Below, piece after piece: positions 1 through 64,000 of a stretch of DNA of 64,000 nucleotides; the first letter of the stretch is position 1; each line of letters opens with the position of its first letter. The notes below the pieces were generated by a model that saw only the letters and a program-made list of their open reading frames with translations, was not told the origin of the DNA and searched no databases. A program made the translations under genes and the position numbers. Origin of the DNA: Taxawa tesnikishii (nom. ined.) (taxonomy: Eukaryota > Ascomycota > Dothideomycetes > Dothideales); assembly GCA_030247885.1 (NCBI GenBank), contig JAPDRO010000028.1:62001-126000 (forward strand), given 5' to 3'.

Positions 1-514
1 GACGCGTCGATTTCGTCATCAACAACGCCGCTCTAGCGGTCAACAAGAAGTTCGAGGAACAGACCATGGCGGACTGGGATCTACTGGTGAACTTGAACGC
101 GCGCGGCACGTTTCTGCTCACGCAGGCCTCCCTGCCGCATCTGACCAAGCCCGGAGGCCGGATCATCAGCATCTGCAGCGCGTCTTCGCGGGCCGCGCCG
201 CCCATGCAAACCATCTACGCCGGTACGAAAGGCATGGTGGACAGTTTCACCCGGGTTTGGGCGAAAGAACTGCCGCCACGGTATGGCTGCACTGTCAATG
301 CCGTGAGTCCGGGCCCTACGCGCACAGAGGGGTTTGCCGCCGCGGGGAGGAGGTCATGAAGATCTTGCAGCCGACTATTGATGCGACCCCGGTGGCGCCA
401 AGGATGGCAGAATCGTCGGAGATTGCCTATGCGGTGGCTTTCTTGTGCGAAGAACGGGCGAGGTGGATCAATGGATTGCATATGCATGCTAACGGTGGAT
501 TGCTCGTGGATTGA
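1..514 (+). CDS. Short-chain dehydrogenase/reductase, 3' part (5' end outside window)
   Basis: This is the C-terminal two thirds of a classical SDR, an NAD(P)H-dependent oxidoreductase; the substrate cannot be told. The frame is already open at the window edge and reads VINNAA (the NNAG-type motif), then a YAGTK active site (YxxxK), then NAVSPGPTRTEGF (the PG motif after the catalytic Lys), and ends MHANGGLLVD, a normal SDR tail. The frame changes once, at a run of four G at 344-347: upstream it reads GFAAAG, downstream GEEVMKILQP. One extra G would join them perfectly. The same kind of single-base deficit recurs through the window, so I take it as a probable sequencing error rather than a pseudogene. 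It converges on another SDR gene at 807-1739. Confidence 0.85.
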   Translation, partial: TRRFRHQQRRSSGQQEVRGTDHGGLGSTGELERARHVSAHAGLPAASDQARRPDHQHLQRVFAGRAAHANHLRRYERHGGQFHPGLGERTAATVWLHCQCRESGPYAHRGVCRRGEEVMKILQPTIDATPVAPRMAESSEIAYAVAFLCEERARWINGLHMHANGGLLVD

Positions 515-806
515 ATGACCCTCCAGACATAGATGATACGAGCGCTTTGTGACAGCGTTCCCAATCGATGAGTTCTCTTACATGAGTGCTGATACTGACC
601 GGGGAGCTTTTCCTTTTTCTCTTTCTTTGATTGCCGTTAGGAAGTGAGAGCTGGTGGATGCGTTTATCCGTCAGACTTGCTGGTCCGTGGAACTCGTTTG
701 AATCGTGTATACGGGTAATCGGATATCTAGATATTCGCACTCAGACTGCAGCTGTTACACGCCTCGAAAGTGTGGTCCTCTGCTCGACATCCTAGGCGTG
801 TGCAGC

Positions 807-1739
807 TCATAAACTAAACCCAGCATCGATCACGGCATTTTGCCCCGTCATAGACTTGCTTAGAGCGTATGTCAGGACCTGCGCAGCAACGTCCTAGTAA
901 TTCATCAATTTGCCGGCTAACTCAGCTCGAAAAGTGCAAATGTGACTTACCTCGACAGTAGCAAATGTTTTTAGTCGGTTCTGCTCTTTGACAGCATCAA
1001 GCCGTTCTTGGGGAACGATAGACCCCAGTCCTGCGCCTCAGGTCAGTCGAGAGCTCAAAGTTCAATGATATTACGACCATCCTACTGTGAGGAGCACGCC
1101 AGGCGAAACAGAGTTGACACGAATCCTAGGCGCAGCAATAACAGCGAGAGATTTCGTCAAGTGGATCAAAGCAGCTTTCGTGACTGCATATGGCTACTTC
1201 CATGTCAGCGCAGTTCCTCATCTTTCCACGACGCAGAAACAGTGATGTACCAGAGAGCTCCCGCTCGGCTTGACGCCAGCCACACTCGCCGTTGAGATGA
1301 AAGCACCCTCTGACTGATCAAGATATGGGCGCGCAGCATGAAAAAGCCACAGATGACTCTTGACGTTGACGTTGAAACACCGATCCCAGTCACCCTCGTC
1401 GACGCCGTCGTCCAGGTCCATGAAAGTGCGCATCTTCGTCCATCCGGCATTGGATATGACAACGTCAAGGCGACCCATCGAGTCAACGGTTTCCTTGACC
1501 AGCCGTCGAATCTCGTCCCTTTGGCTCATGTCAGCCTTGATGGCCGCAAAGTGCTTAACCTTGTCATCTCCAGCGCCTTCTCGCGCTTCCAGGTCCTGAA
1601 TCAATGCTTTGGCGCGTGTCTCATTCGAGCTGTAGTTTATGACTACGCGCATGCGGGCTTCGTGAGCAAGCGTGCGCGCGATGGCGGCTCCGAGGCCTGC
1701 AGAGCCGGCAGTAACCAGAGCGACTTTAGTAGCCATCAT
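807..1739 (-). CDS. Short-chain dehydrogenase/reductase, four exons
   Basis: This is a complete classical SDR of about 254 aa. Exons are 1251-1739, 1086-1193, 951-1030 and 807-893, with introns of 57, 55 and 57 nt, all GT-AG and with CTGAC or similar branch sites. The Rossmann start MATKVALVTAGSAGLG carries the TGxxxGxG-type glycine motif; NAGW follows in the middle, and the active site PYAVTKAAL (YxxxK) lies directly after intron 1. SVSPGVLLT and a C-terminal QNAVIDAGF complete the fold. Exon 3 needs one extra base at the G run 1010-1013 to pass from DWGLSFP to QERLDAVKEQ; with it the coding length is 765 nt. The start is the first of two adjacent ATGs. Substrate unknown. The promoter would lie above 1740. 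Confidence 0.85.
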
Positions 1740-3075
1740 GTCAGTTGAGCAGCTGCGCTTGGCCCAGAGTTGGATGCAAGCAGCCGTTATATGTTGATAA
1801 CCGAGCCACATGCATGTGGGGAGAAAGCCGGATGTTGGCGTGGGGCAGGGGAGGAGAGGAAAACCGAACATGAACCGACGCAAAAGCCGGCGTTGGTATC
1901 ACCGACTCAATGGAACACACAAGCCAATCTAGCATGTACAACGGAGAGACATGACCGACATACTGCTTGGACTGACCATCATCGCCGCTGCCAGACAGCT
2001 AACTCGCCATACATCAGCGTCGCCGGGTAAGGAGGTTTTGCTCTGCAACTGAATGCATCGTTTGAAGCGATTTTGTTGCCACTGTGGGATGCGGCTCGAC
2101 AAATTGTATGAGGCGCGGCAAGCGCCTCACCGGCGCCTCACAGGGACAGATCAGCTGACGCTGTCCTTGTGTGTTCTATTCGAGCTCAGCCTTGCATGTC
2201 AAGCTCAGCCTGATGAGTCGCGCCTCTCTCCACGTTCGCGCGAAACATCCGTTGTCGCTCACATCCTCGATGAGCCAGCTCATTCACTGCGACCGCTAAG
2301 CGGCATGCTTGTCTTGCCATGGTGGCTTGACAACAGAGCTTCACTGCAGACCTCTACTCTCGCTTCCTACGCTTCAAACTACGAAAGCCGTCCATGTAGC
2401 CATCATGTTAGCCCCATCACCGCGAACCTTATATTTCTGGGACCATGAGCGTGCTGAACACTACTTTTGGTCTCCAGATGAGCAGTGTTTTGTGTCCCAG
2501 CAAACTCAAGTCCGGTTCGTCCCTATGACGAACGGCGATTGCCTGTTCCTTGGTCCTCCCATGCCGGGAGCCCCGTCGAAGACGAGGACGCGAAGACATG
2601 TAATCTCCCAGTAGCATTTGATTCGATGCCTCTCCACGTTTCCCAGGCAAAGCCGGATTCTTGATATTCTTCTGTGTGATCTCTGAGCACCAACAGAAGC
2701 CAGGCTACGAAAAGGTAACCACGTTCAGGGTTTCTGGTCTCTTCCTGAATGTGGGAGCGACGATGTTTTCATAAGGGATTTGAGGGCTGTCATTGACATG
2801 GTGCAAACAATTTTCACCAACGACGAACAGCGAAACAAAGATCATGAGCTATCATAAGAAATCGAGCTCGTCCAAAATATGACGTTTCTCGTTTCTCGTT
2901 TCGAATGAGCTTGTTTCCTGGGTTATCGCGATCCACAGGAAATAAGATCGTCATACTAAACGGTGCTCATCCTTCCAAGGTGTTGCGGTACCTGATGATA
3001 CTCATGCGTCTGGGACCCATCGCCTGTTCACAAAGACGCCTCGTCGTTGCCAGAGGCAGCCAAAGTTAGTTCTAC
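1740..3075. other. Intergenic stretch, one weak ORF
   Basis: No gene can be supported in this stretch. The best open frame is 2405-2614 (+), 69 codons from an ATG, rich in aromatic residues (LYFWDHERAEHYFW), with no recognised domain; it could be a small species-specific gene or chance. The rest shows no splice-consistent coding pattern. Confidence 0.3.
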
Positions 3076-4453
3076 CTATAATCCCTTCTCCTCATCATCC
3101 CGTCCGTGACGACGCTGTTCACCTCCCAACAACGCAGCGCCTGAAAGGATCCATATAACCAATTGGATGAGAGAGATATATGCTCCATACAATCCCACAA
3201 GGTCCTTCATCGGCCGTCAGCAAATAGCAGATAAGCACACAGCGCCAGATTTCACTCACAGAAAACGTCAAGCTCGGAACATCTTCCTTGATAGTCACCT
3301 CTGTTCCGGGAATGCGGATCTCCAGGAAGGCCGTGCACGGTTCGACATAATTGATGGAGTTGTTGGCTAAGTCGCATGAGATATCCGCCGCAGGAATTGA
3401 GGTGACCGTTGGAAAGTAAGAGAATGCCGGTTGCTTTCTCCAAGCCTTGCGTTGGACGACCCCCAGATTAATAGAAGACGTCCCTAGGGCATCGATGTCG
3501 ATAGGTTGCGCGAGGCTACTATTTAGCGCAGCTTGGAGATCTATGGATGGATCATGAAGGACAAGGTAAAGACTGGGATGAGGGTACGTCATTTTGTTGC
3601 CGTTACCGCGCGCATCGACGGTGTTGTCTACAACAGGGGTTAACTTCCACTCTCATCTTCGTGTGCCGTTGGTCGTACTTACACTTGAACGGAACCTTCA
3701 GCAGAAGAAGATACCGGCCGTTAGCCAACTGAAACCAAAGCTTGGGTCGGAAACCGAGGGCACTATAATTGCCGTCGTCGAGTGGGAAATCTTCCGTGAT
3801 TGTCGTGTTCCAATATTTGCTGCAAACGCACTGGTCCCCATTTCTGACACGTTCTTCTGTGCATTCCGGACCCGAGGGGTTGTAGTATCCCAGAAAGCCT
3901 TCCGCCTTCTCGTCTTCCTCTGCACCAAGAAAAGATTCGCCTGTTGGGACCACCCATGCTTCTGTAACAATGCGACTGCTGGGAATGGTACACTCAGATG
4001 TTTCTGCGACATGTCTTAGCACCTGGCTTCTTGCTGAGGACACATGAACACATATACCAAGGTCCCGATCGTTGTCTGAATCTCAATTGTCCTGGCTTCG
4101 TTAAGCCAATGAAACTCATAGATGAACGTCAACGACACGACCATGCAAACCAGGACCAAGGCGGTGTTGCGGCGGTTGGCATCGTGAGTGCTCCACAACT
4201 CCCTCCATCGCGACAATGAGTCCAACTCGTGGCAAACGAACACACCAAAGATAGCAAGCAGGACGAGGCAGATGGCACCAAAGGCAATCCAAACATATTG
4301 ACCACGCGACTCAAGTGGAAACACGTCTGAAGTGAGCACGAGGAATGGGGGTATCCAGGCGACAAAGGAAATGAGAGCAGCAGGAAGGCACCAATGTTGT
4401 ATGAGCATTCGGGAGCTAGGAGGGATATCGGCAGGAGCTAGTGTGTCGGTCAC
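3076..4453 (-). CDS. Hypothetical four-exon multi-pass membrane protein
   Basis: The predicted protein is about 400 aa. Proposed exons are 4058-4453, 3683-3992, 3260-3627 and 3076-3204; the lengths sum to a multiple of three. The N-terminal exon holds three hydrophobic segments (around ALISFVAWIPPFLVL, WIAFGAICLVLLAIF and ALVLVCMVVSLTFIY). The middle exons encode a non-membrane domain with several Cys (ECTEER, CVCSKYW) and N-glycosylation-type sites (NTT). The last exon adds one more membrane helix (SLIQLVIWILSGAAL) and a charged tail ending EEKGL. The two 3' introns (55 nt each) have strong GTAAGT or GTGAGT donors. The first junction (3993-4057) is less certain. I do not recognise the family; the layout suggests a plasma- or endo-membrane protein with a lumenal/extracellular domain. 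Confidence 0.6.
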
Positions 4454-5169
4454 GATTGGCGTTTGGCGATCTCCACGGCGGACGGGGATCGGACAAGCTA
4501 AGATCAGACCGAGTTACCACGGGCTTCCTCCTTGCTATATATTGTTCTACCTCATATCAGAGGTCATAGTCATCGACATGGCATTGACTCATCCACGGAT
4601 CGCGCGACACAAATTTCGCGCACGCTGGAGGCTGTGCCCATCACAAGACCATGGACGAGGCGCGGGCGGAGAGCTGTGTTTGATGTCATTGACGGCACAG
4701 AAGCAGGCAGGCTCCCGTGCCTTGCTCAATTTCCCACCGCCCATCCAAGAATATGACACCGCCCGTCAATGCGCAGCACGACTACAGCACGCACAGCGTC
4801 ACGTGCAAAGGTTCACGCCTGCCTAGCGGTGAGCGACTTAGTGTGATTCCCTTGACAGGGCGCCTCGAGCGGTGGCAGAAGAATAAAATGTAGAGTAGAA
4901 GGAGCTTCTAAAGATGGTGGAAATGTCAAGCAGGGTCTTGCGCGTGCCTGGTAGGTTCGGACGTCATCATCCGCCGTACCTTGCATTAGCGGGACAAGCC
5001 CCTTCAGCTGCTTCGCGGAGTCTCAGGACTCCTTCCATCGGTCAGGTTCTCGAAGCATACATGAATATCTCAGCATCATGCCCGGAGTCCAGTCAAAGCG
5101 TTAGCGCGAGCTCCCGGGCTGATAGCTATTCGCCGCGGACGTAAGCCTCGCACTTCGCGGTCGCACTGC
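4454..5169. other. Intergenic, nothing recognised
   Basis: Short overlapping frames on both strands, none with splice-consistent or family-like sequence. In particular the missing 5' half of the adjacent GH5 remnant, including its NEP acid/base motif, is not found here in any frame. Confidence 0.5.
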
Positions 5170-5859
5170 ACACGCAGCGTAGCTAACGTAGCAGCAGCCC
5201 ATGATCTCGATGTCGATACATGGGGGCAGACCATGCAACACGTCGTGAGCGCAATACGGAATATTGTGACTATCCAACACATCCTGTTGCCTGGCACATC
5301 GTGGCAGGCACTCGATCGTTGGTCAGACGATCCCCAGCAGGCTCTGACCAAGGTAAGCGATCCAGCGGGCAAGTTGCTGTACGATGTACATCAAGTACGT
5401 CCCCCTCTGTCCATGTGCCTAGTCTAGGCTAACGCGATACGAGTACTTCGACGAAGAAGGTGGTAATACAGGCAATTGTAGCGACTTCAACAAAACATAC
5501 GAAGGAGCGTTCAAATCGTTTACGACAGCGTTGAACGCAACCAACCGCTCCGCTATTCTATCAGAATTTGGTGGCTCCAACACCATATGGTGTAGGGATG
5601 CTGTCAACGACATGCTGTCCTTCCTGGAACACAATCCAGCGCAGTGGTTTGGGTGGGTAGCGTGGGGCCAAGGACTTGACCCAAACAACCTTACGTCCCT
5701 GAACATGGCCAGTGTGAACTTCTCGAGGGGTGCAATTCCAAGTATGGAGAACGTTATTGCTAGACATATGATTGCGAACGGATTGCAGCTGGACATGCCG
5801 TCGCGTCTTTTGTTCTGTCTACGGCCTTGTTATGTACGATACTCATGTATTTGCTATGA
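5170..5859 (+). pseudogene. GH5 cellulase/glucanase remnant, 5' truncated
   Basis: The C-terminal half of a secreted glycoside hydrolase family 5 enzyme (endo-beta-1,4-glucanase type) is readable: DVDTWGQTMQHVVSAIRN, LLPGTSWQALDRW, LYDVHQ, then after a 49-nt intron (5395-5443) YFDEEGGN, the nucleophile context SAILSEFGG, and WFGWVAWGQG. Both exons keep their frame. The catalytic-domain start, the acid/base Glu (NEP) and any signal peptide are absent upstream. Near 5764-5790 the frame must shift by one missing base to reach a hydrophobic tail (AVASFVLSTALLCTILMYL, stop 5857-5859) that looks like a GPI-anchor signal; otherwise the frame runs on to 5911. An acceptor-like site with a CTAAC branch sits just before the first readable exon, so an upstream exon has been lost or replaced. 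Confidence 0.75.
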
Positions 5860-6775
5860 CGCGGTGTCGTTGATCAAGTGCACTCTTGCAATGCTTCGCT
5901 TGTTGGAATAACACAAGTGGGCTGCGGTGTTCCCCCACCGTGCTGAAAAAGTGAGCGTCTTCACTTGGTGCTGGGTCAACAGTGTCTGCGACAGTGGGTA
6001 GGCGAACATACTGACAACAGCCGCGCGTGTTCACAGTCTTTCGTGCTGGGATGATCGCAGCCCAGGGGGACGAGACAGATGGCGTCCATCCGTGACCCGG
6101 AACACTATTACCATGGAGCACCGAAGGTATAGTCTGGTTTGCGTCATCTCCGTCGATACTACAGTGAACAACCAGGCAGCGCTTCAGAGAGACTGGAAGT
6201 GGACTCAGCTGCGGTGCTTGAGTGGATGAGCTTTGCAATTTCTTTTCTCAACTATAATACACACGCTCAAGCGTCCCCACCTCCGCCACACCGACAACAG
6301 CAAAGAGGCCGGGCAACAGAATAGCAGACACTCAGGCCCGTCGACGCCGATGGTATCTGATCATGCTATGATCATGGAAAGCAAGACCTGCAATCGCTGT
6401 CAAGGCTGCCGCGGCCAGAAGCGGGCGCCAGAAGAGAACCGTGTGTACAGAGAACACGCGAGCGCCTAAAAGCCCAACGCCAGAGGCTTCTGGGTATGAA
6501 AGTGTACAAGTAGAAGCGAATATGCACGAACGAAAACCAGATAGGAGGCCCGTGAGCAGTAGGGAAGGATAGGAAGAGGTGAGATCATGTGATGACTGCG
6601 CGGCGTGCCGGGGCAGCTGCTCAATCTCTCTCTTGCTCACCACTCACTCGCCGCGTTCCTTCGTCCAAAGCCGGTATTTCCTCGCGAAGACGCATCTCTC
6701 ATTTTCACGTGGTGGCCGACTCGGCGAAGAAAACGGCGGATCGGATCTTGCTGGGGTTTGAGCGCAATCGCGTCT
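5860..6775. other. Intergenic, nothing recognised
   Basis: This stretch lies between the GH5 remnant and the 3' end of the RING/RS gene. Only short frames without family-like sequence are present; part is presumably the 3' UTR of the minus-strand gene that ends at 6776. Confidence 0.4.
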
Positions 6776-9700
6776 TTAACGCCACCTGCCCGCCTCCCTC
6801 TCCTTCTCAACCTGCGCGGCGCGGTCGTCATCCTCGTATTTGTAGCTCATCCTCCGACCCTTCTGACCGTTCATCTCGCTGCGACGACGCCGGCCGTCTT
6901 TGTCCTTGTCAGCCTTCGGTCCCGTAGGTGGAGCGAAGTTCGAGTCCGATTTGGTATCGTCGCCGTCGAAGGAGCCGCGGCCGCGCTTGGTAACGTTACC
7001 ACCGCCCTCACGGCGTTGCTTCTCACGATCCATACGCTCTTTCATGCGGGCTTCGCGTTCGAGCGCATAGGGGTCGACGGCTGGAGTAGCGGATTTGGGT
7101 GGTTCGGAGGGAGTTGGGGCTTTTGAGGGACGTTCATCACGCTGGCGATCCTTCTTAGGGCCGGTTGGAGGTGCGAATGTGGTAGAGTCGGCGGCGGGCG
7201 GCTTGGTTTTGGTTGCTCTAGAACCTTTGATCTTGAAGCCCAGGTCGTCAGCCGGGGCAGTGGGTGCCTCTTTCTCGCGCTCTGACTCGCGGTCCTTACG
7301 ATCGTCTCTCGAGTGACGGCTGCGACGAGAGTCCCGGTGGTCGCGGTCTTTGTCGTGAGCATCGCGCGATGTGGAGCGGTCACGGCGGGAACGCTTGCGG
7401 TCCTTGTCCCTCTCCCTGTCACGATCTTTTTCACGCTCTCTATCTCTGTCGCGCTCTCTGTCACGGTCTTTCTCGCGATGATTCGGAGACCTGGAGCGGT
7501 GACGATGACGGCGACTGCGCTCCTTACTGTAGTCTCTCCTAGACCGCGAAGAGTGGCGCTTCTCATCACGCCGGCGATGGCGCTTAGAGGAATCGTCGTC
7601 CCGGACCGGCGAGCGTGAGCGTGAACGAGACTCACGACGAGAGTCAGCGTGATCTCTTTTGCTGTCGGGGTCAACGACGGGATGGTCGCGGCTTTCACAA
7701 TCTCTAGAAGTGCGGTCTCGGCTTTCGTCGTCGTACTTGCTCTCATGGTGACGACGACGCTCACGCTTGCGCTCTTCTGCCTCACCGTCCTGGTTAGCAC
7801 TCAGGGAGCGGTTGCGATGCTTGCGCTTGCGGCTGTGTGACTGCGACCTGGATCGCGCGTCTTCATAATCAAGGTCGGATGTCTCCTTTGGTGGTGAGCC
7901 GCTTCGTTCACGTTCGACTAGTGCTGCCTCGCCTGGAGTAGGTTGGATCTCAGCTTGTGAGTGAACTTGGGGTTGGAGTTTTGCGCCAAAGCCTGGTCTG
8001 CTGTAGATTCCACTGTTAGGTAGACCTTCTCTCATCGCTTTTGGTCCGGTAGGGGCGTTGATGGGTGGACTCGGGCCCCGATCATTGGCACCGGTTAGAA
8101 CGGTGAAGTCACCAGAAGTCTGTGCCACGTTGGCGCCATATCCGCCACTTTGCATATTGTGACCGAAACCGCCACGGCCACGGAAGCCACCACGGCCGAA
8201 GCCTCCTCTACCTCGAGGGTTGAAAGCATGCGGTTGCTGATTCGCGCTGTAGAAACCACCATCCGGACCCATCGCGTCCATAGCACCAAAAGCCTGCGAC
8301 GCTTGCATGAAACCATTCCCGTTCATGTCCATGCCCATACCGGCGTCCTGGTCTCCCATGTACGGTTGGTCTGTCATGATTTGTGGGTGATCGCCATCCG
8401 CTGGCTGTGGCGTATAATCAACTTCTCCATTCTGGGAGGCTTGAGCAATACCGTTAGTGGGATCGACCGTATCATCTCCTTCACGTGATGGAAGCTGTTC
8501 AGACTGGTCAGGAGCCTCCGTGGGTTGACGAGTCTCATCACCGGCGGCTTGTTCGGTCGCACTTTGATCTAGTGCCGTAGAGGACTCTGCAGGGTTGCCT
8601 TCGACCGACATTCCAGAACGTGATTGCGGCCTCTGCTGAGAAGGCTCAGTGGAAGCCATCTGCGAGCCGCGACGTCCCTGGTGGTCCGCTTGCATCTGCT
8701 GTGAGAACTGTTCATTGCCCATCTGCTGATTACCGTACTGACCCATCTGATTTTGGTTCGGATGAGTCCACTGGCCACCACGACCGCCATAACTGCCGCG
8801 ACCACGGCCACGGCCGTAACCACCACGATTGTGGTACTGATTCTGGGTTGGATGGTGAGAAAATTGCTGCATCTGGGAGCCGTAAGGCCCTTGGTTTGTT
8901 TGATTGGCGTTATATCCAGCATTGGGATAGTAACCGGAATTGCCACCAAATCCCTGTCCGTTCCACCCTCCGCCAAATCCACCAAACCCCATTCCCATAC
9001 CCATGTTACCCATGGCCATAGGATTGTAGCCACCGTACATGCCCGATGGCATCATCGCGTTCATGTTCATGCCGGGCATTCCTGAGAGAAGTCAGAATCT
9101 GTGAAAATTCAGGCACTGGTGGTAGTCACTTACCCATCATGTTCGGATAACCATAACCCATATTCTGCATCATCATTGGGTTAAACCCACCTGCAGCATT
9201 TGTAGCGTTCCAGTCCATTCCAGTAAAGCCTTGTTGAGCGGATGGGGTCGCAGAACCATCGTTGAACATCTGTTGCTGGCCTTGATCACCATGTTGCTCA
9301 GACGAAGTGTTTTGTTGTTGATCAAAAATGTCCCCATCTTGCTGCTGCTGCTGCTGCTCGCCTTCATTGCTATGACTGACAGTGCCATTCTCGAGTGTCT
9401 GCTCTTGCTCCTCCGCGGGTGGACCGGATGCTTTGATTATCTCGGCTGGCTGCTCGCTTTCTTGAGGTTGTCCTGGAAAGTTCTGGGGCGTTGTCAGCCA
9501 TGTCCAGTACGCTCGTTATCACAGCCAGCCAAGCAGCTTCATGGTGATGTGGGCGCGGTGTGACCTGCAAGGAAAGATTCCCAAGACACTGTAGCGTGGA
9601 GCTTACCTGAGGTGTAAAGTCAATCGGGAGAGCATCCCCAGGGATTATCTCAGCGCCCTGGGCGACGCTATCGGCCTGCTCTTGATGGGTTTCTTGCGCT

Positions 9701-10217
9701 GTTCCTGCTGAGACAGACGGTGCTTCTTGTTCGGAAGCTTGCGGTTGCTCGATCGAGGGGATAGGTGTGTTGGATGTTTCCTGTACAACAGGTGTCGCCT
9801 CAACAACTGGAGCTGCATTCCCCGCCTCTTTGCTGCGCTTCTTTTCTTCCGTTCTTAGGAAAGCTTTGACAGTGATCCGTAAGGCTTTGTTCGGCTTGCA
9901 CATAGTGGCATCCAGAGGGCTATGCTGGCAAACAGGGCATGTCTCGGGCAACGATGCTTGGCCTGCAGATACTTAGAGACCAGAGCGTCGAGGAGAGCGG
10001 ACGATTCGGAAGCACTTACAGGTCTCGCAAATAGACTGGTCACAGCAAGGCAGCTTCCACGCGTTGACAGCTACGCCATCGCAAGTGCAGCATCTGAGTT
10101 TCACCGGAATCTCTGCGGTAGAAAGCGTGCTGTATGAATGGGTAAGCATCTCGACTGCGCGGGAATTCCAAGGAGAAGTTACCTTGCGATGTCCGACTGC
10201 GCTTGAGGAGTCGCCAT
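6776..10217 (-). CDS. RING-finger protein with Gly/Met/Gln-rich middle and RS domain
   Basis: Five exons (10183-10217, 10020-10093, 9607-9962, 9134-9482, 6776-9081) give 1039 aa in one unbroken frame. Just after the start comes a RING of the Mpe1/RBBP6 kind: CCTCDG, LPCCDQSICETC, ETCPVCQHSP, then NKALRITVKAFLRTEEKKR. A Gln- and acid-rich linker (with a run of five Gln near 9344-9358) leads to an FG/GYNP/NMGMG-rich low-complexity segment, and from about residue 500 to a strongly biased RS/RD/RE domain (many RSRSRS and DRDRER runs) like those of splicing and 3'-end processing factors. No DWNN ubiquitin-like domain or zinc knuckle is visible before the RING. Probable nuclear E3-type factor in mRNA processing; the exon 1-2 junction (89-nt intron) is the least certain. 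Confidence 0.75.
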
Positions 10218-10520
10218 TTTGGCGCGTCGTTCAAGTCTTCTTCAGAACAGTGTGTCTTCTCTAGAGATGTGTCCGCACGACTGCCAGCTGACCAGCTCTT
10301 GTTCCTTCACCCCAAGGTTGACAGAGCAGATGTTTCCAGGCGATGCGGGGCAGAGCAGGAGCGAGCAGCACTCGTGCGAGCGACCAAAGGGTAGGCAGCC
10401 CTTGGTCACCCGTCCAGTACGTGCTTTGCGAAGCGGGAGTCGGTGGGCGTATGTTCGTGGTTGTGGTCGATATGAATGTTAGCAGATATCACAAGGGCGA
10501 GACATTCAGTCGCACGGCTG

Positions 10521-10540
10521 TCTTCTTCTTCTTCTTCTTC
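10521..10540. repeat. (CTT)n microsatellite
   Basis: Six to seven uninterrupted CTT/TTC units about 300 nt upstream of the RING/RS start codon; a simple repeat, possibly in its promoter or 5' UTR. Confidence 0.9.
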
Positions 10541-10892
10541 GGTTCACAGTCCGCGAAGCCGCGAGCAGAGCTTGGGCCACCGCGCGTCTAATCTAATCGC
10601 CCTGCCAAGATCGATCACTGCATGAGTCCATAAGATATTCATAGGGAGATCTAGGACGTACCATCTGTATGCGCAGGTATCCTCTAGTGGTGGCTGGATG
10701 ATGATAGAGCGTGGTACTTTGTGTCAGGGGAGCCAGAACTTCCTGCGGCAGAATGCAAGACGGTCGTGCTATTCTTGGCGTGTCTCCCGACCAGTCGATG
10801 ATACGTTGACTCTTCAACTTCGATTCCGGCTCAACATCTCCCATCGTGCAACAACCTTGCCATTGTCTTCTTGTTCCTTTGGTAATATTTTC

Positions 10893-12241
10893 ATGCGGGT
10901 GTCTTGGCTTCATCCAATGATTCTCAATCAGATCTCTTACCTAGATTGCATTGCTTTCCTGATCTTTCTGGCGCCGCAGCTGATTATACACGTTGGTTTC
11001 TTCGAGACTGCAGCATGCGGCCTCCAAGCATTGCCCTTTCTCTGTAAGCAACGATGAAGATTTGTCCCTAAACGGCTACAGCAAGCTGATCTGTCATCAG
11101 TATTCAAACTCCCGTACCAATACATACAAGCGCACTTCTTCACCGCACAGCAAGACCGCGCGCCATTCGTTCAGCGTGCCACCTTCTTCCAGGATTTCGT
11201 TATCAGATGCGTGCGCTATGCTTTTGCTGAGATACCAGCAAAGATTGGCAAAGTCTTCTTTTCAAGAATGTTGCTCTTCCGTTCTTCAGGTGGCGCATGC
11301 TTCGACATGGCCTTTTCAAATCAGCCATTCCTTGGCAGGAAATCAACAAGGTGCGGGCGCAGGCATTATTCAGCAACCAAATGTTGGGCTAATTCAACTG
11401 CAGCCTGAGTTGAAGGGGCTGTGGATTGTCATGGACGAGTCGCAGAAGCCTGACATTGTCGTATATTACTGTCATGGTAGGTCTGACTAGAAGATCTTGG
11501 CTTACACGAACTAACAAATTAGGTGGTGGATTTTCGATGGGTTCCAGCTACTTCTATATGGAATTTCTTCTTGCATGGGTTACCATCCTCAAGGAGTCTG
11601 GATACAAAAACCCCGGCCTCTTCGCGCTCGAGTATACGCTCGTTCCAGAATTCACCTACCCGACTCAAGTTCAGGAAACAGCAGTCGGTTACGATTTTGT
11701 CCTCTCCAAAGTCGAGGATCCATTAAGGGTCGTTGTCGGCGGCGACTCTGCAGGCGCCACACTGATACTGAGCCTCCTCCTTTCGTTAGCCGAGAAACCA
11801 GAATACCGCGAGAAGCTCCCAGCACTGGCCGTGATGATCTCTCCATGGGCAGCTATTGTATCACCAAAGAACAGGGACACATCAAGCGACTACCTCAACG
11901 CGGATAGCTTGCATCTATACGGCAGCCAATACATCGGCAACAAGGGTTCCGTCGATGACCCACTGGTCTCTCCAGGCAGGTGCAAGGATCTCAACTGGTG
12001 GCGAAAAGCATCCCCGAGCAGAGGATGGTACTTCCTATACGGCTCGGAAGAAGTGTTTGGACCGGAGACGCGCGAGTTCATCGGAGTTCTTAAGAAAGCA
12101 GGCACGGAGGTAGGCGTGCATGAGGAACCGGGCTGGATCCATGCCTGGCCGGTCGTCAAGCTGTTCCTCTGCGATGATCAGGATGAGAGACTGAGTGGAA
12201 TTCGTAGTATCGTCAACGCTACAAGGAGACGGATTGCATGA
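10893..12241 (+). CDS. Alpha/beta hydrolase fold-3 (HSL-type esterase/lipase), membrane-anchored
   Basis: Four exons (10893-11043, 11101-11289, 11339-11476, 11523-12241) total 1197 nt, 398 aa. The N-terminus has a hydrophobic segment (CIAFLIFLAPQLIIHVGFF) that could be a signal anchor. The catalytic domain has the oxyanion-hole motif HGGGF, split by the last intron (46 nt), and the nucleophile elbow GGDSAGATLIL near residue 234; a late Asp/Glu-rich segment and GWIHAWP supply candidate Asp and His of the triad. This is the fungal steryl-acetyl-hydrolase/arylacetamide-deacetylase-like group; the substrate is unknown. A second ATG at 10917 is an alternative start. Intron 2 (49 nt, weak GTGGCG donor) was chosen because it alone restores the phase. 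Confidence 0.8.
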
Positions 12242-12587
12242 GAAAAGGAGCACCGGTCACGGCTGGCCCAAGAAAGAGACATCAAGACGAGACTGGATTT
12301 GGGTTGTGCTTCTGTGACGGTGCGAGGGGAGTCCGACAAGTGTGGCTCAAGCCGGAGTCCCACGAAACGAGTTTTCTTGAAAGAAATTCAGGCTCCCCCA
12401 ACCCCGGCTTTGGTCTCGTTTTCCCCGTCGACCGGTCCTTCACCGGCCCTACTGACACAAACATGGAACGGCCACCCTTGCATGAGATGTTGTATTCCGA
12501 CACACAGGGGGTATAATATCTTACTGTCACGGTTCACTCCAACAACGAGTCTTGCCTTGGTTCACCATGGTACTCGCCGGTGAATCT

Positions 12588-12686
12588 GCCCGGCTAGCTC
12601 AATCGGTAGAGCGTGAGACTCTTATCATCAACGCATGAATGCAGAGATTCATCTGAAGGTTGCGGGTTCGACCCCCGCGTTGGGCT
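12588..12686 (+). tRNA. tRNA-Lys(CUU), with 26-nt intron
   Basis: A complete cloverleaf is readable: acceptor stem GCCCGGC/GTTGGGC (with G-U pairs), D arm, anticodon loop CTCTTA-A with anticodon CTT, and T arm GCGGG-TTCGACC-CCCGC. The canonical 37/38 position is interrupted by 26 nt (12625-12650), as in nuclear pre-tRNAs. The anticodon stem TGAGA/TCTGA has one G-G mismatch at 28-42 where related fungal genes have a G-C pair. The internal A and B box sequences are intact. Confidence 0.93.
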
Positions 12687-13295
12687 ATTCCTAAGCATTG
12701 TTAAGAGAGAACCTGATCAGTTCTTCCCATACAAATTTTTTCTAAACTTTTTTCGAGGGTGGGATTTGTTGCAGTGGCGTCGGGCTTGGCGCGGATGCCG
12801 AAGCCATCCCGGGGCGGACCAGCTTACCTTATCAACGCAAACAACATATCACCAACCGAGGACAAAAGCATCAATTACTTTGTGCCTGTCAGTGTCGGAA
12901 AGAACCTCAGCACCAAGAAGTCCGCGGAATCCAAGAACGAAGCGACGAGCAAGCGATCATGTTGCACGCATGGCTAAATGCTTCGCCGTCTACCATGGAG
13001 TCTACCAACCCTCTCGTCTAGCGGTGTCGCTCGTTGTTCTGTGGACGATACACACGAAAAGGCCCTCGAAGAGAACAAATCAAAAGTCAAGCTCCTCCAC
13101 GCCGTCTGCTGCCCATTACAGTCATGTCTCATCGTCCGGCGTCCCTTCATCAATCATACCAAAACTCCTTATCCAAACGCCGCGTTTGTGTTGACCCAAC
13201 TCAGCCGTATACTGAGACGACATCCTGGGCTCATCCGTCAGTGCTGCAGTACCTGGACCGTGGAGAAGTCAACCTACCAGAGTCGAGGAACCCGG
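12687..13295. other. Intergenic, nothing recognised
   Basis: Downstream of the tRNA gene there is a short T run (TTTTTTC near 12737) that could end Pol III transcription. The open frames here have no family-like sequence. Confidence 0.35.
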
Positions 13296-13726
13296 CTACT
13301 CCGGTTTGAGGAACCTCTCCATAGGTGTCAGACCCCGACGTTCGGCCTCCATGTCATGCCTTGCTCTTTTCGGAAGCTTGAAACCGAGGCTTCTGGCGGC
13401 AGCCTGTAGTTTCTCCCACAGGCTGTCATGGACGTCGGAACCGGAGGCGTGCTGCATCTCCGCATCGTGACGGGCCAGGTTGGCTTCAGTCAACGGAATT
13501 TGGGTAACGGTAGCCCTGTCCCTCGGATGCGTCAGCATGAGAATGACAGAATGCTGACCTCGACGACGGACCTCTCTGGCTGTGCGGCATTGCCCTGGTT
13601 CTTGTTGGCTGACAAAGAAGGCATGTTGAAAGGGGTTGTAGAAGGGCTTCAAGGAGGGTGACGACAGTTTGTCCTGTGCTTGTCTTGGTACTGGATCAGA
13701 AGGTTTGTTTTTGGTTTGCGATGGAG
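13296..13726 (-). CDS. Hypothetical protein fragment, 5' end undefined
   Basis: An open frame of about 140 codons on the minus strand reads like protein (KPFYNPFQHAFFV, RGQHSVILMLTHPRD, LPKRARHDMEAERRGL) and ends MERFLKPE at 13296. No ATG lies in frame before an upstream stop near 13727, so either a first exon is missing or a base is lost, as elsewhere in this window. No domain is recognised. It may be a real small gene; the composition (charged, few low-complexity runs) is the only argument. Confidence 0.35.
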
Positions 13727-13944
13727 GTCAGTTCTGTAACCTTTCGTCTTCTCCAGAGTGGACAGCATCGAAACTTTATAGCCACCAAGACGATGTGACC
13801 CTCGTCGATGTACCACCGATGCCTGTGAATGCGCGCCCTGACAAAACATAATATGCATTCGCTGTCGTCGTGAGCTCCCAGGATCTGGCATCACCCAAGC
13901 CGCCAGCATACTGTGTTCCATGCACGATCAGCGCGGAACTAGAA

Positions 13945-14495
13945 TTGCAGTGCAACTGTGGTTTTACTCCACACCAAAAATGCAGTGCAAAAGTGCAGCT
14001 CAGCCAATCAATCAGGTCGATTAGGCTCATGGGTGACGTTCTTCCCGCTGTTAGCAAAACACTTTTGACGGCCCCCGAACCAGGCACTCTTTTGACGGCC
14101 CTCAACGCAAACATTATTGCACTGCAAAAACGCCATTTGAGCGAATGAGCTGACGCCCTAAGCTTTGCGCTTGCCCGAACGAAGAAGCATAGGCCTTGCG
14201 CGCCTGGATGGGTAGAAGTTTAGGGCGCTGCATATTCCTACACACTGGAGTCATTGGACAGACCATCCTCGGTTTATTCACACGAGCATTGAGGGAGTAT
14301 GGGAAGCTACGTTCCGCTGGTTCTCTACCATGCATTGAAGCTGTCCGGACCAAAGAGGTGCGATCCGATCGGCAGCGTTGTTGTGTTGTACTGCGGTTTG
14401 TGCGCGAGTACAAGATGTCTCGCAACCTGCATGGATCATTTAACCATCACGACCCGGCACGCAGGGGCTTTCGATAAACTAATATTGCACTGCAA
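13945..14495. repeat. Cluster of the near-palindrome TTGCACTGCAA
   Basis: The 11-mer occurs as TTGCAGTGCAA at 13945-13955, as TGCAGTGCAA at 13981-13990, and in the opposite sense as TTGCACTGCAA at 14117-14127 and 14485-14495; the last two share ATTGCACTGCAAAAAC. Between them CTTTTGACGGCCC is repeated at 14062-14074 and 14089-14101. No gene is recognised in 13727-14731, so these may be protein-binding sites ahead of the Clr5-ankyrin gene or ends of a small decayed element. Confidence 0.5.
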
Positions 14496-14731
14496 AAACC
14501 AAGCCACAATGATCGTCGACCGGCTTGCTGGGGTGATCCATTTATCTCACCGGTGTTTACCGCGCAGCTGGTTGTTGCCTGCCGTCGTAAGCAGGTTTCA
14601 TCGGCATGAGCTATAAGTGCACTAGCATGGACTATTAGTGCACTCACATTTGCACTCTCCCCAGCCCTTCTCGACCCCATCCATCCTACTCAAATCTCAG
14701 TCACGTGCCGCCTCGATCTATCTTGCCCCGC

Positions 14732-17081
14732 ATGACGTACGATTGGAATAAGGTGAAAGAGACTATCCAACGACTCTACGTTGTTGAAGGAAAGTCACTT
14801 GAGGAAGTCAAGAAGGAATTGGCAAGGAATAGGGCTTTCGCCGGCAGCAAGTTCCCTGGGTATGCCGCTTTCTTCACCTGATTATTGTTTCTAGGAGCGT
14901 TTGTCCCATGTTTGTTTTACTCGGCCACGGAACTTGCGTGATGCCATACCGGACTATGCATGTTTGCCTCTAGCCATTCTACTCCACGTCCTGGTCTGCT
15001 CTCAACACAGCTTTCTGGCTTGAATCTGCTCTGACAGGCAATGACAGTGACCGAATATTTCGCTCGAAGATCAAAGAATGGGGCTTTACGCGTCCGCCGA
15101 AGAGACCACACGATGCAGCATTCAACGACAGCCTCACAGAACCAGACGAGACGTAAGTGCCACCTCAGATATGAGGGCGTTCAGGAGGTCGTCCGGGTGA
15201 CCGTTCAGCCTCTCAAAGGCACAACCCGACGACCACTTGTTCACCGGACACCTGTGGAACCGTGTCCAAAGGAACTCTGACAGGGTCGGATGCTGAGCCG
15301 ACGGTCTGTTGAGGAAAATTTGGCTGATCTCTCGCTGACGCTATTGCAGGTCCATCCCGACGAGTTCTGGTCCTGCCGATCGTTTGCCCGATAGATGCCA
15401 ACATGAGTTCCCTTCCCACTTCTGCACTGTGCAGAAGAGACTCGAATACCGCTATGTCGACGTCGCTTCTTTGTCTCCTGCAGATGTGAACACACCACTA
15501 TGCGGACACGCAAGTGGCGATCGGCTGCTTCATCTGGCTGCATGGGTAGACATGTGGCCACGCCAGTTCGAGGAGATCCTGAATTACAGCATTTCCAATG
15601 GACTTGGTATCAATGCGAAAGGATCTGAAGGTCGCACCGCTTTACACTACGCTGTCCTCGGCAAATTCTCGGCTTTCGGAAACGTTCGAGCGCTGCTGAA
15701 GCGAGGCGCGGACCCAAACATCAGCGACGAAAATGGCGATCAACCCTTGCATCTCGCGATCCGAATCGTCAACGACATGGACGGTTATGGGCTTGTTCGG
15801 CTTTTGCTTGATCATGGGGCAGATCCCAACGTTCTCTGCACTCGACCTGGAGAAGAGAAACTCTTGCCAATTGAGATTGCATTCGAATGCGTTGGCAAGA
15901 AGACCAGGAACAGAGAATACGATGGGTTGAGACATGTGGTTCGGGAAAGCTTATTACCACTTCTCAAGGCACAGACGGCAGACCTCATGGGAGATACAAG
16001 AATCTCCAAGCGTCCTTCAATATCCCAGCAATTTCTAGACATCCTAACTGGAAGTCCTGATCACTACTGCGCTGCAGTGCTTAGCCCCTGCCTCGAAGCA
16101 TTCCTCGACAAAGGGCTTGACCCGTTCAGCCCATGTGAATGTCCCGGCTTCTTTGTTTACAATCGTACCTGCAAGACCCTCATGGACTTTGGCCTCAATC
16201 ACAGTCGTTCTTTTCATCAAACGTATGACGACGGTTTATCCGGACCACTCTTCCGTGCAGTAACAGCCGACGTGCATTTATTGCGCAAAACTGTTTCAGC
16301 CATATTGAAACCATGTGATGGGCGAATGGCAGAAACCAAACCGCTGGACAACATCAAGGCCTTGCTGAAGACAGACGCAAACTGGAGCGGTGTAACCTTC
16401 GAGGATGTTGTTCCACATATAGATGATGAGTACCTCAAGTCTATGAGCGGTGCTCGTTTGGAGGAGTTTGCAGACTGCATGGAGGCTCTGAGCGAGCGGG
16501 TGACCACTAGGAGTCTTCTGGAAATTGTTCCAAGATTTATCGATGCATTGCCTCGGTGGTTCTGGTCCGAAGATGACCAGCAGCTTACTTGCCAGGAGGT
16601 GCGTTTGATGTCCATACGTCTGGCGGTTTACAAGGGCGAGAGAACCTCATCCCTAGAAGGAGGGCAAGTTTCGTGGATGCATCGATATTTTCCCATCAAT
16701 GCCAACTACCTCGAATACGAGACATCGGAATTCACAGACGGTATCCAGTCTCACGTGGACCTCTACGACCGTTATGACGTTGAGCTCTTCACGCGGACAG
16801 CAATCGATGTCTCCACTAAGCTCGCTTTCAAGAACGTCACCAAAAGACGGAAAGGGCACCCGTTAGATCGAGCTGGACTTGCAACACTTCTTCAAACTCG
16901 CAGAAAGTACAAGCTCCCGAAACTAGATATGCCGGAGAAGTTGGTGCTGGCGCTCTGCGGAGCTGTCAGTGAAGAAAGCAGCGATGACGACGGCGAGGCG
17001 CGGGGGGCACTGGAAGAAGTTTCTGGAGGTACTGTGAGTTCGAATCGAACGCAGGCCCTAAGGAACGTTCTCGTGGAATGA
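14732..17081 (+). CDS. Clr5-domain ankyrin-repeat protein
   Basis: Three exons (14732-14859, 15048-15152, 15350-17081) total 1965 nt, 654 aa. Exons 1-2 encode a Clr5 domain: MTYDWNKVKETIQRLY, LEEVKKEL, then FRSKIKEWGFTRPPKRP. The large exon carries ankyrin repeats: GDRLLHLAAW, GRTALHYAVL with ALLKRGADPNISDENG, and QPLHLAIR with LLLDHGADPN. The rest is alpha-helical-looking and ends in an acidic Ser-rich tail (EESSDDDGEA). Clr5 is a fungal N-terminal DNA/chromatin-associated module named after S. pombe Clr5; with ankyrins it marks a large, expanded fungal family of unknown partners. Both introns are unusually long here (188 and 197 nt), so an extra small exon is possible. Confidence 0.75.
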
Positions 17082-17224
17082 AATATTTGCATTCTGGTTA
17101 TCCGCTATCCACGTTGGCTGCCAGATAAATTTCCACGATACTCGCAACCGAAAACACACGCTATCACCCTAAAAACGCCCCATCTCCGAAACCCAAGCCC
17201 ACTCCATCGACCACGTCAGTCTTC

Positions 17225-18687
17225 TCAAGCGTTCACCGTCGCAGCGTTGGTGTTCTTGTTGAGCTGCCATTCCGGAATACCCGGGCTAACACCCACCCTC
17301 TCCTTAGCCAAGAGCTCCGTCAACAGCGGGCTGGGACGGTTGTCCCTGTTGGGCTGAAGCTGACCCTGGGTTTTCTTGTACTGTTTGACGCTCCTGCAGT
17401 AGGCATCGAACAGGTAGCTGGAGTCCAGTGGACCACCCTTGGCCTCAGGGTGGAACTGTGTGCTGAAAATGGGGCGGGACTTGTGGATCATACCTTCGTT
17501 GCTGGAGTCGTTCAGGTTGACAAAGTACTCCTTGAAGTCGGCTGGGAGTGTGCCGGCATCGACAGCGTAACCGTGATTCTGGGAGGTGATGTGGCACTTT
17601 CCGGTGCTCAGGTCCAGAGCGGGGATGTTGTGGGCGCGGTTGCCGTACTTCATCTTGGTGGTTCGGGCGCCGACGGCGATGGCGAGGAGTTGGTGGCCGA
17701 GACAGATGCCCATGACGGGGATTTGGGAGGAAGCCATGAGCTTGCGAAGATTGTCGGAGGTGGCACGGCAGTGAGTTGGGTCACCGGGGCCGTTGGAGAT
17801 GAAGACACCGTCGAAGTGGCTGGCGATCTTGTGGATCGGGTAGTTCCATGGCAGAACGGTGACAGAGGCGCCACGGGAGACGAGACTGCGGAGGATGTTC
17901 TCCTTGACACCACAGTCGATGAGAGCGACGTGCATGTCGCCGCTTGGGGATGGTACGTGGAAGGGTGCCTTTGTGCTGACCTTGTCGACAAGGTTGATGC
18001 TGGCTGGGTCTTCGTAGGCCTCGTCCTCATCGGCATCGTACTCCTCGCCGACGACAATCTTTCCGAGCGAAGAACCTTGCTCACGAAGATATGTGACAAT
18101 GGCGCGGGTGTCAACGCCAGAAATGGCTGGGACACCCTCCCTGGCACACCACTGTGCCAAACTCTCCACAGCAGTCCAGTGGCTGTACTGCAGCGCAACG
18201 TCTGCAACGACAATTCCAGCAGCCTGGATGTTGGGAGATTCAAAGTACTTGAGCAGGCCAAACTCATCCTTCACGGAGGATGGCACGCCGTAGTTTCCGA
18301 TCAGTGGCTGGGTGAAAACGAGGATTTGACCGCGGTATGAAGGGTCGGTCATGGATTCGGGGTATCCAACAAGGGAAGTGGTGAAGACGGCTTCTCCACT
18401 GATGTTGCTCTTGGCGCCGAAGCTCTTTCCGTGGAAGATTGGGCCATCCTAAGAAGATAGTTCAGTATCTCTGCCATTGAAGATATTTCGGCCTGACTCA
18501 CCCTGATGGTGAAGGTGGCGCGCTCGAACGAAGGCGCTGTGCTCTTGCGGTTCTCGTAAAGTGTTGTGCGTGGAGTACCATTGACCACAGAAGCCCTGCC
18601 CCTGGTCTGTGTTCCCAGACGAATGGCCCTGGCGATGGTCGAGGTTGTAGGCCTGAAGGCCGATGGCTTGAGGATGGTGTTGAACAT
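17225..18687 (-). CDS. CPA1: Arginine-specific carbamoyl-phosphate synthase, small (glutaminase) subunit
   Basis: The two exons (18502-18687 and 17225-18448; intron 53 nt) encode 469 aa. The first about 40 residues are Arg/Ser/Thr-rich without acids, as expected for mitochondrial import. The small-subunit N-domain ([34 protein letters not shown]) is followed by a class I glutamine amidotransferase: oxyanion region SNGPGDP, nucleophile Cys311 in MGICLGHQ, and catalytic His395/Glu397 in QFHPEA. It supplies ammonia from glutamine to the CPA2 subunit for carbamoyl phosphate in arginine synthesis. A spliced arginine attenuator uORF lies 59 nt upstream, so translation is expected to be repressed by arginine. 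The frame is intact. Confidence 0.97.
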
Positions 18688-18746
18688 TGTGGTTGAGGTA
18701 TCGAGTAGGGTTTGCTGAGTGTGTTCTTGTGATGGTGGAGCTGTCT

Positions 18747-18899
18747 TCAGTTCACGGAGGACTTCCAGATATGGTCCTGAATGTAGTCTATCGACGTGTC
18801 AGAGCTCCGTTATGCCCCCGCCGTTGCCGGACAAGCTTGGGCGGTATGGCGGATCGGGAACGTACCTTGGGAGGTAAATAGAGTGGCGGCAAAACGCAT
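18747..18899 (-). promoter_or_regulatory. Arginine attenuator peptide (AAP) uORF of CPA1, split by an intron
   Basis: The uORF has two exons, 18866-18899 and 18747-18787, separated by a 78-nt GT-AG intron (18788-18865). Exon 1 encodes MRFAATLFTSQ, and exon 2 completes an Asp and continues YIQDHIWKSSVN before a stop. The 24-residue peptide aligns without gaps to the Neurospora AAP: same length, FTSQDY at residues 8-13 with the critical Asp at 12, DH at 16-17 and Trp19. AAPs stall the terminating ribosome in the presence of arginine and so lower translation of CPA1 and destabilise the mRNA. Without splicing the first exon reads into the intron and the second has an in-frame stop close by, so only spliced mRNA carries the attenuator. 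Confidence 0.93.
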
Positions 18900-19000
18900 A
18901 AGGGCGACGCCCGCGGGCAGCAGTATGGGCGATGTTTTGGGGTTGATGATGTCCTGTGTTGCAGAAGCAATGGAGAGGAAGAAGGGCGCGTTAAAGGCGC

Positions 19001-19020
19001 GGTGAGGTGAGGTGAGGTGG
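19001..19020. repeat. (GGTGA)n short tandem repeat
   Basis: Four GGTGA units in the 5' leader/promoter side of CPA1, about 100 nt upstream of the uORF start. The remaining stretch up to 19594 shows no gene; it holds the CPA1 promoter and the 3' UTR of the next gene. Confidence 0.85.
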
Positions 19021-19594
19021 GTCGGTGTGAAAAACCAAGCCAAAAGCTCGCCGTTGACGTTTTGACTCGCAGGCCAATCAGCGCAACCTGACTGGCTGCG
19101 ATTTGGCTTTGCGATATCGCAGAGCCGATCTTTGTGATTTCATCGTGCCGGGGAGAGATAAACGACGACTTCACTCTTCGGAATGTGTCACGCATCTCCA
19201 ACTGCCGTGACCACGACCCTTACACGGTTTTAGTGTGCTGTGTTGTATTGTACATATGCAAGAGTCGCTTGCGCTTTCGGAGCTTGTGCTTTCGGAGCTT
19301 GCACCGCCAGCACAAAAGCTGCACGTCTATACACAGATTCCTGTTTGCTGTGAAATCACACACCGAGTCCGCAACGAGAACAAGGCACGGTAAATGATCC
19401 TCGAGCATGCTGTACTGTACATCTAACCGTCCAGAAAGACACTCGTCAACCTGTGTTTCCTTACAAAACGCTCCGGAATTTACAAAATCGTGAGAGCACG
19501 GAGTCAGGCACGTGACGATCTATACAATACAACCACGAAGCACCACACGTGGTCTTTTCCGAAGCACGACCTCTGTGATAGACAGCACATCACA

Positions 19595-21174
19595 TTACCC
19601 AGCAGACCCCGACCTTTCCGACTTCTCCGACTTGCCCTCCTGTTCCCTCCTCGCCATCTTCCCCTAGCACCCTGTTTCAGAGTCTCCCAGTGACTCCTGT
19701 ACTTTGTGATAACCTGCTTCTGCCTCAGATTCTCTGCTGCCAGCCTCTGTCTCTCATCTGCCTCCCTCGCCAATTGCTCCTGCAGCGCTCTCACCGTCTC
19801 ATCACTGGCCGGCGAGCCTGTCGGTCCCGCACGTATACTCGCCATACTCTGCGTCAACGCAGCCATAGACGCGTCCTGCGCGTGTGACTCGAAGGCCGCT
19901 AGCCTGTGGCTCATCTGGTCCAGCACTTGCTTCAGCGTTGCGTTTTCGATCTGCAGCTCTTCCTCGCGGACCGAGCTGGGCGCTCGGCCTTGCACGCGGC
20001 TGTGGCGTGGTGAGCGTGGCGCTTGAGTCTCCCGCGCGTCAACGAAATCGTCGAGTCCTTCGCTTGCTTGGTAATGATGTCTCTGGGCATCCTGCTGTGC
20101 TCGGGAGAGGATGTCGGCATAGGATACGGTTCCCCGCTTGTTGGAATGACGTAGAAGCTCTCGCCGGGCCCGAAGGCATTGCCAGAGAATCCTTGGTTGC
20201 GTTGCTGCTCTTCGATAGCATGTAGTGCCGCTTGCGAGAATAGCTTGTTCACGTCCGGGTCGTTGCTTGCCCTTGCGCTGGTCTTTTCAATCTTGGACTG
20301 AGCAAGTGTCTCCTCCTCTGCCGTGAGTGGAAGACCAGCGAAAGCGAGCATGGATGAGAGTTTGGACAGCGGACCCGATGTCAGGTTCGAGTAGAATTTA
20401 GCGAATCCTTCGTCGTTTGCCGCCGACTTCCTCTGCACATCCTGCTGAAACGCGTTTGGCGGGACATGGCTTATGGTACTGATGGGTCTGCTGTGCTCTT
20501 GTTGTGTAGCATGTACAGGCCTTCGAGATTTTGCTTCGGGAGACAGCAGTCGGGGTGTACTAGCCATCCTCCCTCCAGCGCGCTGATCGGAGAGGCTTGG
20601 TCCACCTGTTTGTACCCTTCTCTGTTGCGCCTGTGGTATGCCTCTTCTTGACGCGATATCTTTCGCCAACGCTGGTGATGACTCTCTTGGACACTGGTTG
20701 ATCACTGCCATCGAGGGCTTGTGAGGTTGAGGAGGGCTCTGCACTGTAGCCGAAGGAGGACTCGTAGGCGATACGGCTTCGGACTCTCTAGGGGCTTGCT
20801 CTTCGTTGGAAGCAGGCTTGGCCTCGGATGCTGCTTTGGCGAGTATGTCCTTGGTCTTGATGATCTGTGCGAGCTTGCGGTGATGATCTTCCAGAAGTCT
20901 CAGAATCCTCAAGGCCTTTTCTGCGTCAGTCCAGAACCGCAGTCAGGCTGACGGTGGCATCACGAATACCTCAGCATCAACTGTGTCTCCTGCGGCTTTC
21001 GCAAACTCGCCCGCTGCAGACTCATGTTCGGTCGCAGCCAGGGTCAGGCGCGCCTTCTGGGTTTCCTGGGATGCTCTCCTGGCATAAGAGTGAGCCTAGG
21101 GCAGGGTCAGCGTCGAGCACCGGTAATGAGTTATCCGTATATCTACGTACCAGGGTCAGAGAAGCCTCTTCCAT
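19595..21174 (-). CDS. MIT-domain protein with C-terminal coiled coil (Atg38-like)
   Basis: Exons are 21151-21174, 20970-21095 and 19595-20915. The short first exon MEEASLTL runs into an MIT (microtubule-interacting and trafficking) three-helix domain (AHSYARRASQETQKARLTL, ALRILRLLEDHHRKLAQIIK), followed by a long disordered region, a conserved GPGESFYVIPTSG motif and a coiled coil (ELQIENATLKQVLDQMSHRL, LREQ-type helix, KYRSHWETLKQGAR). The layout resembles fungal Atg38, the PI3-kinase complex I subunit in autophagy; the assignment is from architecture only. Two single-base deficits are needed, in the C runs 20132-20135 (giving GTVSYADILSRAQQ) and 19661-19664 (giving GKMARREQEGK and the stop at 19595). 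With both, the coding length is 1473 nt, 490 aa. Without the second the frame runs on to 19504. Confidence 0.7.
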
Positions 21175-21688
21175 GCTCTATACCGGCCTCTGCACGCTGT
21201 ATATACTGTATAACTGCAAGTAACGCGTTCAGGTCAACAATCGCTGGCATGTGACAGAGCACGGAATGCGGCTCTCTTGTCTCGCTCGGCAAACGTCACT
21301 CCCTGCCGAATCATGGAGCTCCACACCCCCCAGTTTCCCCACATGACATCCACCATGCATGCATTGCGTTCGTAAACATGCACGCATCGCCAGGAGCATT
21401 ATACCGTTCGCTCTGAGAGACTCTGCACTGCCTATCGAGCATCGACTACTGCATCGCCACTTGCGTCGCTGGTTTCTCAATTGGAAGGACAGCCTCACCC
21501 GTCTTTGAGTGGCGTTTACCCCTCCGTGTCAACGACCAACGAGCGATAGATACGGCCATTGCAACATACCCGCCACATTAATCATGACCTGAGCACACAA
21601 AGCACTGCCCATCCACATCCATCGCTTCATCACCATAGTCTACACCCGGAAGACATCACAGCTACTCTAGATCTCTGGTAATGTCAGC

Positions 21689-24600
21689 ATGTCGACACTG
21701 GAACCTGCCTCGGCGTCCTCATCTCGCAACCCTCTGTCTAAACTGAAGCGGAATCGCAAAGGAAATGAAAACGCCTCCACAAGCTCCCTTGTCAGCAGTT
21801 CTGTTGATGGTGACGGCTCAAGCAATGGATTGAGGTCATCCGTAGATGGCGCTCTGGAGAAGCTGAAACAGCGCGCCCGCAGATCGGTGGACGACAGACG
21901 CACTTCTGCGTCATCCGATGGAAGGCGCAACAGTGCAGGCTCTGAGCGGCGTCTGTCTCAAGTATTATCTGGTGGGAGAAGGCGCCGAAAAGATAGAGAT
22001 GCAAGTGGGAATCGCCCGGCCAGTATGTTCCTGGACGAGCCTTCTCCTGGCGAGTTGCAGCGTTCCGGAAGCGAGTATTCATTGGGCCTCAACGACAGCG
22101 GTCGCAGCAGTCTGCTGACCGAAGACTCGGACAACGAAGGGTGTGTTTTATCTCTGTTGCTTTCCTCTAATCCATCTGATATTCGTGTCCACTGTCGTTG
22201 CACGACGAATACGGTGGAATACGCGCTCGGCTAACGGCTCGAGCCGATTTGCGGAGGGTTGGTGATCAATCCCTGGCATCAGCTCGTTTGAGAGCCCGAT
22301 GTCAACGTCAGCTATCCACGCCGCGACACCGCCCACGCACAACTCCGTCCAAGGACAGCTGCTGGTCGGCTTTCCTCAAACACCTGGCGTTGCGTCGCTT
22401 CCCGTCATCGTTCACGACCCGACCGATTTTTTGCACGCTTGCTATTTGTCTTGGCTAACGATACCCACGCAACTAGACCGCCTGCACGACCCACTCTTTC
22501 CCCTCACGATTCGCATGCTGGGTACCTGACTCTATCCTCACCTCTTATAAAAGCCCAAACAAGCCCTACCGGTAACGCCAGTGAGGGACCCGAGCCTAGT
22601 ACCGCGCAAATCTCTAGTATCGACAGCGTTCAAGGCGACGCCGAAACTACCGCAACAACGGATACCCTGGCAGCCGCAGCCCCTCCTCCATTGGAACGCG
22701 CTCAATCCCCGACAGACAAGTTCAGTAGGGTTTTCACTCTGCCACGCAAGAAAGTAGGAGGCTCTACGGAATCCGTAAATAAGAGCAGCGGTGGAGGTGG
22801 TGGGTTAGGTGGACTGCTTGGTGGAGGAAGCAGGAGGAATAGCCTAACCCAGAAAGAGGCTGAGAGGATTGAGGCCCAGCCTGAGCAGCAGGACGAAACC
22901 AAGACATCAGAAGAGCGTCCCACAACTCCGCAGGCATCCGGCGGTCAACCTCGCATAAATACTACCGTGCTATCTACGCCTCCAAACCTGGTCAGCGCAC
23001 CCACAACGCTGATTACACCACCAACACCTACGGAACCTCGACAGCCACAATCGCCCACTCCAACAAAAGAATCAAATACGGCAAGGAACACTCTCTCAGC
23101 TGTCAACACGTTCCCACGTGCGAACGCGGCCTCTCAGAAGCGCAACAGGTTGTCGAACCTGCCATCCAGCAGACTGTCTAATGCGGTCTCGGCGAACATC
23201 TTGACACCCACAATCGAAGAAGCGAAAACGCCCGGTGGCACTCTGACCTCTCCATCGGGCCCTGGTGGTTTCTTCAATTCGTTCTTTCCGCTGCACAAAA
23301 CGCTGCCAACCAGCTCAGCAACAGCATCAATACCTCCATAGGACCCAACCAAAAGAACAAACAGCCCGAACCAGAGCGCGTAGGAGGAGCTGGCGGAGAA
23401 GAAGTGATTCCTGGCCCTGAAGACCAATCAAACGTCGAGACCACAGGCGAAAAGAGGCAGCCTGCAGTCGAGACCCTTGGAAAGGGAGAGCTCAGTCTTA
23501 GCCATCTGGGTATTACCGACAGCTCCGATACAAGCCCGATGACGTCCAAAGTAGACGTTTCGGAGACCACTACCTCCAATGCAAATTCCGTGGAAGAAGA
23601 TGCTGCAGCGCGTGCAGTGTCGGTAGCATACGAGACGCCCGTCCAACAAGCTGTCGCGCAAGCCCAAGGCGGTCGTCCTCTCTCGGTAGCCTCTGCCGAT
23701 GGCGTATCTGGCGATCAGACACCGCCGCGTGCCATGACTGGCGTCTTTAATGGAGGCGAAGTCAAGCGAAGTGGCAGTGTTCGAAGCAGGATCAGCGAGC
23801 GCAGGAATAGGAGGCATAGGGGCAGCTCTGCGACTACCGGCGGCACGCTCGCGGCGGTCATCAGTGCCAGCACCGCGACCCTCAGTAATCCTGGCGCGAG
23901 TGGTGGCCACCGGTTGCCGGGTTTCGCAGTGGCGAGCAGCAAGCGCAACAAGGATTTCCATCAGCTGTTCAGGAGTGTGCCAGAAGACGACTACTTGATT
24001 GAAGACTACAGCGCCGCTCTTCAGCGGGACATCCTGCTTCAGGGTAGGCTCTATGTCTCCGAAGGTCATATCTGTTTCTCGAGTAACATCATGGGCTGGG
24101 TCACCAACTTGGTCATCAGCTTTGATGAGATTGTCTTGGTCGAAAAGAAGAGCACCGCCGTCATCTTTCCCAATGCCATCGTCATTCAAACACTGCATGC
24201 GCGCAACGTCTTTGCAAGTCTCATGGCACGAGAAGCGACCTATGACCTGATCATCGGTATCTGGAAGACCAGCCATCCGAACCTGAAGAGCTCACTGAAT
24301 GGTGTTGCGCTCGACGATTCCGGCACTGGCGATAAGACCGAAAAGGCGGAAACCATGGGCTCTGACGAAGGGTCCTCGGACGGTTCCGACGATGATGTGT
24401 ACGACGAAGATGCAGATGAAGACGACATGGGCAGCTTCACCGAAGCTGGTGGAAATGGTAGCATTGCGGGCAGCGATATTGCCGACGCGGCCAAACCTGT
24501 CAGTCGCAAGACCTCGGCCCAGCCTGTTGGTATTGGAGAGAAACAGTCGAACGGTACTCCGAGTGGTCTCGCCAACGCTGATGCAGTCGTGACCGGAGCC

Positions 24601-25866
24601 GCAGTAGGCGCCGACTATCCAGGACCGCCTACACACGGTGCTACAGAGTGCGGCGACGAATCCACACATTACGACAAACCTCTCATAGACACCACCATAC
24701 CGGCACCACTTGGCAAGGTGTACTCTATGGTCTGGGGTCCTGGCTCTGGCAGCTTCATGAGCAAGTGGCTCGTCGACGATCAGAAGTCCCGCGAGGTATC
24801 ATACGAAGACAACAAGACTGGGATGGACGACACTCACCGCACATTCACGTACTCGTACATCAAGCCGCTCAACGCGCCTGTGGGGCCGAAACAGACAAAG
24901 TGTATTGTCACCTGCACGCTGGAGCAATTCGATCTCGACAAAGCGGTTTCGGTGAACTGCAGCACGCAGACGCCTGATGTACCGAGCGGAGGCATCTTCA
25001 CGACGAAGACAAAGTACTGTATGATGTGGGGTCCCGACAACACGACGAGGTTTGTAGCCAGTTGCACAATCGAATGGACGGGCAAGAGTTGGCTCAAAGG
25101 TAAGCTTTACCCCGTCACTTCCTCTTCAACCTTCCTCTCCTCTTGCCGTTCTTTCCATCCCTGTCGTCAGTCTCTCATCTAACTTTTTCTGGTATAGGAC
25201 CGATCGAGAAAGGTGCCAACGACGGCCAGACCCAATACGTCAAAGACTTGACCACCGCCCTCCGCTCCGCCGTCACAACCAAGCCACCCGTCAAAGGCGT
25301 CGCCACTGCGCGCGGCGGCAAAGCAGGCAAGGGCAAGCGTAAGAAGGAAACCTTTGACACCGCCGGCACCGAAGCCGCGCGCGCCGCCGAAGCAGAGAAG
25401 CAGAAGCAGCAGGAAGCCAACTGGGGTCTTTTCGAACCCTTGCGCGGAACAGTGCCGGGTCTCGAGACCGCCGTGGGTGTGCTGAGACCGGTGCTGAACT
25501 CGCAGGTCCTGGTCGTCGTGCTCTGTCTGCTGCTGGCATGGACTTGGATCTTCCCTCACGGTGGAGGGGCGGGGGTCGCGGCGCGGTCGGCATGTCGAGA
25601 CCGGAACGCATGGCTGCGTACGAGGAGATTTGGCGGCGTGAGGAGAGCGAGCTGTGGGATTGGCTTGAGGAGAGGACGGGGTGAACGGGCTTGCGGCGCC
25701 GCCGCGGGTCGACAGCAGAAAGGCGGCCGCGATGGGGAGGAAGTTGGGAGATGAGAAGGTCAGTGAGCGGCAGGTGGACGACGCGATCAGAGTCACGGAA
25801 CAGCGGTTGGAGGCTTTGAAGGAGGCCGTGGAGAAGAAGAAGAAGCAGGGGAAGAGGAAGGCTTGA
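21689..25866 (+). CDS. LAM-type sterol transfer protein (GRAM + VASt + TM; Ysp2/Lam-like)
   Basis: Exons 21689-22140, 22477-25099 and 25198-25866 encode about 1248 aa. A long Ser/Thr/Pro-rich disordered N-terminus precedes a GRAM domain near residue 645 (FHQLFRSVPEDDYLIEDYS, HICFSSNIMGW), an acidic linker, a VASt/StART-like domain near 865-1060 (IDTTIPAPLGKVYSMVWGPG, TKYCMMWGPDNTTRF) and one membrane helix near 1124 (VLVVVLCLLLAWTWIF), then a coiled coil. Such LAM proteins sit in the ER at contact sites and move ergosterol to the plasma membrane. Three single-base deficits must be allowed for: T run 23285-23287, G runs 25566-25569 and 25678-25681. With them the length is 3747 nt, divisible by three. 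Intron 1 is long (336 nt). Confidence 0.88.
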
Positions 25867-26186
25867 AGTTTGGGCTTGATTGGAACGTTGCATGGCACGA
25901 TTGGGAAACTCCTCCCTCTCCTAAGGAACTTTTTCTCGTATGTTGCAGTTTTTCCGTATCGTGATACCGTATGGCTGCTGGCGTGTTTGCTGCAGCCGGC
26001 GTTCTTTCTCGTCTGTTAGGAATACCTGAGAGTCAATGAACTCTTCTTCTATCCCCTTGACGTCCGTCTGCTACCCTTAGGCAGTCCCCTCAAAACTCAT
26101 CAATCATCTGTTGTGTATGCAGTCTAGACATTATGTCCCCTTCGACTTTGCAGGATCCAAATATGGTGTTTGTTGGATGAAATGCA

Positions 26187-27159
26187 TCAGTAGATGACCG
26201 TGTCCTCGTCCGCTTCGACGATGACGTCGCCAGTGTCGTCGATGCTTTGTTTCCGCTCGCGTCCCGCAGTTCCATCAAGCTCGTCCTTCGCTGTCTCTGC
26301 TGTCGCGCCTTCTTGCGCTGCCTCGCCTGCGGCATCCTCGGCCGTACCATCCGTCCCACCCTCCCTGTCTTGCTCAGCGGGGTTGCCGTTCGTCCCTTTA
26401 TCTTGTTTCCCGTCCCTCTTCGTTTGATCCCCGTCTCCACCCTCCCTTCCTCCCCCTTCCTCCCGCCATCTCCTCATCTTCTCGTCAAACTCCTGCAACT
26501 CACCCTCAACCAGCTCCTCCGCGTCCTCTCGCTGCCTCTTGATCCTCTCCTCCTCGTCCGGCCTCAGATCCCAGGGCCGATAAAACAGTTTGGGCTCCGC
26601 GGCCGTGCTCAGGAAGTTGGCCGTCGCGAGGAGGTTCGCGTGTCGGAGGCGCATGCCGACCTCGTCCACCTCCCTCTGCTCCCTCCGCCTCCGTTCGCGC
26701 GTCGAGCGGAGCCGGGCCTCTTCGCGCTTGCTCAGTTCCTCCTCCTTCCTCTTCGCCTCCTCGCGCTTTCGGTCCTCGATCTCGGCGCGCCGTTTTTGGG
26801 CCACGGAGGTGGGTTTTGCGGGCCTAGGAGGGCGCCGAAGAGGCGCTGGGACCGCTTCTTCTCGTCCACGGGCCGTGTGCTCCGCTCTGTGCGTGAGGGC
26901 TTGCGGGTGCTGTCGGGGTGTGTTGGCGGCTCCGGGGACTCGTTTTGGATTGCGTGTGTTGCGGATGGGGGGCGGTGTCGGGGTCCTGTGGTGCTGACGT
27001 CGCATCTTTTGGCGCGTGTTGGGACGGGGATACGCTGATTCGTGCGCGTTTGGGAGAGCTAGGGGAGAGGGAGGATTGCCGACGTTTGAGGGTCGGTGCG
27101 CTGGGTGAGGGAGGTGCGTCGGGTGGTACGACGGATGAGGCGACGGTGGATTCAGCCAT
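26187..27159 (-). CDS. Pinin/SDK/MemA-domain protein
   Basis: This single-exon gene encodes about 324 aa. After a Ser/Pro-rich N-terminus with a basic patch (SPKRARISV) comes the pinin/SDK conserved block: DEKKRSQRLFGALLG, then a long Arg/Glu/Lys helix (KRRAEIEDRKREEAKRKEEE), RIRHANLLATA-like sequence (MRLRHANLLATANFLS) and LFYRPWDLRPDEEERI. The C-terminus is acidic and repetitive. Pinin-type proteins are nuclear and linked to the exon-junction/ASAP-PSAP splicing machinery. The block is readable only across two frame changes, at the G runs 26934-26937 and 26820-26822, each consistent with one missing base; restoring both gives 975 nt. Confidence 0.75.
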
Positions 27160-28038
27160 TGTTCGGCTGTGTTGTGCGACGTTGGCAGCGAGTGTGGGGG
27201 AGAGAGGACGATGGATCGGTATAGAGTGAGTGTGGACGTGGATGAGTGCGGATGTGGATGAATGTGAACGTGGATGTGGAGTTGAATGCCGGAGGCAGGG
27301 CAGGAGCGTTCGGTTGGCGCCTGAGGGCCGTCCCGCGGCTAAGGCTGAGCTAACCGTAAGAGGCCTCGTGTCGAAGAGCTGTTAGATCATCGAAGCTTTT
27401 GAGGCTCCTCTTCGGATCTTTCAACCATGGCTCTCTGTCGTGGGCGGATGTGTCCCCGACATACTCTGCCGAGGCCACCCGTTCTCTCTCTGGAGGGCTC
27501 CTGCTCTGGTCTTGCAAAAGTGATGTCGCTCGCCATCGGTCATCGGCATGTCCCTTCCGCCGACAACCAGGCCGCAGTCTGATATCTAACACCGCGGAAC
27601 GCAGCTGCACCTTCGGCGCGGTTATGTTTACCTTTGTAATACATGGATTCCTAATTCTCGGTGATCTTCACCTCTTTTCTCGCTGAGAGTCGGCTCCGGA
27701 AGTGGAGTACCTTTGTAATCCAGAAGACAGATGGTTGTTGCTTAGCTAAGCTGGGTTGGACCTGGAACTTCTGGACCCCTGCGCGAGGGCGTGTTGTTGT
27801 GTCATCGTAACCTCAGTGGGGAAGGCTGTCGTGCTGCTGCTTCCAGGTCACGGCAGCTGCAATTCATCCGGCACATGCCAATTGGGTCGTGAGCATGAGC
27901 ATTGGGCCACAAATGGAGGGGTCCAAATACAAAAGAGCTTTCGAGGAAGCGCTCACTCTCAGCTTCCAACTTACGCCTCCATCGCAAAGCTATTATTGTC
28001 TAATACTCCACAGCAATCCCGATCGACGCTAAACCATC
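27160..28038. other. Intergenic between divergent genes, nothing recognised
   Basis: This stretch separates the pinin-like gene (minus) from the dehydrogenase (plus). It contains the two promoters. Short frames exist but none looks like protein. Confidence 0.4.
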
Positions 28039-29265
28039 ATGGCAAACACAATGGCCTCCAACAAGGCTGCTTGGATCAACGAGCCCAAGGGTACGTGGCC
28101 CGTCGAGCACTGGTGCATGCTTGATTTGGGAGCTATGCCGCGGATCTTGGTGGTGTACTGACTCCTGCCAGGTAACCCTCTGAAGGTTGATCACGCCAAC
28201 CTGCCTACTCCTGCTGCAGACGAAGTCGTGGTCAAGAACTCTGCTGTAGCAGTCAACCCCGTCGACTGGAAGATCCAGGACACCGGCTACTTCATCAAGG
28301 ACTACCCCAACATCCTGGGCACTGATGTCGCTGGCGTGGTACGTGGTCTTCTATCCACCCGACGGCTCCGTCGAACATCAGCACATGATTGTTCTGCGCG
28401 CTACTCCAGAAACTGTGACAACGTTCTGACCCCCGCCAGGTATCGGACGTCGGATCTGACGTGAAGCACGTCAAGAAGGGTGATCGCGTCCTCGCCCACT
28501 GCTTCGGTCTGGGCACCGGCAAGCCAACCAACGCTGGTTTCCAGCATTACAGCGCAGTTCCCGCTATTGCCACCGCCAAGATCCCCGACAACATGTCCTT
28601 CAACGACGCAACCGTTCTTCCTCTCGCCATATCTACCGCCGCTGCGGGTCTGTACCAGCCCGGCTACCTCGAACTCCCCTTCCCTACCTCCTCCCCAAGG
28701 ATTCAGGCAAGGTCATCGTCGTCTGGGAGGCTCCAGCTCCGTCGGCAGCACTGCGATCCAGCTTGCCGTTGCTAGTGGTGTGGACGTCATCACGACCGCG
28801 TCGAAGAGGAACCACGACTACGCCGCGAATCTGGGCGCAAAGGGCGTTTTCGACTACAACAGCTCCTCCGTCGTTGACGATGTGGTCAAGGCGGTCAAGG
28901 ATAGCGGAAAGCAGTTTGCGGGCATCTACGACAGCATCTCACTGCCAGAGTCATTCAAGCACGTCTTCGAGATCGCACAGAAGCTAGATGGAAGCAAGAC
29001 TATTGCCACCGTTCTCCCACCTCCAGAGAAGGTCCCAGAAGGTCTGGAACCGAAGGGCGTTTTCGCCATCACGGTCGGCACTCAGCACAAGGACGTCGGA
29101 GAGGCCGTGTGGCAGAAGTTCGTGCCAGGCGCGCTCGAGGACGGAAGTCTGAAGCCATTACCTGAGCCCCTGATCGTCGGCAAGGGCCTCGAGAGTGTCC
29201 AGAAAGGTCTGGACAAGCAGAGGGAGGGCGTTAGCGCAAAGAAGGTCATCATCGAGTTGGAGTAG
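28039..29265 (+). CDS. Medium-chain (zinc-type) alcohol dehydrogenase/quinone-reductase-like
   Basis: Exons 28039-28090, 28172-28338 and 28440-29265 encode about 348 aa. The GroES-like N-domain (VNPVDWKIQDTGYF, NILGTDVAGV, KKGDRVLAH) is followed by a Rossmann domain with WGGSSSVGSTAIQLA. No catalytic zinc Cys/His set is evident, so this is the zinc-less MDR group common as stand-alone reductases or as trans-acting enoyl reductases in fungi; no polyketide synthase is nearby. Between 28693 and 28727 two homopolymer runs (CCCC, GGG) each lack one base: the short middle frame reads KDSGKVIVVW and fits the family exactly. With both bases the length is 1047 nt. Confidence 0.88.
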
Positions 29266-29548
29266 GCTCAGGCGCAAAGAGTTTTAGCTAACACAGCTAC
29301 TGCCGTTACGACTGAACGAACATGTGCAAGCAAGTCTTGAAATGACTCCAATCAGAGCCTTCTGCCACTCAAAAGTCCATCTATATGGTGTCCTCAACAG
29401 TTGTTGTTCGGGCTGTTAAGCTACGGTTCGAATGCGTGAAATGCATATGGTATGACATGTTAGTTAGTAGCAACGAAATCCTGTGTTCAGATCCTATACC
29501 GAGGCGGCATTCGTTAGCCCTTCCGTAGGAGGGTCTTTCCGAAAAAAA

Positions 29549-29561
29549 TATATATATATAT
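29549..29561. repeat. (TA)n tract
   Basis: A short TA dinucleotide tract preceded by seven A, between the dehydrogenase and the HAD hydrolase; simple sequence only. Confidence 0.8.
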
Positions 29562-29602
29562 GTGCCAAGAAATGATCGCCATTGAGGTGGTTTCGAAACT
29601 CC

Positions 29603-31009
29603 ATGCCCAAACGTTCCCCTCTTCCTTATATGGCAGCGCTCGTGTCACCGTTCGCATTGCGGTCTTTTGCAAGGCCGACAGGCTTGAGATGCGCTTCGCG
29701 CGCCATCCGAACTGCTGCGCAGTGGCAGACATGCCAGCGACGCTCACTACTCACTTCGAGCGACAAGCGCAAGCCTCCGGACTTTGCGTTTGCATTCGAG
29801 TAAGGTCACATCCCTAGAACCGTACATGGTACAGGCTGACAGTTTGAAAGTATTGATGGTGTACTCGTCCGTTCCTCCGATGCTCTCCCTCGCGCGCACA
29901 AGGCGCTGTCGTACCTCCAACGCGAAGGCATTCCATTCATCCTCCTCACCAACGGCGGCGGAAAGTATGAGTCGGAAAGGGTTTCGGACTTGTCGAAGAA
30001 ATTGGGAGTGGAATTGGACGTCAGCATGTTCGTGCAGAGTCATACGCCATTTGCGGAGATGAAGGATATGCACGATAAGACGGTACTGGTTGTCGGAGGG
30101 AACTACGACAAGTGCCAGCTCGTTGCACAAGAGTAGGCTTAGCCTCCATCAAGCCCCTACACACGGAAGACAGAGAACTGATCCAGCCATCAGATACGGT
30201 TATAAGAACGTGGTCACGCCGGGCGACATCATCTGCGCGCATCCGGAAGTCTGGCCCTTCGCGGAAGTGTTCAAAGACTACTACGAGTCCTTTGCACGTC
30301 CTTTACCCAAGCCCATCGACGCCAAAGACGCCTCCAAATCCCTCAAGATCGATGCGATTTACGTCTACAACGACCCCGCGACTGGGGTCTCGATACGACA
30401 ATCATCCTCGACCTGCTCCTCTCGCGCCAGGGCATCCTCGGCACGCTCTCGCCCAAGAACAACAACCCGGACCTTCCCAACCGAGGCTACCAGCAGGACG
30501 GCCAGCCGACACTGTGGTTTTCGAACGCGGATTTGTGGTGGGCGGCCAAGTACCACCTGCCTCGGTTGGGTCAAGGAGGGTTCAGAGAGGCGTTCGAGGG
30601 CGTATGGGCCGCTGTTACGGGAGGCCCAAGCATGGGTGTGGAACTGAAGAAGAGGGTCATTGGAAAGCCGTTCTTTGAGACGTATGAGTTTGCGGAGAGG
30701 AGGTTACGTGCACATCGTCAAGATCTGTTCGGCAAGGACGTGGACCCCCTCAGGAAGGTGTATATGGTGGGGACAATCCTGGTGAGAGTCGTGTTCGCTT
30801 CGCGTGTGACATTGGCGCTAACAGCTCTGGCAGAATCGGACATTCGCGGTGGAAATACGTATGAGAGTCCGTATGGCAGCAAATGGTCGTCCATCTTGCT
30901 GAAGACGGGCGTTTATCAGGAGGGTACAGAACCGGCGTGGAAGCCGACGGTGCTTGTGGACGATGTTTACGATGCTATAAACTGGGCTATAGAGGATGCG
31001 AAAAAGTGA
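29603..31009 (+). CDS. HAD-superfamily hydrolase, CECR5/HDHD5 type, mitochondrial
   Basis: Exons are 29603-29799, 29851-30132, 30194-30781 and 30834-31009 (introns 51, 61 and 52 nt), about 414 aa. An Arg/Ser-rich presequence (a second ATG at 29630 is possible) precedes the HAD motif I, FAFDIDGVLVRSS, with Asp66 as nucleophile and split by intron 1. Motif II is FILLTNGGG; late motifs VYMVGDNP-ESDIRGGNTYESPYGS contain the GD(N)PxSD metal-binding element of the type IIA subfamily. CECR5 homologues are mitochondrial phosphatase-like proteins of unclear substrate. Single-base deficits at the C run 30374-30377 (restoring DPRDWGLDTTI) and the G run 30769-30772 (restoring MVGDNP) make the length 1245 nt. 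Confidence 0.87.
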
Positions 31010-31256
31010 CGGATTCCTCTAGTATACCCTCAAAGTAACTACAAGTCTTTTTGCTCGTCCTTAAAAATGCCATCACGTGCAATTGTTTGCGGCCTTACGT
31101 CATGCTCGGATTCTGCGGAGATCTGAAAGTGAAGTCTGGAAGCAGAAGCAACCGGCGGGCTTTCTACCGCATTCGCCGCCGCAAACAGAAACCATGGCTG
31201 CCCATTGCACGCTGCAACACATACTCTCCCGATGAGATACGAACACTTGTCGAGAC

Positions 31257-32633
31257 ATGGCTCTCGACCAACAGCGCAATTGGACCATTTCCATGGCCGA
31301 AAACCTTGAAGCAGTCAAAAAGCGAGCCCTCAGTAGCGGCATGACAACACCACAAGGCCTGGAGAAGATGGCTACTCTGAGCCTGCGGCCAGCACAACCA
31401 TTAGTGAACGAGCCTGTATCTCACGGATACCACTCCGAAGGGCCTGCATACCTCCCCGACGAGATCATACTGGATATCCTAGGCTACGTCTGCCGCGACC
31501 AACACGCCCAGCAAACCCTCCACACCTGCTGTCTTCTCTCACACCAATGGTTCGAAGCCGCCGTCCCCTTCCTTTACGCGCGTCCGCACCTCTACGGGAA
31601 GAACTTTGACCCCTTCGTGCGCGCCATATGTCCCTCGATCAACCTGCACGTGCGCAAAAGCCCACTGTCGGAGCTGGTCAAGGTGCTGAATATGGGCAAC
31701 CTGGTGCACCAGGGCAGCAAGAGCTTGACTGCAAGACTGTTGGGACGGACGAAAGCGAGTCTGGAGGAGTTTGTGGCGCCCCAGGCCAGCTTCGCCATCA
31801 ATTGCTACCCGGCCTTGAGCAAGTGCTCGAAGCTGAGGGCGCTGGACCTGAGCCTGGTATCCGAGAGCGCGAGTCTGCAGACGCTGTTCAACACGGTCCG
31901 GCATCTGGAGAACCTGACGACGTTGCGCTTGCCCCGGAGTTCGGGGTTCGGGCCCAAAGTGGAACCGAATTCTATCGTCTGGCCGCCGAGGCTGGAGAGG
32001 TTGTATCTCAGCGGCGGGATCGATGCACACTTCCTCTACGGCGTGGTACACTTTCCGGACACCCTGCACGAGCTGACGATCGAGCACTGTCCGCTCGCCA
32101 AAGGCCACGCCATCCGCCAGCTTCTGGAGACGATAGCAAGGGAACAGGTGCCGCTGAGATACATCCGGATATCGCACATGCCGCGCCTGGGCACCAACAG
32201 CCTCGATCACGTACTAGCACTCTTCCCAAACTTGGAGCGTCTCAGCGTCAGCATCGACTACGTAACGCCCGCCCTCTTCGACCTCTCCTTCCAACACCCC
32301 AGCAGCCTGAACAACCACTCACTTCGCGTATTGGAACTTACGAATTCAGGTAACCCGGGCGTGGAGGATAAGCTCAGTCCACTGGATATCATGATCGCGA
32401 TCGACGAGGGAAGTCTTCCGGCTCTGAGGCAGCTGAGGGTTGCGAAGAGCTTGAGTTGGACGCATTCGGGCATGGCGGAGGATCTTGATGCGTTGGGGGA
32501 TGTACTGCAGGAGGCTAGCAGGAGGGATTACGACGAGAGGAAGGGCGTTTTCGGACCCGAGAAGATGTCGGACGAGCGATATGCGACTGCGGATTGGAAG
32601 AAGGTGGCGGGCGTTTGGACCATGGATGGATAG
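31257..32633 (+). CDS. F-box protein with leucine-rich region
   Basis: A single exon encodes 458 aa. Around residue 66 is an F-box (YLPDEIILDILGYVC), followed by a conserved fungal pattern (LSHQWFEAAVPFLYARPHLYG) and an irregular leucine-rich region (LRALDLSL, LENLTTLRLP, LERLYLSGG, LHELTIEHCP, LERLSVSI, LRVLELTN). F-box proteins recruit substrates to SCF ubiquitin ligase through Skp1; the target is unknown. The next in-frame ATG, at 31293 (MAENLEAV), is an alternative start and may be the better one because sequence before it looks weakly conserved. The frame is intact. Confidence 0.85.
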   Translation: MALDQQRNWTISMAENLEAVKKRALSSGMTTPQGLEKMATLSLRPAQPLVNEPVSHGYHSEGPAYLPDEIILDILGYVCRDQHAQQTLHTCCLLSHQWFEAAVPFLYARPHLYGKNFDPFVRAICPSINLHVRKSPLSELVKVLNMGNLVHQGSKSLTARLLGRTKASLEEFVAPQASFAINCYPALSKCSKLRALDLSLVSESASLQTLFNTVRHLENLTTLRLPRSSGFGPKVEPNSIVWPPRLERLYLSGGIDAHFLYGVVHFPDTLHELTIEHCPLAKGHAIRQLLETIAREQVPLRYIRISHMPRLGTNSLDHVLALFPNLERLSVSIDYVTPALFDLSFQHPSSLNNHSLRVLELTNSGNPGVEDKLSPLDIMIAIDEGSLPALRQLRVAKSLSWTHSGMAEDLDALGDVLQEASRRDYDERKGVFGPEKMSDERYATADWKKVAGVWTMDG

Positions 32634-34307
32634 CAAAAGCGCAGGGAAGGTGTTTTTATGCGTCACGTATTACGATCAACGGCCTTAGTGTTCGAGTACT
32701 TTGGGTTTGAGCGCAAAGCAAGCCAAGGGGATAGATATAAAGACAAATCGGGCATTTCTTACCCATCACCAGATCGAAAATCCTCGACTTCCGAGGTGTC
32801 ACATGGTTGTTTGTTTTCCTTGTCTTTGAATCCATCCCGAACTACATTCGACGCGTTTTCTTTTCTTCCGTGGTAGGCGATGCTACCTGGTGGTTCCTCG
32901 CCGCCCAGCATATCCTCTGCATGGTCTTCCTTGCGGTGCACTGACTTGCTCTTCCTCTCTTTCGGAACCCTCTCTCGTCGAGACTTGTCAATTCGCAGCC
33001 AACATCCCCTCTTTGACTCTTCGTCGAGCGTGTGCCTTTCCTGCTAGAGCAATCACCACGACCAGCGTTGTGAGTCTGAGGTCGGAGTCCGTTTTTTACA
33101 CGCTTCTAGGCTGGCTCGAAACGGACTCCAAAGGCTCAAGGATGAGGGCGGAATCAGGAGAGTTGAGAGAAGTTGGGTCAGATATCAGGCTTCGAGAACT
33201 CGAGCCACGAGTCTTCGGCAGCTCTTGTTCGAGCTTGGCCCCCATGGCATAGCCGCCCAAAGACAGTGGTCGCAACTCGCCCTTGGGTCATTCTATGAGT
33301 GCGTGTTCATGTTCTCGTGTCCCGCTGCGTTGCTTGGATGGACTTCGGGTGAGCTTCTTGAGGATTAAACCGCCCCCGGTCAACTTCCCGGTAACAGCAT
33401 AGTATCTCCCGCCCTACGGTGTGCCATTCGATGTGGCTCGTGCTGTGAGGGTATTCAGCGATGCGTTCGTACTCTATACGGCACGAACTGTCTTGCTTCT
33501 TATACTGACCGCCCCGTGGTCCGGTCTGGCCGAGGTGGACGCAGAGACTTCGGAGACTCATGGTCGCGTCACCTGCTCGTCCCAAAATGGGATCTGGTGT
33601 GTTTTGGTTCGTCCATGGCAGAGCGTTCCTTCGGTTCACAACGTCTTTTCTCGCAGAGCTTTTGTGGATGCACTGCCTTTTCCTCCTTTTCAGCTCGATG
33701 CAAATTTCCGCTCCAATAAGTCCAATATCATACAACCCTTCCAGTCACTAGAAGGATAGGTTGGGGGCGGTTTTTTTCGGTCTGTCACCTGGTGACATGC
33801 GGACCAGTGTTGAAGGCTTCTTTCCCAAGATACACATACCCTTCCCTCATTGAGTCTGTTGAAGGATACACGCCTGGCACCGTTCAGCTTACTCTTGAAG
33901 AGAGCAGTGCGAACCGAGTCCTGGAGGGTGCTCTTTAACATTTGGGAAGGTCGCGCTAGACGCCACGGTAGAGAAGTGCGAAAAGATATAATCCTGGAAA
34001 GACATGATCAGGGTTGATGTAGAGGAAACTCCAGATTGGTACACGATGCTCAGACGCACCACTCGCCATCTTGCAACGCAGGCCGGCATCTTTGGATCTG
34101 CTGGCTTGGAGGATTGTTATACCCGGCTCGAGACTATGGTCCAGGTGCGTCTCGACGACGCTATCGTGGTGCGCGATGCGGTAATAAAATGGGCGGAAAA
34201 GGTTGTGTCCGTGTTTATATAGCCGCGAGCTCCTGTGTGAGTCCCACACACATCTTCTACCTAGCTCGACAGCTGCTGACTACGGATTTTGAAGTCTGCT
34301 CTTCGAT
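32634..34307. other. Long gene-poor stretch
   Basis: No gene can be supported in these 1.7 kb. The most protein-like frame is 34004-34222 (+), about 72 codons (VEETPDWYTMLRRTTRHLA), with no recognised domain. Other frames are chance-like. Confidence 0.35.
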
Positions 34308-34760
34308 GTGCACACGCGGAAGACACGGGCTGAACATCGCGTCTGCAAGGAAGTAACCAAGTGGTCAACTGAAGAAGGATTCAGGTTCCTGAATCTACCT
34401 CCCGAGCTGCAAAACAGGGTATACGAACTTGTGCTGCTTGAACTCGTTGATTCCAACAAGTATCATCCGTTCCGCGGCCTCCGTTCGTTGTCGGTTTTCC
34501 GCGCGCGTTTCGATGCCCAAAGATAGCTGCCATTCACCCTTCTCACGCAAACTCGCGGATAGATCAGGGCAGAGACGTTTCAAATCCTGTTTGGGAAAGC
34601 ACATATCGTCAACAGGCCCCGAGATGCAAAGAGACGAGAACAATCGCTGGCTAGGGATCATGAACGACACTTATGCGGCGCGTATAAAGCAGTTGTGCAT
34701 AGTGTCGACTCGCAGAAAACCATGGTCCCAATCAAGCTCGGAGGAGGAGATCCTGGATAG
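34308..34760 (+). pseudogene. F-box-like (2EXR-type) gene fragment with in-frame stops
   Basis: One reading frame shows a typical fungal F-box-like/2EXR start, FRFLNLPPELQNRVYELVLLE, and, further on, LLTQTR followed by IRAETFQILFGKAHIV, the usual next block of this family. TAG codons interrupt the same frame at 34524-34526 and 34560-34562; both stand where relatives commonly have Gln, so CAG to TAG (C to T in CpA context) would explain each. That is the signature of repeat-induced point mutation or similar decay. The frame ends at 34758-34760. No promoter or other exon was identified. Confidence 0.6.
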
Positions 34761-35687
34761 CACGTCCGGATCGGGCCATGCCGTTGCCCGTCACGCAGAT
34801 ACAGCCATTTCGTTGACTTTAGGGAATCCGTCCATCGTACCAATCCTACACGAACGATACTCAATTGCATAGCCCTAGGCCAAGGCCGTTTCCGCTGGTC
34901 TCTTCTTGAAGAAATCTTTCGCCGCTTGTGTTGTGGAATCTGTGCTCATTGTTTGGCCTGGAGATGCAACAAAGCGGAACTTGTTCAGGGAGACTAGGAG
35001 CAGTCTGGCAACCAGCTTGAGGTATGTCACAAAAACGGGGTGGTAGTGCGATGGGCGCAGGGGGTAGAACGCTGTGACAGAACAAGGATGTTCCGAGGGA
35101 TGAAGCGGATGCAGAAGAGGACAGATTGCCAGTCACGAGCGGGAACCGGCTGATCAGAGGAGGCATGCTGCTGTTCCATGCGGCAAAAGGTTCGCTAACT
35201 CTGTGCGAAGGCTGGTTTACGGAATATGCAAGACGAATTACACAATGTATCGCGGCAACGTACTGGTCCCGTTTGTGGATGCCCATCGGTGTTTTCGTCG
35301 CTCTGACCTAGTAATTGACTGAGTCCAATCAAGAGGCGCCAGCATTACAGTAAAATGAGTGCTACCTGCCCGATGCTGGCTTCCATGAGTTCGTATAGCG
35401 TCAGCTATAGCGCCGCAGACAAGCGATTCGCGTCTCGTACTGCGTGCACGCACGTAACTAGCACCACTGCTGCCTTGTTATAGAACCCAGTTGGCTTCAC
35501 CCGACAAGCATCGAGAGTACCACTGCACCACACCAGATTGTGGTCCGTAGCTGTATACGCACCAGTACATGTACAACCTATCGATCGCTTATTTCCTAGG
35601 GTACAGATACACGAGAAACTAATTCGCCTTTGTCGCACTCCTCAAAACCTTACTTTTCCACGCCGCAAGCCTCTCTACTCGCAGCAA
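34761..35687. other. Intergenic, nothing recognised
   Basis: Only short frames on both strands, none with family-like sequence or supported splice sites. Confidence 0.4.
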
Positions 35688-35899
35688 ACCATCCGCATCG
35701 AGAGATGACAAGAAACGACTGAACCCCGCCTAAGGATCATGCAACAAGCCATCCGCATCGGGAGAAGACCAGAAGCGGGAGAACTCCGCCTAGATAGCTC
35801 TTGCGCGACTGTCCTTTCCCAGCCCTGCAAGCCACTTCACCCGCGACAGACCATGCGCGTCGAGAGAGGACAAGAAACGAGAGAACCCTGCCTAAGGAG
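35688..35899. repeat. Imperfect tandem repeat, 102-nt unit
   Basis: Three diverged copies share a core CCATCCGCATCGAGAG...AACCCCGCCTA: 35688-35736, 35748-35797 and 35849-35899. Copies two and three lie 102 nt apart and their flanks match as well (GACTGTCC-TTTCCCAGC), so the full unit is about 102 nt; copies one and two are only 60 nt apart, as after a partial deletion. The third copy overlaps the last codons of the minus-strand acidic-protein gene. Confidence 0.7.
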
Positions 35900-37526
35900 C
35901 CCCGGCGTGACTGTCCCTTCCCAGCTCGGCGTCGAGTTCGTCTAGCAGGTCGATGTCGTCTTGTGCTTGCGGAGGTTGCGGTTGAGAGCGATCTTGCGCC
36001 AGTGGGAGTTCTGGCGAGGAGGAGGAGAGCGTCCCACGGCAGCAAGAGGTGGTTGAAGGTGTGGTGTTGCGTCTGCGTGCAGAGTTGGTGGTTCCGTAGC
36101 AGTCTCTGAGGGTGTATCTGCTGGAGGTGCCGGCGCTGATGGCGGCGGCGATTTCGAGGGTACATCGGGGGTAGGTGCTTGAATTGTCGGAGGGGCAGTG
36201 GTGGTGATGGCCGGAGGAGGAGCGTCTGGATCAGAAATTTCACCCTCCTCGCGATCTTCGTCGCCTTCATCGTCATTGTCGTCTTCGTCTTCGCCAGATC
36301 CAATCTCGCCCTCTTCTTCGTCCTCGCCCTTGACTTCGGCTTTTGGCGTCGAGTCCACTTCCATAGGTGTACCTTCAGTTCCGGCAGCAGTAGCCCCGGT
36401 AGCAGTTGTCGTGGGTGGCATCCCTGCAGCCGAGCCTGTGAACATGACCTTCTTCTTGCCCCGTCCCGGTCCACCCTTCTTCCTCTTGGGTGGCGGTGGC
36501 TTGCGTCTTTGTAGTGTCGGTTGCAAAAGATTGTTTGCCACAACCAGACCTTCGGCGTTCACCACTCCGACACCCTCAATCACAGTATTCGGTGCTGGTT
36601 TCACCGGCTCCACATCAGCAACTATTTCGCCCTCAACTGCTTGGCCCTCAGGTACGAGCACTTCGTAAACGGTCGTGTTCCCGGCAGCATCTGCTTTTTG
36701 CACTTTTGCTTTGCGCGTCGGTTGTTGCGCGACGGTTCCGCTCTGAAGCGCCAGCGCGCTGTGCATGCTCGGCAAGCCCTTCCTGCGTTTGGCGAGGTAC
36801 TCCGGTTCAGGCTGCTCAAGATGTCGCGGCACTTGGATCCATTTCTTAGCCATCCATCCGCTCGCTACCTCCCTCTCCCCGTCTTCTTCCTCCTCGCCTT
36901 TCTCCTCCTCTAAAACTTCATTCGGACGCTTAGCGAGTTTCGGTTTTCGTGCTTCGCGGAGCAAAGCCTGGCACCACGGCGCTAGAAGCTGAGAGTCGCG
37001 TGGCATAGGCAGTTCTTTGAAAATGCCGTTGTCGGTCGGCGTATCCTCGACCGGTGGTGCAGCGCCAAGAGTGGCGTCCTGTTGTCTCCATTGTCGGACG
37101 GGGAGACCTTCGAAGACATCGTGATCAGCAGCACTGCGGCCGGAGCGGTTGCTTCGGCCCGATGCGCGAAACTGTGTTCTCCGTTAGTCGGATGCGCTCA
37201 TTCGAGGAAGTGCAAGCAACATCTCGGATCCGAGATCACATGCACGGCTCGTGTGCTTGTTGTGCGTGAAACTGAATTGGTCAAAACCGAACTCTATCCA
37301 CCTCCTTCTCGATAGGTTTGCCTATCGATGCTTGTTCTGAAAATAAAAGGACACACAGCAGACACAACCAAAACAACTGATTGTCAATCATAGCCAGTAC
37401 TAACTAGGCCGAAGTGTCATGAAGTCAAGTGGAAAAGAGAGGGAAAGAACAACAACATTCAGTAACCACTCAAGCAGTAATTACGTACTGAAGGGAGTAA
37501 AGGAAGGCGCACTCACAGGAGCCATA
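35892..37526 (-). CDS. Acidic, Pro-rich protein of unknown function (probably nuclear)
   Basis: The main exon, 37171 down to 35892, encodes the bulk of the protein: DHDVFEGLPVRQWRQQD, PWCQALLREARKPKLAKRP, VYEVLVPEGQAVEGEIV, a basic patch (KPPPPKRKKGGPGRGKKKV), then a long acidic stretch (GEDEEEGEIGSGEDEDD) and Pro-rich tail. Near 35957-35965 one base seems missing: beyond it the frame gives DIDLLDELDAELGRDSHAG and a stop at 35892-35894, whereas the literal frame stops at 35942. A tiny first exon MAP (37518-37526) with a strong GTGAGT donor and a 346-nt intron would supply the ATG; this is tentative. Total 1290 nt, about 429 aa. AT-hook-like and acidic patches suggest chromatin, but I do not recognise the family. 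Confidence 0.6.
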
Positions 37527-37929
37527 TTCGCGTCGATGCGGCGCGGTATTTGTCTTTAAGACTGAAAGTCAAACTCACACTAAATGAGTTATATGTAGCT
37601 GCTAGCTTTGCTATAACGATGCTATGTAACGTGTCGAGTCGAGTGATACGGAGAGTACACAGTCGGTACGGGTACAAAGTGTACAATGGATGATCAGACG
37701 CGAAGCGCGACACTCGGGAGTGAAGTTCGCGATGAGGCTCGGCTGATCGTCGGGCCGCAGAGCCAATCAAGCTGCACCTGCACCGTGACGATTCTCTCTG
37801 ACGAAGTCTGGAGTTGGCGAGTGCCTCCAGGCAAACATTTGTAACTGCTTTGAAACTACCAGCCCAGGCATACCGTTTCCCCTGAACCATTTCCACTGTT
37901 CGAGCAGATATTCCCTTCCTACCGCAATC

Positions 37930-39210
37930 ATGGACATGCCAGTGAATGTCCCGGTCGATGACCCGAACGCAGACACAGAATGGTAAGTGCTATATCTCAT
38001 ACCTCTTTGAGATCGAACAAGCAACGATCTGTGTGATTTGTAGAACAGTCGATGTGGTTCTCTGCTGTCGAACTTCTCTTGCATCATCCTTGTTGACTCC
38101 AAGACGGATCTTGCACCTGGCATAGCACCATGTACGGCAGTCTCCCTCGCCTGAGACCGAATCGTCAAGCCATGAAGCGTATGCACGTTTCGATGATGCT
38201 GCAAAAGTTTCGGGCCATTCTGTGAAGCGTCAGGGGTTCCGAAACGTGTATGAAGTGGTGTTCAGCGTAGTGTTCTATGGCGGCGTGGCTAAGGTATCCG
38301 GCTTGTGCGGCTCGAGATGCTAACATATAACAGGAACGACATCCTTCGCAAACATGGCATCATCCCAGAAAAGCCGCCTTCACCAACTCCCATGATAGAA
38401 GAAGCCCTGATCGAGGCACGTCGGCTTGCTCATGAGAACCGCCTTGAAGGCAAAGACCTTGACGAGCTCGCGGAGCTTGAGGACGAGGAGGATGAGGACT
38501 TCCTGGAGTCGTATCGGTCAGTATTCCTCAACAGTTACGCACTTCTTTGGTAGGCTGATGGCAAACAGGAAGAAGCGGATGGAAGAACTGTCGACGATCC
38601 AGTCCGCATCGATATACAACCAAGTCTATCCAATCCAAAAGCCGGACTACTCTCGCGATGTGACAGAAGCGTCGAAGACGTCGTGTGTGTTTGTGCTTCT
38701 CACGTCATCGTCGGGAACGAACACCGAGTCCCGGTTGCTGATTGAGATATGGCGCGAACTGGCGACAAAATTTGGCGATGTGAAGTTCTGTCAGATGCAA
38801 GCCAATCTGTGCATCGAAGGCTACCCGGAGCGGAACACCCCAACCATTCTCGTATACAGCAACGGTGACATCAAACGACAGATTGTCACGCTGCGTGAAC
38901 TGAAGGGAGACAGGACGTCCATCCAAGGCAAGTCAACTATCACCTTTCCGTTTAGGCAGTCTAGAGTTCGGCAAGCTTGGGTTCTCGGTGGCTTGGCCCG
39001 TGCTGTGCATATTGGTCGACCGTGCTAACGACGCCTCTCTATGTCAGATCTGGAGGAATTGCTGCGCAGCACCGGCGCCGTTAAACCCAACGACCCCGGC
39101 TGCGCCGCCGGAACGAAGGGAGTGACGCCGCTGCACAGGAATCCGGTATCAGAAAGGGCGGTAAGGGTCCTGGAGTCGGTCAACACGACAGCGATAGCGA
39201 CTGGGATTGA
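37930..39210 (+). CDS. PLP2: Phosducin-like protein (PLP2 type)
   Basis: Exons 37930-37982, 38334-38516, 38569-38927 and 39048-39210 encode about 252 aa. It shows the PhLP2 signature NDILRKHGIIPEKPPSP, an acidic helix (ELEDEEDEDFLESYR), and the thioredoxin-fold domain (CVFVLLTSSSGTNTESRLL, VKFCQMQANLCIEGYPERN, PTILVYSNGDIKRQIV). These proteins act with the CCT chaperonin in actin/tubulin folding and are essential in yeast. The C-terminus is restored to NDPRLRRRN...DSDSDWD, the family's usual acidic end, if one C is added at the run 39094-39097; otherwise the frame runs on to 39340. The third intron (38928-39047) begins GCAAGT and is a GC-AG intron. Intron 1 is long (351 nt). Confidence 0.9.
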
Positions 39211-41357
39211 TCAACCTTCCCCGCTGGCTGATAGCGCTGCTGTCGCATCTGGCGGATGTGCATGTGTGCGCGCGGCGAGGCGTGTCGTTTGCGTTGTCGC
39301 CAACGTACGCAACCTTTCCGCTACGGTCGTCGAGTCGTAGCCTGCAGGCTGGGCATGCTACAGCCGACCGACAGACCAGGAGGAGGGACTGGCTGCTATC
39401 GAACGATAGGAAGGACACTGGAGGTTGCGTCTGGCAACAACGCCATCCTCTCAATGCGCGGATGCGGTCGACGACAATCGAATGTCTGCACAGCCCCACC
39501 TTCTGATTGATGTCTCAGAGAGCTCCAGCGACATTGTCAAGATTCCGACAGTCTGGGATCTGTCACAGGGAGTACCGTTCAAGCTTGACTCCTAGTCGGT
39601 ATACGCGATTTCGACGGCATTGTGCGAATACGAATACTCGTCTTGGCATCTTAACTGCTCCCCGCTCACTGCCAGACCCAAGGCACCCAGTCTTTCCAAT
39701 TTCTTTATATCATTGGTGCAGCGCACAGGAACCAGGTCCAGGCGCGGCTTGTGACTACCGTAGCGCGCCTGCAACCCTAGAGCTTGATTGTCCACTAGTC
39801 TGCTTACTTAATCCCGCACATACAACTTTTGCTGTGCTGACTTTGCAGACTTCCGGCCCCACTTTGCGACAGACGCCATACGCCGTGCATGATGGGCGAT
39901 CCTTCACTGCCAATCCTGCCTTGCGAGCACTGAATGGTAACTTCCCCATCTGAAGGCGCGGATGTAACCGCTGCTCACCCCACCTTGAGACCGAGACTTG
40001 CGTGCGTAGTTTTCCATCCGGTGGTTCGACGCGGGATGGGGAATCCTTCACCCTTCTTTCTTCATGGATTATCCAAAGGAGGAAAGATTGTTCTGCCTCC
40101 TTGCCCCGCATTGTAGTTGATGCAAGGTTCGGTGTTGTTTGACTGGCTGCTTACGAACGATACCAACTGCACTACCCATCCTCCTGAAAAGGCTGTGACG
40201 CCGGCGCTTCCCATCTGCCCTTACCCTAACAGCCACCCATACAGCAGTCTTGTGGGGAAACTGGAAGGATTCGAAGAACAGAGAGCAGTGGGGGTTCGGT
40301 ATTGAGAACCAGCGGCGGCGAGGATGTCTCTTGTTGATTCCAAGTTTCGACCCCCAAAGGTGTCGGAATGCGAAACGACGTGCCCGATGAAGCGCTGGAC
40401 CACAGATGCGGGCAGTATAACCAGCAACTCACCATCGTGTCCTGTAGCGGTCTAGGGGTCTTGCACAGACGCTGCAGATCTAGATCCCAAAAATACATCC
40501 TTATAGGCGAACTGACCAATCAATACTCATAAAAACCATTCAGCCCTAGTAGCCAGGGCTTCAGCAGTACAATCTGCGGTAGCCGGTGATAGGTCGACTC
40601 GCTTCCAGATGCGGTAGTAGGCCGGGGCGTGAGGTGCCTATCGAAGGATTTTCGCCTATCGCTGCCGAAGCTGTTTAGCTAATCGACTGTACGTACCCCC
40701 ACGACTAGCGCGTCTGAAACACCAAAAGAACAAGCTCAACTCCCGTGCCGCTAGGCTATACCATAGCCGCCCAGTGTGCTCTCCAAGGGTGGCTTTCCGG
40801 TATGGGATAGAGTTGGGCTAGAGCAGAGTATGATTTTGAGAGGCACATTAGGGCCGGAGTATCTATGTACATCTATCGAGCTCTGTAAATGGATGATCCC
40901 TAGTGTCGGTCCTGCAGCTTAGGCAACATCTGCAATCGGAGGAGAGCTTTACGGTAGCACTCTGAGTAGGACCAGACGGATCTGTGGAGACATGAAGCAC
41001 TGTGTGCTCACTGCCGCGTTCTTCGTTCCCAGCTATCTGTCGCAGATATGTCGTAGTAGAATAGTAGTCCAATCTCAATTCCGTATCGTGATGACAACCC
41101 ATGTTGCCAAAGTCAGGAAACGCCGTAGGACTTCCTTTTTCGCCGCCCGGAGTACCAATCCAAATGAGCAGATAGAACGCCGTTGTTGGGTATAGAGAAA
41201 ACAAAGCGCAAGAGATGGCGACCTAGCCAAAGACCGTAGTCCATTCCCAGTCCCGCCCTCTTTCAGATCCCGGTCTTTTCCGAACCAGGTCAACCCCTCC
41301 TCTTTTCCCCTGTCATGTCCTCTCGCAACACTCTCCAGGTCCTGTGGTGCTTTCGCT
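39211..41357. other. Long intergenic stretch, nothing recognised
   Basis: About 2.1 kb with only short overlapping frames. I find no domain, repeat family or RNA gene here. Confidence 0.4.
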
Positions 41358-42478
41358 TCAGATCAGCTCATCCCCACCAATCCTTGCGACCTCCTCAATG
41401 ACCCTGAGTACTTCCATCTCCTCAAACACTGGCCCCTGGCCCTCACATTTCGCCGTGCCCTTGAGCCTCTCGCATACCTCTCCCACATCTACCGCCCCGC
41501 TCTTGAACAGAGCATGGTCCTGCAGTAGGTCCCAGGTTGCACCCGCACTCAGGTACTTCCCTTCTCCACTCATACCTAGCATGGCGGGACTCCCTGCGCC
41601 AGGGGTATTAATGCTGGACGTCTCTGAGGAGCCACTCAACTTCTCATCCTCGTCGGAGTCTTCGCCATCATCGTTGGCGGCTCGATGTCGTTGTCTAAGT
41701 AAGCGTGGGTCGTCGACCATTGAAAGTACGCTGGGAGTGGCAGTCGAGGGCACGGAGGCGGAGGATGTGGCTCGCAGGATCTCGTTCTCTGTTTGGATAC
41801 GCTGGATCAGGGACTTCAGGCGATCGTTGTCGGATTGGAGTGTTGTGGTCTTGGATGTCAGTAGCGTGAGTTTAGCTTCCAGTTCGCGGACGTGCTTCTC
41901 TTTACGTTCCCGAAAAGCACGTTGGCTATGGAGGTAACATGTGAGCTTGAGTCCGAGTCGGCGCAAGGTTGGAGTTCGGAAAGAGGACGGTGCTGGAAGG
42001 CGGATGACCGAAGGATCGTACTTACGCTGCTCTATTTTGGGCTTTCCGTCGGCTTTGGGCTGGCGTTAGGAAGTCCTTTTCCTCGCTGCTGCTTCGCCTG
42101 GCGTTCTGTGATCCATCGAGGTCGAGGTCCATTTGTCCCATGGCTGAGGCATCGAGACCGAGGCCGCTGTCCACGGATCCATTTGGAAGTTGAAGGTTGA
42201 GGCCTGGAGAAGCTGCATCGCTGAAGGCGCCTGCACTCAGACCAGAAAGGTCATTGGAGCCAAAGTTTCCGTAATCAATATTGTTTGAAAGGAACAGCGA
42301 GGCATCGATATGGTCCTACATTAGGTCAACGAGGAAGGTAAGGAGATATAGAGAGAGGTTCACTTACAGGGGAGACGTTCGAGGAGTCATGGTCCTGGTG
42401 TAGAGAGAAGCTGTTGTCGGTATTATAGCCAGAGAACTGGTAGGGCTGGGTGACGGCCGCAAAGTAGTTGTAATCCAT
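41358..42478 (-). CDS. AP-1-like bZIP transcription factor (Fcr3/Yap type)
   Basis: Exons 42368-42478, 42026-42315 and 41358-41925 encode 322 aa. The start MDYNYFAAVTQPYQFSG is typical of the fungal Fcr3-like group. The basic region (SRRKAQNRAA-QRAFRERKEKHV, the Yap-type NxxAQxxFR) is split by a 100-nt intron and leads into a leucine-zipper coil (LEAKLTLLTSKTTTLQSDND). The C-terminus keeps a shortened cysteine-rich domain like that of Yap1 (TWDLLQDHALF, VGEVCERLKGTAKC) with two of the three usual Cys. No n-CRD cysteines occur between zipper and tail. It presumably regulates stress or drug-response genes; redox control as in Yap1 cannot be assumed. Confidence 0.88.
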
Positions 42479-44834
42479 GACTGCCCTTGCTCTACTCAAG
42501 CTTGTGGAATCTCGGCACTGCTGCAGCAGTGATTTGGGTTGCACGACGGAGTAAACAAGTGTAGGGAAGGGTGGTATGTTTAGGCCTGAAGAAGAAAGGC
42601 GCTTCCGTGCCTCCGACTTCTGGATTATCCTTGACTTCAATATAGATTCTCGATCGATGAAGAGGATCGTGGCATGCGGCAAGGCGGCAGAAGAGGAGGG
42701 CACGATGGGCCTTATGGTCTCTCGAATCCTATATGATGCTGCTCTGAGCTTCCAAGACGCAGCTATCGGGCAAGGGTGGGTGTAAGCAAAAGACACCGTG
42801 CATATGAGTTAAATAAGGTTCCAGCCACGAACGAAAGGTTCCGGCGAAGGCCGGTCAGGATGCTGACGGTGATCCGGGCAGTACCACAAGCCAACGAGCA
42901 TCTTGCAAGCTCTCGCCAACTAGTGTGATAGTCCGAGTCTTAGTGGTGCTTCGACAGTTTGCGGGACTTACACGTGCGATGTTAGCTCCACGTACGGATG
43001 GACGCATCCGTGAGAGAGACACCCTTGGAAATTGAGGGGAGAGCTGCTGCGGGTCGGCTGTTGTTTCATGCATTTCAAACTCTCCGCATGATCGGCAGTC
43101 GGGCGACAATGTCACGGAATGCGCCATTCGTTCCTCTGCACATCTCCTTTAGCCGAAACAAATGCCAGGTGAAACGAAGTGTCGAAGCAAGGGGGCTTCG
43201 ACGGGCATTCTGTTGGGTGCTGGTTTCGCTTGACATACGCAGCTGAAGTGGAAACGCAAATAGCTTCTACAAGCGGGTAACACGAGGGCAGTCAGCTGTA
43301 TGGACCATTGCTGCAGTAGCGCATAGCGTACACGCACCATGCCTTACCAAAGAGCTTGTGGACACGCATGGACTGTTGGTGTTAGCAGTGTGGCTCCCGA
43401 ACGCCTTGTACCACGTCGTTGGGCGGGCGTCGGACAGTCAGCAGCTCGCTTGATGACTTTGCAAGATACGTACAGGTACGGTATCCGGATCGGCGTCCCG
43501 TACCGGGAGGTACACACGTGCGTAGGCAACGATTGGCCTGTTGTCTGCTAACGAAACCTCCAACAGCTGCACACCAGATAAGGCAATGCATGGTATCTAG
43601 CCTGGCCGACGGGTAGGACTGGCTCGCCTCCCGCCATGTGTTGTTACTTGGGGCTTCGCCGTTGTTGACAGGCATGGGTGTTTTTGTCACCGATTGCATG
43701 CATGTGGAATTATCAAACGCACAGATGGACGGTCACTGATGCGGCCGTTAGAATCATAATCCCGGGCTCCACCAACCTTACCTAACCTTAATATAACGCT
43801 ACTTGGACAGCACGTCACACTGCCTACATCACTTCTTTTCGGATGGCGTCTTTGTCAAGTCTTGGGCGTTGCTTGGTTGGTTGACTGTGAAACCTCACAT
43901 GCTTACTTACCGATCATGAGAGCCCGGAAGTGAACTCTGCATCCGTTATGAGACTTCACTTCCACCAATCAGTCTCTCACCATGCGATGTGACGATAGGA
44001 TAAATGCATGAAACACTCAGCCAGGCAGCGTTGCAGTCTGCGACACGGTATATGGCCTGTAGGCTTGCTGTCGGCGGCAGTTGTGAAAATATAGCACGAC
44101 ATTGGCGATATGTCGACACTCGGCCAAATTGAACGACCATCAATGATACTAACGATTCTCCATATAATGAGGACCATATATCGCGCAGGAGTGGCCAACA
44201 GGAGACAAAAGAACTGCTGTTCTTTCAGGTCTAAATCCCGGACCCGGCAGGGTCCGGTATAGGAGCGTAAGATTGGCAGTTGTGTCGATCAGTAGCGATG
44301 CACCTGCGCAACACCCAGCCATATCAAAACTATCTGGAGACAATGTTGGCCCAGTCGGGGCGATTCAAACATTGATTCTCGTCGTATGAACCATCTTGCT
44401 CAACTAAAGCGCTCGACAGACAACGTGGAGAGATCGGCTCCGGGAGGTTCAGGGAAAACTTGAGTGTTTTTGTCTTTAGACGCTTCGACCTATCAAGACA
44501 AACGTCGCACTTTTCAGTGGGTTCAGTACGTCAAGCAGAAGCCGCTCGGTTAGTGCTCTGGTGGGTCTCCTGCCTCTCGAAATACAATGGCTTCAGGAAT
44601 CAATCTTATGTAGGAAGCTCGATGTCGATGAGGAGTAGAAGCTGTACAGACACGTCCATGGCTGAAGAGTGCACTTGGTTAGGAGCCTGTTGAAGACGGA
44701 CGGGGTGCGCGATGCTGAGAACGGGAAGAACAGCGCAACGGATGGTGTTATGAGCAGTAACTGAGAATTCTGAATAGTGTTCAGGCAAGTTTTGTCCGCC
44801 AGCTCAAGACTGACCTCAGCGTCTTAGCTACGGA
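42479..44834. other. Long intergenic stretch, nothing recognised
   Basis: About 2.4 kb with no supported gene; includes the promoter of the bZIP gene on its left side and the 3' end of the SPOUT gene on its right. Frames are short and unrelated to known families. Confidence 0.4.
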
Positions 44835-46248
44835 TTACAACCTTTTATCAACGATCTCTCTCAACCCCATCAAGCCCAACCACACAGCCTCCTCTGTTCG
44901 GATTGTCCTACTACCCTGTCCAGGAACCAAGTTGATCCAGTAATCAAAGACATCCTTGGCCTCCGTCACGCCCTTTGAGGTCAACTCCTCGTCTGCAGCC
45001 AACGCCACTTCCAAACCAGCAACACCACCGAAGACGATAATGATGTGATTCCAGCGCTCCGGTACAGGCGGTACATCGTCCTTGTTGGATCCTTTCTCAG
45101 CTCTCAAGAGCGTCGCAAGCTTCGAACCACGCTCCGAGGTGCCAAAGCTGACGTCGTATCCGCCATCGTAGGGCGATTCGGTGAACACGGCTGACAGTGA
45201 CGAGGCCATCCTGGTCGCATATCCCCAATAATAGCCTGCCTCCTCTCTCGGCGCGTCAGGCGAAACGGCTTCGGCGGGTAGCGTCACATTGCCGTCCATG
45301 GCCGGCTCTGTGGTGGAGGCAAACTTCACCGTAACTCTTGTGTCCGGCGGCAGAGAGACAGGGATGCGCGCACGTGTTGGGAGTCCGCAATCCACCAAAG
45401 TGGCCCCGGTGCCTTCGGATGCATCTCCACCGTGATTCTTTTGCTTCTTGTTCGTCGTCTCTACTGGGCCAACCGTCACGCCCTCGCGGTACTGGCACCA
45501 TTCATTGGCCCTCAGATGGTGCGGCATATCCAAACTGGGCATGGCGCCAGCGGTGCGTAGGTTAGGATGCATTGGGAACAGCCACTTTCGCAGGTGCGGC
45601 GGAGTCTCAAGGTAGCTGAGGACATGGTAGAGAAAGTCGTCCGGGTCCGAGTAACCGGTGTAGCCGTCGCCCTCTTCATAGTTGCGTCCCGAAGGCCGCC
45701 GCCCGGACTTTTGTGATTGGCCGTCGTTGAAGATGATAATTTCGTCGACGCAGAAGACGGCGCATGCGCGCGCTATGTGCGCGGCCAGCATTGTCTTGAG
45801 ATCGTGTGATTGTGCACTGCAGTAAGGTACATAAGTAACAGGGCAAAGCACGAATATTCTGTCACAATTCAATGCCCTTGCAGTGGAGTCGTCCAAGGTG
45901 TGATTCGTAAAAGAGAAATCGTCGATTGAGCTATGTTGAAGACGAAATCCAACTCGTCCTCTCGGATCTCATACAAAGAAGCACCTCAACGAGTTACCGG
46001 GATACACGGAACGAAGTACAGAAGACGGAAGTAGAAAACTTACTTCGCGACGATACTGCCAGGCAAAGCGATACTCAATGTCCACTGGCGTCCTGTAGTT
46101 GGTTTGAAGATGGCCGAAGGCCTTGATGTGTCTTCGGTATCGCCATTATGGACGACGACATTCCGTTTTCTTTTCTGTCGAACCGTCAGGAAAGAAAAGT
46201 CTACGGTGATTGCATCTGCTTGTGTACCTTGGATTGATATTGTGACAT
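44835..46248 (-). CDS. SPOUT-type RNA methyltransferase, C9orf114/SPOUT1 family
   Basis: Exons 46228-46248, 46044-46174 and 44835-45816 total 1134 nt, 377 aa, unbroken. The first exon is only 21 nt (MSQYQSK) and runs into a basic stretch KRKRNVVV. Family features: RQWTLSIALPGSIVANAQS, LAAHIARACAVFCVDEIIIF, DFLYHVLSYLETPPHLRKWLF, and the C-terminal trefoil-knot region (WNHIIIVFGGVAGLEVAL, DYWINLVPGQGSRTIRTEEA). These proteins (yeast YMR310C/YGR283C, human CENP-32) are nuclear/nucleolar, SAM-dependent and act on RNA; human SPOUT1 also has a spindle role. The second intron (227 nt) is longer than most here. Confidence 0.9.
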
Positions 46249-47593
46249 TTTTCCAGAAGGCGATGTTGGATGCTCACATTTTCCTTGCTCGGAAAGAAAA
46301 CCCGAGGCCGAGGCTGGATGCCAAGACTTCACTCAGCCAGTCATTGCATATGCAACTACAACATCCCGTCCTAGGATATTTTTGTCATTTCATCTTTACC
46401 TGCGTCCGCGGTGTTTTGATCTTGGTGCTTCGCGCTGGATAGAAGGGCCTAATCGCCGATTCTCCCTCCTGAAGCGGACCGACATTCCCACCTCCGACAT
46501 TGTGAGAGATATCTACAAGAGCAAGGCTTGTTGTAGGAGTGCCTGCGAGCAAGGTGTGAGACATGGCTGGGAGGGTTGAAAGACGATGGAAGAAAGAAAA
46601 AGATGGTGCTCTGATGATCCACTTCCGTAGAACACAATGGTAGCGATGGAGTGTGCGGGCAACAGATTCACTCCATCCAACGTCGAGGACTGGCGATTTG
46701 CAAGGAACACTACATGACCATCCCAATGCGCTTTGCAGGCACAGAGCATCTGAGAAGAAGGAACCCGCACAAGATCTAGCCGGTAGCTTCTTAGGAGGAT
46801 TGTACCAGTCCATGACTGCCTTTGCTAAGCGATCGAGCAGCGTAGCCACTAGTCAAGTCGCTGATGCACGAACCGAAACAAGAGACCCATCTTCAAGCAG
46901 AAAGAGCAGGTATGCTTGTTAGACGGAGAGCCTGCTGGTTCGATGAGGTAAAGCTCGTGTATCAAATCTGGGTGTCTCCACGGTATTTCGTATTATCAGT
47001 TTTTGAGCTATCAGGTTCTGCGCAACCGGGATGGCAAAGCTGATGTTTGTATTCCATGCTTCAGGTTTGACTACAAACGCATTGCGTTGTGTGACGCATG
47101 TAAAGGCAGGGTGCTGTGTCGGATAGGTACCTGCATGAAAGACAGCTGTGCCTTCCTGTCCAAGTGCCTTCCGCTTTCTCCATACCGACCCCACCTTCCT
47201 CCACAAACACCCCCTTCACTTGCGCATCACCGCATCACTCACTCTTTCTTCTGCCACTTCACGAGTCCTGCAAATCCATAACTCCATTGTTCGGTACGTT
47301 ACTCAACTGCCACGGATGGTCGCAGGTCAGGGCAACAGCCGCCGTCACCGAAGTAAGCTGCACCTTCCCGTCCTTCCTCATTGAGAAATTTCCAGTCAAA
47401 GACCTGCTCAAAAACTAATTCTTCAGCGCGGCGACACGCTGGTCCTGTCAATCCTTCACTCAGACGTCTGCCGTTGGGAACACCACAGGCCAAGATTGGC
47501 ACAACGCCTGTACCGCATATCTCCGTAGTGCCCACGCGTGACAACGACACCCTCGAATCTCGCAACGAAATCCGCAAGCACACCAACAGCGCC
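46249..47593. other. Intergenic between divergent genes, nothing recognised
   Basis: The stretch holds the promoters of the SPOUT gene and of the large hypothetical gene. The frame of the latter is open upstream to about 47381 but without an ATG, so part is probably 5' UTR. Confidence 0.4.
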
Positions 47594-50047
47594 ATGTATC
47601 GCCCTTCCACGCCTGGCCCCTCCCCGGCGGAGGCATCTGCGCGTGAGAACGCCCGACCAACCTCCCACAAAACGACCAGCGACCCTGTCAGCGAACAGAG
47701 CGTAGCCGATCTTGCTGCGATGAAGCTTGAGCGTCAGAACAAGCGCATCACCGAGAGTGACAACGACCTTCTCACTGGCCTACTCAAGCACAAGAGCGGA
47801 ACACGCAACAAGGGATCAAAGGTGTGGAGGCCTTTCGACTTCACCGACAACAGTGCCGATAACTCGAGCGTGACTGATACAGACGAGCCCCATAACCCCT
47901 GTTCATTTGACGTTCACGCTCAGGTGTTTCAGCCTTCACGCGCCGAGCTCCCACGCACCGAACCTCCCGCAGTTACGATCCACCTCAATACCTTCCTAGA
48001 CAGTGAGGATACTGAAGACGACTTCCAACTTGTCACGGGAAGAAAGTTCAAGGCAGCACCACTGAAGGCCCCCATTGGACTCAACGCACACGAAGTCAAG
48101 ACGGAAGACAAGCCTGCAACTGTCACTGCTTCGTTCAATAAACGCCAGATCAACGAGGTCTTTGGCAACGATCTCCCGACACCAGACATCCTTGCCTCCA
48201 CACCAGGTACCAGAGAAGGGCAGGTTCAGTTCGTGATACATCCCAACGGCGACGTTTCTGCCCAGCAGTGGTCTTTGGTCGAATTTCAGTGGCACAACAT
48301 CGGTCAGTACTCAAACATCCGCAAGCGCACGGAGGGTCAGCTCGCTGCGGACCGCCTGAAGGGTCAGACGGAGTTGCAGACTCTCCAGCAAAACACCCTG
48401 GCCTATTTTCGAGCCCTTGGAAAGCAACGTGAGGCAACGACCATGGGCTTGCCTTTTGGGCCTAAGGAGGTTCAAGCATGTTTACCTAACATCCGCATTG
48501 AGCGTCCTTCACATGCCGAGTCGCAGCTCAACACATCCCCAAGCAAAGCGTTCACTACTACAGACACAGATTCTGTAATGGCTGAAGACGGGAATGCCGT
48601 GCGACATGATGCTGATGATCGCTTTTCCACCCAAGACGTCTTTACATCCTCACACAATCCCAACATCTGGGCCGAACGGCGAACAGTACATCAAGAAAGG
48701 CGTGTTACAAGCGGCCTGACTATGCCTGCGGAGCCGTCCAGCACGTTGCCCATGGCCTTTACTCAGGGTCGCGCCGACTGGGCACAAACATATAGATTAG
48801 TGGCAGAGAGAAGAACCCAGTCTCGGCCGCCGTCGCCGTCACCGCTTAGAAAATCCGAAAGCAACAATGACTTGGTTCCTACCGCTCCGACTCCTGTTCC
48901 GGGGCTGCAACAGCGGAACTGGGACCCTCCAAGTGGCCCTTCACGCAGCCTAAATAGCTTGCCATTCCAACCTAGCCAGCTGCCAGTACCAGCGGGCACT
49001 CAAGCAACTTCGGCACAGGCAAACCGCAGCGCCATGAGAGACTATTTGATGAACATCGGCAATGCTGCTTCGGCTCGCGGCCAGCAGACAACAGCCCCGA
49101 GAACCGTCCTTCATGATCCATTGCAATCAAAGATGTCGTCTGATATACCAAGTGATACACTCTTCAGGCCGTCAAACCAGATCAACTACGCTCCGGTCAC
49201 CAGCAGTGAGTATTCATGGAACAACCAGAGCTTCCTCGCAGCTGTTGCTGGAAGCCACCAAAACCTAACGACGCCGGATGAGGGCAAAAACCTCAAAGTC
49301 AGCGAGCCTGAAGGTGACTGGTCCAACCGACGCGTCGACGTGGTGACTTTTACCACGCCATACCTTTCGAATGAAGACTTTCGTCCGCTGAACCCCCACG
49401 GACCGTTCTTCACCGACACCTGTCCACCAAGAGTGAGCCAGAAATCCAAGGACGAGGAGCTGCGCGAGTGGTTCTACGGCGGCAACAGAGCCCAGCGTCA
49501 GGAAGACTTCTACCAGCAGATCAAATCAGCACACTACCAGCGTTCTTCCTCTAAGCCCGCCAGCGCAGCCTCGACACCCATCAAACCACGCGCCATGGGC
49601 GGCAGCGGTCCCGGCGTCATCGGCCCGCCATCGTCGGCGTCCACTCCGCAGAAGAGGGCCGACCGCGCCCAGAACCAAGAGTTCAACGAGGCCACAACGC
49701 GCCTGCTGATCCCAGTCCTCGAGAACCTGGCCAGCTACGTCGAGGGTCCGGCGTCCAAGCGCTACGGCTACTTCGCCCCCTTCGTGCAGCCGCCCGCTTG
49801 GTGCATCGATACCGGTCCGCAAGGAAATCAGAGCTTCTTCGATACCGAGTGGGGTCGGCCGCCCGCGAGGATCGGCAGAGACAGCAGATACAGACCGCTG
49901 GCTTTCGAGGGCCGGTTCGGTGGGTTCGAACCCGGGGAATGGGACACGGACTCGGCAAGGGACTGGGCGGATTCAGGTTCGGCGGCAAGTTCTAGGAGAA
50001 CTGTACAACAGAGCGGACGACGGCTAGCGAAGAGACTGAGCAGGTAG
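47594..50047 (+). CDS. Large conserved-looking hypothetical protein
   Basis: A single exon encodes 817 aa from the first in-frame ATG (MYRPSTPGPSPAEAS). Most of it is Ser/Pro/Gln-rich and probably disordered. Ordered-looking blocks are VADLAAMKLERQNKRITESD near the start, VQFVIHPNGDVSAQQWSLVE, DEELREWFYGGNRAQRQEDF, and a C-terminal block TRLLIPVLENLASYV / GYFAPFVQPPAWCIDTGPQG / FFDTEWGRPPARIGRD followed by an Arg-rich tail. The C-terminal block reads like a conserved Pezizomycotina protein, but I cannot name a family or function. The frame is intact over 2.4 kb. Confidence 0.8.
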   Translation: MYRPSTPGPSPAEASARENARPTSHKTTSDPVSEQSVADLAAMKLERQNKRITESDNDLLTGLLKHKSGTRNKGSKVWRPFDFTDNSADNSSVTDTDEPHNPCSFDVHAQVFQPSRAELPRTEPPAVTIHLNTFLDSEDTEDDFQLVTGRKFKAAPLKAPIGLNAHEVKTEDKPATVTASFNKRQINEVFGNDLPTPDILASTPGTREGQVQFVIHPNGDVSAQQWSLVEFQWHNIGQYSNIRKRTEGQLAADRLKGQTELQTLQQNTLAYFRALGKQREATTMGLPFGPKEVQACLPNIRIERPSHAESQLNTSPSKAFTTTDTDSVMAEDGNAVRHDADDRFSTQDVFTSSHNPNIWAERRTVHQERRVTSGLTMPAEPSSTLPMAFTQGRADWAQTYRLVAERRTQSRPPSPSPLRKSESNNDLVPTAPTPVPGLQQRNWDPPSGPSRSLNSLPFQPSQLPVPAGTQATSAQANRSAMRDYLMNIGNAASARGQQTTAPRTVLHDPLQSKMSSDIPSDTLFRPSNQINYAPVTSSEYSWNNQSFLAAVAGSHQNLTTPDEGKNLKVSEPEGDWSNRRVDVVTFTTPYLSNEDFRPLNPHGPFFTDTCPPRVSQKSKDEELREWFYGGNRAQRQEDFYQQIKSAHYQRSSSKPASAASTPIKPRAMGGSGPGVIGPPSSASTPQKRADRAQNQEFNEATTRLLIPVLENLASYVEGPASKRYGYFAPFVQPPAWCIDTGPQGNQSFFDTEWGRPPARIGRDSRYRPLAFEGRFGGFEPGEWDTDSARDWADSGSAASSRRTVQQSGRRLAKRLSR

Positions 50048-50616
50048 GCTTTTGAGGCGTTGGGAGGGAGGGGCCAGGAAAATTGTGGGAAGGGAAACGG
50101 CAGGGGCGCGTGTGCGGGATGATGGCACGATCCGGACGAAGATCTAAAGGGCGGAGAACTCTGAGTTTTTGATGATTCCCAAAGGCAACGATATGGTCTT
50201 GCTGAGGTTGCTGTGGGAAGACAGAAAGGATACCCACTGGGAAGCAGAATGATGGATACGATCCCCCGACCACTTCTCTCATACCTGTCCCGTATACGCC
50301 ATCTCCAGCTTGACCACGACCAGGCGGTGTGGCAATGACGTATACGGAGTCAAGCTTTCCAAGTCTGACAGCTGCCCTCGTTTGAGAAAAGTTAGGGTTT
50401 CCGTTCCCTAATCGCCACGTTGGAGTACATCGCAGTATGCTGGCTGTTCCATTCTGCGGAGCAAGACGCTCGATCAAAACGATGTTTTACAGCGGAGGAG
50501 GAGGAGGAGGAGGCATGGGATCGTTGCAAACCCGGATCTTTCTTTGGGATTTTTATTGCGGTATCTGTTACAAAAAGTTGCCAATGTCACCGTCTCAGAG
50601 GAAACGACGTCCGAAA

Positions 50617-51502
50617 CTAGTAGCCCTCCTTGCCCCACTTGTTGTACTTCTCGTGCAGGCTCTGCGATGGGAAGAAATGTCAGCGCTTCGAGTTTTTTCT
50701 TTTCGTGGTTTGCGTTTCGTGCCGGTGATCGCCCGTTTCTTCCTCGCTCCATCTTTCCGGTGCGTATTTCCTTCGTCGGGTTCTGCAATCTTCCTTTGCT
50801 CTGCCCTGCCCTGCTCTTTGTTTTCTGCTCACTCCTTCTTCCGCGCCCCGCTTCCGTTTTATGCTTCTCCTCACTCTTCCAACATAGGGGGCAAAAAGTT
50901 TGTGGAACGAGACTCACCCTTGGCAGGTTAACGTTTGGGATGATGACCTCGTTGAGGGCAGAGGGCGCGTCCTTGCGCGGCTTGCTGCTGTCACCACCCG
51001 GGTGGTACTGGTACTTGGCGTCGGAACCGGTGTTCCATGGCTCGGAGCCCGGGGCCTTGGAGACCGGGTTCTCGGACGAGGACGAGGTTGGGTTGCGGCT
51101 GAAGTGCCAGCCGGCGAGACCGAAGGCGCCGGACATGATTGTGAGGAGGATCTAGGGACACACACACGCGCTGGTTAGTAATTGGGGAAAAGACATGGTT
51201 CACGGGAGGTTTGAATGGAGGGTGGGTGATGGTTGTTGTTGTTGTTGTGCCCGAGTGTCGGAAAAGTGCGTCTTGGGAGGAAGGATGGATGGGCGGGTCG
51301 CCAGATGTGTGTGTGTGTGGATACGGGGACAATGGTGTAGGCGTACGTAGAGTTCGGGATCCCGGCGAGCGCCCTGCTTCAGGACGCTCTTGTCCGAGTC
51401 GCGACCAGCGCTGGAGACCTTGTTCTCGGCTCCTGAGTGCACGCCGGAGGCGCGGAGTGGGCGCGAGGCCCGGAATGCGGCGCGGCCAATAATGGAGGAC
51501 AT
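50617..51502 (-). CDS. Small mitochondrial membrane protein
   Basis: Exons 51347-51502, 50918-51151 and 50617-50661 total 435 nt, 144 aa. An Arg/Ser/Ala-rich presequence (SSIIGRAAFRASRPLRASG) leads to one membrane helix (YILLTIMSGAFGLAGWHFS), a soluble domain (KYQYHPGGDSS, ALNEVIIPNVNLP) and the end HEKYNKWGKEGY encoded by the last 45-nt exon. Size, single helix and topology fit an accessory subunit or assembly factor of the respiratory chain; sequences of this kind are widespread in filamentous ascomycetes, but I do not know an assigned role. Introns of 195 and 256 nt are long and contain simple repeats. Confidence 0.8.
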
Positions 51503-51580
51503 TCTGCGATTGCGATCAGCCGGTGGGTTAGTGTTGTTGCTGTTGTTGTTCGGGTGGTGCAATTGGCGTACGTAGTGGAG

Positions 51581-51604
51581 TGGTGGTGGTGGTGGTGGTG
51601 GTGG
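51581..51604. repeat. (TGG)n microsatellite
   Basis: Eight TGG units in the divergent promoter between the small mitochondrial gene and Erf2; shorter GTT and GT tracts lie nearby at 51231-51249, 51308-51319 and 51527-51550. Confidence 0.9.
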
Positions 51605-51796
51605 AGTGGAGAGTGGAGAGTGGTTGGTGGTACAAAGCTGTGACTATCTCACGTTCCTGAAGCTCGTTCAAGCAGTGAGGTCAGGTCAGGTCAGGTTCGA
51701 AGGTGGAAAGCTCCGAATGTGGTCAGACCACCTCCTTGGCAAAAGCGACCTTCTTCGAACCGAGCTCGGCAAGATCCGGCTCGATGTATTTCCGAC

Positions 51797-51846
51797 GCGA
51801 GAAGCGAGGAAGCGAGGAAGCGAAGGAAGCGAAGGAAGCGAGGAAG
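51797..51846. repeat. Purine-rich GCGAGGAA tandem repeat
   Basis: Six imperfect 8-9 nt units of the type GCGAGGAA / GCGAAGGAA in a row, about 390 nt upstream of the Erf2 start codon; one strand is almost pure purine. Confidence 0.85.
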
Positions 51847-52238
51847 TGTGCGCGGCTGCGGCGATTCCAACGGCGTGCTCCGCCCAATCCCACCCCTGAT
51901 TCTTCCGCCATGACCGTGACCGTGACCGTTGCTGCTACTGCACTGCATTGTTGTCTGTTCGCTGGCCAACGCCCATCTCGACTTTGACTTGCACATACTC
52001 GACGGGGAAGCAGAGAGGGACAGCCTACAACACTACTGTCGCGAATACCACTGTCGCCAACTCTGCGGAACTCTCTCGACGGCCTTCCCCTTCTTTACAT
52101 GCAAGCCTATGCGCCAACAACGTCACTAACCAGGGATATGCCACACACCACACAAACAGCTCGCACAACACCACCACCACCAGCGACTGAACAATAGTCA
52201 CCACAGCATCTCCTGCGACTACATCTCGCAGCGCAGCA

Positions 52239-54389
52239 ATGGCTGACCAGGCCGCCGGCCCTGTGCAACCCGATCCGAACAACAGCTTCTTCCTCGCGAC
52301 TTCTCCGGGAACAGAGAACCCCCTGGCGGCCACATCCGGCTTTCCTGCTTTCGATGCTGCTCAACAAAACCGTGGATCGAACGGATCCAATCTTCTATCA
52401 GTTACGGGTCCGGTAGGCGAACCCGGTCTTCCACCGTCACGGCCATCTTCCATTCCATCCTCAGGCGGAGGCTCTTCAAGAGCAAGAACCAGACCTTCCC
52501 GGCGCGGGTTGATGAGCTACGCCAGTCGCGGGAGCTGGACCGATCCATCAAGGCCCCCGTCAGCTGCCAGCAAGACTCATGTCCCGAACCTCACTTCCAG
52601 CGCATTTACCCGTCCGATGAGCGCTCAGAAGCTGCAGGGCCAGAAAGCACAGGCGCAGCGTCCCACCTCGCCGCTTGGACAGGAACTCATCTCGCGAAAG
52701 AGCAATGAGACTGAAAGCCGGAGTCGGAAACATCGGTATAGTGATGCTTCGATCGTAACGCTGGAGCATCAGAACAGGCCCATGGTGGATGCGGATGCGC
52801 CGCCCGTGCCCGTCTCGAGGGGTACTGCTGCTACGCAAGCGGATACGAACGTGGACGGGACGACGTTGCGATCTACGAGGACCGGAGGAAGCAGTGCGCC
52901 GTTGCATCGAGGGGAAAGGCCTTCACACTTGGATCTGAGAGCAGCAAAGAACGGAAGTGCTCCACCTGCAGCAAAGTCACCCAAGTCTGCAAAATCGCTT
53001 AGGGCGTCGTTGGGCTTGTCGAGTAGAAACGGCCGTGACCGTTCGCAGAACAACACGCGGACCAGTGGGCACGAGAAGCTATATTCTGAACCTCCTTCGC
53101 CCAAACCAGACCCGGAGAAGGCACCCAGAGACACGAAGAGGAAGAAGAGCTTGGGGAGGAACTGGGAGTATTATAATGGGAATGCGGTTTTTTCTTTTCT
53201 GGACGGATACTTAACTCACGGCGACGGCCGCTTAATGTTTTTACCGCGCTGCTGGCCGTTTTGCCCGCGGCGCTTTTCTTCGGTTTCTCGTGAGTACGGC
53301 TCTGGTCACACAGGAGAGAGATGAAAGAGAAATCGTGCTGACGTTACAACTTGCAGTGCGCCATGGCTGTGGCATAATGTTTCTCCTGCGATACCCATAC
53401 TTTTTGCTTATGTTTTTTCATCTGTATATCTTCTTTTCTTCATGCCTCCTTTACTGACCCTGGTGTAAGTGCGACTTAGTGTGCATTTTCTGCGCGGTTG
53501 CTGACGCATACATAGATCCTCCCACGTGGACTACACCCACATCCTCCAGCACCTCGGAACGAGGATCCACTTGCGCTCGGCCCACCTACCACAGACTGGG
53601 TGACGGTACGCTCTTTCAAGCCGGAGCCCTCCTCCACGTCCGATTCTGGCGGTCCCGGTCCCGCCACCGCTATGGAAGTTCCCGTCAAGTACTGCAAGTC
53701 GTGCGGCATCTGGAGACCTCCTCGCGCGCATCACTGCCGTATATGTGACTCCTGTATCGAGACCCAAGACCATCACTGTGTATGGCTGACCAACTGCGTC
53801 GGCCGACGAAACTACCGCTACTTCTTCACTTTCGTCGCTTCAGGAACTATTCTGGGCATGTTTCTTCTCGCGGCAAGCCTGGCGCATATCCTGGTGTGGA
53901 GGACTCGTAATCACGCTACCTTCGGTCATGCGATCAATGTCTGGAGGGTTCCGTTCGCCATGGCCATCTACGCCATCCTCATCATCCCGTACCCAGCCTC
54001 GCTCTGGGCGTACCATCTGTTCTTGACCGCCAGGAGAGACTACCAGAGAGTACCTCAACTCTCACAAGTTCTTACCCAAAGACCGCCATAGGCCTTTTAG
54101 TCAGGAGTCTGTACTCAGGAACTGGGCATCTATCCTCTTGAGGCCGCGCACGCCGCAGTACATGCGCTTCAAGGGACGGTATCAGGAAGGCGATCAGAGG
54201 CTGGGCGTGAGAAGGAAGAGCAGATGGCGGCCGGAGCCCGAAAGCCAGGATGAGGAGAAGGGCGCGATGGAGATGAAGGAGATGCCTGGCGGCGAGACTG
54301 GCTTCCAGGGTCCAGCTAGCAGGGGACGAGGCACGATCAACAATACCCCTCGATACGACGGCGTCACAAACGGTGGCGCCAGGGCTTAA
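52239..54389 (+). CDS. ERF2: DHHC palmitoyltransferase, Erf2 type
   Basis: Exons 52239-53289, 53357-53464 and 53516-54389 encode about 678 aa. A long disordered N-terminus precedes the conserved NWEYYNGNAVFF, membrane helices (VFTALLAVLPAALFFGFS; IPILFAYVFFICI), HASFTDPGILPR, the Cys-rich domain KYCKSCGIWRPPRAHHC and active site DHHC in ETQDHHCVWLTNCVGRRNYRYF near residue 472, then two more helices. Erf2 with its partner Shr5/Erf4 palmitoylates Ras on the ER. T runs at 53188-53193 and 53413-53418 each lack one base. Near 54030 the frame changes again, between LFLTAR and GETTREYLNSHKF-like sequence, by two lost bases or one gained. The C-terminus (PKDRHRPFSQES, YMRFKGRYQEGDQRL) is family-like. 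Confidence 0.88.
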
Positions 54390-54775
54390 TTGACCTCGGG
54401 CAAGGTTTGCGTCTTACTGTGCAGATTTTGACGTTTCTTCCTGGAGCAGCGTAATTGGCTGTCGTTGATTTGGGAAAGCGATGGAGTTTTACGTGGGTGG
54501 CACGAGGTGGGCATGTACAGATACAGATACCTGCATGTTTCGAAAGCGTTATATTGGGATCGTCATACTCGCCGTCATCTTCGAGCTGTTTTCTTATATG
54601 CGTCGCATATGATCACAAACGGTCGTGATTGTTGCCCGGTGAAGGTGAGCTGGAATGTGAACGCATTGGTTGATTGGCTTGGATTGGCGCGTGGAATCCA
54701 ACGCTTCCCGCACCATACTTTCACCTGGACACACACACTCTTGAACCAGCAAACATTGCATCTACATCCCTCTCT

Positions 54776-54838
54776 CTCTTGCTCTTGCTCTTGCTCTTGC
54801 TCTTGCTCTTGCTCTTGCTCTTGCTCTTGCTCTTGCTC
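54776..54838. repeat. (CTCTTG)n hexanucleotide microsatellite
   Basis: About ten perfect CTCTTG units between Erf2 and the SET-domain gene, 236 nt upstream of the latter's start codon; probably in its promoter or 5' UTR. Confidence 0.95.
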
Positions 54839-55073
54839 CTCGTCTTTTTGTAACTGGACTCATACGCTGTGTTTCCACTTCCCTCAATTGTCTTCTGAGT
54901 CTGGAGTACGCAATACGCACTTCCCGTGGCGTTTCTGATACTATATATTGAGAGATCTGCCCCACACGTCTCGAACGCGTCGCTCTGGGTCCAGCCTCCT
55001 GCACGCGTGAACCCTCCGGCTTTCGCCCTTCCTCTTCCCCAATTGACAAACGCAAACACCAACAACAACAACC

Positions 55074-57950
55074 ATGGCCAAAGCCAAGGTGACGCGCGCC
55101 TCGTCCGCTTCTTCTTCAGGCTCTTCCTCCTGCATCAACGTCGCTGGTGCAGCGGCGCGCGACTCCTCCCCATCCGCCGCGTCTCAGGCGTCGTCTCATG
55201 CATCCACACCACCGACTTCTTTCGCGGGGAGAGCGTAGATGCCGAGGAGAGAGGCAAGACGCTCTTCGACCGCATCGCTCAGCTGGACGGCCAGGAGGAA
55301 ACCGCGGATCTGGAGCAACCGCCGTCGCGCTCCCGCAGCGCAAAACGCTCAAAGTCGGCTGTCGCGAGCTACAACCTGGCTGCGCTCTCTGACGCGCAAT
55401 GGGGCTCGGCGAAAGCCAGGACGAAAAACACGAGTACGCGTACGTTCTCCGGTGAGACGCTCGTTGATCGTGGGGAGAGCTCTACGTCGACGCCGCAGCG
55501 GGAGCTGCTGCGTGAAGGGGTCAAGGCACTGGATGTGGATTCGGAGACGGATGAGTTGGATGCCGATGCTCCGGAAGCTTCGGAGGGACCGTCTGCGAAG
55601 AAGGTCAGGAGCCGACGCAACAGCGCTCACTTGCTGGCCAAGGCTGCTGTCGGTGCCGTGAGCAAGGTTAAGAGCGTACTGGGCAAGCGTGGCAGAGAGG
55701 CCATGGATGCGGGCAAGGAGGCGCTGGGGATCAAAAGTAAACGGCAGAGCTCACGATTGGCGGTGCTGGAGCAAGACAAGGCCGGTTCGGCTGAAGTGGA
55801 GGAAGAGGACGAACGGGAGCAACCCAGCAAGAAGTCACGAGCGCTAGTGTCGAACCTGCAAGACATGGGCCTTGTTGCACCGAATAAGACGAGCGGCAAG
55901 GGCAAGCGTGGTAAACACTTTCTCGAACAGGGCCTCTATGTCGGCCAGCAGGAGAGCCTGACGGAATCGAAGAAAAGAGTAAGGAATGCGGTGCTCCCTC
56001 GCGCCCGCAATCGTGTGGTTCCAATGCCACGACGGTCCAGCGTACCGCCCTTCCACTCCCTATGTTCCAGCACGCTTTTGAGAAGATGAACGACAAGAAC
56101 TTCGCCCTCCCCTTCGATGTCTTCGCTCCCTGCCCGCGGACAGAGAAGCCCAAAGACTGGATCAAGAAGAACAAGAACGTCTTCATCGGCGACGCAAAGA
56201 GCGAGTGGAGGATCATGAAGCTCGAAGCCTCCGTCTGCACATGCAAACCTCCACCGCCGGGATCCAAGGAGCTGGGATGTGGAGAAAACTGCATCAACCG
56301 CAGCATGGAGTACGAATGCGACGACAGCAACTGCAAGCTTGGCGCGGAACTGTGCAGCAATCGCGCGTTTGCGGAGCTCGCTGCGAGGTACAAGCCCCTG
56401 AAGAGGGATGCGGGAAGGGAAGACGACAGGAAGAAGGTCAATGCTTACAATGTCGGTGTTGACGTGTTCAAGACGGGAGATCGTGGATTCGGCGTCAGGT
56501 CTAACAGGACGTTCAAGCCTGGTCAGATTATTGTCGAGTATAGCGGTGAGGTCATCAACCAGGAGGAATGCGATAGAAGGATGAACAACGAGTACAAGGG
56601 CAAGGACGTGAGTAACTCATCCCAAGCCAGCACGGTGGTGCGTACATTTGCTGCGGAGCAGCAACAGCTAAACGATATTTGACCACAGGACTACTACCTC
56701 ATGACCTTCGAGCAACGCCTCATCATCGACGCCACCAAAGGCTCCATCGCCCGCTTCGTCAACCACTCCTGCGAGCCCAACTGCACGATGGAGAAACGCA
56801 CCGTGGCCGGCGTTCCCCGCATGGCTCTCTTCGCCGGCCCCAACGGCATCATGACGGGCGAGGAGCTCACGTACGATTACAACTTCGACCCCTTCTCGGA
56901 CAAGAACGTGCAGGTGTGTCGGTGCGGCGCGCCCACGTGTCGCGGCTACCTGGGCCCGAGGATGAACGAGGCGGAGAAGCGGCAGATGCTGAGGGAGTTG
57001 GAGAGGAAGGAGAAGGAAGAGAGAGAAGCAAAGGAGAGGCGGGAGCGGGAGAAGGAGAGTCTGAGCGCGACGCTGAAGAGGAAACTGCTCGGCGTCGGCG
57101 GCGAGAGCGGCGACACCAAGGAAGAGAAGAAGGTCCTGAAGAAACGCAAGGTGCCGTCCCTGCCGCGCGGATGGGCGTACGTCGACCCCAAGGTCGAGGC
57201 CCAGAGGCTGCAGGAGGAGGCCATCGTCAAGGGCAAGGCGCTCAATACCCTCCAAGCGTTGGTCACGAGCAAACTCGAAACCACCACCGTCCGGAGCGAT
57301 AGGGAGGAGAGACGCCTGCGTCGCGTTTCCAGCGCCACGGTCACGGCGGTCGAGAAAGGTGGTCGCAAGAGCATCGTCCGCAAGACGGAGACTAGGATCG
57401 AGCGCAGCGTCTCCCTATACCAAAGACAACGAGTCGGAAGGCGGGGACACCGAAGCCCAAGAAGGTCGAAGCAAGCGAAGCCGACAACGACAACGACAAC
57501 GGAGACTCCGACGCCGACGCCGACGCGAACGAGGAGCAGCACAAGCAAGAAACCGCCCTCTCGAAACGGGCCAAGGGGAACCCACAAACAACCTCCAGCC
57601 TGCTCTCCCGCGCCGCCACAAACCTCTCGCGCACCGCGTCCGTGCTCTCCCGTCACAGGACCGAAAAGGACAACGACGACGTCGACGACGACGACGGCGG
57701 TGTCGTCGTCAGGGAGAGGAAGGTCCTGAGGCAGACCACGCTCAGCTTCTCCAAGTTCCAGCCGCCGGAGAAGGCGGGCGAGGAGGTCGCGCCCCTGTTG
57801 CCCGCGCGCGGGGAGAGGGAGAGGGAGAGGGAGGGTAAGCTGAAGCGCGCGGGGAGCGTGAGGGGCGTGATGGGTGCGCTGGGGCTGGGGAAGGGCGGCG
57901 GGGAGGGGAGGGAGAGGGAGAAGGAGAAGAGGAAGAGCACGGTTTGGTAA
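55074..57950 (+). CDS. AWS-SET-postSET histone methyltransferase (Ash1-type, probable H3K36)
   Basis: Exons 55074-55978, 56041-56607 and 56689-57950 encode about 911 aa. The N-terminal third is Ser/Lys-rich. An AWS domain (CTCKPPPP, CGENCINRSMEYEC, ELCSNRAF) begins near residue 367. The SET domain has DRGFGVRSNR, IVEYSGEVI, the SAM/catalytic motif NHSCEPNC (about 516) and ELTYDYNFDPF. The post-SET motif CRCGAPTCRGYLG (about 567) supplies the zinc Cys. A long Lys/Glu/Arg-rich tail follows, with FSKFQPPEK near the end. AWS plus SET plus post-SET fits Set2 or Ash1; absence of a visible WW/SRI tail favours Ash1. G run 55226-55229 (restoring FAGESVDAEE) and C run 57413-57415 (restoring SVSPIPKTTSRK) each lack one base; then 2736 nt. 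Confidence 0.85.
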
Positions 57951-58503
57951 AAGGCCCTCAGGGGATGATGGATTGTTGAGGGGGTAGTGATGCTGGATTC
58001 ATTTTATCCGGACTGGCATTTCGCAGATGCGTACGGAAACTCTTGCGGTGTCTTTAGGTTGGTTTTTGTTCTGTTGGCGCGGTTGCTTTGGTGCTTTTTT
58101 TCCCCCTGAACTCATGGCGAGGCGTTTTCTCATTCAGACGTTTTGTTCCCTCCCTCGTCTTTCTTGATCCGATCTCTGGGCGAGCAATCGTGGTTGTTGG
58201 CTTCTGGAGGTGGTTTTTACAGGTATCCTTAGCATAGTGCACCTGATCTTATGAGTTCTCCGTTCGAAGCTAGCTGGTTGTCGCTGTGCGGATTCTGTTA
58301 CAGTCGCGTTGGAGATCAACTCTGACACGGATCGACGACGCATACATTCATGTTTCGCTCGTGTTGCATTCGACTCAAAAAAGTTACTACTACCCGACTC
58401 CGCGACATCCCTCACGTCGCTCACCTACTCGACCTTTTCCCTTCTTCCGCCTCACCTCACCGTCCCAGCTCGGGGGTCGGCGGGACTGGGGGCGTGGGGT
58501 GGA
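57951..58503. other. Convergent 3' intergenic region
   Basis: This region lies between the stop codons of the SET gene (plus) and the OPT gene (minus). It presumably holds both 3' UTRs; there is no gene-like frame. Confidence 0.5.
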
Positions 58504-61500
58504 TCAAGACCACGTCCCGTTCGCGGGCCCGAACATGCCACTGGCCGGCATGTCGTACCACGCAACACCGTTCCCATCCGCCGTGTTCGCGAAGACGTTG
58601 TTGCCCCACCAGTCCGGGAAGCTGTAGCCTGGATAACTGACCGCGAAGAAGATGATGATACCGGCCAGCGCGGTGCCGGTGTCGAGAGCCGCTGCGAGGA
58701 CTGGAGGTAGCGAACATTGTCAGTCCCTCGCCTCGATTCGTCAAGCACCGTAAAGAAAGCACCGTAAAGGAAGCACTGCAGAAGGGGGATAACGGAAGAG
58801 AAGAGGCACGGAGGTAAGGAGAGAAGGAGGGGGTGGTGGGAGGAGGAGGAGGAGGAGGAGGAGCTCACCGTAGTTGTACTTGGTCCACCACGCGAAAAAC
58901 CTCCTCTTGATCCATCCGTTGAACACCCAATTGACCAGCGCCCAGCTCGAGTAGTTGATCCCGGTGGCCGGGGGCACATTGTATGTTCCGACGAAGATGA
59001 GTGGCCAGTTGATCCACCTGAAGATTTCCTTCCCCGTCTTCTTATACAGGAGCCACGTGATGATGGGCATCAAGGCGCCGATCCAGAAGAAGTGCAAGAG
59101 CCCGCTGTAGATCTTGCCGACGGAATAGAGGCGTTTGGGTCCAATGAGTCCCCAGATGACCGACGAGGAGAAGACGGTACGTCCGTTGGGACAAGTGAAG
59201 GAGTCGGCTTGGTCGGAAGTGCAGATGTCGTCAATGTTGCCGAGCATCCAGAGGGTGACGCCGGCCTGGGTCAGGGCCCCGAGGATCTGTAGATTCGCGT
59301 CAGTGGAGTGTAGAATGGATGATGTTGTGAAGGGAGGGGCGCACGGCAGCAAAACCTTGGGCGAAGAAGATTGTACGGGGCGCGATCTTGAAATAGTGGC
59401 CGAGTTTCATGTCTGAGATACTTTTGTTAGGGTCAAAGGACATGGGAACGATAGTGATCTGCATCGGGGGCCCACCTTGAGCGAAGAAGATGCCTTGACT
59501 GACGACGTCTTCGCTTAGGATCTTGAAGATCATGTTCGCTAGGGGTTTCTGTTACAGAGATTGTGTTAGTCTGGCGAGGCCAAGCAGATCGATCTGAGGT
59601 CGTGCCGTCTTACCCCTGCAAACATGTATCCACCGATAAACTCGCTGAGCACGTTCAGCTGGTTCGCGTCAACATTCGTGATTCCCTGAATGAGACCACA
59701 CGGGATCATATAGATCGCCGGAATCAGCAGAGCTAGGAAGACTCCATATACTGGTAACTCAGTGTGGAACACTTCGACCATGACAATAGACAGGGCGGTA
59801 AAGACAACGATCAGAACCGCATACCACCACCGCGGCGTCTTTCTGTAGGCCAGCATGAGTCTTCCGTGAATATCGAGCTTACGCTCTCCGCGCAAAGCCA
59901 TCCAGATATCCTTTCCGTGCCAGAGGTAAACGTGCACGATGACCGAGGTGATGGAGGCGAAGGAAAGACCATACACGAACGCGAATGTGGCGCTGAGGAA
60001 GGGAGGAGAGTACTGGCTATAAGCAACAGGATCGAGCGTACCAGAGGCGTCTACGACCTTGGTAACGTTGTAAGCGGCACCTGTATTATCATAGACGTCT
60101 GCTGTCATCTTCGGCTTGTCAGCGCTCTTTGCTCTTTTGGCCCCCACCGCTGCTACACGAAGCTTACCAGTGGCAGGTATGCGGTGTACCTGGAGATCCA
60201 TCAGCACAGGAAACGGAACTCTAGTACATGGCAATCTCACCAAACATTGGTATAGTACAATCCAGGAACCACAACCCAAAATGCCGCAACGAACCCGAAG
60301 AAAACGTTGAGCGCTGCCCAGGTGGGTGAAAGCAGCGGGTTGGTGTTGTAGGCAACTTGACTCCAGTCGAAAGTGATCGGGCTCATCCCAAGCCCAGTCT
60401 GCATCCCAAACAGTTGGTTGACGACCCTGTTTTTCGGAGCGGCCCAGCAAATGAATGTGAAATAGCTAAGAGCCACAAACAAGCCACCCGGCAACCAGTA
60501 CCACGCGAACGCGCAAGCGAGTGCGATAAAGAAGAATCGTAGACGCGAGATTCTCCAACCGTTTGCGATTGCATTGGCCTTGCTATGCAGCGTATTGAGC
60601 AGAGCGCAGTTACCGAGAACACCAGGCCAGATGATGTTGGCCGGTTCGACGAGCCAAGGCGCGCAGAGTCCCGCAATACCGAAGCCGAGAAGCTGGCAAC
60701 AGAGTACAAGCAGCACGGAAAGACCTGGTTTCAACTCGAAGCCATAGAATTTCATTGCCGCTTGAATGATGCCGGTCGCGTCGGCTCCGCCCGCATATCC
60801 GATTGTCACGTTGCTCATGATTGTAATGACGACGTGTTCTTTAATGTTGAAGTGCCGGTCTGGGTTGATGCACCATTTTCCCAGGGGCCCGAGGTCGACG
60901 GTCCATAAAGGAAGGACGTGTGCGAGAAAGACGCCCATTGGGAAGGCGAGCAACTCCGCGACTAGAGATACGATGTGTACAGCTGGGTACCGGAGGGAGA
61001 AGAATTGGTTGACCTGCACGATGTAAGCGATGCTGAGCATGAAGATGCCACAAGAGCAACGAAATTGTACTTACTCCTGCCCCCAAGAAGGTCCAGATGA
61101 TACCTAAGATCCTGTGCTAATTCAACATTTCGGTGTGACTATGGCGGACCAGCACCTGCACTTACCACATGCGTAGAGTATTGACTGGGATAGTTGGGTC
61201 GTCTGTCTCTGGCACGACAGCGCGGACTGAACATACGATCAGTGTCTGCGCCGCCTTTTTGCTTTTTGAACGTTGCGCATGCGGTACCTTCGGGGTATGG
61301 TGAAGTATCCTCATCTACATCCTTGATTTCCCCATCATGCAGCACCTTGTCAACGTCCACCTCAATCTCTTGCAGATGCCCATGTTCAACGTCCACCGGC
61401 TGAACGTCATGTTCGATGTCACCTCCCTTGGTGTCTTGTGGAATGCCGTGTTCATCAGCTTTGCTGCTACTTCCTAGCGTGTTCAGCTGCACCGAGTCCG

Positions 61501-61543
61501 TGTCTCGACGTGCGGCCGGCCAGGGCCTTCGTATGCGATTCAT
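58504..61543 (-). CDS. Oligopeptide transporter, OPT family
   Basis: Ten exons (61288-61543, 61166-61226, 61075-61111, 60241-61013, 60168-60189, 59614-60108, 59476-59548, 59345-59412, 58869-59286, 58504-58700) sum to 2400 nt, 799 aa, with no frame defect. An acidic cytosolic N-terminus leads to VPETDDPTIPVNTLRMW, then many membrane helices. OPT features include GAGVNQFFSLRYP, KEHVVITIMSNV, NWSQVAYNTNPLLSP-like FDWSQVAYNTNPLLSP, YYTNVWYTAYLPL-MTADVYDNTG, NQLNVLSEFIGGY and NYSSWALVNWVFN. Small-peptide/glutathione proton symporters of the plasma membrane belong here; the substrate cannot be told. A 22-nt micro-exon (60168-60189) encodes most of YTAYLPL. It shares a 784-bp divergent promoter region with the MFS gene. 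Confidence 0.93.
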
Positions 61544-62327
61544 CTTTCCAGCTCAAGAGATATTCCAAACAAGAACGCGAGACTGGTTGACGCGCATGCC
61601 TGAGCCAGACGGATGCGGGCAACCCATTGCGCTTATATGGAACAACCAAAAGAAACCTAAGTACCTACATCGGCCGCGCCTATCATAAGGTTACAGGCTT
61701 AGGACGTAACAGGTACAGAGTAGCACTCTATCATAGTTCCTTCTGACTCTCTTATCAGAGCTCGGCGTATCTTTGGCTGACTGCTATCGTGATGCCGGGG
61801 TTTGTACTGCTGCTACTGCTGCAAGGTAATGGTCGAGGCTTGTTCGCATGACCTCAATTGGGTTTTGATTCGCCGGGATCGCCCTAGACCTGCCAAACTT
61901 GGCATAGTGCTTAATACTGATTGCTTGGTATACGTATCCCTCGCCGGCGGAGGATCGCAAAGCTGAGATGGCAATGGCGTTCGGAACAAATCGCATGGAG
62001 TGATAGGTGACTGACGAAAGAACGACGCGGTGTAGGCGCCTTGTGTATATCCGTGTTCAACAGTCTCGCAGATCGGATTTGTAGGTAGAGGTAAGCACAA
62101 ACGGCCCCTTGAAAACGTTGTTTTCGCCGAACCTTGGCATATTGCTTGGTGGATTACGTGTTCGGCTGGCGGCAACACGGGCGGCCAACGTCACCCCGCG
62201 AACACACGACGTGGGGTTCCATCTCTGTACAGCAGATCCTGGTTCACCATGCAACGCACCAATTGAAGTGCCAATCCGTTCCGTCAGTCAAAGATGCGGA
62301 CGAGAGCCTGAGCAGTAACGACATATC
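61544..62327. promoter_or_regulatory. Divergent promoter region between OPT and MFS transporters
   Basis: The region has no gene-like frame. A 15-mer occurs twice in the same sense with one mismatch: CTTGGCATAGTGCTT at 61898-61912 and CTTGGCATATTGCTT at 62133-62147. Shared regulation of the two transporters is possible but only inferred from their arrangement. Confidence 0.45.
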
Positions 62328-63704
62328 ATGTCTTCCCACTCACTTTCCTCTTCCGACAACATCCCACTGCGCGATATCCATACGCCCGACTCATCCATTG
62401 CCTCCTCCGATTTCTCGCACCTGCTCTCCGAAGATGGTGAAGGCGACGAAGACGATGACGGCCTACCACCCGTTGACGGCGGCCTCCATGCCTGGCGCTG
62501 TCTGCTCGGATGCTGGTTGATCGAGTTCATGCTATGGGGATTCCCGCTCTCCTTCGGCATATTCCAGTCTTACTACTCTACCCATCCTTTGTTCGCGTCC
62601 AGCAGCAGCATTCCCACCATTGGGACTCTCGCTACGGGCTTGTCGTACCTTGGCATGCCGTTTGCCAACCTGCTCGCTCTGCGCTGGCCATACCATCGCA
62701 GGTTGATGTGCGCGCTGGGATTTACGCTGTGTGTCCTGGGTCTACTGGGAGCGTCTTTCGCCACGCAGACATGGCATCTACTACTCTGTCAGGGCGTGCT
62801 ATACGGCACTAGCTGGGTGGTATGCTACACTCCGTTCCTGTTCATGCTCAACGAATGGTTCGAGGAGAAGCGAGGTCTGGCGTATGGGATCCTCTTCGCT
62901 GCAGGTGGCGTCGGTGGTCTGGTCGTTCCTCTGACTGTCGGGTCTCTGATGCAGCGGTTCGGGTTCCGCGTTGCGCTGAGGGTCTTTGCGATCGCTACGC
63001 TCGTCGTTGGTGGAACTGGGCTGCTCATGATTAAGCCACGTATTCCGCCTGGAGGACGCCGAAATACCGTGCACAAAAAGTCCGGGAAGTGGGCAGGACT
63101 GAAACAGGTCCTACGCGATACGCACTTCCCGATCTTCGCAACCGCAATCTTCCTACAAGGGCTCGGTTTCTTCTTACCCAACATCTTCCTCCCTGCCTTT
63201 GCTGTAGATCTCTCTCTTCCGTCGACTGCTGGCTCCGGTCTTCTGGCGCTTGTGAGTGCATCTCAAGTTCTAGGTCAAGTTGGACTCGGCTGGATCTCTG
63301 ACAAGCTGAACCCCTACATTCCAACCTCCGCTGCCGCTTTCATCTCTGGGCTCTCTGTCCTGTTTCTTTGGGCTCCCTCAAAGACAATGTCCGGTCTGAC
63401 GCCTTTTGCCATTCTCTGGGGTCTCTTCTCCGCCTCTTATAGCGTATCGTACAGCCAAGTCTGCAACTTCTTGGTTGATGACCCAGATATGGTCATGACC
63501 ATCTATGGTGTCCTCTCGTTTGAGAGAGGCGTGGCAAACATTCTTGAAGGGCCTATAAGTGCCTTCTTGCTGGGAGATGCTGTCAAAGTTGATGCGTATG
63601 CGTTGGGCAGGTATCAAGGCATTGTGTGGTTTACTGGTATGTGTATGCTTCTGAGCTCTTTAGGTGGTGCGGGCATGTTTTTGCCACGAAGAACTAGACG
63701 ATGA
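62328..63704 (+). CDS. MFS transporter, monocarboxylate-transporter-like
   Basis: A single exon encodes 458 aa with an intact frame. A Ser/Asp-rich cytosolic N-terminus (about 48 residues) ends DGGLHAWRCLLGCWLIEF, the usual start of fungal MCT-like MFS proteins (D-G-x-x-A-W). Twelve hydrophobic segments can be counted. Signature-like loops include YHRRLMCALG after helix 3 and NEWFEEKRGLAYG between helices 4 and 5, and GWISDKLNP is the second-half A-motif. Such proteins move monocarboxylates, riboflavin or unknown solutes across the plasma membrane. The neighbour in divergent orientation is an OPT transporter. Confidence 0.92.
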   Translation: MSSHSLSSSDNIPLRDIHTPDSSIASSDFSHLLSEDGEGDEDDDGLPPVDGGLHAWRCLLGCWLIEFMLWGFPLSFGIFQSYYSTHPLFASSSSIPTIGTLATGLSYLGMPFANLLALRWPYHRRLMCALGFTLCVLGLLGASFATQTWHLLLCQGVLYGTSWVVCYTPFLFMLNEWFEEKRGLAYGILFAAGGVGGLVVPLTVGSLMQRFGFRVALRVFAIATLVVGGTGLLMIKPRIPPGGRRNTVHKKSGKWAGLKQVLRDTHFPIFATAIFLQGLGFFLPNIFLPAFAVDLSLPSTAGSGLLALVSASQVLGQVGLGWISDKLNPYIPTSAAAFISGLSVLFLWAPSKTMSGLTPFAILWGLFSASYSVSYSQVCNFLVDDPDMVMTIYGVLSFERGVANILEGPISAFLLGDAVKVDAYALGRYQGIVWFTGMCMLLSSLGGAGMFLPRRTRR

Positions 63705-64000
63705 ATGTGTACGCAAATTGTATATGAGCACGTACGCCAAATTCTTCACGAAGGTTTTAGATCTCGCAGGTGATATGTTGCCATCAAGTCCAACCACTGC
63801 GTAGACCTGGTTATTGGTGTAAGCTCGTGCCGTCTTGCCACGCCACGGAGAATCAGCTGATAGTGGGTCTGAAGTTCACGTTAATTCAGTACCAGAACGT
63901 TACCGGAGCTTTTCAAAAATGTTGATACACGCTTTTCCAAATACATGTATATGCTGAGCGAAGTCAGAAAAGCACGAAAGGGGAGTTGCGGATATTACAT

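What the first reader, a model, noticed from the sequence alone, without database searches (positions are those of the whole stretch)
344..57415. Window-wide one-base deficits in homopolymer runs inside conserved genes
Seen: family-matching protein continues only if one base is added at 344-347, 1010-1013, 19661-19664, 20132-20135, 23285-23287, 25566-25569, 25678-25681, 26820-26822, 26934-26937, 28693-28696, 28725-28727, 30374-30377, 30769-30772, 39094-39097, 53188-53193, 53413-53418, 55226-55229 and 57413-57415. All lie in runs of 3-6 identical bases, nearly all C/G, on both strands, and all have the sign of a deletion. Adding them makes nearly all affected coding lengths divisible by three. 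Some of these genes (PLP2, Erf2, CECR5, LAM) are widely conserved. Inference: undercalled homopolymers in the assembly, so apparent pseudogenes and odd C-termini in this genome are suspect.
Basis: partly seen in the sequence, partly recalled or inferred. Interest (0 to 1): 0.75.

Follow-up and report, generated by a model that had tools for sequence, protein, structure and literature searches.

The report
Undercalled homopolymers in a fungal assembly
Many genes in this fungal genome look broken most likely only because the assembly is one base short in runs of identical letters, a well-known fault of long-read sequencing and not biology.

Summary
The window lies in a 29.4 Mb, 34-contig fungal assembly. 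All 18 runs are as stated. At each, the reading frame steps as if one base were missing; at 17 both flanks look like protein, while 19661 is only a tail. The fault is not confined to the window. In kinase, HSP70 and TCP1 genes elsewhere, five frame breaks leave no room for an intron; all five have the deletion sign and a called run of four at the switch. Mitochondrial nad5 is broken at one place in C26/C28 and at another in C25, each intact where the other breaks. Two assembled copies of one mitochondrial stretch show 14 single-base indels, 12 in runs of five or more. A frameshift caller equally sensitive to both signs gave six deletions and one insertion, the latter equal to two neighbouring deletions. 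None of the 18 sites has an in-frame slippery heptamer. This is residual homopolymer undercalling, a published error class. Reads were not available. In passing: two different mitochondrial genomes are present.

The parts
344..347 (+). called GGGG; frame step (deletion sign) in a short-chain dehydrogenase
   Evidence: Pfam adh_short/adh_short_C2 in frame 3 up to about 341, adh_short_C2 in frame 2 from about 377
1010..1013 (-). called run of four; frame step in a second short-chain dehydrogenase, just after an intron
   Evidence: three-frame translation; Pfam adh_short in the gene
19661..19664 (-). called run of four; weakest site, only a C-terminal tail changes frame
   Evidence: no Pfam match
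20132..20135 (-). called run of four; long open frames on both sides join in the next frame
   Evidence: no Pfam match
23285..23287 (+). called TTT; frame step in the N-terminal part of a LAM-like (GRAM + VASt) gene
   Evidence: GRAM and VASt downstream; frames
25566..25569 (+). called GGGG; frame step after a hydrophobic segment of the same LAM-like gene
   Evidence: ab initio deletion call at 25537
25678..25681 (+). called GGGG; second frame step in the C-terminal part of the LAM-like gene
   Evidence: the ab initio model explained this one as an intron
26820..26822 (-). called run of three; frame step entering the Pinin/SDK/memA domain
   Evidence: ab initio deletion call at 26821
26934..26937 (-). 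called run of four; frame step upstream in the same Pinin gene
28693..28696 (+). called CCCC; first of two frame steps between ADH_N and ADH_zinc_N
   Evidence: frames; one search gives one insertion at 28711, equal to two deletions
28725..28727 (+). called GGG; second of two frame steps in the same gene
   Evidence: Pfam Hydrolase_6 and Hydrolase_like; ab initio deletion call at 30379
30769..30772 (+). called GGGG; second frame step in the same gene, just before an intron
39094..39097 (+). called CCCC; frame step near the C-terminus of a phosducin-like (PLP2) gene, name by recognition only
   Evidence: no Pfam match
53188..53193 (+). called TTTTTT; frame step in the N-terminal part of an Erf2-like DHHC palmitoyltransferase
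   Evidence: DHHC domain downstream
53413..53418 (+). called TTTTTT; second frame step in the same gene
55226..55229 (+). called GGGG; frame step near the start of an AWS-SET gene
   Evidence: AWS and SET downstream; one gene model 55210-57947
57413..57415 (+). called CCC; frame step in the C-terminal part of the SET gene
   Evidence: ab initio deletion call at 57421

Best explanation
The assembly was made from long, error-prone reads (nanopore most likely, PacBio CLR possible) without enough accurate-read correction. The consensus drops one base in a minority of homopolymer runs, above all G/C runs of about five. Each loss inside an exon shifts the frame and makes an intact gene look broken. 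Shown here: the sign, the run context, the spread over the genome and organelles, and run-length disagreement between duplicate copies. Inferred: the sequencing platform and the lack of polishing.
For: 18 of 18 window sites have the deletion sign. Family scan: 5 of 5 breaks without intron room have the deletion sign, and each has a called run of four (GGGG twice, AAAA twice, CCCC once) at the frame switch. nad5 is broken at one place in C26 and C28 and at another in C25, each intact where the other breaks. C26 against C28: 12 of 14 single-base indels lie in runs of five or more. Inverted arms of C25: 9 of 10 in runs of four or more. In 189 kb of nuclear DNA, G/C runs of 4, 5 and 6 number 642, 118 and 5, against 734, 153 and 30 for A/T. 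Caller sensitivity is alike for both signs. Literature: C and G runs are sequenced worse than A and T and run length is underestimated beyond about five in nanopore reads (PMC8486125, passages); such errors are often left by polishing and inflate pseudogene counts (PMC8011154, passages).
Against: The break density differs: 18 sites for about 33 kb of coding stretches in the window, but 5 over about 91 kb of matched domains in the family scan. Different detection depth probably explains this, but it was not shown. Two of those five are AAAA, so the G/C bias is less marked there; in the window 0 of 96 called A/T runs of four in coding stretches is a site. C26 and C28 also differ by 61 substitutions and 3 longer gaps, and two of their single-base indels lie outside runs, so they are not merely noisy copies of one sequence. 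G/C runs over three bases are scarce in normal genomes too (PMC8486125), so the run census alone proves nothing. 5S rRNA copies show no such loss: 44 of the 47 listed are 120 nt, the others 119, 122 and 99; but none of the 30 copies read has a run of five, so this test is blind.
Confidence: 0.96

Rival explanations
1. The breaks are real and the ribosome or polymerase slips on the runs (programmed -1 frameshifting or transcriptional slippage used in many genes).
For: All breaks have one sign, which is what -1 slippage would compensate.
Against: 0 of 18 window sites has an in-frame X_XXY_YYZ heptamer (the sites outside were not tested). Runs at the sites are only 3-6 long. The same kind of break hits mitochondrial nad5 at different places in two organelle genomes, and copies of organelle DNA differ in run length.
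Confidence: 0.01
2. The genes are true pseudogenes, or the lineage is under relaxed selection.
For: Frames are really broken in the sequence as given.
Against: They include genes that are essential and single-copy in other fungi (recalled): a TCP1/CCT subunit, an HSP70, kinases and nad5. Genuine decay should also give insertions; the caller gave no convincing one in 186 kb.
Confidence: 0.01
3. The reader mistook introns and weak ends for frameshifts, so the count is mostly an annotation mistake.
For: At 1010 and 30769 introns lie next to the site; 19661 is only a tail; 25678 can be modelled as an intron.
Against: In the family scan intron-like offsets start at 46, with one HSP70 pair at 38, while the five breaks have offsets from -7 to 17. 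Pfam frames at 344 leave no room for an intron, and the caller, which allows introns, still called frameshifts at 25537, 26821, 28711, 30379 and 57421.
Confidence: 0.02

Closest known systems
Residual homopolymer indels in nanopore-only assemblies (PMC8486125 and PMC8011154; passages seen)
   Same: Loss of one base in runs, worse for C and G, frame breaks and excess pseudogenes; the abstract of PMC8011154 includes fungi.
   Different: Nothing found here that differs in kind. PMC8486125 measured reads rather than assemblies. The platform of this assembly is not known.
Long-read-only eukaryotic assemblies such as Nannochloropsis oceanica BR2/KB1 (PMC6883114, whole text)
   Same: Small compact genome from nanopore reads with Racon and medaka only.
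   Different: A different organism, read before I saw that this genome is fungal; it says nothing about this assembly.

Membership tests
long-read homopolymer undercall | one-base losses, not gains | tested here: met
   18 of 18 in the window by eye; 5 of 5 in the family scan; caller alike for both signs
long-read homopolymer undercall | located in homopolymer runs, G/C worse | tested here: met
   15 of 18 in G/C runs; family scan 3 of 5 G/C and 2 of 5 A
long-read homopolymer undercall | spread over the assembly, organelles included | tested here: met
long-read homopolymer undercall | copies of the same DNA disagree in run length | tested here: met
   12 of 14 single-base indels in runs of five or more, 9 of 10 in runs of four or more; substitutions are also present
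long-read homopolymer undercall | accurate reads show longer runs | not testable with these tools
   no reads and no second assembly available
programmed -1 ribosomal frameshifting | in-frame slippery heptamer X_XXY_YYZ | tested here: not met
   0 of 18 window sites
programmed -1 ribosomal frameshifting | stimulatory RNA structure downstream | not tested
   not pursued once the heptamer was absent
pseudogenes | mixed lesions: gains as well as losses | tested here: not met
   no convincing insertion call in 186 kb; larger deletions and in-frame stops were not counted

The most novel reading that the evidence does not exclude
Some of the breaks are real in the DNA and are tolerated by widespread slippage on short runs in this fungus.
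Probability: 0.01. Interest if true: 0.8.

Novelty: not a real feature. Interest (0 to 1): 0.12.

Why it matters
Gene models, pseudogene counts, gene-loss claims and C-termini from this assembly cannot be trusted where a frame break falls on a run. The rate lies between 1 break per about 18 kb of conserved domain (a lower bound) and 1 per about 2 kb of coding stretch in the window. By extrapolation, which is inference, several hundred to several thousand genes may be affected.

Tried and rejected
First guess of organism: organelle tRNA clusters made me think of an alga (Nannochloropsis), and I searched for and read PMC6883114. Rejected when the organelle genes proved to be mitochondrial and fungal-type, reading further with code 4, with nad5 nearest in the PDB to 7zm7, which I recall as Chaetomium thermophilum complex I. 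The species remains unknown. Two literature searches by assembly size gave one unrelated yeast paper and nothing; one search on frameshifts in nanopore assemblies gave the listing from which I took PMC8011154.

rRNA test: two rRNA family searches failed for technical reasons, and a 5.8S query found nothing, which by the tool's own words shows nothing. 5S copies have no run of five, so they cannot test the claim. An earlier count said that 45 of 47 5S copies are 120 nt; the correct number is 44.

Coding model: codon bias is weak, so the ab initio caller covers only about 36 of 186 kb as coding. Its call at 49952 looks false, because the open frame runs on to its own stop.

The SET gene against the PDB gave only the SET region and no help at 57413. 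Cpa1 against the PDB did not help to name the species.

Rows given to the count: 23 of 24 TCP1 rows (a distant C31 hit left out), 17 of 20 HSP70 rows (three distant hits left out), 141 of 141 kinase rows, 10 of 10 DHHC rows, of which one lies in the window itself. The 9 Sugar_tr rows, in which no two pieces adjoin, were not entered. In one search a pair counted as a break only if its offset was under 35 with a frame change; one HSP70 pair on C1 with offset 38 and the deletion sign was therefore not counted.

In one search four of the six comparisons were run in the wrong orientation and mean nothing. Three were redone; the fourth (19-22k against 77-80k) was not. The region at C25 6-10k enters both the arms and the same-strand comparison, so these are not independent. 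In the census, two loci (L006, L007) overlap by about 3 kb and are counted twice there.

Full report
Setting. The window is C21:62001-126000 of a 29,367,862-base assembly in 34 contigs. Contig C26, and C28 which is 99.4% identical to it over 15 kb, carries mitochondrial genes that read further with code 4 than with code 1. nad5 was searched and is nearest, among solved structures, to 7zm7 (recalled as Chaetomium thermophilum complex I); the other gene names (nad4, nad6, cox1) are recalled. Short GT-AG introns and dispersed 5S genes fit a filamentous ascomycete (inference). The species is not known to me.

Observation. Reading each locus in three frames shows at every site a switch to the frame expected if one base were missing. 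Seventeen join sequence that looks like protein on both sides; at 19661 only a short C-terminal tail changes. Pfam gives direct support for two genes. In the short-chain dehydrogenase at the start of the window the match ends in frame 3 at about 341 and resumes in frame 2 at about 377, at profile positions 183 and 194. In the zinc alcohol dehydrogenase the two domains lie in frames that two losses connect. For LAM-like, Pinin, HAD hydrolase (CECR5-like), DHHC (Erf2-like) and SET genes domain matches place the gene, and the join itself rests on motifs that I recognise from memory. PLP2 and the gene at 19661/20132 have no Pfam match.

More than chance. I wrote a frame-aware coding model with introns, one-base losses and one-base gains at equal cost, trained on the genome's own sequence. 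Over 186 kb (window plus 39 loci), of which it takes about 36 kb as coding, it called six losses and one gain. The gain at 28711 stands for the two neighbouring losses 28693 and 28725; one loss (49952) is probably false. It did not reach 12 of the 18 sites. Planted changes in 11 gene stretches were found for 110 of 132 losses (one of them with the wrong sign) and 106 of 132 gains; unmodified, the stretches with their flanks gave three loss calls and no gain. So the one-sided sign is not made by the method.

Outside the window. Pfam families searched over the whole genome give exon-by-exon matches. Pairs of neighbouring pieces were compared by DNA gap and profile gap (rows left out are listed in Tried and rejected). 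Intron-like offsets start at 46, with one HSP70 pair at 38. Five pairs have an offset below 35 with a frame change: three kinases (C14, C4, C7), one HSP70 (C3) and one TCP1 subunit (C1). All five have the loss sign. Reading the DNA shows a called run of four at the switch in each. A Wss1-like gene in L015 (C3; name recalled) has a loss called by the model and a second seen by eye.

Organelles. nad5 is broken in both C26 and C28 at one place, where a T run meets a G run, and in C25 at another place, in a G run; each is intact where the other is broken. C26 and C28 hold the same stretch twice. Over 15,390 aligned columns they show 14 single-base indels, 12 of them in A/T runs of five or more, but also 61 substitutions and 3 longer gaps. 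C25 is a head-to-head palindrome. Its arms show 10 single-base indels over three comparisons, 9 in runs of four or more, with 19 substitutions; a same-strand copy shows 8, of which 7 lie in runs of four or more. Run lengths in this assembly are therefore unreliable, in organelles at least, whether or not the DNA codes for protein.

Run census. In the window plus 40 nuclear loci (189 kb; two loci overlap by about 3 kb), G/C runs of 4, 5 and 6 number 642, 118 and 5, and A/T runs 734, 153 and 30. G/C runs over three are naturally scarce (PMC8486125), so this is only consistent. Inside about 33 kb of coding stretches there are 130 called G/C runs of four and 18 of five; 11 of the 130 are sites of this finding, and 0 of 96 A/T runs of four. 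If the called fives are right, about 11 of 29 true fives were cut (inference).

Mechanism and literature. Passages of PMC8486125, on reads, state that run length is underestimated beyond about five, that C and G runs fare worse, and that high-GC DNA is worse. Passages of PMC8011154 state that polishing often leaves indels in homopolymers that shift reading frames, and that a Racon-Medaka pipeline gave excess pseudogenes in bacteria. That is this pattern. The alternative of programmed slippage lacks slippery heptamers at all 18 window sites and does not explain run-length disagreement between copies.

Verdict. Confirmed observation, ordinary cause. What is not shown is what the reads say and which platform was used.

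Noticed in passing
G000 contigs C25 (80,121 bases) and C26/C28 (loci L010-L014, L027-L031, L038-L043): The assembly holds two different fungal-type mitochondrial genomes, 79-91% identical at the DNA level in the shared blocks over 500 bp, while about nine TCP1-family genes are seen, the number I recall for one nuclear genome. A contaminant, a mixed culture or a hybrid is possible.
   Followed up: partly
C25, mirror points near 14,105 and 49,574 (from the tRNA positions): C25 is a palindromic contig: a unit of about 35.5 kb repeated head to head, as fold-back reads or missed adapters would give.
   Followed up: partly
C26 against C28 around L039:2576-2643 and 7964-8602: The two mitochondrial copies also differ by clustered substitutions (61 in all over 15.4 kb), which run-length errors do not explain.
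   Followed up: no
C26:9397-9469 and C28:9372-9443: A mitochondrial tRNA is one base shorter in C28, outside any run, and scores 5 bits lower.
   Followed up: no
C2, several places between 91,522 and 1,091,903: Kinase-like matches with the same profile range recur in both orientations, three of them with the same stops inside: a repeat family or a misassembly.
   Followed up: no
window 54745-54850: A short simple repeat that reads as alternating Leu-Ala or Cys-Ser upstream of the SET gene.
   Followed up: no
   Followed up: no
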